From contig JAULBX010026975.1 of assembly GCA_032358255.1 (NCBI GenBank), positions 1 through 41,632 on the forward strand: a DNA stretch of 41,632 bases. The letters run 5' to 3'. The DNA is from Heterotrichella gracilis (Eukaryota; Sar; Xanthophyceae; Tribonematales; Xanthonemataceae). This document shows positions 1-41,632 of this stretch, one piece after another (positions within the stretch are counted from its first letter, which is position 1; every line of letters starts with the position of its first letter). The translations under genes and the position numbers were made by a program. Below the pieces are notes generated by a model that saw only the letters and a program-made list of their open reading frames with translations, ran no database searches and had not been told where the DNA came from.

Positions 1-608
1 TGTGTTCCGTAAGAAATCAAGATTTTATACTTCGTTTTTATACAAATATTTTTTTTTATTTTGCTCTAATTTATCGTCTGTGTGGGCATGGCCCCCAGCG
101 AACTGGCCAACTGTGCACAGCACCAGCGTCACGCGCACGTTTGCCAAGTTGCAGCATGATAAAGAGGTGCTAGGTAGCATGTGCAGTGCAGTGACGATGC
201 AGGAAGCATGGCAAGCCTTCAGAGCTGGCGCTGAGTTCTGGTTGTTGCAGTTGGGAGTAACGGATGTTACAGGGTAGAGCAATATGGAATATATAAAAGC
301 CTGAGCTTTAAGCTAGGCTGCCTCAAACATTGGTTGCTAGCGTCAGCACACACCCAAATCTGTACACTGTACTGTTGACAGTCCGAAGTCTCAAGTGGAT
401 AAAGCTGTAGCAGCACGGGGACGCAACAGGCATTCTAAAGGGCAAAACAAATGGCCAACTAAGCTCACCGCAAAACGCGCACGCGGTAACAACCTGCAGT
501 CCTACACATCAAAGCTCAAAACGAAACCGTGCCAGGAGCTGCTACATCAGCCAGTGGTGAAGAAAATGCAGCTGCTGGTCAACAGTGTTTCCCTGGTGTG
601 CAAGCTGC
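1..608. other. 3' flank and UTR of the aldolase gene; no gene seen
   Basis: No coding segment with family similarity or splice support is visible in this stretch. It is the downstream side of the minus-strand aldolase gene and contains a TGTAA poly(A) signal candidate at 267-271. The AT-rich first 70 bases lie beyond that signal. Short open frames on both strands overlap each other and look like chance frames. Confidence 0.6.
267..271 (-). terminator. TGTAA poly(A) signal candidate of the aldolase gene
   Basis: TGTAA reads on the minus strand about 340 bases past the aldolase stop codon. TGTAA is the usual poly(A) signal of chlorophyte green algae. I saw no other copy between here and the stop codon. 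Confidence 0.55.
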
Positions 609-2217
609 TTAGTAGGTGTAGCCCTTCTCGTACATGCCCTCTGCGGCCTCAGCAGACTCCACGCTGGGGTCGTACTTGCCAAGCTGTGCGTCGCTGTTGG
701 CCTTGGCGCGCTTGAGCAGCGCCTGCTGGCCGGCCTCGTAGTTGGCCTCCTCGCCCCTCCAGGTCTTGAGCACCGAGTTCTGCAGGTAGAAAACCGCTGG
801 TCAGGGAATGCAATTACACACTGAATACTGGTGGAGGTCACGCAAAAGGTGGCAAGGTGGGCAACACAGGTGGGAGGAAGCAGGGAAGCGAAAGGCTAAG
901 GCCAGGTGTGGGCACACTGAATGGTGGTGAAGGTCCAGCAAAGGTGGCAAGGTGGGCAAGGCAGGTAGGGGGAAGCAGGAAGCCAAGGACAGGTGTGGGG
1001 CAACACATAGTGCAGCCTGGTAGCTTACCTGCAGGGCGCGTGCGTAGCTGAAGGACACGTTCCATGGGTTGGGGCTCTGGTTCATGGCGTTGAGGTTGAG
1101 GGTTGCCTCAAGCTCGGACTGGCCACCGGACAGGAAGTTGATGCCGGGCACGGAGGGGGGCACGCGCCTGGACAGCATCTTCAGGGTGTAGTCTGCCACC
1201 TCCTCGGGGGAGGCCCTCTTGGGGCACTCCGCACCGGGGGTCACCATGGCAGGCTTGAGCAGGATGCCCTCCAGCAGCACACCGTTGTCGTACATGAACT
1301 TGAAGGTCTCGGCCCAGATGGCCTCCTGGACCTCCATGCACCTGTCAATGTCGTGCTCGCCGTCCAGCAGCACCTCTGGCTCCACGATTGGCACCAGGCC
1401 AGCGGACTGGGCGATGGCAGCATAGCGGGCCAGGCCGTAGGCGCAGTCACGCAGGGCGATCTGGGATGGGCCAGCGGCCACGGACACGACGGACCTCCAC
1501 TTGGCGAAGCGGGCACCGGCCTTGTAGTACTCGGCGCACCTCTGGGCGAGACCGTCCAGGCCCATGCACCAGGACTCGTCACGAGAGTTCACCAGTGGCA
1601 CCAGACCCTTGTCCACCTTGATACCGGGCACGATGCCCTGCTCCACCAGCACGTCGGTCATCTTCTTGCCGGCCCTGGTGGACTGGAAGAGGGTCTCCTC
1701 GAACAGGATGGCGCCGGAGATGTACTGGCCCAGGCCGGGGGCAGACACCAGCAGCTCACGGTATGTCTGGCGGTTCTCAACGGTGTTCTCCAGGCCTATG
1801 GAGTCGAGGCGCTTGCCGCAGGTGGCGTTGGACTCGTCCATGGCAAGGATTCCCTTCCCGGGGCTGGCAATGTATTTCTGCGGCGGGGGCACGGACGGTT
1901 AGCACTGACAAAAACCAGCTGCAGAATTGTACCCTAACATGTGCCAATCCAGCTATCGTGTGTAAGCGCACAATGTCAAGCACTGCGCACACCAGGGCAC
2001 CAAGCAACAAACACACAACGGTGATCCGCGGTTAGTGGGTCAAATGTGGGTTGATGCAAAGGGGCTAGGCACGTACTGCTGTCTTGATCAGCTCCTCGTC
2101 GTAGGCGCCTGCGCGCACCACCTGGGTGCTGCGGCGGCCAGCCACGCGCCCCTTCTGGGCGGTGAGGGCGTTGGTGCCCACGAAGGAAGAGGTCTTTGCC
2201 ATCATGGAGGCCGCCAT
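609..2217 (-). CDS. FBA: Class I fructose-bisphosphate aldolase, chloroplast
   Basis: Exons are 2217-2077, 1877-1029 and 779-609, all joined in phase 0, giving 386 residues. The enzyme interconverts fructose-1,6-bisphosphate with dihydroxyacetone phosphate and glyceraldehyde-3-phosphate, in the Calvin cycle and plastid glycolysis. The first ~35 residues are rich in Ala, Ser, Thr and Arg without acidic residues, a typical plastid transit peptide; the mature start resembles AGAYDEELIKTA. Family blocks visible include GKGILAMDESNATCGKR, the Schiff-base region GILLKPAMV (Lys255), FLSGGQSE and NLNAMNQSPNPW. The C-terminus ends KGYTY, keeping the terminal Tyr important for catalysis. Donors are GTACGT and GTAAGC; acceptors are CAG. 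Length and sequence fit chlorophyte plastid FBA closely. The start at 2217 is the first ATG that gives a transit peptide. The second intron contains a tandem repeat. Confidence 0.95.
828..1005. repeat. Tandem ~93-bp repeat in aldolase intron 2
   Basis: Two adjacent copies, about 828-920 and 921-1005, share the blocks AGGTGGCAAGGTGGGCAA, GGAAGCAGG and ACAGGTGTGGG in the same order. The copies fill most of the 249-base intron between exons 2 and 3. Unlike other intron repeats in the window, this unit does not obviously include exon sequence. Confidence 0.75.
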
Positions 2218-2889
2218 TGTGACAGTTGTTGTGAATGCGTCGACAACAAACAACAAAGTGGGCGAAAAAGAAGGTGGATCTCGGTACTAATACTCGTGTA
2301 TCAGGAGTGCCGGCCATCATCCATTTCAAGTGCCAGCATGGACACTCCCAAGGGGTGGTGTATCAGGATCAGGCCACATCTGAGCCATCCATAAATGCAA
2401 AAAGTGCATCGAACTTGCGGACGAAAATGCCCAGCTGGCACCGTCCAAACTTGTGCCTGCTGCAGATACTTGTGATACCAGCCAGCAGTCCAGCGACCGA
2501 AGGCCGTTGTTGGGTAGGTGACCGGCGTCTGCAACGTTGTGGAGGCTTTGGTGAGCCAGCTTGGCCCATGGGTGGGTGGTGGTGTTACAAAAGGTGGCAC
2601 ATTTGTGCATGGGCACTGGCAGTACTGTCAAATAAATAGCAGTGTAGCAAATTGTCTGGGCTGCAGAAGCGCAAATATACTAGGACACTGGTTCTCAGCT
2701 TCACTAGGCCTGTTGCCCAGTGCCATGCATTGTCACAGTTTATATGGCATGCAACCAATGATATGGAGTATGCGCCTGGAAGAGCATCACATGTATGGCA
2801 TGCCCACTGGTTGTCAGGCAATCCAAGAGCTGGTTTGGATAGCAGTGCAGCAATCAGTTAGGTATCTTCTGCTAGACATGCAGTTGGCA
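2218..2889. other. Intergenic: aldolase upstream region and CDIN1 3' UTR; no gene seen
   Basis: This 672-base gap lies between two minus-strand genes, so it holds the 3' UTR of the CDIN1-like gene and the promoter of the aldolase. TGTAA on the minus strand at 2589-2585 is a plausible poly(A) signal for the CDIN1-like gene, about 300 bases after its stop. No splice-supported coding segment was found. Confidence 0.55.
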
Positions 2890-4425
2890 TCACGATAGGG
2901 GCTCCAGCTCCAACGGCCCAGTTGCCAATGCCAGCGGAAGCATGGGCAGCGTTTGGATGGCATGCCCATCAGGGAAGCCATCCATGAGCACCACTGTGTC
3001 ATCTGTGTCAAGGTCGTCAATGAAGCCGAACCAGTACACAACCATGCCTGGCCCGTATCTGTTGACGTACTTGTGGAACTGCTCCACTGACTGCTGCTGG
3101 TGTGTCCGGTCGTCTCCAAACGTGGCTTTGGAGTCGATCCAGTTGATGATGCGGCCTTGCACTGCAATGGGTACCTGCGATACAACGGGCAGGGATCATA
3201 AACGGTTCATGACCAAAGCACAGAGCACAATAATTTCAGCCACCAGAATGCTGCACAGCATATGTCCCCATTCCATCCAAAATGCCAGAGGTCATGCCTG
3301 CAACTTGACATCCGGGGTTTTGAAGAAGCCACGCGCCCGCAGCATGTCCTCTGTCCAGTATGCAATCCCTGCTGCCGTCAGCTTGTCGCACAGGATGACT
3401 TCATACTCCACGCCGGTACTGCACCACAATGGCAGAGCGCTCAGAAAACCCATCTAGTACACCTAGTATTGTACATGCTCAGCTACATAGGGGAAAGCAC
3501 TAGCCATAATCTGCACCACAAGGCCACATGGAGGCACGCACTTGTGCCGAGAGGCGTCTGCACGCGGGGAGTACACTCTGTCCACCTCGCAGCAGCGAGC
3601 AATATCCTCCTGCAGCCTCGGCAGCAACTGCTGGGAGAAAGCGGTATCATCGCCGCTCAGCCGAACCAACTCTGGCAGCAGGTGCGGGTTCTTCAACACC
3701 TCCCCTACTTTCTGCACAACAGCATGTGAGGGTTGTGATTCACCGGCAGCATGTTGCCTGGTTGCTACATGCGAAGTTGAATAGTGTGTAAAATAAATGC
3801 GACATGCTGGATAGGCAACACGGAATGAGAAGAAACGCAGGGAGCTTGTTCTGAGTTGCACAAACGCTGCCCTTGTTACCCCACCTGTTTCAGTAAGCCC
3901 AAGGGCAAGTGCTCCAGCAACCGCCGCACCACAATGCATGGCGGGAAGTCTATGGACGCACAAAGCTCCAGAATGTCCTCACCTTGACAGTACCTGCAAC
4001 AACACTTTACAAGGTGAACATTTCCCTGCCCGCGCAACCATTGCAAGCAGCACAGCTGGGCACATAGGTTCCCTGGTGTACCTGGCACAGTAGGCAGGTA
4101 TCAACTGCTTGAGCAAGTGGTGGTACTTGATGACCTTCATCTGTGCCTCCTGGTTGAATATGCTGGCAACCGTCTCCCTGGCAACCCTGCGCGAGGGTCA
4201 AAGCTGAGGGTCAAGGCCGAGAAACTAGACATGCAAGATGCGCTCGTGCCCATGCTCATACCCACAACAAGTTCTCTGGTGCACCAGAGCTGGAGACCGT
4301 TGAAAGCCAAGCGTGGTTGGGTTCAAGCCCTACCCATATCGCTTGGCTAATAGCCCAAAGTGTGGCCAGGAGCTGAAAGGGATGCGGACGTCCACCACAA
4401 TCTTCTCATAGACCTCTCGCTTCAT
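2890..4425 (-). CDS. CDIN1: CDIN1 (C15orf41)-like PD-(D/E)XK nuclease
   Basis: Six exons join in phase: 4425-4334, 4186-4082, 3993-3885, 3711-3542, 3418-3298 and 3174-2890, giving 293 residues against about 281 in the human protein. CDIN1 is the partner of codanin-1, mutated in congenital dyserythropoietic anaemia I, and is predicted to be a divalent-metal nuclease. The C-terminal half carries the recognisable core: EYEVILCDKL, then RGFFKTPD (Asp195), then INWIDSKATFGDD (Asp213, Lys215), then RYGPGMVVYWFGFIDDLD. The KTPD plus D/E-x-K pair matches the nuclease motif. The N-terminal part fits the helical SIF-x-QE and YYQRY-like region of the family. Intron 5 starts with GC rather than GT (GCATGA at 3297-3292); no GT lies nearby and the phase fits only this way. 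The gene is divergent from the AHA1-like gene. The alga's partner protein is unknown. Confidence 0.87.
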
Positions 4426-5109
4426 GGCACCCCTCAACGGCTACATGGCCGTTCCACCGCACCAACAAGACCACCAGCATCAGAATTCTACGCCATGATA
4501 TCAACTTGGCGTAGGGTTGCCACCACTGAGAGGGACTGACGCCAACAGCCGTTTGCCCTCGACCAGCTGCGAGTTTGAAAGTGGAGAGTCAACCTTGTCA
4601 CCACTTGGAGTGTGAACAGCTCCCAGCACTGTGGCTTCAGTCAGTGTTGTTGATAGTTGTCAGCTTGCTATTGCAAACAACGTGTGCAGGGCAGACAGCA
4701 TCAGTTTTCCAACTGTTCACATGCGTGCATTTGCATGCATGCATTTGCATGCATGTTTGAGAGTGGCCATTGTTTAGAGACTGTTTTGCTATGGATAGTG
4801 CAGCACTACAGCCCAACTGACAACGACAGGCACTATTGTCGGCCAGAACTTGAGTAAAGGGACATGTTAAGTAGGTGACATAGCCTCACGGTGCCTTTTC
4901 AGCAACCTGGTGCCGTTCCCCAGTGGGCGAGAGTCAGCACTCGAGGTACCACTGACCCTATCTCATAGTGCAGCGTACAAGACAAACGGTGTAGCCGGCT
5001 TTGTGAAGACAAACCTCAATCACTTTTCTCTTGTCTTGCACACTGACTTTTACAAACCTCTGGGCTGCGCTTGTTACCGCATTGAAGTAAACTTTCTAGA
5101 AGCATCATC
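4426..5109. promoter_or_regulatory. Divergent promoter region between CDIN1-like and AHA1-like genes
   Basis: The two start codons point away from each other 684 bases apart, so both promoters must lie here. The most distinctive element is at about 4722-4755: two closely spaced copies of CATTTGCATGCATG, each combining an octamer-like ATTTGCAT with the palindrome GCATGC. CATGCA is the RY core bound by ABI3-type plant B3 proteins; whether it works here is inference. I saw no convincing TATA box. Confidence 0.45.
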
Positions 5110-7696
5110 ATGGCGAAGGTTGGCGAGGGTGACGCGCGGTGGATAGTGTCCGAGCGGGCTGACGGCACCAACGTCAACAACTGGCACTGGTCTGAGAAGG
5201 ATGCGCTTGGCTGGTGCCAGACCAGGCTGACTCAGCTGTTCCAGGACGCCACACTGGTCCCTGGGGACGAAGGCATCGCAGCCAAGATCACCCAACTGGA
5301 CTCCGTCACTGGAGAAGCGTTCATCACCGTGCGGAAAAACAAGCTGATCCCCAGCTACGAGCTCAGCATCACGTTGTCATGGGAGGCTGAGGTCAGTGGC
5401 GAGGAGAGCCTACAGGGCAAGATCCAGCTGCCCTACCTCGCAGAAGAGAATGCTGATGAGGACCCGGAGGTGCTTGTGACCACAACTGTGGATGGGCCGC
5501 TGCAGCAACGAGTGAAGCAGGCGATACACAAGCATGGCAAAAAGGTAATATTCAAAGTGGACGTGCACGGTCGGCCGGCATGTGTAATGCATACATATTA
5601 TTCAGGGGCGCTGAAGTGCAAAGGTCCTGCCAATATTGTTTCTTTCTTGTTGAAAAGTTGCACTGACCCTCAATGCATCACTTGCACCTTGGCCCCACAC
5701 GTGCACACAGGTCGCTTGCGCCCATATCAGTGCACACACGCACAACCTCCTCGGGTTCTGTTGGACCCTCAAAGTACGCCCTCCTCTTTTCTTTTCAGCT
5801 GCACCCCCCTGGTCCTTGCAGGTCATCCATGATGGCGTAGCTCAGCTGGTGAAGGAGCTCCACGCAGGTGGCCCCGCCCAGCCGGATGCACCCGAGGCGT
5901 CTCCCGCCACGCAGCAGGCACCGCCACAAGCAGCAAAGCAACCGCAGGCAACACAGCCGGCAGCCGCCCCGCAGCAGGTAGGTTGCTTGCAACCCTCAGG
6001 CAAACCCATCTTGCCAATGTATACATCTCCCTTGCAATGGCAGACAGCGGGCCATGCATCCCCAGCGATTCACCCCCCACGCCCATGTGAGGTCTATGAT
6101 CACTGTGGCAATCATTATGAACCATGCACGCCATGAACCATTACATATGCGCCAGCGCAGCCTGGTGTTTACCGCTGCATTCTGGTGTCTTTACATCAAC
6201 CTCGGTCTTTCCTTGTAAGTAGATCTAAATGGTGGAAATATCACATAGCATGGGCTTGGTTCAAAAAACCTCAGCATGCCTGCAACGCTTGCCCTCCCTG
6301 CATGGGCCGCCCCTTTTTAAGAAGGGCGCCCCCACGCCCGCTGAGCAAGTGCGCACTTTAAATCTGCTTTAAAATTTATACTGTATGGGGTGGTGGAATA
6401 GGAAATCATTGCATGGGCTTCACTGTCAGCCAGCCTGCACCCACAAAACTGCCCATTCCCCTGCGCAGCCCCCCCCCAAGAAGGCCGCCCCCAAGCCTGC
6501 TGAGCGGTCTCGCACCCGCCTTGAGTTGCAGCAGGAGTTCTACTGCCGGCCTGAGGACATCTACGAGTGCTTCACAGACGCGCGCCGCATGATGGCGTTC
6601 TCACAGGTAGCAATCAGTATCTGTTTTTTGTTTCGTACAAAAGATAATGCGAGCTTCTGCGTAAGTGTACAATCAATGATGGTTGTGATAAATCATATTG
6701 TGTGTTTGATTCCAATATGCTAACATTGCTGCTGAAACGCGTGTATTTAAGTGTTTGATGACATGCATTCCTGCCATGTGGCAAGGTTGGCAGTTAGCTG
6801 TGTACACCCAAACCCCATGCCTGACAACTCCACCCCTTCACTGCCTGCAGGCCCCCGCTGAGTGCCAGCCCACCCCCGGCGGCTCCTTCTCCATGTATGG
6901 GGGGTCGGTGCAGGGCACCTTCAGGGAGCTGGTGGCACCCAGCAAGCTGGTGCAGGACTGGCGGTTCAGCTCGTGGGAGGAGGATGTGGTGTCGAAGGTG
7001 GGGGGCGGTGGGCGGTGGTGGTGGTAGAGTGGGGTGGGTGTGCAGGTGGGGTGGACCACATGTGGCGTTTGAGGGTTTGGGTGGTACAGGTGGGTGAGGT
7101 GCATGTGCAGGTGTGGACGGGTATGGTGGCACCCAGCAGACTGGTGGTTCAATCTGTGGGAAGAGGATGTGGTGTCAATGGTGAGGGTTGAGGGTGGTAC
7201 TGGTGAATTGGGGTGCATGTGCAAAAGTGGTGGTGGTTGTGGGGTAGGCCTGCATCACCCAACAGCAACCAGTGGCGTTGCAAACGGAGCATACACTGAT
7301 GGGAACTGCAGTTCCCATGGTAACACTGTGGTATTGGCATGCCCACAACTAATTCTTTACATTTGAAACTGCGGCCCCTGCATGTGACCCTCACCTTTCA
7401 TCATTACCTTTGATCACTTTTGATCATCTCTGATCACCTTTGTGCGCCCCCCTGGAGGTGACCCTCGCCTTTAATCAGCTCCTTTTGACAACCTTTGATC
7501 ACCTTTGTGCGCCCTTCTGCAGGTGACTCTCACCTTTGATCAGCCCAAGGCAGGCCACACGGTAGTGAAGCTGGTGCAGACAGGCATACCCGAGGACGAC
7601 CGCTTCGGCAACCATGACGTCATTCAAACAACCGAGGCGGGCTGGAAGGGGCAGGTGTTTGACCGCATCAGGAGGGTGTTTGGATACGGCGCATAG
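5110..7696 (+). CDS. AHA1: AHA1-type activator of Hsp90 ATPase (AHSA1)
   Basis: Five exons, all phase 0, give 349 residues: 5110-5544, 5822-5977, 6469-6606, 6851-6997 and 7523-7696. AHA1 binds the Hsp90 middle and N-terminal domains and speeds its ATPase cycle in the cytosol. The N-terminal domain (residues ~15-160) carries the family signature NVNNWHWSEKDA. A Pro/Ala/Gln-rich linker follows (~165-212). The C-terminal AHSA1/START-like domain (~215-349) has the expected QEFYCRPEDIYECFTD opening, the GGSFSMYGG and DWRFSSW blocks, a LTFDQ strand, and ends VFGYGA like animal and plant AHA1. Exons 4 and 5 meet exactly between W-x-x-x-x-V-V and the following beta strand. Introns 2 and 4 contain decayed copies of the neighbouring exon edges. 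The gene converges with the threonine aldolase gene downstream. Confidence 0.93.
6319..6356 (+). repeat. Exon-edge echo: decayed copy of AHA1 exon 3 start
   Basis: About 38 bases beginning AAGAAGGGCGCCCCCACGCC match the real exon 3 start at 6478-6515 (AAGAAGGCCGCCCCCAAGCC) at roughly 30 of 38 positions. The copy sits in intron 2 about 160 bases before the real exon. Its upstream end lacks a good 3' splice site. Confidence 0.75.
7121..7183 (+). repeat. Exon-edge echo: decayed copy of AHA1 exon 4 end with donor
   Basis: This block in intron 4 repeats the last ~65 bases of exon 4 (6933-7003): TGGTGGCACCCAGCA is identical, and AGGATGTGGTGTC is followed by a GTGAGG-type donor. Eight bases are deleted relative to the exon and a stop would arise if it were read. 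It lies about 190 bases after the true exon end. Confidence 0.85.
7375..7490 (+). repeat. Exon-edge echoes: two decayed copies of AHA1 exon 5 start
   Basis: The 3' end of intron 4 has two copies, near 7384-7402 and 7456-7475, of the sequence beginning the last exon (GTGACTCTCACCTTTGATCA at 7523). Copies read GTGACCCTCACCTTTCATCA and GTGACCCTCGCCTTTAATCA. The upstream block TGATCACCTTTGTGCGCCC is also repeated before copy 2 and before the real exon, so the unit of about 65-72 bases covers the 3' splice-site region plus exon start. Confidence 0.88.
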
Positions 7697-8151
7697 GGAA
7701 TTTCTGTGCAGGCGTCAGGGTTTAGGCGCATCTAGTTTCAAAGTGGGATGGGCTGCGGTGAGGGGTTTGCTCGTGAGATTGTGCTGCTGTTGGGCCATGG
7801 TTTGCACACCAATGGTGCATGTAGCAATGCATTTGTGCGGTGGCTGCTGTGTGGTGGATCATGATGGACAAACACGTCATTGGAGACTCCAGTGACTGCT
7901 GCTTTTTACAACATTGCCAGCTGGCTTGTGGTGTGCCACTGTGTGTGTGGTTGTCTTGTCTCTTTCTATATTTTTTGGAGTCACTGGGCTGGGGACTGAT
8001 CTATGAGCATAGATGCGCAAATTGAATTCCTTTTACGGATCTTGCCACATACGCTGGGAACTTCCAGGCTGGGTGTTCACTCTCGATGCAGCTCAAAGAG
8101 GGATGCATTTGCCAGTGCACAACAAACACATGCAAGGCCTGCAGCAGCTGC

Positions 8152-8156
8152 TGTAA
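8152..8156 (+). terminator. TGTAA poly(A) signal candidate of the AHA1-like gene
   Basis: TGTAA occurs on the plus strand about 456 bases after the TAG stop of the AHA1-like gene. This matches the chlorophyte poly(A) consensus, though the UTR length is not independently supported. Confidence 0.4.
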
Positions 8157-8374
8157 ATTTACGTAAGCAGGGACATGCGACGTCACATGTGTACTCAGCA
8201 AGCAAAGCCAAACCTTTGCTCCTAATATTTTAACTGCAGTACTTAAAGAAGGAAATAGGGAGCCAAGTGGCCGCCAGGTATAGCGGCCATGTTGTCCTTG
8301 CAAGCATAATGTTGGCAACTGACGAAAATCATCGTACCAACATTGAATTTCATTACAAAAATACGTATACGTTT

Positions 8375-8480
8375 ACAGCATAGCAAACTATGCACTGCAC
8401 GTATACAGCACGCACGTGTACAGCATGCGCTGCACGTACACAGCATGCACGTATACAGCATAACAAACTATGCACTGCAC
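8375..8480. repeat. 80-bp-spaced direct repeat with GTATACAGCA motifs
   Basis: A 26-base block ending AAACTATGCACTGCAC occurs at 8375-8400 and again at 8455-8480 with one mismatch. Between them are several variants of ACGTATACAGCA and ACGTGTACAGCATGC. The array lies in the presumed 3' UTR of the threonine aldolase gene. It looks like unequal duplication of a short microsatellite-like unit. Confidence 0.8.
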
Positions 8481-8615
8481 TGATAAATTACCCATGAGAA
8501 GTCAGGTGGTAAAAAAATTACCAGGCTGTGGCAGGGATGGCTGGAGCGACTTAAAAGTGCTGATGGTATGGTGATACACTAGTCCAGGATGCCCCTGGTA
8601 GGCCAATCCCACGTG

Positions 8616-11458
8616 CTATTGTCCCACGGTCACTGTCCCAGCTGCCAGCCCCTCCAACACCTCCTGGATGATCTCCACCGCATCTGTGATGTCATCCCCG
8701 CTCACATCGTTGTGCGTCACCCCCCTGACCCCGTCCTTGAAGGCTGCCAGCAGCACCCCCCTTGCCGCCAGCAGCTCCACCAGCTGAGCTGGCGACACGT
8801 GGTTGGCCAGGGGGGGCGCTAGGTGAAACACCACGATGTTGGAGTGCACTGTGGATAGGTCAAGCAGCACGTGGGGGGAGGCCGCCAAACCCTTGGCTAG
8901 GATTTGCGCGTTGTGGTGGTCGACGTGCAGGCGCTGGGGCATCTTGGTGAGGGCGATCAGGCCTGCAGGGGGTGCAGGCAAAATATTCAAATATAATCTA
9001 CATCTTTCATCACAAAGTCACCTCACAACAACCCCCCTTCTCCCTTGCCGAAAATCTGCTGCGACAGTCCTGTGGATTCCGCAGTATTCAACGCATTGAT
9101 GGTGTGGGGTCTACCATTTAGGATATAAGGTAAAGCACCCGTCCCCACCTGGTGCAGCAATGATCCCCGCCTGGCGCATGCCGCCCCCTAGCATCTTGCG
9201 CATGCGGTGCACCCGCGCAATGAAGTCTTTAGGCCCCGCCACGATGGACCCCACAGGGGCCGCCAGCCCCTTTGACAGGCAGAATGACACGCTGGTGGCC
9301 TTGGAGGTGATTTGGGCCACGTCCACACCGAGAGCCGAGGCTGCGTTGAACACCCGCGCGCCATCCATGTGAACGGGAATACCCTGCATCAGGGCAAGTA
9401 TAATATTCAGAATTCATGTTTTGAATTCTATAATATTTGCTCGTGTCCTGCCTGGGGCAGTAACCTTAGGTATCTCTACATCTTTCCATAATGCCATTTT
9501 GCAGTATTTGCCAACGCCATTCAAAGTGAGTAACCATGCCGCTCAGCCACACATCTGCCGGTTTAGCTCAAAATCATTAGGCTTGAGGGTTTTCTCTGTA
9601 CCGGCAGACCCTCCCTTACCTTGCTGTTGGCCCACTCATGCAGCTCATTTAGGTACTCCAGTGACAGCACCGCCCCGCCACACCGGTTGTGCGTGTTCTC
9701 AATGCACACCAGACCGACACGCGAGCAGTGGGGGTCGATAGGACGATTCCTGCATAGGCACAGCCCACAGGCGTTCTAAGCATCACATGGACACGCCATG
9801 CGCAGCAGCGATACCACCGGGACAGGTTAATTTTAAGAACTCATCTTCTTGCATTTGCATGTACATTATGCTTGCACCGCAATGGTGGAATCGCATCCAC
9901 GCCCCAATTCCATTACGAGTTGCGCCATTTGTGTTCAGTGTGGCGGAAGGGCACCGTGCATGCTGCTGGCCATGCATCTGCATCCTACACCAACTGCAAT
10001 GGAAACCCTAAAACCTTGCCGCCACTAAACCGCACTACCGTAAACCCTAAGCAGGTTACCCATTGAAGCGCACCCGTAACCACAACCCCACCTGGAGGCA
10101 TGGTCACACACCCCGAATCAGTCTACATCATCACACATACCGAACAGCCTTCTCCAGTGCTGCAATGGGCAGCTCCCCGTTGGCTTCTGTGGGGATGACA
10201 TTCCACACCACACCACCCAGCACGGAGGACCCCCCAGCTTCATAGTGGTAGATGTGCGACTCGTCGCCCAACAGGATCTGCAACAGAGCACAAAGAGAGG
10301 TTTGCAGCCGTGCATTGTGGGCAGTTGTTGAAAATGCATGCAATGCATGCGGTGGAATGGCAACATGGCCTCCAATGGCCAGGCAGATGGGGCAAGGGTC
10401 GGGCAACCCAGGGGCAGGCTCTGTGCGTGTATGCGGCCTGGGAGCGTCCCCTGTGTGGCCTTGAACGATGTAGGTTTCCCACAAAGGCATATGTGGGTGA
10501 CATATGTCAGTCGTAGCTCCATCGATGTTACAATACCTTCAGAAATAAGCATGCAAGGGCATGCGCAGCAACCCACGGCAGGTACTTGTGCAAGGGCACC
10601 TGTGGGTACTAAATAACCCTAGGGTTTTGTGGCAAGAGCATGCGTGGGTGGACATACCTCCGTCCCGCGCTCCATGCAGTGCGCCAGTATGGAGCTGAGG
10701 TTCCCCATGGTGCCTGTGGGGACGAAGAGGGCTGCTTCCATGCCCACCACTTGTGCTGCCACTAGCTGCAGGTGGTTCACTGTCGGATCGTCGCCCCACA
10801 CGTCGTCCCCAACCTCCGCCTGAGACACCATGTGTTCCGCGGTTACCATTTGGTAGGGGTGAATGCCAAGGGTTTTGGGTTGCGTTTGGGGAGAAACAGG
10901 GATTGAGTCAGTAGTACTGGTGTGCAATGCTGTACTGAGACCAACGGCTGCGTGTTTGGGTGTAGGCTGATACCCTACAGGTGGTTTACCCCGGGTCCCC
11001 CACCTCTGCCTGAGACAATAGATGCATTTTGGGGTTGATATTGAGTGCCTAGCACTGCTAGTAGCAGTCTGCACAACTTGCAAGGCCTGTAGGTTGTGGT
11101 ATGGGTTCAGGTGGCTGTGCCGTTTGCGCACTGCTTACCAACAGGGGCTTGCAGCCGCATCTCGCGGGCGTTGGCTTTGAAGGTGGGGTCAATGCAAGCC
11201 TAGATGAAGGTAGCTCACCACATGCGTTCCAGTAACACAACCAAGCCTAGCCTAGCAGTCTGTTCTGCTCAGCCATGTGTCTTGGCCCCTGCATGGTGTG
11301 CCATGGTGTTGTGTGATGCTCACCAATAGCGCTTCCTGCCGCATGTCTTCAGTGGGTTTGGTGACGGTGTCGCTCCTGAGGTCGACTGTGTGGCTACCGG
11401 CGTGGGTGGGTGGGGCTAAGGGGGTGAGGGTGCCATTCTGGGCGCCATTGCCATACAT
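8616..11458 (-). CDS. L-threonine aldolase (PLP-dependent)
   Basis: Six exons join in phase: 11458-11324, 10819-10658, 10277-10141, 9749-9620, 9383-9149 and 8962-8616, giving 381 residues. The enzyme cleaves L-threonine or allo-threonine to glycine and acetaldehyde using pyridoxal phosphate. Visible family blocks are [89 protein letters not shown] (PLP lysine, Lys226) and [19 protein letters not shown]. The mature fold starts about residue 25; the short N-terminal stretch lacks a clear transit peptide, so a cytosolic enzyme is likeliest. Intron 1 contains decayed copies of both flanking exon edges. The gene is divergent from the SAP/RNase Z-like gene. It belongs to the GLY1/LtaE family; I give no symbol because algal naming is inconsistent. 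Confidence 0.93.
10995..11031 (-). repeat. Exon-edge echo: decayed copy of threonine aldolase exon 2 start
   Basis: On the minus strand this block reads a TTGTCTCAG splice acceptor followed by GCAGAGGTGGGGGACC. The true exon 2 acceptor at 10820 is GTGTCTCAG followed by GCGGAGGTTGGGGACG. Both the 3' splice site and about 17 bases of exon start are duplicated, about 180 bases upstream in the same intron. Confidence 0.85.
11134..11190 (-). repeat. Exon-edge echo: decayed copy of threonine aldolase exon 1 end
   Basis: On the minus strand this block aligns with the last ~50 bases of exon 1 plus donor: GAGATGCGGCTGCAAGC against GACATGCGGCAGGAAGC. Both are followed by a TTGGTAAGC or TTGGTGAGC donor. 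It lies about 180 bases downstream of the true exon end, inside intron 1. Confidence 0.85.
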
Positions 11459-12084
11459 GGTGACCGGAATTATTCCGGGAATAGCACAAGGGAGTAGTGT
11501 ATGTGTAAGTGTCAGGAGTCAAATATGTTGCAAGGTCGTGCGCAGAGAATTCGGGTTCTGTTGGTCGGGTGCAAGGGGTGCATGCACGCTATTTTGTGTG
11601 TGTGCATATGCATGCACTATATGCATGCATGCGGCATTTCTTGGTCACAAATCTTCACATGCCACAGACCCGCCGCCGAAAGACTATCAGCAACATACAG
11701 AACGACGACACGTTTGGTATGCAGGCGTTGCTTTTGTCCCTAAAGAGCCGCAGCGTGGTTGTAAGAAACCTTTGCAGCGCGGGGAGTGGGCACATGAGCC
11801 ACAGATATATGGTGGCTGCTAAGTTATCGATAGTTATCGGGAAAACGTAGCTCGGCGCCGCTCGTTGTCCTTGTTTCCCACTGGCTATGACCGTTTGTCC
11901 TCTGTGTATGTGCTTGTTATAATACAAATAGCACTCGTGCCTACGTGTTTGTTGTGTTTGCCGAGTAATGGCTTGGCCCAGTTTGGCCCCAACCCAAGTC
12001 TTAAAGTTGTGAGCATCCGATATACTCCTGCCTGGGTGTACCCAACCACTGCAGACTGCACGTCGGTCCTCCACTTGAGCATGG
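11459..12084. promoter_or_regulatory. Divergent promoter region, threonine aldolase / SAP-RNase Z-like
   Basis: Start codons of the two genes face away from each other over 626 bases. The region contains a cluster of GCATGC palindromes and RY-like CATGCATG at about 11580-11633 and a TTATCGATAGTTATC pair of GATA-like half sites at 11824-11838. A seven-residue upstream open frame starts at 12081 and overlaps the first codons of the SAP-RNase Z-like gene in another frame, which could lower its translation. Confidence 0.45.
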
Positions 12085-15000
12085 ATGCTGCGTCGCTGCG
12101 TTAAACCGTCGTGGGTAGCGATGCAGCTAGCCAGGAGCCGGTTGGGTGCCAGCCCAGCACCCGCCACGCCCACAGGCTGCGGTGGGGCGCTGGCGCCTTC
12201 TGTACGCCCAAGGAAACACTTTGGGTACTTCAGTATCTTTAAAACGCCGTCAGCTTGCGCCGCTGTGAACGTAGCCGCGGTGGAGGCAGCCCCTAGTACT
12301 GGACAACCCAACAAGCCACTCACGAAAACTTCCATCCGAAAACTGACAGTGAGTAGCCTTTTTCTCATATGCTACCCATGGTACACTGGTTGAAAAAGAC
12401 ACAATATTTCTCTCTGCTGCTGCCTTGAAAGTACACATCACACCTTTTCCTTCACACACGTTGTGCTAGCACCGTTCTGCACCACCCTCGGCCACCTCCC
12501 AAAGGGACCTGGCACCCAACCCCCACTCCCACATCACCAACCCCATTCCAACCGCCCTCCCCGTCACCCCACCCTCACATAACAGTTGTAGCAGTGGTGT
12601 CAACCCCACCCACCTCCACCCACGCCCACCCACACCTCCACCCACGTCCACACCCGCATGCACACCACCCCCCACACCCATACCCACACCCACATCCATC
12701 TATCCCCACCCACCCCCACCCCCGCCCACCCCCGCCCACCCACACCCACCCACACCCACCCACAACCCCACCCTTAGGTGAAGGACCTCCGAGAGGAGCT
12801 CCAATGCCTGGGCCTGAGCACCGACGGCCCCCGCCCAGTGCTCCTGGACCGCCTGTATGACTCTCTCTTCGACAGCACCCAAAACAGCCACTCAGCCACC
12901 ACCACCACCACCTCCACCACCAGCAGCTCTGAAAACTTCCAAGCAGATGGTCAACCACTGCACCCCGATGACACCACCACCATCACCACCAACGGCGCCG
13001 CCACACCGAGACTCACCGGCAGCACCAAGCGCGTTCGGCCTCATAGAAAGAAGATGGCCAAAGCCCTGCTCAGGGAGCAGCAGGCAGCCGAGTTCCATGC
13101 CGCCGCCATTGCAGAGCAGCAAAACCCCACCACACCCACCGCACCCACCACCTCTGGGCGCGAGGCGGACCCTCCCGCCCCCAAAAAGAGCCACCGGAAG
13201 AACCGGGCGGTGGTGTACCGGCGGAAGCAGGCAGTGGAGTTTTTTAACAGCGAGGGCGAGGCGTCGGGCATGATGCTGCACGGCGCCTCCGAGGCGCAGT
13301 GGGAGTGGCTGGCCAGCAACCATACCAGGCTGCAGCTGTCGTTTAAGGGCTCGGCGCCACTCCTGGGGGGAGCGGGCAGGTAGGGATTGTGGGGGGGAAG
13401 GAGAGGAGGGTGTACTTAAGGGAAGGCACGCAGGTGGGGTGCAACCAAAGGGTAGTTGTACGCAGGCTAGTGACGCCCATGGTCATGCACGTCACTAGCC
13501 ACATCTGTGTGGCTGTTTGGCACGGACGAGGGCACACAGCGCCAGCTGGCGCACCAGCGCCACCACGTATGTCCTCTGAAATCTCATTACACGTGAAATC
13601 CTGGTCCTATAAACAGGGAATAATTACTAAATCCTGACCTCCTGCCCCTTCTCTACAGGCAAGTGACGTCGGTAGTCATGCGTCACGCCACGTCTGTGTG
13701 GCTGTTTGACACTGGAGAGGATACGCAGCGCCAGCTGGCGCACCAGCGCCACCTGCGCCACGGGCGGATTGAGCGCATTTTCATCACGCACCACTCGCCA
13801 GACACGCTGTTTGGCCTGCCAGGTGGGTGAGGGTGGCGATGGGGTGGGGGTGGGGGGGGTGCGCATGGGTGAGGGATGGGGGCGGAACTGTGTAACCGCC
13901 AGCTTGGGTCTTGGAGGGTAGGGTGACCGTGTGGGAATTTGGCATGCAGAGCATGTGGTGGGTGGGAGGGCAAAGGGGGAAGGTGAAGGGCATTGCAGCA
14001 TGTGCAGCCTAAGGCAGGCATGAGGGAATGCCCCTCAATAGAGCGCATCATCATCTTGCACCACCCCTTGGATACCCTGCTCGGGGTGCCAAGGGTTGGG
14101 TGGGGTGTCGGTGGGTTGGGTGGGTTGGGTGAATGTAGGATATGGGGGGGGGGAAACCTACAGAAAGAAACGGCTTGAATGTAGAGACACTATTTTCCTG
14201 TTGAAAAAACTGGAAAAAACACTTTCAATTCTGCAGGCATGCTGTGCACCATCAGCTCCTCCCCGGGTCTGGTGGGTGGGTGTGGGAATGTGGTGGGTGG
14301 AGTGATTGCTGGATATGGTGGGGGAAAGTGTACAGAAGTAATTTGGCATGGACAAAGAAGTGCTGCCTTTTTGCCAAAAGACACTCCCAGAAAAATCCCC
14401 CGTGTAAACAACCCCCAAATGCAGCCTTACAACCTTTGAAAACGCCTCCAAAACCCTAACAACACCCCATTACCGCAGGCATGCTGTGCACCATCAGCTC
14501 CTCCCGGGCCAAGGGCCACCAGAACGCAGACTTCCCCGTCCAGGTGTACGGCCCGCCAGGCACCGGGGAATACATCAAGCGCATCCTGTACCTGTCAGAC
14601 ACCTACCTGGAGATGCCGGTGCTGGTGCACGAGTTCTGCACAGGCCAGGTGCCGTCCGAGCAGATGCTGCCTCTGTGCATCAACCGGCGAGCGCGGCTGC
14701 ACGTGTTGAAGCTGCCTCCAGATCAGCTGCACCCGCAGGTGAGGAGGGTGTAGGGTGTAGGGTGTTGGGTGTTGGGTGTTGGGTTTCAGGTGTATAGAGT
14801 CTAGTGTTTGCAGATGCATTTGTGCCTGTGTGCGTCAACCGGCTGCATGTGGTGCAGCTGCCACCAGATCAGCTGCACCCGCAGGTGAGGAGGGGCTTGT
14901 GAGTGTCTTGTTTAAAGTGTCTGGGTTCTTTAGGTCTGTGGGGTTTAGGGTTTAGGGGGTTTGCGAGCACGTGCTGCCGGCACAGGCGGCTGCCTGTGCT

Positions 15001-17270
15001 TGAAAAGAAAAAGCTTCATTAATTGTAGGTATAGTAATTGTAATTGTATTTATAGTAATTGTAAGAATTGTTTCATTATTTTGCAGGGCTACCACGACGG
15101 CTCCCCCCAGGTCTTCCAGGCCCGGGCACTCAAGCCCAAAAAGCGCACAGGATTGAATGCGCGCATGACCACGCGCAGGCTGGCGCTGCCGCCGCCAGGT
15201 GGGGGACATTGGGTGGAGGGTTAAGGGTTTCTGTGTAGGGTTTTTGTTAAGGACCTCACGCATGCTGGAGCTGCCGCCGCCAGGTAGGGGCCTCAGGGTT
15301 CAAGGGTTTTTGTTTAGGGTTGACCACCCGCCTCATAGGACTGCCGCCGCCTAGTGGGGGCCTTTGGGTGTAGGGTGAAGGGTTTGTGGTGTAGGGTTTT
15401 TGTTTAGGGTTCAGGATAGTACCAAACGCCGCCTGGAGCTGCCGCCATCAGGCGGGGGTCGTTGGGTGTAGGGGTTGAGGTACTGGCATCGTACTATTAA
15501 AATTAATGGCACACTTCCCCCTGTGCAGGCGACCCCTCTCGCCGCCAGGTGCCGCTGTCCGAGATGCGGTGGACCATCCAATGCGACGATGAGACCATGG
15601 TGGTGGCGCTGCCCATGAAGGGCAAACAGCCCTCCTGGGGTTTCCTAGTGCAGGAGGCAGACAGGTGGACAAAACCCTAAACAGCACCTCAGCCCTGAGC
15701 GCTGAAGCCCTAGCATGTGGCTTTGTGTGATGGGGCAGACAGGGGAAACCCGAAAGCAACTCTCAAACACTACTGCAGGCCCTAGAGTTCCAAACCGACA
15801 AACAGTTTAGGAAACCTCAAATCCTGTGCCAGGCTGGTTGGAAATCCCCTCAACCTAAAGCCACGTGGTAAAGTCCTCCTGGCCCAATCCAAGAAGACCA
15901 GGCCCGGGTGTAAGGATGTAAGGATGTGTTTTGCCACCCCGCAGGACCGCATTTCTAACCATTTTCATCCCATTCTCCCACCATTTGTTTCGCCGTGTAT
16001 TGTCCACTGTTCCCCACCTTCCCCACCTCGCAGGGCTGGTACGCTTGACGTTGACAAATGCCTGGCGCTGGGGGTCAAGCCCGGGTCCAAGTTTGGCCAG
16101 CTCAAGGAGGGCCAGGCTGTGCTGTCATCTAATGGGGACCTGGTGGAGCCCCACCAAGTGGTTGGTGGGGACAGGCCAGGGCGCAAGGTAATGCCACGGG
16201 AAGATCTCCATGCATAATATTGCCGGGATTTGAAAGGAAGATATCGAGAAGAATGTGCACGTGGAGTGTGGGGGGGAGGTATATACCTGAAACATTTCTG
16301 AAAGTCACAACACAATATTTTCGTGTTTTGTCAGTCACAAAGATGGATGATCTGCTCCATCAACGCGATACACATCATATCTTGTATACAGTGTTCATTA
16401 TATTCAACTAACCAATGTTCGTGATTTTCAGCTGATGCTGTTTGGGGCGGCGGCGGGCATCAATCCCGTGCTGCTTGCGCCACCCAGCCTGATGATCAAC
16501 GCTGATGTGGTTGTAGCCCCCGTGATGGCGGACGTGGATGCCGAGACTGCAGCGGGGCACGGCGCGCTTGCTGAGGAAACTGTGGTGCAGATGGCGGTGC
16601 GTGCACGCGGGGGTGGGGTGGGTAGTTTGGGGGTGTCTCAGCTCTCGACCTTGTGCGGGTGGTGCAGGGTGTATGGTACTAGGGTTTGGATTTTGTAGGG
16701 GTAATGCACAACCACATTCCAAAGGCGGATGTGGTGGTGGCACCGGTGATTGCGGATGTGGATGCCGAGACTGCGGCCGGGCATGAGCAAATAATTGTGC
16801 ATTTGGGGTTGTGGGATGGGGGTGGTGTTTTTCTACTGTGGCATGGTCAGGGGTGCATTTTCTATTAGCACTTTCCTGGATTATTACTTTGGAAACTGGT
16901 TAGTGCACAGTTCCCATGGTATATATTGTTTGGCGGGTCCTGGTGGGGAACTGCCAGTTGGCGCATGTGGTTTAGGGTCTGGGGTTCAGCATTGTCTGTG
17001 GCGCTGGCGGGGCGTGTGTGGGCGGAGTGTCTTACCCTTGTCACCCTCTCACCCCCCTCTCACCCCCCCCTCCTCCACCCCCCACAGGACGCGGTGGGTG
17101 CCCGCCAGGTGCTGCTGGTGCAGCGCTTCCCCCCCGGACCCCAGGAGGAGGGTTCTAATTCATATCGGAGGGTGACATGCGACAAGGTGGAGGGGGACCG
17201 GCTACAGGTGGCGCGCGTGTCGTATGCCCCCTCGGGCTTTGTGCACCTAGTCAGGAAGCGAGATGAGTAG
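12085..17270 (+). CDS. SAP-domain protein with degenerate RNase Z (metallo-beta-lactamase) fold, probably plastid
   Basis: Nine exons join in phase: 12085-12348, 12778-13379, 13659-13822, 14479-14738, 15087-15198, 15529-15664, 16034-16187, 16432-16596 and 17088-17270, giving 679 residues. Residues 1-85 are rich in Ala, Ser, Arg and Pro, a likely transit peptide. Residues ~86-121 form a SAP nucleic-acid-binding motif ([19 protein letters not shown]). A Thr/Ser/Lys-rich linker follows. Residues ~275-679 track RNase Z in order: [62 protein letters not shown] and GGDRPGRK. The ligands are gone: HxHxDH is HHSPDT (333-338), the PL-x-H loop is PMKG, GDT is GAA, HEATF is APVMA and THFS is VQRF. I infer a non-catalytic RNA-binding role. 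Position 13085-13266 is basic. An alternative start is Met13 at 12121. Confidence 0.82.
12483..12777. repeat. Pyrimidine-rich (CCCACC)n tract in intron 1
   Basis: Nearly 300 bases before exon 2 consist of imperfect CCCACC, CACACC and CACCCCC units. On the minus strand this is an extended G-rich run that could form G-quadruplexes. It directly abuts the acceptor CTTAG of exon 2 and may act as an oversized polypyrimidine tract. Confidence 0.8.
13462..13568 (+). repeat. Exon-edge echo: decayed near-complete first half of exon 3
   Basis: This intron 2 block repeats exon 3 from its acceptor (GCAG followed by GCTAGTGACG) through CAGCGCCAGCTGGCGCACCA, of which 27 bases are identical to 13727-13753, and ends at a usable GTATGT donor. 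Small insertions shift the frame in the first third. Its sequence encodes DEGTQRQL, closer to the RNase Z consensus GEGTQ than the real exon's GEDTQ. The copy precedes the real exon by about 195 bases. Confidence 0.92.
14036..14100 (+). repeat. Exon-edge echo: decayed copy of exon 3 end
   Basis: The block from GAGCGCATCATCATC to GTGCCAAGGGTTGGG aligns with the exon 3 end at 13769-13830 (GAGCGCATTTTCATC to CTGCCAGGTGGGTGA). The donor GT is damaged to AG. Its translation keeps the unusual [13 protein letters not shown] pattern, so the degenerate metal motif predates this duplication. Confidence 0.85.
14233..14271 (+). repeat. Exon-edge echo: exon 4 start with acceptor, 31 bases identical
   Basis: The acceptor and first bases of exon 4 are repeated 242 bases upstream: 31 bases starting GCAGGCATGCTGTGCACC are identical to those at 14475-14505. 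The copy then continues to a GTGGGT donor-like site at 14270. Either acceptor could be used, so this is the best candidate for alternative splicing. Confidence 0.93.
14814..14892 (+). repeat. Exon-edge echo: exon 4 end with donor
   Basis: The last ~75 bases of exon 4 are repeated just after it. CCAGATCAGCTGCACCCGCA and the following GGTGAGGAGG donor are identical in both copies; further upstream the copy has a short deletion. The copy starts about 76 bases beyond the real donor. Confidence 0.95.
15199..15478 (+). repeat. Tandem exon-edge echoes of exon 5 end with TTTAGGG-like spacers
   Basis: Three copies follow the real exon 5 end (CGCAGGCTGGCGCTGCCGCC, ending at 15198). They are near 15257-15290, 15327-15360 and 15427-15458, each containing CTG(C/G)AGCTGCCGCCGCC-like sequence and a CAGGT- or TAGTG-type donor. 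Each is followed by GGGTTTAGGG or TTTTTGTTTAGGGTT variants. The unit is about 70-100 bases. Confidence 0.88.
16700..16788 (+). repeat. Exon-edge echo: internal copy of exon 8, still open in frame
   Basis: In intron 8, GCGGATGTGGTGGTGGCACC through GATGCCGAGACTGCGGCCGG repeats exon 8 at about 16502-16558. The encoded segment [19 protein letters not shown] differs from the exon at one residue. No consensus acceptor is obvious just upstream. Confidence 0.9.
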
Positions 17271-18683
17271 AAACGCTGGAGACCAAGGGTAGTAAGATAA
17301 TTGTATAGGATTATTATTGTTATCATTACCCTGAGGGCTGAGACCAGGCACCTGGTCAGGCGACGAGGAGTAGGGGCATATAGTCATGCGGCGAGATGAC
17401 CCGAGTGACTTCAAGGTCAGGCATCCTAGTTATGTGGCGAGATATCATCTCATTTGAGCAGAGGTCATGAGGGAGGAGAGGCGCTGCCTGGGGATTAGGG
17501 GAGGGGGGCTATCACATTGTGTCACGGGAAGGTCACCAGCTTCCTTTTCTGGAATTTCACAAGGGTTAGGGGGGAAGTGCAAGTATTTCAGTCAGCCAGC
17601 TCAGCTCAACAGTGTGCAGTCAATTTGGCCTCGCAGCGAGGGGCAGCACCACCAGAGGCACGTGATGGTTCAACCTCGACATTGGTGCAATGCATGCCAT
17701 GCATCCAGCTGGCCATGTGGCAAGTTGAGCCGGAAATCTGTGGATGGTGCATACCAAGGGGTAGTAAGCACACCTTTTTCGATTGAATTCTTTGTGCCCG
17801 GGTTGTGATCACTCATAGACCCCTTAGGCTATAGGCAGTGGTTGGGGCAGGAATGGTATTACAGCGTACACAACTGATGTCCATTGGACTGAGGAAGTTG
17901 AGTTACAGCACAGTGTGTGACCTAGGCTAGGGTACTGCTTCCCTCCAGTCACCGTGTGTGGCAACTGGCAGCAGTTTTCCTGGTTGACAGTAGCAATGTT
18001 GTGCATACTGCCAGTCTCTCTGTTTCACTCGAGTGTGGTCCAGTAATCACTTTTTAACAGTCTAGTGTGGACCAGTAAAAGCACACCAGTGTGGGCCCCC
18101 ACGTGTGCATATGCCATGGCAAACACGGGCAACATGTGTACTCGCCAAGCAGGCAACTTGTATATGGCCCTGAAGCAAGGATCCAGCGCAGCATTGACCT
18201 TGCCAGAAAGAGATTCACGCCTTTTGCTGCGGCCAGCTCAGCTTAAGGCTTTCCTGAGGCTGCCTCAACCCGCATCTCTGCCCTGCAGCTAGCAGGAGGT
18301 TGACAGGGCGATGGCCACTGAGTGCCCCAACTTGCTGCCTATGTCGACTGCTGATGTACTGCTTCGCCAAGCGCATGCGTTGAGTTACTAGGCTGGCAGC
18401 ACACGTGCTGTCATCACCCACACCGCCCCCTCCCAATATGCCCCCTTGGCTTGGGCTGTGACAGGTGTCAACACCTGGTGTGCTGCGCTGTGCCAGGGGG
18501 ACTGCGTTATTTTGAGTTAACGGTCTCCCTGGCTGTGCTGCATCTGCCCCCCGCTCCTCCCTGCACTCTTCTCCCTGCCCCTCCCTGCACTCCTCTCCCT
18601 CCCGCTCCTCCACCCCTGCCCCAAGCCACCCTGGCTTGTGGTGTGAACCATGTGTGTTGAGGCACACGAGTGCTGCTGCCAGC
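17271..18683. other. Convergent intergenic region, two 3' UTRs; no gene seen
   Basis: This 1.4-kb gap separates the ends of the SAP-RNase Z-like and ATX1 genes. A decayed copy of the terminal exon end lies at about 17350-17376. Minus-strand TGTAA sites at 17907-17903 and 17857-17853 are possible poly(A) signals for ATX1. Reading it for a second RNase Z half, as in long RNase Z, gave no HxHxDH motif. Short frames here show no family similarity. Confidence 0.5.
17350..17376 (+). repeat. Echo of the terminal exon end, including the stop region
   Basis: CACCTGGTCAGGCGACGAGG followed by AGTAGGGGC resembles the last coding bases at 17244-17272 (CACCTAGTCAGGAAGCGAGA then TGAGTAGAAAC). Two shorter variants of GCGAGAT follow at about 17389 and 17438. 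Because this exon has no donor, this duplication cannot depend on a splice site. Confidence 0.6.
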
Positions 18684-19499
18684 CTACGCCCACAGCTCTG
18701 TTGCCTTGCCTGTCTTTGCCACTGTCTGCACCACTGTGGCGGGGTCCACGTTGCCCCTCACAACCACCTTTTGGGAGGCAAGGTCGATGTCCACCTGCTC
18801 AACACCTGCAAGGGGAGCCAGCGTGTGGGTGGGGGGCCAGGGTGGTGGGGGAGGACAAGGAGTGGGGGGGCATGGAGTGGTTGGGCGAAAAGGTTGGGAG
18901 GGTGGGTGGGGAGTGGGTGACAGCTGGCCACTTTAGTGATGCATTTCAGAGCCTTTCAAACCCCGGGGGTGCAAGGTGACAGCTGGCACATGGATGCTGT
19001 TGTAGTGAGTCATGGAAACAGGTAATCGGTCGGTAGAGTGCAGATGAAAATACCGGGGTATGCCTCTTGACCCTCTGAAGCTCTGGAGGGGGTATGCAGG
19101 ATGCTTCCAACAGTATGTTGAAATCCTAGGTATGTATACAAACCTATTGTTGCCAACATGCAGCCACTAACAAACCACGCAGACAAGGATCAGAAGTATA
19201 GATACGATGCGCATACTTTTCAAGCTCGGGTGGCGCTGTCGACCAATATTACTGTTGAGGTGCAGGATGCATGCGGTGTGATGGCTCAACTCGTACCTGG
19301 AAGCTTGTCCAAGACTCGTTTCACTGCTCCTACGCACCCTTGGCAGGCCATCGCGACCTTCAGCGTCACCTATGCAGCGCAGGAGCGAGCGTCAGGACGC
19401 ACGACACGATGCACGCACACAGCGCAACAGCGCATTAGAGCATGTTGGACCGACGTATATGCATGCATCTGAACCTCCGTCCGTCCCTACCTCCGTCAT
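18684..19499 (-). CDS. ATX1: ATX1-type copper chaperone (HMA domain)
   Basis: Three exons, 19499-19491, 19369-19297 and 18805-18684, give a 67-residue protein, the normal length for ATX1. It carries Cu(I) to P-type ATPases of the secretory pathway. The metal motif is M-A-C-Q-G-C (Met10, Cys12, Cys15), followed by VGAVKRVLDKLPGVE, then DIDLASQKVVVRGNV and a terminal KTGKATELW typical of plant and algal ATX1. The first exon holds only three codons (M-T-E) before a GTAGGG donor; the acceptors are ATAG and GCAG. The first two exons are too short to show up as open frames, so the gene is easily missed. It is divergent from the GPX selenoprotein gene, and copper handling and peroxide defence could share control; that is inference. 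Confidence 0.92.
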
Positions 19500-19953
19500 T
19501 GCAGGCTTCAGCAGAAAGCACCCAGATAAGGTTTAAGGGTCCAGGGGGCACGCTGGGTGGTGTGTGCGTGAACCGAGGGGTGTCCCGTTGTTATGTTACT
19601 AGGGATATGTTGAAATACAGCGCGCAGTATTTCTGTCAAGGTGGGTACGAGCCAATTCGAAGTTAAAAACGAGTTATGCACACGCAAAGGAGCTGGATAG
19701 AACAAGCTGCTTAGTATCACACCAACTCGATAAAGTTTCACAACTCTCGTGTGGGTATTCTTGAGCCAGGATAATGCACGCCCTTTTCCAGAAATAATCC
19801 ATCGGTTTATCAGGAAAAATAATAACCCGATTTTTCATTGCCACACACCTCCGACACCAGTTGTGATTGTTTCAGATACAGCAATACCCGCAAACTACAC
19901 TGCAAAACGGCATTCAATTGCCCCTCTACCCACCTGCCTAGTCATCAGCCACC
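19500..19953. promoter_or_regulatory. Divergent promoter region, ATX1 / GPX
   Basis: Only 454 bases separate the two divergent start codons. The region is more AT-rich than the coding sequence. No confident TATA box or copper-response GTAC cluster was recognised. An RY-like ATGCATGCAT lies just outside, in ATX1 intron 1 at about 19459-19468. Confidence 0.4.
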
Positions 19954-22483
19954 ATGAGGGCTCTCCAGCCTTCGATGCTCAACCGAACCACCCATGGATC
20001 AGCCATGGCACCCCACCCCACCAGGGTCCCGGTGGCCAGGGCTCGTCGCTCGGTCACAGCGCGTGCAGGGCCAGACTTCGAGGGCCCAGTCTCCTTTAGT
20101 CGCCGTGACATGCTGCTAGCAGCCGGGGCGTCTACTTTGCTGTCTCCATCGGCAGGTGGGTATACACCCACGCACATGTCCGACACATGGGCCAGGAGGT
20201 TTACCCTGAGACTAGCTGTGGGTGGTAGCTGTAGGCCGCTGGTGTTGCAGCAATGTAACGCCAAACGTTTACTTAGTCACGTTGCTGAGCTGGGGTTATG
20301 GCGGTTTGTGAAGCCAGGGTGTGCTGCACGGTGGAACGTCCACGCTATTGGGGCGATGTACCGTTGTCCAGCAAGTTATGGCCATTTGCACCCAACTTAC
20401 TGGCCTAGGTGACTGATTGAACTGGGGCATTTATGTGTTATGACTAGGATCGATGCATCGCCACAACCTGCGTGTTTGTATGGTGGAATCTGAAGAATAT
20501 GTCTAGATATGGCGCTCTCTGAAAGCCCGTCTGCATTTACCTTGTGCGGCTACATTTGCAACCTAATACCCTTTTAATTCCACATACAACTGTGCCTGCT
20601 CGGTCCCTAGCTGGGTAGTCTAGACATAGCATATGTCTACAGTCAAGTATAGACAAGGCCCACCAGTGGAGTTTGGCGCTGAAGCCCTCACCTCATCGCC
20701 CCAAGCCCTAAACCCTAATCCCTCACCTGTGAGCCTTCAAGTTTCGCAGGTGCTCATGCCGCTGAGGCAAAGGCAGCAACTGTTCAGTTCGTCAAGAGCT
20801 TAGGCTTGTTTTAACCATTCGCAGGTGCCCACGTCGGTGAATCGCGCACGACCGACTTTGAGGTGATGCAATGCGACCACAGCATATATATTTTATCTAG
20901 TTATTAACACCCATTCATTGTATCCGCAGGTGCCCATGCCGCAGAGTCGAGTGTGACGGACTTTGAGGTGATGCAGTATGGCCAGAGCGTGAGCCTGTCT
21001 CAGTTCAAGGGCCAGGTGCTGGTGGTGCTCAACGTGGCAAGTGAATGACCCCTGCAGGTGAGAAACCCTAAGGGAAGACCCTACCGGAAGGCACTGCAGC
21101 CACAACTGGCATGGATTGGTACACAATTGGCATCCAGGCATGGGGCTGCTGAAGATAGTAATGGGCAAGCATTGCGGCTTTCATGCAATCACCTTGCCTG
21201 CAAGCAACAATCGTGCAATCTTGCATTCGCATTCATGGCTTCCAAACCGTCTGTATTCCACACTTGCCATCATGGCAGCCGTGGCGGTGTGCACCTGCCT
21301 GTTCACAGGTTGCCCTGTGATAGACCAACGCATGCATGCGCCTTTCACGCTGCGGACCTGAACTCCGCAGGACGCGGGACACATCATGCCTCCTGTCCCA
21401 ACTGTCTCGCCTCCCCAGCGCTGACCTTTTGTGCCCTGTTGTGGCAGAACGTGAACTACCCAGGACTGAGGACGCTGTACGAAAAGTATTCTGCCGATGG
21501 TTTCATCCTGATCGCCTTCCCGTGCAACCAGTTTGGGGGGCAGGCCCCTGGTACCAGTGAGGAGGAGCGCATGTATGCGCACCGCAAGTTTGGGTTCGAG
21601 TTTCCCGTCATGGTGCGAAACCCTAAATCTCGAGGATTGAACCCTAAATCCTGCCTCAGTGTACGTTGTCTTGTGCAAAGGGTGGCAGGGTCCTGGTGAG
21701 GGTGTTGAGGTGAAGGAATCCTGAAAATATACAAGCTCTGTAAAGAAAATAAAGTGTTGTCAATAATAAGGCACAATAATAAATGCATATGAATTGCGGC
21801 AAAGAATATGAATTTAACCCCAAAACCTCACCCGTACCCTGCTCACCCCTTGCGCAGGACAAGCTCGAGGTGAACGGCCCAGGTGCACACCCGCTGTACC
21901 GCTTCATGCGTGAGAAGCAGCCCCTGTCCCTCCCCTCCTCCTTCGCGCCCCCCCCTGGCGAGCCCGGCCGCATCGAGTGGAACTACACCAAGTTCCTGGT
22001 GGACCGCAACGGCCAGCCCGTGAGGCGCTTCAAGCCCGCGCTCGACCCCCTGGACTTCGAGTCTGACGTAAGTGAAAATGAGCTGGAGTAGAAAAGGTTT
22101 TCATAGAAAAAGTAAAAATATACTTAACAGAAAAAGCGCTCGTCCCGCAAGACTTCCAGGCTGATGTAAGTATATTTAAGGGATAATAATGTACATAATT
22201 CACCATGGTTGCTGATGTGCTGCAGTTGTAATCGCAATTGTCCTTGTTATTGTAAATGCACTTAAAGTAAAGTTGTGGAAATTGGAGCAGGTGCTCATCC
22301 TGCTGTGCATTGTCCTCGCATCTGAGATGTGCAGTCCCTGTACAATCGATAATGTAGCCTGAACCACAACCCAACCCGCAGGTGCGCATGCTGCTTGCTG
22401 GCAAGCCTGTGCTGCCCGAGGAGTGCCTGGCACACCCGGGGAGGAACGTGTGCAAGGTGGAGAAGTACCTGGGAGCCGTATAG
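19954..22483 (+). CDS. GPX: Glutathione peroxidase-type selenoprotein, predicted thylakoid lumen
   Basis: Exons 19954-20155, 20930-21057, 21448-21612, 21858-22067 and 22382-22483 join in phase to 268 residues if the TGA at 21046-21048 is read as selenocysteine 107. GPX enzymes reduce hydrogen and lipid peroxides. The TGA stands exactly at the peroxidatic position: VLNVASE-U-PLQNVNY against the family NVASxUGLTxxNY. The rest of the tetrad is spaced as expected: Gln142 (in CNQFGGQ, 35 residues on), Trp206 and Asn207 (in IEWNYTKFLVDRNG). Gly after Sec is Pro here. Residues ~20-45 look like a plastid transit peptide; SFSRRDMLLAAGAS (48-61) followed by AHA is a twin-arginine signal with lumenal cleavage. 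TGA is a real stop in three other genes here. Exon 3 donor GTGCGA is weak. Introns 1 and 4 carry exon-edge echoes. Confidence 0.87.
20745..20883 (+). repeat. Exon-edge echoes: two decayed copies of GPX exon 2 start
   Basis: The acceptor and start of exon 2 (GCAGGTGCCCATGCC, then GACTTTGAGGTGATGCA) occur again at 20821-20883, where GACTTTGAGGTGATGCA is identical. A shorter, more decayed copy starts at about 20747 (GCAGGTGCTCATGCCGC). The better copy lies 106 bases before the real exon. Both keep a CAG acceptor. Confidence 0.92.
22135..22172 (+). repeat. Exon-edge echo: GPX exon 4 end with donor
   Basis: GCGCTCGTCCCGCAAGACTT followed by CCAGGCTGATGTAAGT aligns with the true end of exon 4 at 22039-22072 (GCGCTCGACCCCCTGGACTT then CGAGTCTGACGTAAGT). 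The strong GTAAGT donor is kept in both. The copy lies about 100 bases downstream. Confidence 0.85.
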
Positions 22484-22610
22484 GAGCGCCGCTCCCACAC
22501 ACCCTCAGCCTGCACCCCTGGCGTACCGCCGGCGGGCTCAAGGGTGTAGATCCTACATCAGATAGCTGGAGCGCTGCCAGAGTGCCTGCATCGCCGCGCG
22601 CACCCACTCA

Positions 22611-22679
22611 CCGCGCCCAATGACGCGCGCAGGCCACACCCTGACCCCAGGGCGCCTGCGTGCCGACACCTCAGCACCC
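22611..22679 (+). promoter_or_regulatory. Candidate SECIS element in the GPX 3' UTR
   Basis: About 137 bases after the stop, ATGAC (22620-22624) and CGAC (22664-22667) can form the non-Watson-Crick quartet with tandem G-A pairs. A 10-bp helix lies between them (22625-22634 with 22654-22663, one G-U pair). Then come an asymmetric bulge CACA on the 5' side and a 5-bp upper stem (22639-22643 with 22648-22652) closed by ACCC. The quartet-to-bulge distance fits a form 2 eukaryotic SECIS. The bulge is CACA instead of the usual AA, which is the main weakness. CCGC and GCGG further out could form helix I. Confidence 0.62.
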
Positions 22680-23013
22680 GCAGCGGGGCCTGACTGCGTC
22701 CTCAGGAGGCCCTGCTAGGGGTGCTATCAGCGGTGGTGGGGCGCGTGCGGCGATGCGTGCATCCTGGCGATGCCCCAGCTCTTTTTTTTTGCTACATAAC
22801 GTATAATATTTACTGTGTCTGATACTGTATTTTTGTGGGAGGGCAGCCGTCGACTGCCTTACCAGTATGGGGAGTAGGGGGTAGGTAGGGATCCGTGAGT
22901 GAGATTTCAGAATGTTGAGTAATGAGGCATCATCACTGTATAGCTTCTAGTGCTGCAAGTCGGACTCAATTTCTGTCACAGTGGACCTGCAGGTCTGGTC
23001 CAGCAAAAATGCT

Positions 23014-23018
23014 TGTAA
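23014..23018 (+). terminator. TGTAA poly(A) signal candidate of the GPX gene
   Basis: First plus-strand TGTAA seen after the GPX stop, about 530 bases downstream and past the SECIS candidate. It would place the SECIS inside the transcript. Confidence 0.45.
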
Positions 23019-23863
23019 TAATGATTGCCAAAGCTTGTATGATCAACAAATTCCCAAATTAATGGAATCTAGACAGCAGCTCTTGCTAGCTGTCGTGGAT
23101 GGCTGGTAATTCACGTTGTAATTACATTAGATGCAAGAATGCCATGTCTGTCACATACAACAATATGACCCTGTCATTGGAGACACTGGTATTACCTTAC
23201 TAACACCTCTGCCACGTAATACTACAGTACAAAACAACAGGGAGTTGATTCATGCGCGAAATGTACCGTACTGGCAGTTGGGAGCATGGTGCATGTGTCA
23301 ATAATCATCAGATGCGTACAACAAAATGGGTCGACATTTGCCATGCAAGCAAAACTATGACGCTGTGAGTTTGTGCACACGAGGCTGTATGAGAGGAAAC
23401 AGGGCACTCGTAATGCCGCAGCCATGCCTGCTCCTGCTGTTGTTTCCCCTGACCCAATTTTTATTACCCTAATAAAATGTTGCCCCACAGGGTGCTTTAA
23501 GGGGTGAAATTGATCCATCATATGAAATGGAATGGGCACGGCCCGTACACACAGGGTGCAAAAAAAGGACACGTGGCCGGCAGGACATGTTGGGCAGGCT
23601 CACCAATTCATTCTAAATATCCTCCTCTGCCTGGGATCTAACAAGGGTCCTTCAGTCACCCACCCCTGTCCACATTGCCTGCCTGCCGCCCCTTGAACCA
23701 CAATGATTGTGTACACTACATCGATTATATAATTATGTAGTGCTTATTTGACAATCCCACTGCGTTGCAGGTTGCCATCCCAGGAAAAACCCCACCCTGA
23801 ACCCCCTTCGCCGTGACAGGTGGCCCTCCTCAAAACCCTAACCCCAAAACCCTGAACCTACCC
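23019..23863. other. Convergent intergenic region; no gene seen
   Basis: AT-richer stretch between GPX and the large B3-like gene, presumably holding the 3' UTR of the latter. A minus-strand TGTAA at 23127-23123 is one possible poly(A) signal. Short frames on either strand lack splice support or recognisable similarity. Confidence 0.45.
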
Positions 23864-26800
23864 TCACTGCCCCGCAAACACATTTTCCTCGTCAAACCAG
23901 TCCTGCTCAGGCAGCGAGGACACTTGGTCAAACTGCGGCACCCAGCTGGTCTGCAGCTGCATCTGCGGCGCGCCGGCGCCGGGGTTGAACCCTTGGGTAG
24001 GGTCCATCAGCTGCTGCGCCTCGGAGCCATCCTGCGCCATCGCCATGGGCTGCATGCGCGGCGCAGGCGGCGCCATGGTCCCCAAGTGCTGCTGGGGCTG
24101 GGCGGGCGCGTACTGGCGCTGCAGCGGGGCGCGCTGCGGCGCGGCGGCGTACTGTGAGCCAACCTCCTGCTGCTGCTGGTGCTGCTGCTGGTGCGCGTGC
24201 TGGGGGTAGGCCATGGGCGCCATAGGGTACTGCGCCTGGGCGAGGGAGAGGGAGGTAAGGATGTTAAGGAGCGCAGCAAGGCCAAAATCACTCCCAAACC
24301 TCCTTCGCACAGGCCACAAGTACATGACATGGGAACTCGAGGAATAGGTAGCAAAAATCGCAATGAACCAGGAAGACACACTTCCAGGCGAGCCCCCCTA
24401 AGCACATGAGCAACTGCATTCACGAAACGAGAACGGGAAGGCACAAGCGCAGCAGCCCCTTAACCATCCCCATGGCTCCTCCCACCCATGTAAAAAAGAC
24501 GGCAGTACCTTTACCTGCTAATGGTAAACAGTGCGGCTGAAATAATCAGGCAAGCCAGCAAGCCTCACCTGGGCATGTGAGGGCTGGCGGCCGTAGGCAG
24601 GCGGCCCCCGAGGCAGGCCGTGGCGCGGCGGCAGCGGCGGCATGCCCACCTGCGCGCCCTGCGCGGCGGGCGCCGGCATCTTCCCGTATGTGCTCAGCAC
24701 CGAGGTCAGCGCGTGTGTCATGGCAGCAGCCATCTGCTGCTCCTCCCCGCCCCCACCCCCGGCCCCCTCGCCGCTGCGCGGCTGCTGCTGCTGCCCCATG
24801 TGCTGCGCCTGCATGGGCGCCTGCGGCGGCGGCATCGCCATGTGCTGCTGGCCCCCCATCGCCTGCTGCGCGACCGCGCCGATGTTGAGCAGGCGCATGA
24901 CCTTGTAGGTGATGTTTTGGGCCACGGCGCTGACGTCGGCCACTGAGCCCGCCTGGCCAGACATCACCCCGGCCAGGTCATTCTGGATGATGTCCTGCAC
25001 AATCTCCTCCAGGAACTGGCTGTTGCTCTGGCCACCGAAGGCCGCCCCCCGCTGCTGGTGCTGGTGCTGTGGCTGGTGCTGGGGTGGGAGGGTATAGGGC
25101 ATGTCCATGAGGGAGGGGAGGGGCTGCATGGAGGGGGCAGACATGGCCATGGGCTGCACGCCGCCGGCGCCGGGTGGGGCGCCGTGGTGGTACATGTGGC
25201 CGTTGGGGGTGGCGGGTGGTATGGCGGGGGAGGGCTGCTGGAGGCGCTGGTTCAAGCCACCTGCATGTCGTTCACAGACCCCCATCAGCATCAGCATGCA
25301 CACTACGGTGTAGGGTTTAGGGTTTGAGCCCCCTGTGGCTTTCATTATGGTGGGGCGCATGTTGATCTCGGTGTGAATACAAGTTGCATCAACCAAGTAG
25401 GATGCATGGCTTAGCCGTCCTAAAACTAACTACATAGGGGTGGAGTGTTTCGACCCAAAGAACACATGCTTGCTTCCATCAGAATGTCCACCACCCCACA
25501 CAGCAACCCCAACCTCCACTCTTACCCCCCCCCATCCCCACATCTCCCTGCCCCCTTCCAGCCCCCGCCCACCCACCTGACATGGGCCTTGGCCCCTTGC
25601 CACCCATCATCATGGGCCGGGCCCCAGCCCCGTACTGGTACCGGGGTGCGCGCGGCGCCTGCATGCCCCCCTTGCCTCCTGTGCCTGGCGCCAGGTGGCG
25701 CATGTCCGGGTACCCGTCCTGGCGCAGCTGAGACACCTGGTCCTGGTCGCCGCTGGGCCAGCCAACATCCTGCGCATGCACAGAACCACATTAGGGTGAA
25801 TTAGAAAGGGTATATTCAATGCGCCACCTGTTCACCTGCACATGCAATGCAGCCCAGGCACACTCTTGAGGCATTTGTCAAGCTGCGTGGAGGACACCTA
25901 GGTCCTCCTTGAACCCTCAATCCTAGTCCTCAACCCAGAAAGATGCACATGGCTTTCGCATACCGAACATCAAGTTGACAGTCACCCACCTGCAAGCCCC
26001 CCTGCAGCTCGAACGCGTCCTCCCCTGGCCGCAGGTTGTCCTCCACGCACGAGTGGCCCTGGTCAGCAGCCTCGTTGCCGTCAGGCCGCCCACCCACACC
26101 GTCCATCTGCAAGCGCCCACACGGGTCAGGCGACTTTTACCCCAGAATTTTGCAATGCACGCGCCTAGCAAGAGGCCTTGCAGGGGCAAGTGGCAAGCGG
26201 CAAGTGGCAAGCGGCAAGTGGCAAGCGGCAAACCCCAGCCCTAGAGTCAAAGGTGTGGCGACAGCTTGTGGGCCTTCACAGGACCCTGAGCCATTCTTGA
26301 TGGAGGCAAGGGTGGGGTAAGGGTGGCGTAAGGGTGCTTAGAGTTTAGGGTGTGCGCGAGCGTACCCTGAGCGGGTCGCGCAGCTGGCCCACCGATCTGT
26401 CAGTGGGCATGTCGCTGGTCGGCCTCAGCGCCAGGAGCGTGTCCAGCCCCACGCTGTGCATGGGCATGCTTGCCAGGCCAAACAGCGGCAGCTCGGAGGC
26501 GGCGCCGCCATCCATCAGGTCCTGGGGACCGTCGCGGGGCTGCAAGGGGGGGGGCGGAATTTGGTAACAGGCAGATGGGAGAGGGGGTGGTGGTGCTTCG
26601 CAAGGAGTGGGAGCTGAATAGCAGGGGATGAAGGGGAGGGGGAGCAGCCAACACGCAAATGTGGTGAACTGATGCCTGGCAGGCATTTTACCGACATCAG
26701 CCCAAGCCTGATACTACCTATCCCTGTGATGTAGGGTTTCCCACCTGCTGCTCGGCCGCGGGTGGCGGCGGGTGGCTGTGCGCCTCCCCTTCATCCGCCA

Positions 26801-29800
26801 CCCTCCTGCTGCCCTGGTTCACCACCTGGCCGTCGCTGCCATGCGAGATGCTGTAGCTGGACTGCAGCGGCAGGTGCGAGGCGGTGATGGCGTTGCGCAG
26901 CGCAGCCTGCAGGTCCTGGCTCATGCGCCCCACATCCAGTGTGGCGCACACAGATGCCGTCTGGCCCGGGGAGCGCCGCGGCGGCGAGTGTGGGAGCTGC
27001 GGCAAGGCAGAAATGTATTTGTAAGAGAGAGATATTGAAAAGAAAATCAGGAAGATTTGGGGAAAAACCACCGCGGCAATTGCAACCATAGGCAAAATGC
27101 AGGACAGGGCAGCATTCCCCCGGTTCAGGAATTTTGTACGGGTGGTAGCAATTCCTGGACTTACCTTTCGGGTGCAAGATTACACACAACTCAAGGGATA
27201 TCAAGCTACCAAAGTTTACCTGCGGCGGGGGTACCAAGGCACCCTGGCGGGGTGCGCGGGGCGGGTGCTGCGGCTTGGCGCCCTGCTTGCGGCGCTTGGG
27301 CGAGCGCACCTGCTGCCCGCGCTGCTGCTGCGGCTTGGGCGGGAGCCTGGCGGAGGGGCGCGGCGGGGGCGGCGACATGACGTCCCGCTGTGCCTCCGGG
27401 ACCGCCATGTCGGACACAGTGGCGAGCGAGTCCAGCGTCTGCGTGGGGGCAGTGGTGGCCGATTGCGGCAGCTGGCGGGCCGCCGCCGCCGCCGCCCTGC
27501 GCGCCGCCGCCGTCGGCTTGGAGGCGGGGTTCGGCGGCGGCTTTCGCGCGGCGCCTGAGCTGGTCTCGGTGCCGCTGGATTTGCGCTGGACGAGCTGCAT
27601 AGCGGTGAGCTCGGCGCTGCCATCCCGGGGACCGCCGATCGGCGCCACGGGGTTGGTGCCGGGCGTGGTGGTGTCGGAGTCCGGGGTGGAGGGGGTGGCG
27701 CGGCGGTGCGAGTTGCTGCGATCGCCGGTGCCGCCGCTGTCGGGGGTCGGCATGCGGCGGCCGCGGGGCGCTGCCGCTGGCAGGGCCACCTGTCCCTTGA
27801 GGGAGAACAGGCGCGGCGCCTTGGCGGGAAACTGCACAGGGGTTGGTCCATCCTCGGTTGGCGAATGCGCAAATACACAGCAATGTCTCGGTAGCAGCGC
27901 AGTGGACCATGCAACACCCTGCAATTTGCCACATTTACATCCACCAAGCGTATGGCATATAAACCATTTCAGTGCAACCTACACCACCAGGCGCAACACA
28001 CACCTAAAGATCACAATCACAATCCTACACAATCATCAGCATGCACCCATTGGCATACCTGCCGCTTGGCCTTGCCCACCACAGCCGGCCGCCCCACTCC
28101 CACATCCACTGGATCACCACCCGCACCACCATCGGTGGAGGGGCTGCGGGTGGGGGGCGTGGGGGCCTGCGCTCCAGCCTTCTCCACCCCAACCAGCTTC
28201 CACCCCCCCTGGCGCCTGCGGTGTGCGCCCGCGCGATTGCTGCGCTGCTGCTGCACAAGCCCCTTCTTTGTGGCAAAGTACTCGGCAAACACCGCCTGCA
28301 CACGTGGGGACCAGCCAACACAAGTTAAGATCCATTGTTTGGGATTTAGATATTATTAAAAATTGTAGGTAAAAAGTCCTGACAAAAGTCAAGCAAGTTG
28401 CAACAACAAAAAGCAAGGATTACCCATCTGCACACAGGGTTGCTATGGTCGCTAGCATATATATCCATGGCCCACCCACCTGCACCGGCTTGTCGCTCGC
28501 CATCATCCAGCCCATCACGTCCTCCTCCTCGGTCACCCAGGGCCTGGCGCTGGAACGCACCGGACCGGTGGGCACAACCGCCTGTTGAATCTTGCGCTTC
28601 TTCCAGTGCTCAAGGGGCGCAGCTGCACAACAAGAAGCACATAAATAAGTACAAGTAGAATACTCAAATATTGCAATAAATGAATTACAGCAACAGGAGT
28701 GTCTGAAACCGGTCAAGAGGGAAACAACCCAGGCTCATAAGAATAAAATAACAATGAGGGGTGCCCGCTACAGCTCTCACAAACCTAGGCAACCCTGCTG
28801 GGACAGGACAGCATCCCCACTGCATGGACGTGCAGGGAATGTGCCCCCACATGCAAACACAACAGGTGCAGGTGCATCCCCACCGTGGTCCGCTGCATCC
28901 CCAGCAAGCTCAGGCGCTGGTGTTGGTGCGTCGGAAGGCGGGAGCAGCGGCTTGATGACCAGGCGCTGCAGCTTCTTGCCCTTTTTGGGCGCCCCTGCGG
29001 AGGCACCAAGTGGCGCTCCCTCGCCGGCGGGGTGCTGCGGCGGCTGCGGCGCTATGGGTGCAGGAGCAGGCGCAGTCGCGGGCGCAGGCGGGGATGCGAG
29101 CAGTGCGCTCCCACCGCGCGTGCGCGGGGAGAGGCGGTGGGCCAGGCTCTTGAGCTTCTTGAGCCGCCGCTTCTTGACCTTCCCGCGCAGCTCCAGGGGC
29201 GGCTGAGCCGGGGGCAGCGACCCCTCGCTGCTCTGACCACCCGCCTCGCCACCGGCTCCAGAGCTCTGGGTGCAGCCACTTGCGCCCGGGCGGTCCTCGG
29301 CCCTTGCGGACCGCCGCGGGCTCACCACCGCGCCCCACTCCAGCGACATCTCCGGCCCGCTGCTGACCTCCTCCTGCTCCCGCGCTGGCGGCTGCTGCTC
29401 CACTGCTTGCGGTTGCGCGTGGGTGGTGGGTTTGTTACCCACCTGGGAGCCGAGTGGCAGCACGGGCGGGCCCTCCGCCAGAATGTGCTCATGGCGGGGC
29501 ACCTTTGCCACGCGCTTGCCTCGCCGGCGCTTGCCCTTGATGCCGCCGCAGGACTGCAGCGCGGCCAGGATGACTGGGCCCGCACCCATGAGGAGGCGGC
29601 CGTAGGCGTTGGGGTCGGGCTTGCGGGCGATGAGCGCGAGGGACACGCGGTCGGCCACGTGCGGCGGTTGGGGAGGCGCCTCGGGTTGCTTGCGCTTGCG
29701 CTGGGGCAGCAGAGGGGCCTCGGGGGCCGACGCCTGCAGGGGCAGCCAGTGAGTCAGCATACAAACCAGATTCTGGTTGGCGCAAGCTGTGCAGGAGTGA

Positions 29801-32800
29801 CTGCCTATCTGGATGTACAGCTGCAATTGCATGCTATAACATATGGTGATTTCCTTGGCAAACACCTGTTTAATTTCCTTCGTTCCGCCACAAGTTGGCA
29901 TATGCAATTAGCCCCTAGTGGCGAGCTAGTAAGTGCGCAGGTAATTAAGGGCCTGTAGCAAGGAGGTAGCACCGCTGGTTTCGCACCGTCAGCGCCGCCA
30001 ATGTGGCTGTCTTCCCCACACGCCCGGCAGCCACCTTGCCCAGGGTGGGGTCGCGAGTGCGCACCAGCCCAACCCGCGCATCGGCGGCGCCAGGCTCTGC
30101 CACTGCCAGCGGCTGTGGCTGAGGCGGTTGCATGGGTGGTGGGACCGCACCCGGGAGCATCCATGGGGTAGGCACACATGCATGTGCCACTTCGCAGGCC
30201 CACTTGGGCGCACCTGCATGGTAAACAAAACAATGATGAATAGGCCGCTGATGCCCTGTACAGCCATATATGCATGCATCCTCCAGCGGTGCGGTCCCCA
30301 AAACCCAATGAGAACAGAGTCCTCACAACCACCCAAACTTTGCAAGACCTGTACTAAAATCTAGGGTTAGGGTCTTGGACATATAAAATCCCAGGGATGT
30401 GCACCTGCCCAAGAGTCGTTGTCCAGCGCGTTGACAGCAATGCCCTGGTCGGCCAGAAGCACCGCAGCGCTCCAAAACCCGCGCGGGAGGCCGCCTGCAT
30501 GCCGCTCAACCACATGCCGCCCGCCCCCGACCTGGGACCGCCGGGGGCCGCCCCCGCTGCCTGGCATGTCGCCACCGCCCTGGCTGTCCCCGTTGGGATG
30601 GTTGTTGCAGCCATTGCCGTTGGGGTTGGGGTGGCTGGCATTGCCGTTTGCGCCTGCCCCGGTGCCGTTAGCAAGGCCATTGGCGCTGGGTTTGCAGGGG
30701 GCTGCAGTGGCGCGCTGCCTCACGGGTGGCTGCTGCTGCTGGAGTGTGGAGGTGGTGGTCCTGGGGTGGGGCCCCAGTGTGTTTTCGGTGGTCCTCGGCT
30801 GGGGCCTGGGCAGGATAGCTATGATACGAGGCAGTGCCTTGGGCGTATTTGCGGTGGTTCGCGGGTGGGGCTTTGAGGCTGTTGTGCGGCGCCGGGGCAT
30901 GTGCATGTTGGCGGTGGTTCTGGGATGCGCTCGGGGGGCAACCACTGTGGTTGCTGTCTGTGGGGTGGACTTCTTGACAGCAGGTTGTGGTGGGGCCGTG
31001 ATGGCTGCTGCTTGCCCCGTGGCCACTTTGTCTGTGATCCGCGGTTGCCCCTCGGTGGCGCACGGGGGCCGAGTGGAGGGGTGGGAGAGTGCGGTGTCTT
31101 CAGCTGCAGGGGACGTGGGCCACCTGTCCTCGCCTGACCCCTTCCTACCCAGCATGGTTCCAAGTTCGAGTGCTGGGTCCTCCTGGCCCTGGCAGAAGTC
31201 GTTGTGGAACATGGACACCTGCATGTAGGTACACGCATAATCATGGACCTGCGCATGCATTGTGATGCAAGTGTATGTACATCTGTAAGCCAGAATTATA
31301 ATGTGAATGGATGCCCCTTTCGTTTCTCGCATGCTGACGCTGCCCCCTCCCCCAGCACTGCGCATAATGAACCTCACGCCCTGCCACCATCATGTAGACC
31401 TTCTGCCCTCACGCCCCAGTCTGATTCCTCCACCTGGACACCCCTCTGGTGGCAGTTCAATGCAGGGATGTGCCCCCTTATGCATGCAGAAATGGACCGC
31501 CTTCCCCCAGAACAAGACATCATATTAGGTCATGTCATCACCTTATTACCCTTCCCAACATGCAGATCAAAGGCCCCCCCGTACGCTGACATTGCCCGAC
31601 CGACCCTACCATGGCACATTTTTGTCCATTTAAGTGCTATGATGGTGGCGCCTACACAACTGGACTTGTATCTTAACCCGTGTGCCTGCCCCACCTACAC
31701 TACCTGCTTCCTCACTACCCCCCGCCCACGCACCCAGTCCGACTCCTCCGGTTGCTCCTCCGAATGGTGCACCGAGCGCTCCTCCCCTTGGTGCTGCCCA
31801 GGGCTGTTCGCTGTCACGTGGTGCGTGGTGCTGGCCGCCTGGTCGCTGCCGCTCATCTCGTGCGGACACGAGCAAAGCACATCCCGGAGCTGGACCAATG
31901 AAAACAGTCGTTTAGGGTTTGAGATGTAGGGTTCTAGGTTTCACAGAATTCAGGGTTTAGGGCATCCATTGCAGGGCAAAGCCCGGGTGCTTGACCCCGC
32001 AAGCAACTGTTTAGGGGCCTAGAAGTGAACCACGCAGACCACCCTGCTGCCAAACCTCACGCAGCCCCTTACCCTAACTCGGCAACTAATACCCCTGTCC
32101 CCAAGCCGTCGCAGCTCACCATTCCCCAACTCTAACTCTAAACCCTACCCAGCCACTCACCCTGGCCCTACACCCTACGCAGCCCCTCACCCTGACCCTG
32201 CACCCTACGCAGCCCCTCACCCTGACCCTGCACCCTTGCGCAGCCTCTTACCCTGATTGTGTCAGCGGCACACCGCAGCACCAGCTCCGCCTTGCTGTGG
32301 GTGGGGGTGAGGACCACATAGCCGCCCACCTGCAGCCGAGCGGCAGCCACCACCTGTGGCCAGGCCTCCAGCATCAGGGCTTTGCCGGTGGGGGCACGCG
32401 ACACCGCCTGGAGCGGGTACCTGGACCGCCCGTGCACCACGCTGGTGACCTGGGTGCCAATCACCTCCAGCAGCTTGCCTGCAACACAGGCTGGCCAGTC
32501 ACAAGCAGCTCGTGGAGGTGGGTGAGACAAGACTATATTGCTTGTTTGGAGTACTAAGGTTATAATCACAAGTCAAGGGGATTTGGTCTCCCAAGGAGCA
32601 GCCCACGCTTTAAAACATAGAAAGAGGTTGTGGTCAACTTGTTTCTTAAAGTATTGAGGAGGGAATGAGCGGGGTATGAGGCACACGTGCGTACCGTGGA
32701 GGAAGAGCTTTGAGCGCTTGACATCCTTGGTGTCCAGGCACCTCACCCAGCTGTCGTCGGGTGCCTGCTGCCAGTAGGTCTTGTGGTTGTCGTAGCTGAA

Positions 32801-33208
32801 GGCCCTGCCAGCTGCGCGGCTGTCGTGGGCCTGAAGGTGGTGCACACACCACAACGGCTTAGAACTAGGCCCTAAACCCTAACCACGGCTGCCGTGCCCG
32901 TGAATGACTATGTGCACACTGTATGGGGTAAGGGTCAAACCTTGAAGCTTCTGCAGCCTGTGAAGGTTGTGGACACAGCGCACTGGCTGTGAAGCCAGCC
33001 AGGTGGAGAGCCAAGCCAAGCCAGTAGCAGTGCAGGGCAGGACAGGGGTAGGACAGGCAACACATTTTGGTGGGGACTGTACCTGTTGCCCAGGCTGCTG
33101 AGGTGGGGTCGCCACCCCTGCCACCTTGTGCGGCTGCTTGGTAGCAGATGCCAGCTGGGTGTGAGGGCCAGGGCTGGCCCTCCAGTCCACCTGACCAGCG
33201 TCAGCCAT
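23864..33208 (-). CDS. Large B3-like DNA-binding, low-complexity nuclear protein
   Basis: Sixteen exons join in phase to 1775 residues: 33208-33083, 32830-32695, 32478-32252, 31889-31734, 31218-30405, 30213-29987, 29733-28884, 28622-28480, 28295-28059, 27831-27220, 26996-26745, 26539-26366, 26106-25990, 25769-25577, 25260-24569 and 24235-23864. Residues ~65-158 resemble a plant B3 domain: SWVRCLDTKDVKRSKLFLHG, then EAWPQVVAAARLQVGGYVVL and ELVLRC, matching the B3 GW..F...L..GD pattern. Basic clusters KGKRRRGKR and KVKKRRLKKLKS look like nuclear localisation signals. RPWVTEEEDVMGWM (~870) resembles the start of a SANT helix. The C-terminal 400 residues are Gln/Pro/Met-rich, as in activation domains, around a helical stretch FLEEIVQDIIQND. 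I infer a transcription regulator. An in-frame ATG at 33247 could add 13 residues. Two genes rather than one cannot be excluded, but no internal start or stop is forced. Confidence 0.68.
26185..26232. repeat. 14-bp tandem repeat (GGCAAGTGGCAAGC type) in a B3-gene intron
   Basis: Slightly more than three copies of the unit TGGCAAGCGGCAAG follow one another without mismatch in the intron between exons ending at 26366 and starting at 26106. It is a simple minisatellite with no exon similarity seen. Confidence 0.9.
30745..30935 (-). repeat. In-frame coding repeat, P-x-PRTT motifs
   Basis: Within the fifth exon of the B3-like gene the protein repeats a degenerate unit of 12-17 residues with core HPRTTAN, seen as AHPRTTAN, PHPRTTAN, PQPRTTEN and PHPRTTTS plus weaker versions. 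The DNA shows a matching repeated GCGGTGGT...TGGGGC pattern on the plus strand. Positively charged, Thr/Pro-rich repeats suggest a disordered linker. Confidence 0.8.
32148..32250 (-). repeat. Tandem donor-like repeats after B3-gene exon 3
   Basis: Directly after the exon ending at 32252, the minus strand repeats CAGGGTGAGGGGCTGCGTAG three times with small changes. The first unit fuses with the real donor region (AGGGTAAGAGGCTGCGCAAG). Each unit carries a plausible GTGAGG or GTGAGT donor. The array then fades into TTTAGGG-like sequence. Confidence 0.85.
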
Positions 33209-35333
33209 TGCGTCACCCAGCCACGATCCAGCTGTGCAGCCGTGCAAAACGCTCGTGGGATGTGATCATGCCCCTCAACCTGAAGCCAGTGTGCTAGGTG
33301 AAGTTAGATATGCGGGCGTCACAAGGTTTGGAGGTCACTTGGAGACCAGGCAGAAGGGAGCAAATTCAAGGTTGCTCTGTACTACCTGTGCACTACCTCT
33401 GCCGATGATCACCAGTAAACAAACAAGAGGCAACTGCGACAGCGTTTGGGGCGATGGATCAAGTTGAGGCGAAAGCCGGCAAGTGGTTCGCTGCCCGACA
33501 TTAATAAACAGCTAGTTTGCTACTCGTGAGCGAAATGCATTCATATGACGCAACATATAAGTCCAACCCCGCATCCGAACGGTGGAATAGTTTATATAGC
33601 AGCAGCCAACAAGCTGCGATAGATAAGACAACAAGTTGAAAGCAGCGCAGACTATTTTGGAGTTGAAATTTGTGTTGGTCAAGTGCACCATGCCTCCTAA
33701 CACCGCCAAGTCAGTAGGGCAGTACGGTACCCTCAAAAACGTATTCCACCGACTACACACTTCACAGCAACGGTGGACGAGGTTCAATGGTTTGAGAGTT
33801 CCGTTGAGCAACCCACACCTGTGCAACCTGACACCATGGTGCGCAATCACTGCAATCAAAAGGTATCGGAAACCCTGCGCACGTGATCAATCGGTTGATG
33901 GGCTCTATGCAAAGCTACCGTAGAACAGCAAGCAGCCTTTGAACAAAGGACCTACCCAAAAGAGGATATCAGCCACGGAGATATCCTCCACTATGTCACT
34001 GCCATTCAAATTCCACCCACCACGTTCCTAGTAGGAACTTCCTACCCAGCGCTAGTTCCCTCGCCCCACTCCCGGAGCTCAATGCTCGCTCAAACGCACC
34101 AGTAAAGTGCAGCTAGTGGGCGATCAGCTGCTTTCATAACCAATAAGAAGGCAGGTCAACTATAACCTGAGATAGCGTCTAGGCAAAGGGCATTGCACCA
34201 CTAGGAAAACAACATTTGAGCCCGCTAGGCAAAAGCAACCACGACACTGTGCACTGGGTCCCCACGAACGCATCAGGCGGCCAACGGAGTAGGGTTGGAG
34301 AACTCAGGGAAGTGCCTGAGCATGCAGGGGTATGCAAGGCCCACCTTTGCCAGAATTCCCTCCCAAGGTCAAGCTGAGAACCCTCTGCTGTACCGCTTGT
34401 TCCCGTGGGGCCAGCCTCAGAAAATAGAAAAGTGGGCAGGAGGACACACGTTTGAGAGCAAGGACCTGTCTCTGTCAATCGCAGGCCCTCTAAACGCGAG
34501 GATAAAAGGACTGCAGCACTTCACAGTGGCTGCTTAAGCAATTGCAATATGCGGCGTTGGGAGCAGTGGACAGGTGGCGTAGGTATTGCGACGGAGGGCC
34601 GGTAACAGGCCGATGATCACAGCAAACCGCGATCTTCCCCAGCAGTAAAGGATCTATTCCATATAGCCTCCATACCCACTGAAGTACTGGGCAGCAGGGA
34701 CAAGCTTACCACTTCGACTAGCGGATGATCCCCATGATGTATGTAGCGTACCCTGTGGCGGGTGTGGGGCGTTTTACCCCTTGGACCGCAAACCCTAGCA
34801 AAAAGCCAGGCAAAAAAGCCCAGGCGCTGAAACAGTGAAAGGAAACCCCGTTGCATGACCATGGTGGTTTCCCCCAGCGCTGGACCTGGCCTTGCATCCC
34901 TGGACCCCATCCAATCACTAAAAACGCTCACAGGAATAAGAATAATGGATGTAGAACAGAGTACTCACAGATGGGCTCGCTAGCTAGCAACCCGCTGGGT
35001 CTACAATACCCAAGGTTTGGCATTTGTGAGACATAGTTTACCTCACAATCCCTCATTAGTAAGGATGTTGAAGGGGTCTGCTCTTGAAGGTACCAGCCAG
35101 TGTTTTCAATGAGAGCAACTACAAGCTTTCCAATGCCAGGGCGCTGCCAAGCTGGGGCATGCCGCTTGCCAATCCCAAAATATACTTTCTCAGATCCAGT
35201 GATACAAAAATATGGACCAGGCTGTGTATCAGAGCCGCACAATGTTTTTAGGGAGCAAACCCAGAGGACCTTCCCCAGGGACTTGCCTTAGGAATGTACA
35301 ATCCCACTGCAATCCCCTTGTTGATTGACCCCC
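33209..35333. other. 2.1-kb region without an assigned gene
   Basis: It should hold the promoter of the B3-like gene and the 3' UTR of the CCR4-like gene, but it is longer than other gaps. Several modest open frames exist, for example 33636-33923 (+), 34295-34537 (+), 34617-34931 (-) and 34928-35242 (-). The last has a good GTGAGT donor near 34967. None shows a family I recognise. A degenerate mobile element or an orphan gene is possible; I cannot support either. Confidence 0.4.
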
Positions 35334-38300
35334 TCACGCTGCCAATTCGACCTTGAACCCCACTGCCAGGTGGTCCGAAGGCCACAGTGCATTGGGTGCA
35401 GCGTCAAACTCCACCGCCTGAGGCTCCTGCTCGCGCCCATCCCACGAGTAGGGCAGCTCCAAGCTGTGGGTGACGCCCCAGGCCCCCTTGCTCACCCACA
35501 CGTAGTCCAGGCACCCGGCAAACCCGGCAGTCTTGGTGGTGAGGGGGGGCTCCACACCATGCACAGCCAGTGAGGCGCTAACGAGGTCAAGGCCAGCGTT
35601 AGAAAAGACTGTCTGCAAGGGTATTGGGGTTTTGTCAGGTCCACATGCCACACAGGATATGGAGCTGTGCATGTTCACGTGGGTAGCAGGCCCAGGGATA
35701 CACCATTTTTTGTCCCACACACTCTGGCAACCCAGCATTCTAATGGTGAGGGGTGGCTCCACCCCCATGCACAGCGAGGGAGGCGCTAACCAAGTCAAGC
35801 TTAGCGCTGGAAAGACCGCCTACAGGGGCATTATGTATAAGGTTTTTGTTAGGTAATAGGGCTAACAACATTCGACTAGGGTATTAGGGTATTTTAATCG
35901 GCAGGCCCGGGCCAGGGAATGTACGCCGAGATGCATGTGACCTTTGTAACATGCAAAGCACTCACAGACGCTTGTCCTGTGCTCCAGCACCACGTATGCA
36001 CGCAGATGTCCCACGTGCACCAGGCTCATTAGGGGTTTCATTAGGGTTTAGGAATAGGGTAGCGTTGACCTGTAATCCATACATCTCAGGTGCTGGGATC
36101 CGCACAGCTCCCATCCAGCCCCATCTGCAACCCCCAACCCTCACCCCAACAGCCACCTCACCTCCTCCTCCTCCTGCCTGCGCCGGTAGGGGTGGTCGTG
36201 GTGGCTGGGCCCAACCTGCTCCCCCGCCATCAACCCATACACGCCAGACTCCAGCGGGCACCCGGGCGCAACCTGCACATGCCCGGGTAAAATGTAAATA
36301 CGGTACTAACACAGGGAAATGCTGGAAAATCAGGATTAATGTGCCCCCCACCTGATCAAATGGGTCGGTCCTGTACTTGCGCCACAGGCTGTTGAAGTCA
36401 CCGCCACACAGCACAGGGGCCTGCGGGTGACCAGCCGCGTGAGACAAGAATCAAAGGCTTTAGGGTCTTGAGACTATGGTTCAGGGTTCAGGGTTCAGCA
36501 TCTGCAGGTGGTCAGCCTCGCGAGAAAATGTACCAGAACATTAGGGTGTAGGGTGTAGGGTGTAGGGTTCAGCACCTGCGGGTGGCCGGCCTCCCGCCTG
36601 AATCTGTCCATCTCCCCGCACAGCACGTGTGCCTGCGCCAGCTTGACGTCTGGCCAGCGGGGATCCCAGAACAGATGCACACTGGCTGCCAGAAACACTG
36701 CCTGGGTGGAGGTGTCCTGCGGCAACATGATTGCACCTCACCCCCACTGACACATATGGGGAGAATTAGGGTGCAGGGTAAGTGGACTGGGCTGGATACC
36801 TTGGCGCATATTGGCACTATGAAATTTCTGGTCGTGCCTAAAGCAGCAGAGCTAGTCATTACAAACTACTCAATTGGTCCGGCTTGACGTCTGCCAGCGG
36901 GGATCCCAGAACAGTGCACGCTGGCCGGCCTGGGTAGAGGTGTCCTGCGGAAAAATGATTGCACCTCACCCCCACTGACACAAATGGGGAGAATTAGGGT
37001 GCAGGTCAAGTGGACTGGGATGGAGTGGATACCTGCTGCACATCGGCGCTACAAGATAACCGGTCCAGCCTCTCCCTCCCTTGCTCCCATCATGCCCCGC
37101 AGCCACACGTGCACAGGCTACTGGTGCCAAATTTTAGTGTAGAAACATAGGGTATAGGGTTTACCACCCCGCACCTGCAGCATGGCCAGCACCGCCCCAT
37201 CCTGCCTCTCTTTCACTCGCTCCCACCAGGGCCCGCTGCCACACAGGTTGCTGGCGCCAAATCTGCACATGAGCAGTGCATGAGCTCGCGCCCCAAGGCA
37301 TGTCTCATATGCCATGCATCAGCTGCCCGCACATGCACTTAGACAACGGGCATGATGCAGCGCATGAAAACTGTAACCCTAGTGTTTCCTCTCAAAGATG
37401 GGGACATACATGTATACGGTATGTCTACCCTATATGTACCTACATTAAAGGTGCCACCCCATTTCTGGGCCGCCACGACACACGCCCCAAGCGTGCCAGC
37501 CGCGCACGATGGTTCACACAATCATTGTGCCAATGTCCCCGGTAGAGAATGTACACAACTTCTCATCCCCTACACCCCTTGCCACGTGTGCCATGCACGC
37601 GTGATGGCTGAGCCCCGGCAAAGCAGCTGCCGCGAAATTCGCTCCCCACTCCCATCCCCACCTAAATGTCTTTGATGCCAGCAGGCGCAGGCGTGACTCC
37701 CTGAATGCCAGCGCGGGCCCCTCGGGGGGGCCCGGCACCGTGTCGGTGGGCAGCACTGCGCGCGGGTGGAACAGGCAGCGGTAGCCTTTCTCACGCAGCT
37801 GGGGTGCAAGGTGGTGCTCAAGCTCGTGGCCCTCAACCTGGGGGATGGAAGGGTGCCCGTGGCAAGAAATGCGAGGAATTTATAACACATGAGGGGGTCC
37901 CGGTCATGAGCATGTACAGTTCTGTCTACTGCCCTTCCTGGCCCAGTGCATGCCAATTAATAAGGCTGGATAGCTGCCCACATGCCCTTGCAATCCAGGC
38001 AGATTTGCCCAATGCCACACACCCATCACCCCCAACCATTCACCTTCTGCAGGCATAACCCCACCCCACCCCATGCACCCTCCACCACCCCCACCCATGC
38101 ACCAACCCATCCCATCCACCTCCTGCAGGCATATCCAACACCCCCCACGCACTCGCCCACCACCCCCGCCCACCCACCTCCTGCAGGCATACCCCCATTC
38201 CTAACCGGTACACCCCACACCACCCACCCATGCACCACCACCCCACCCACCCACCTCCTGCAGGCATATGATGTCAGGGCCATAGTCCTCAAGCTCCTGC

Positions 38301-38812
38301 AGCACCCGAGCCCTCCGCCCGGGCCACTCCAGGAGGGGTGGGGGGCAGTAGCTGTGCATGCTGGGGAGGGGCGGTGAGAGGGGGTTAAGAGGAAGGGGCA
38401 AGGGGGCCATGTTATAGCACCGGGGGCATGGGGAGTGACAGCGCTGGCCAGGAACCACCAGGGGGAGGGTTGTATGATAAGGGGTTCAGCTTAGGTGCGG
38501 CACAATGTAATGGTGGTTTTAGGCGCCAGAACAGGGTGATTGTGGGCAGTGTGCACTTGTTACATGTAAAGGACCCTGTGGTGCATTTCATAGGATTTTG
38601 TGGCTCAGGATACAATAAGGGCACAGGCGTGTGTGTGCAGCCGAAATGTTTTGAGTGTTAAGGCTAAGTACGTAGCTGGAGTGGAGGTGGCGGGGTACTC
38701 ACTCGCCAAAGGTTGCATACTTGTTGGCCAGGATGTTGTAGGTGACTATGGTAAGCGGTGCGCTGGCGGAGGGTGGGCAGGGCACAGCCACAAACTCCCG
38801 CAGCTGCGCCAT
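35334..38812 (-). CDS. CCR4/Angel-type exo/endonuclease/phosphatase (deadenylase family)
   Basis: Eight exons join in phase to 359 residues: 38812-38703, 38360-38255, 37837-37662, 37262-37175, 36716-36576, 36420-36352, 36272-36162 and 35612-35334. The family (CCR4, Angel, nocturnin, PDE12) removes poly(A) or cleaves 2',5' or NADP phosphates with Mg2+. The order of motifs is complete: TIVTYNILANKYAT near residue 20, MHSYCPPPLLEWPGRR, ICLQE (catalytic Glu72), VLCGGDFNSLW (Asp215, Asn217), GCLDYVW (Asp303) and WPSDHLAVGF (Asp347, His348). No leucine-rich repeats are encoded, so it is not the canonical CCR4 of the NOT complex; it is closest in pattern to Angel or plant CCR4-like proteins. An in-frame ATG at 38902 would add 30 residues. 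Introns 2, 4, 5 and 7 contain several exon-edge echoes. Confidence 0.9.
35720..35850 (-). repeat. Exon-edge echo: decayed copy of the last CCR4-like exon start
   Basis: On the minus strand about 110 bases repeat the beginning of the final exon, from GTCTTTCCAGCGCT (real: GTCTTTTCTAACGCT) through GCTGTGCATGG and GTGGAGCC to CCCCTCACCA. The copy is frameshifted by one deletion early on. It lies about 200 bases upstream in the same intron. TATGTATAAGGTTTTTGTTAGG nearby is TTTAGGG-like. Confidence 0.9.
36485..36520 (-). repeat. Exon-edge echo: end of CCR4-like exon 5
   Basis: GGGTTCAGCATCTGCAGGTG followed by GTCAGCCTCGCGAG on the plus strand matches GGGTTCAGCACCTGCGGGTG then GCCGGCCTCCCGCC at the real exon end (36566-36599). 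On the coding strand it includes the CAG/GTGCTGAA donor in altered form. It lies about 80 bases downstream of the exon. Confidence 0.8.
36883..37030 (-). repeat. Recent ~150-bp duplicate of CCR4-like exon 5 start plus acceptor and intron
   Basis: This block is about 85-90% identical to 36642-36790. It covers the first half of exon 5, its acceptor and ~80 bases of upstream intron, including the identical run TGATTGCACCTCACCCCCAC. Copies start 241 bases apart. The copy has lost about 15 coding bases and its acceptor region reads TTTTTCCGCAG, still functional-looking. Confidence 0.95.
37069..37133 (-). repeat. Exon-edge echo: copy of CCR4-like exon 4 start
   Basis: CTCTCCCTCCCTTGCTCCCA through GCTACTGGTGCCAAATTTTA resembles the real exon 4 region 37205-37264 (CTCTCTTTCACTCGCTCCCA through GTTGCTGGCGCCAAATCTGC). 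About 75% of positions agree. It is downstream of the exon on the coding strand. Confidence 0.85.
38040..38215 (-). repeat. Three tandem echoes of CCR4-like exon 2 end with donor
   Basis: The real exon 2 end reads ATATGCCTGCAGGAG followed by GTGGGTGG on the minus strand. ATGCCTGCAG recurs at about 38047, 38123 and 38181 (plus-strand start), 76, 58 and 77 bases apart counting the real one at 38258. Each is followed by GAGGTGG or a one-base variant, so each keeps a donor. The spacers are CCCACC-rich. Confidence 0.93.
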
Positions 38813-39936
38813 AGCTGGTCTGCTGTGCTGCGGTGGAAGGGGTGACAGGGCTGGGCAGAGGGCTCCAGGAGGTATTTTCTGGCAGTGCTGGATGTTAAGC
38901 ACCCCAAGCCCTAGCGAAGGTCACTCCACCTCGACCCCGCCACTCCGGGCAGATCAGACTGGGAGCTCACAAGGGCCTTCTTACCAGACCCCTAGTATCG
39001 GTACCAGTACACTCACTGGCACCTTGATCCGCCGCTTATTCAGTTCCAACTGGATAAGTGGAGCGAGGGCACGTGGTACCAGGGCAGCCCACCTCGGTAC
39101 AATAGGACGAGTGGGGTTGTTGGATGTGTGAGTAGGGGTGTGTGCTACCTTGTGTATTGTAGAGGCTACCGCACGGTTCAACCTCGGCAATGTCGTCAAC
39201 CTCGCCGTTTCCTATGGCATAGGAATACAGACATTGTAGACCCCAGACTGCACAAGACATTGCATGCATTATTCCGACAAGCCGTGGCACGACACGTGGA
39301 TTGCATCTTTCTATGCGCACGCCCGTATGCATGCAACATACCTGGCTTTAAAGCGCATTTTTTACTGCAGGCGCATAAGCTCTCTTCTTACATTTGATGA
39401 CACCCCTGCGCTCATCCAACAGCCATGGGGTTTTGATGCACGTGGTGTGGTGTGGGTTCCTATGCATGCATGCATCTGCCCTCGTCGAGTGAGCTGCCTG
39501 CATGGCCCCTGTGCTGTGCAGCGGTGACTTAACAGCCTGTGGCGCAAGTACAGGAGCGACCCAATTTCACCAGTGGGGACCAGTGGTGTTGCATTTCAGG
39601 TGGTACTTAGATGGATCCAATAATCTAATCAGGACGACAGCTGGTTCACACGTGTCCTCCTGTGGAAGGTGGCGCAGGATATGTTTCGACCCAGGCGCAG
39701 CAATTGTTTCAGCCAAACTCACTACTTTGGACAAAAAAATACCTTGCATCCAAGTTGCTCAAAGCCGCAGCCATGTGGTTGCACCTCAGCATGCATTGGA
39801 CCCCATACTTTTGGGTGCGCAACATACCATCCACAGTTCTACCATCAAGTCACCAGGTTAACAATGCTACAATCATTAGCTGCCATCAAACCGGCATATA
39901 TCCCCCGCCCCAAGTTTCACACCCATGCAAACATGA
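38813..39936. other. Intergenic: CCR4-like promoter and 3' UTR of the next gene
   Basis: Both neighbours are on the minus strand. The stretch contains RY-like TATGCATGCA near 39329 and ATGCATGCATGCATC near 39462, and a minus-strand TGTAA at 39392-39388 that could end the upstream gene's transcript. No coding segment with support was found. Confidence 0.45.
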
Positions 39937-41511
39937 TTACCAGTCGAGCTCATATTCAACGAATCTATGAGCAGCGATGGCCAGAAACCTGGTGAGCTCG
40001 CGGTAGGGAGCAAAGTCCTCGTCCTCTTCGATGATCCGCTGCAGTTCCTCAAACTCCACTCCATACTCCTCGACATCATAGGTGGTGGTGGGTAGTGCGT
40101 CCAATCCTTCAAGACTAGTCCGCAGGGGCCAGTACCTCGCAGCGTTTTTCCACTGGCTGAGCAGCACCTGCACGTCGAGATTTAAAGTTCAAGGTTTAGG
40201 GTTTAGGCAGCCTTAACCGCTGGCTGAGCAGCACCTGCACACGTCCAGGTTTATAGTATAGGCTTTGAGGATTTAGGGTTAGGCAGCCTCTGACCACTGG
40301 CTGAGCAGCACCTGCATACGTTACGTTTTACAGTTTAGGATTTAGGTTTAGGGTTCAGGGTTTAGGGTTGAGGCAGCATTTCACCACTGGCTGAGCAGTA
40401 CCTCCACGTCCCAATCCGCTCCGTTCCCGGTGACTTCATCCATCAAGTCCATGAAGGACTCCAGCAGTTGCTGCCTGTCCCATACATCCACACGTGATGT
40501 ATAGGAACGGGAGGGGCAGGGAGGTGGTGCCACATACTCCCAGGCGGCCTGCGCAATGCTCTGCGATTGCATGCGGCCCATGCCCCTCTTGTGGAGGATG
40601 CAGTTCAGCAGGGACTTCAGTGGCTCGTCTGTCAGGTGCATCACGTCAACCATTGCAAGCATGTACGGCAGTGGCATGTTGATATGTCCGAACCGACGTA
40701 ATGACAGGCTCTCAGGGAGGAACCTGTTCTCCTCATGCATCTGCTCTGGCTGGCTGTCTGGCTGGCTGAGGGTACTGCTGGGGTCATCGTCCTCAGGCTG
40801 GTCACTTGCTGTAGCCACCAGTTCGGAAATGTCCTTCCTGAATTGTGCTGCCCAGGCATCCTGCAAACCACCAATACAAGCCTCAGTCACAGAAGCAGTC
40901 ACGTAATTCACGCAGCATCCTCGGCATATACATGAGTATGAAGCAGGTTGCAGGGTATGACTTAAGGACAGGAGAAAATGCTCCCATCACCAAGCCCAAA
41001 TTTGACACAACTCAAAACCCTAACCGCCGATCCTGAACAGGCGGCACATGGGGACAGCCGGGGATTGACCGCATTGCCTTCCGAGTGATCCCCTTGCCTT
41101 CAAAATGCAGTGCACCCATGCGCATGCGTCTTACCCGCCTAGGAAGCTGGACGAAAATGGTCAACCCCTGCCTTGCCACCTCAAAAACAGGCTTGTCGCC
41201 ATCCCACCTGTGCGACCAACCCCAGTGCATCCTGTTCGCAAACCCTACCAACACACTGCCCCAGTGGCACCACAGCTAGAAGCTGCCCATCCAGTGGGCA
41301 ACACACACAACCAAACCGCCTCTACCACACGCACCTCCTCAACCTCGAGCGGAGTCCACCACGCCGGCGGATCAGCAGTCAGACCGGCCTCCACCAATGC
41401 GCCGCTGTCGCCAAGCACGCTGAAGCCAGGGGTGGTGGTGGTGGTGTGGTGGTCAGGCATGGCGCCATTGTGCGACTCGAGAGGGGAGGAGGGATGGAGC
41501 CCAGGCGAACC
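39937..41511 (-). CDS. Unrecognised protein, 3' part of gene; 5' end outside window
   Basis: Four exons join in phase: 41511-41335, 41275-41135, 40860-40402 and 40167-39937, coding at least 335 residues. The first listed exon begins at a CAG acceptor (41512), so the start codon lies beyond the right edge or in an exon I did not find. Tryptophan-rich ELWCHWGSVLVGF and MHWGWSHRWDGDKPVFEV are followed by an acidic, Ser/Gln-rich linker (ATASDQPEDDDPSS). Then comes a helical region (NMPLPYMLAMVDVMHLTDEP, ILHKRGMGRMQSQSIAQ) and a strongly acidic C-terminal helix (YGVEFEELQRIIEEDEDF) ending LDW. I do not recognise the family; the pattern suggests a soluble helical protein. The weakest join is the CTAG acceptor at 41276. 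Its last intron is an exon-edge echo array. Confidence 0.6.
40153..40402 (-). repeat. Four-copy exon-edge array with telomere-like spacers (last intron of the unrecognised gene)
   Basis: The block CTGGCTGAGCAG (plus strand) starts at 40153, 40220, 40297 and 40387, spaced 67, 77 and 90 bases. Read on the coding strand, each copy is CAG or GAG followed by GT(G/A)CTGCTCAGCCAG and a GCTGC-containing tail. Between copies lie CCCTAAACCCTAAA-like stretches. The 40153 copy is the true exon 4 start, and the 40387 copy is the sequence immediately past the donor of exon 3. Confidence 0.95.
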
Positions 41512-41632
41512 CTGCAACGAGGGGGTGAGTTGGACTTGTGCAGCAAACTTTGCCACACATTCCCCAGGCAACAAAGTTCATGCTGTGTGGGCTGGTATCG
41601 TTGTGCAAAATATGATTGGGGGAGGGGGGAGG

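Follow-up and report, generated by a model that had tools for sequence, protein, structure and literature searches.

Exon-edge duplications in introns of the alga Heterotrichella gracilis, probably retained from untargeted short tandem duplication

Intron gain by tandem duplication has been described for vertebrate ATP2A1, potato RdRp and 24-bp repeats of fission yeast (PMC4974935, PMC3443670), and in these cases, as presented in the accessible parts of the reports, DNA carrying splice signals is duplicated in tandem, the extra copy is spliced out, and what had been exon DNA becomes a new intron. Small tandem duplications are also generated at 3′-overhang breaks by CST and Pol alpha-primase followed by end joining, according to the available text of a study that applied Cas9 nickases to cells of mouse and human (PMC8355091). 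In mammals, interstitial telomeric repeats are inserted during break repair, with target duplication in 6 of 130 rodent and 4 of 25 primate loci in the summary of PMC2246262. Direct repeats at introns have further been ascribed to the repair of staggered breaks, in which short repeats flank the new introns.

The sequence analysed here (the window) is a stretch of 41,632 nt of Heterotrichella gracilis (GCA_032358255.1, contig JAULBX010026975.1, positions 1 to 41,632, forward strand), in which introns carry copies, here called echoes, of the adjoining exon edge. As in the ATP2A1, RdRp and fission-yeast cases, DNA with splice signals is tandemly duplicated and the extra copy would be spliced out; unlike in those cases as described, nearly all algal duplications lie in introns without a birth signature, which were merely lengthened, and some loci hold many duplications per gene. 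Direct tandem copies with lengths from tens of bases upwards are common to the alga and to the CST-Pol alpha products as reported; those of the alga are often longer and have unmatched DNA between them. In comparison with staggered-break intron gain, the copies are longer and placed within introns. Internal arrays of a telomere-type unit, as expected of telomerase-made interstitial repeats, are present in the alga on the basis of 17-mer counts; in contrast to the mammalian loci outlined above, they number in the thousands and are densest in introns, and their link to tandem duplication is a regional one only. Among the titles and abstracts found, none dealt with echoes of this kind or with telomere repeats in the introns of algae, which does not imply their absence from print.

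Exon-edge echoes in the window and in other loci

At 14 of the 104 splice junctions of the window, the neighbouring exon edge was present a second time within the own intron. In 17 further loci of the alga from the same assembly, where the gene models are unsupported predictions, this held for 37 of 524 junctions; the echoes are thus not confined to one locus. When exon edges were compared with introns, matches to the own intron were obtained at 49 of 628 junctions (window and other loci); with length-matched introns taken from other genes, 0.02% of 12,560 comparisons reached that score. The window yielded 50 direct pairs and one dinucleotide shuffle of it none, and in exons of at least 200 nt the edge was echoed in 13 of 149 and mid-exon sequence in only 2 of 149. 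The echoes are therefore real and above chance. Their prevalence had been overstated in the first-pass annotation, which spoke of nearly every gene: echoes were present in 6 of 10 genes in the window and 14 of 39 elsewhere. The number of echo pairs per junction was very uneven, ranging from 0 in seven loci (200 junctions together) to 0.38, and three bacterial-looking contigs of the assembly gave 0 pairs in 30 kb.

Echoes had been proposed in seven listed genes, six of which retained them in self-alignment at a score threshold of at least 16. On the forward strand, AHA1 intron 2 contains at 6303–6346 an echo of the acceptor-side exon edge 6462–6505 (44 bases, 77% identity, offset 159). In AHA1 intron 4, donor-side exon sequence 6930–6952 is echoed at 7124–7146 (23 bases, 91%, offset 194), and the acceptor edge 7521–7544 at 7456–7479, within a 65-base tandem pair at 7417–7544 (Tandem Repeats Finder period 65, 84%). 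Intron 1 of the threonine aldolase gene, on the reverse strand, holds at 10995–11017 a copy of the acceptor edge 10805–10827 (23 bases, 91%). The forward-strand RNase Z-like gene had echoes in five introns, all recovered at the threshold: a two-piece echo at 13463–13551 of acceptor edge 13656–13740 (26 bases, 81%; 54 bases, 85%) in intron 13380–13658; one at 14226–14266 of acceptor edge 14468–14508 (41 bases, 90%) in intron 13823–14478; one at 14823–14890 of donor edge 14668–14744 (21 bases, 90%; 51 bases, 92%) in intron 14739–15086; three within 15252–15473 of donor edge 15166–15220 (offsets 85, 155 and 253; 73–81%) in intron 15199–15528; and one at 16722–16783 of donor-side exon sequence 16498–16559 (62 bases, 84%) in intron 16598–17087. 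Telomere-type G-rich tracts separate the three echoes in 15252–15473, with joint-flank telomere scores of 14, 14 and 19.

In GPX, also on the forward strand, the acceptor edge 20922–20988 is echoed twice within 20745–20883 of intron 1 (20745–20766, 22 bases, 91%; 20817–20883, 67 bases, 76%) and the donor edge 22038–22073 once in intron 4, at 22136–22171 (36 bases, 81%). As a separate observation on this gene, Rfam returned no match to a SECIS element in 22400–23500.

The EEP/CCR4-like gene, on the reverse strand, contains the youngest echo of the window, at 36893–37024 in intron 36717–37174, which copies the acceptor edge 36653–36796 with about 80 intron bases (22 bases, 100%; 97 bases, 93%). 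The same intron carries at 37064–37108 an echo of donor-side exon sequence 37200–37244 (45 bases, 80%), and the last intron (35613–36161) carries at 35715–35813 one of acceptor-side exon sequence 35507–35605 (99 bases, 68%). An additional unmasked search recovered matches absent from the masked self-alignment, i.e. the echo at 36475–36522 of donor edge 36549–36596 (score 28) in intron 36421–36575, and three echoes within 38030–38191 of the donor edge at 38255 (scores 20, 30 and 27) in intron 37838–38254. In the last gene (reverse strand), intron 40168–40401 has matching donor and acceptor surroundings (donor-acceptor score 28) and two further copies at 40217–40240 and 40283–40316 (85–96%), which makes four copies of one edge in all, with telomere-type repeats between copies.

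The echo proposed for the reverse-strand B3-like gene was not recovered. All pairs of this gene that reached the threshold joined intron to intron or exon to exon, and over its 15 introns the unmasked search added a single weak match of 17 bases (score 13). Duplication within an intron is exemplified in this gene by a repeat of period 30 at 32129–32236 (78 bases, 88%, offset 30), and likewise on the reverse strand by an aldolase intron with a duplication at 845–979 (845–884 and 940–979; 40 bases, 90%, offset 95).

Form, decay and placement of the duplications

The copies run in the same direction (190 pairs, compared with 17 inverted ones; offsets 20–620), with a period of about 30–350 bases (median about 130) and graded identities; exon identities of 1.00 are a product of overlapping windows and were left out of the evidence. 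Since inverted copies are rare, templated insertion or a hairpin origin was rejected. Homology extended to the intron part of the duplicated unit in 25 of the 49 echoes that allowed the comparison. Among 136 gapped alignments the gap was at most 5 bases in 31, the medians of most identity classes being 35–68 bases, and several young echoes break off 5–11 bases inside the intron, their copies being separated by unmatched sequence. The direct orientation, the graded age, the homologous intron parts and the presence in many loci support the earlier proposal of recurrent short tandem duplication. Intron growth, proposed as an outcome, also fits, with a median length of 406 bases for echo introns and 244 for the others.

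Centring on splice junctions, as claimed by the first-pass annotation, was not supported. Events across a junction numbered 76 and those wholly inside introns 74, a crossing share of 0.51 against 0.60 expected from geometry, and the gapped set gave 51 crossing and 31 intron-only events, a share of 0.62 against 0.46–0.475 in simulation. The overall range of 0.51–0.62 thus lies within or near the 0.46–0.60 obtained when units as long as those observed are placed blindly in these short introns. Coverage profiles likewise gave no support for targeting, the intron-intron profile omitting pairs that touch an exon, so that values near the edge are lowered by construction. Counted once per intron, the crossing share was slightly in excess (0.68 against 0.58 expected). 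Intron-only clusters occurred at 0.46 per kb against 0.32 per kb in intergenic DNA, and were present in 13.5% of introns, compared with 3.9% of intron-sized intergenic segments, and thus duplication or its survival is not uniform.

Origin of the duplications

The pattern is probably explained by untargeted short tandem duplication, retained where splicing conceals the extra copy. Such duplications would arise irrespective of splice sites and more commonly in some parts of the genome. A unit spanning a splice junction would leave a second exon edge and splice site in the intron; if splicing stays with the outer site, the protein would be unchanged and the intron longer by one unit, while duplications within exons would mostly be removed by selection. 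Edge echoes may thus be the visible tail of a general process, the likely chemistry of which is fill-in of overhangs at staggered breaks and subsequent end joining. Because the real exon is constrained, the exonic half would remain recognisable for longer than the rest of an echo. The direct orientation, graded decay, homologous intron parts and lack of a clear junction excess are observed; outer-site use, neutrality and the repair route are inferred. Untargeted duplication is further favoured by a median length of the echoed exon parts close to simulation (52 against 55), by the rarity of mid-exon echoes, by the near-even codon-position mismatches given below and by the greater length of echo introns. 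It also has points against it: the per-intron crossing share; a tail of echoed exon lengths shorter than simulated (95th percentile 98 against 162); the higher density of intron-only clusters in introns, which speaks against uniformity; the young echoes stopping just inside the intron, which a plain tandem unit leaves unexplained; and the preservation of the splice dinucleotide in 50 of 57 echoes, where other dinucleotides were preserved at a rate of 72% (p=0.0045), though the real site cannot drift, and this alone raises the match.

The per-intron share and the young echoes finishing just within the intron would suit a duplication process centred on junctions, as would the bias of edges over mid-exon sequence, which is also predicted by blind duplication with loss of protein-changing events; with intron-internal events as many as crossing ones, crossing shares in or near the blind range and seven loci devoid of echo pairs, such centring is unlikely. 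The kept dinucleotides could instead reflect alternative exons or splice sites that are used and under selection, and mismatches show a slight third-position excess (36/292, 48/287 and 55/287 over the three codon positions). This near-even distribution gives little sign of coding constraint, which led us to reject echoes as coding exons, and the echoes are parts of exons; selection on alternative exons or sites is accordingly judged quite unlikely. Echoes might also be remnants of intron birth, in which an AGGT-containing exon piece was duplicated in tandem; the intron of the last gene fits the AGGT form of the published cases as far as these are described. This signature of birth, matching donor and acceptor surroundings, was seen in 2 introns among 312, where 0.04 would be expected at score 14; the other 310 were without the signature at a score of at least 14 (one borderline at 12), although age could mask older cases, and birth as the main cause is very unlikely and was rejected. 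Repetitiveness is all that speaks for an assembly artefact or a family of mobile elements, which is highly improbable: exon edges resemble the intron beside them and not introns of other genes, and the graded divergence and the lack of pairs in the bacterial-looking contigs make an artefact unlikely. For introner-like elements, which form one sequence family across introns of different genes, the comparison covered exon edges against foreign introns (0.02% matching).

Telomere-type repeats and regional clustering

A sharper form of untargeted duplication, doubtful at present, is that gene breaks in hot regions are handled by telomere-end machinery, with telomerase adding repeats of the TTTAGGG type, which we take, from plants, to be the telomere unit of the alga, and CST with Pol alpha filling 3′ overhangs, so that both products would accumulate in introns. 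Accordingly, the seven most enriched intron heptamers are telomere permutations, and a telomere-type 17-mer occurs 2,437 times in the genome (1,206 forward, 1,231 reverse), the reversed control giving 1 and 0. Echo pairs per junction track telomere-repeat density across 18 loci (Spearman 0.82), and fresh loci picked for telomere repeats had echoes at 22 of 110 junctions against 6 of 84 in those picked without (p=0.013). The 50-base flank at the joint matched telomere repeats in 19 of 67 cases against 5.8% of random intron pieces. The available text of PMC8355091 lends a precedent, as tandem duplications are there produced by CST-Pol alpha in cells of mouse and human. On the other side, the link within loci and length classes did not reach significance (34 cases against 31.5 expected, p=0.19), intron-intron duplications were not associated with telomere repeats (OR 1.35, p=0.42), and the gap of most young echoes is without a telomere tract. 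The flank away from the joint was enriched as well (19%), and between junction and echo lay 748 telomere-masked bases against 595 expected (raw counts); telomere repeats as a filler of the joint were accordingly not favoured.

Echoes thus cluster in parts of the genome with introns rich in telomere-type repeats, and the tie is by region only. As a tentative and rather doubtful extension, telomere-end machinery might act on gene breaks in hot regions, introns there would largely be repair scars, and a scar would occasionally become a new intron; if so, up to about a third of the splice junctions in such regions would carry exon-edge duplications. The regional tie is a testable lead which is absent from the papers cited here, as far as their accessible parts extend. 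How introns grow and originate is unsettled, recent examples that can still be read being few, and as the introns of many genes here hold tandem duplications of graded age, some with telomere-type repeats between the copies, growth by duplication, tolerance by splicing and repair origin become measurable in one organism by strain comparison. Two mixed organisms behind the hot and cold loci were rejected, the codon usage being no further apart than in random splits (p=0.29) and one repeat of 347 bases at 91% identity being common to hot and cold loci.

Source genome and gene models

The assembly holding the window comprised 68.5 Mb in 903 contigs, and the window is the entire contig C447 (41,632 bases). 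In a database protein search, the best named relatives of the AHA1 protein were trebouxiophyte green algae at 47–50% identity (Micractinium, Myrmecia, Chlorella, Trebouxia), so that the genome looks like that of a chlorophyte with no close relative in the database searched. Besides the window, 20 stretches of 10 kb and later eight of 9 kb were sampled from the assembly. Three of the first 20 (L002, L009 and L020) combined low GC (36–39%) and long ORFs with zero echoes, i.e. decayed extra copies of an exon edge inside the adjoining intron; one of these contigs is 894 kb long. They are probably bacterial companions, and were omitted from gene models and used as negative control.

Genes were predicted with a purpose-written hidden Markov model trained on these same sequences, which returned 50 genes and 326 introns (median ca. 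250 bases); hand correction of the window models brought the total to 314 introns, 312 of them with full flanks. Models outside the window are predictions made without RNA, and the annotation of some echoes as exons altered the counts. In the window, Pfam supported the aldolase, TPD-domain, threonine aldolase (beta-eliminating lyase) and endo/exonuclease genes, and the SAP domain of the RNase Z-like gene, the lactamase domain of which was sub-threshold, while residues 1–267 of the B3-like protein gave no Pfam match. The models are uncertain for the HMA gene, for the beginning of the RNase Z-like gene and for the ends of the last gene. Exon-internal repeats occur at 27256–27389, 29264–29733 and 30779–30927 in the B3-like gene, which is long and of low complexity. 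The product of the GPX gene is probably a selenoprotein, because an in-frame TGA (21046–21048, context Asn-Val-Ala-Ser-Glu-TGA-Pro-Leu-Gln) occupies the catalytic Cys or Sec site of other GPX proteins; Rfam found no SECIS element in 22400–23500.

Frequency and placement of the echoes

Each sequence was aligned to itself without gaps at offsets of 20–600, scoring 1 per match and -1 per mismatch after short-period repeats had been masked. At a score of at least 16 this returned 50 pairs in the window and 181 in 17 other algal loci, against 0 or 1 pair when a sequence was shuffled once. The 189 pairs scoring at least 18 were divided into intron-intron (64), edge-intron (45), exon-intron (27), intergenic (18), edge-edge (15) and others (20). 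Echoes were borne by 5/52 donors and 9/52 acceptors in the window (13 of the 52 introns, 6 of 10 genes), and by 18/262 donors and 19/262 acceptors in the other loci (38 of the 262 introns, 14 of 39 genes). With these limits, the echoes reported in the first-pass annotation stand, but not their occurrence in nearly every gene.

Mean identity of the exonic echo parts was 86% (71 pairs), with mismatches of 36/292, 48/287 and 55/287 at codon positions 1, 2 and 3. Splice dinucleotides were retained in 50 of 57 cases, compared with 72% for other dinucleotides of the same alignments (p=0.0045), which need not mean use of the echo site because selection holds the genuine site constant. The intron part was homologous as well (p<0.05) in 25 of 49 testable echoes; in others, several young ones included, the match ended 5–11 bases into the intron with an unmatched stretch between the copies, which may reflect filler or fast intron decay.

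Duplication had further been proposed to be centred on splice junctions. The proportion of exon bases paired with their own intron was 6.6% at the edge, 0.1% at 120–140 bases and 0 farther out, and intron bases in intron-intron pairs increased from 0.8% at the edge, a low start by construction since exon-touching pairs are omitted, to about 11% at 220–280 bases, with lower values deeper in the intron, where few bases remain. Single-intron events crossed a junction in 76 cases and did not in 74, a share of 0.51 against 0.60 expected for a unit of observed length placed anywhere in the pre-duplication state of the intron. Counted once per intron (71 introns) the share was 0.68 against 0.58 expected. 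The gapped set gave 0.62 (51 crossing, 31 not) against 0.46–0.475 in simulation on present introns. The observed shares lie on both sides of the expected values, any excess being slight at most, and splice-junction targeting is not supported. Echoed exon length had a median of 52 (55 simulated) and a 95th percentile of 98 (162 simulated). Intron-only clusters were denser (43 in 93.6 kb) than intergenic ones (19 in 59.5 kb), and therefore blindness of placement applies to splice sites, not to the whole genome.

Telomere-type repeats

The unexpected part of the findings is the regional tie of echoes to telomere repeats. The top seven enriched intron heptamers were permutations of CCCTAAA (AACCCTA, 174 vs 14.3), and counts of CCCTAAA/TTTAGGG were 102 for introns and 19 for intergenic sequence, where shuffles predicted 12 and 5.8, respectively, and one for exons. 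Such heptamers, often degenerate, are scattered through introns genome-wide at 8–12 times the shuffled expectation, with window examples in introns at 14943, 25313, 31911, 36460 and 40186–40370. The genome contains 1,206 forward and 1,231 reverse occurrences of the 17-mer CCCTAAACCCTAAACCC, and a single occurrence of its reversed control.

Over 18 loci, echo pairs per junction followed intron telomere density (Spearman 0.82, p=3e-5; 0.79 without the window), with 0.32–0.38 pairs per junction in the fetched stretches L011, L013 and L015 and none in seven loci (200 junctions). As a prediction test, four stretches bearing 17-mer clusters were compared with four lacking them, of which three were readable: echo junctions numbered 22/110 and 6/84, respectively (Fisher p=0.013), and all pairs 93 in 36 kb and 20 in 27 kb readable. 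At given length, introns with a telomere heptamer had more echoes (OR 3.3, p=5e-4, telomere heptamers masked), whereas intron-intron duplications showed no link to these heptamers (OR 1.35, p=0.42). Permuted within locus and length class, the echo link was not significant (34 vs 31.5, p=0.19), and is therefore regional. "Hot" and "cold" loci, labels assigned post hoc, have codon usage and a repeat in common, which points to one genome. A dispersed repeat of ca. 350 bases was located at L015:8618–8960, L021:4412–4758 and L017:1706–1794 (two loci 91% identical, the third 73% over 101 bases), and palindrome-like ATGCATG and GCATGCA occurred in introns of the 18 algal loci at about twice the shuffled level (125 vs 52, 130 vs 58).

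Possible mechanism and intron birth

Staggered breaks that are filled in and joined would give direct repeats tens to hundreds of bases long. Splicing would use the outer site, because the reading frames of AHA1, aldolase, threonine aldolase and other such models are intact. One report describes CST and Pol alpha-primase as required for small tandem duplications in mouse and human cells, and as acting also at telomere ends (PMC8355091); another describes telomere repeats inserted at breaks in primates and rodents, occasionally with target duplication (PMC2246262). CST/Pol alpha fill-in and telomere-repeat insertion may be combined in the alga.

Intron birth, a suggested outcome of the duplications, has a possible signature in few introns: donor and acceptor surroundings of the same intron matched at a score of at least 14 in 2 of 312 (0.04 expected), the remaining 310 falling below that score. 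The two are one intron in L013 and the intron of the last gene (40168–40401, minus strand). Inside the latter intron lie two additional copies, separated by telomere-type repeats. A third match, in an intron of the endo/exonuclease (CCR4-like) gene, scored 12 (0.18 expected at that score).
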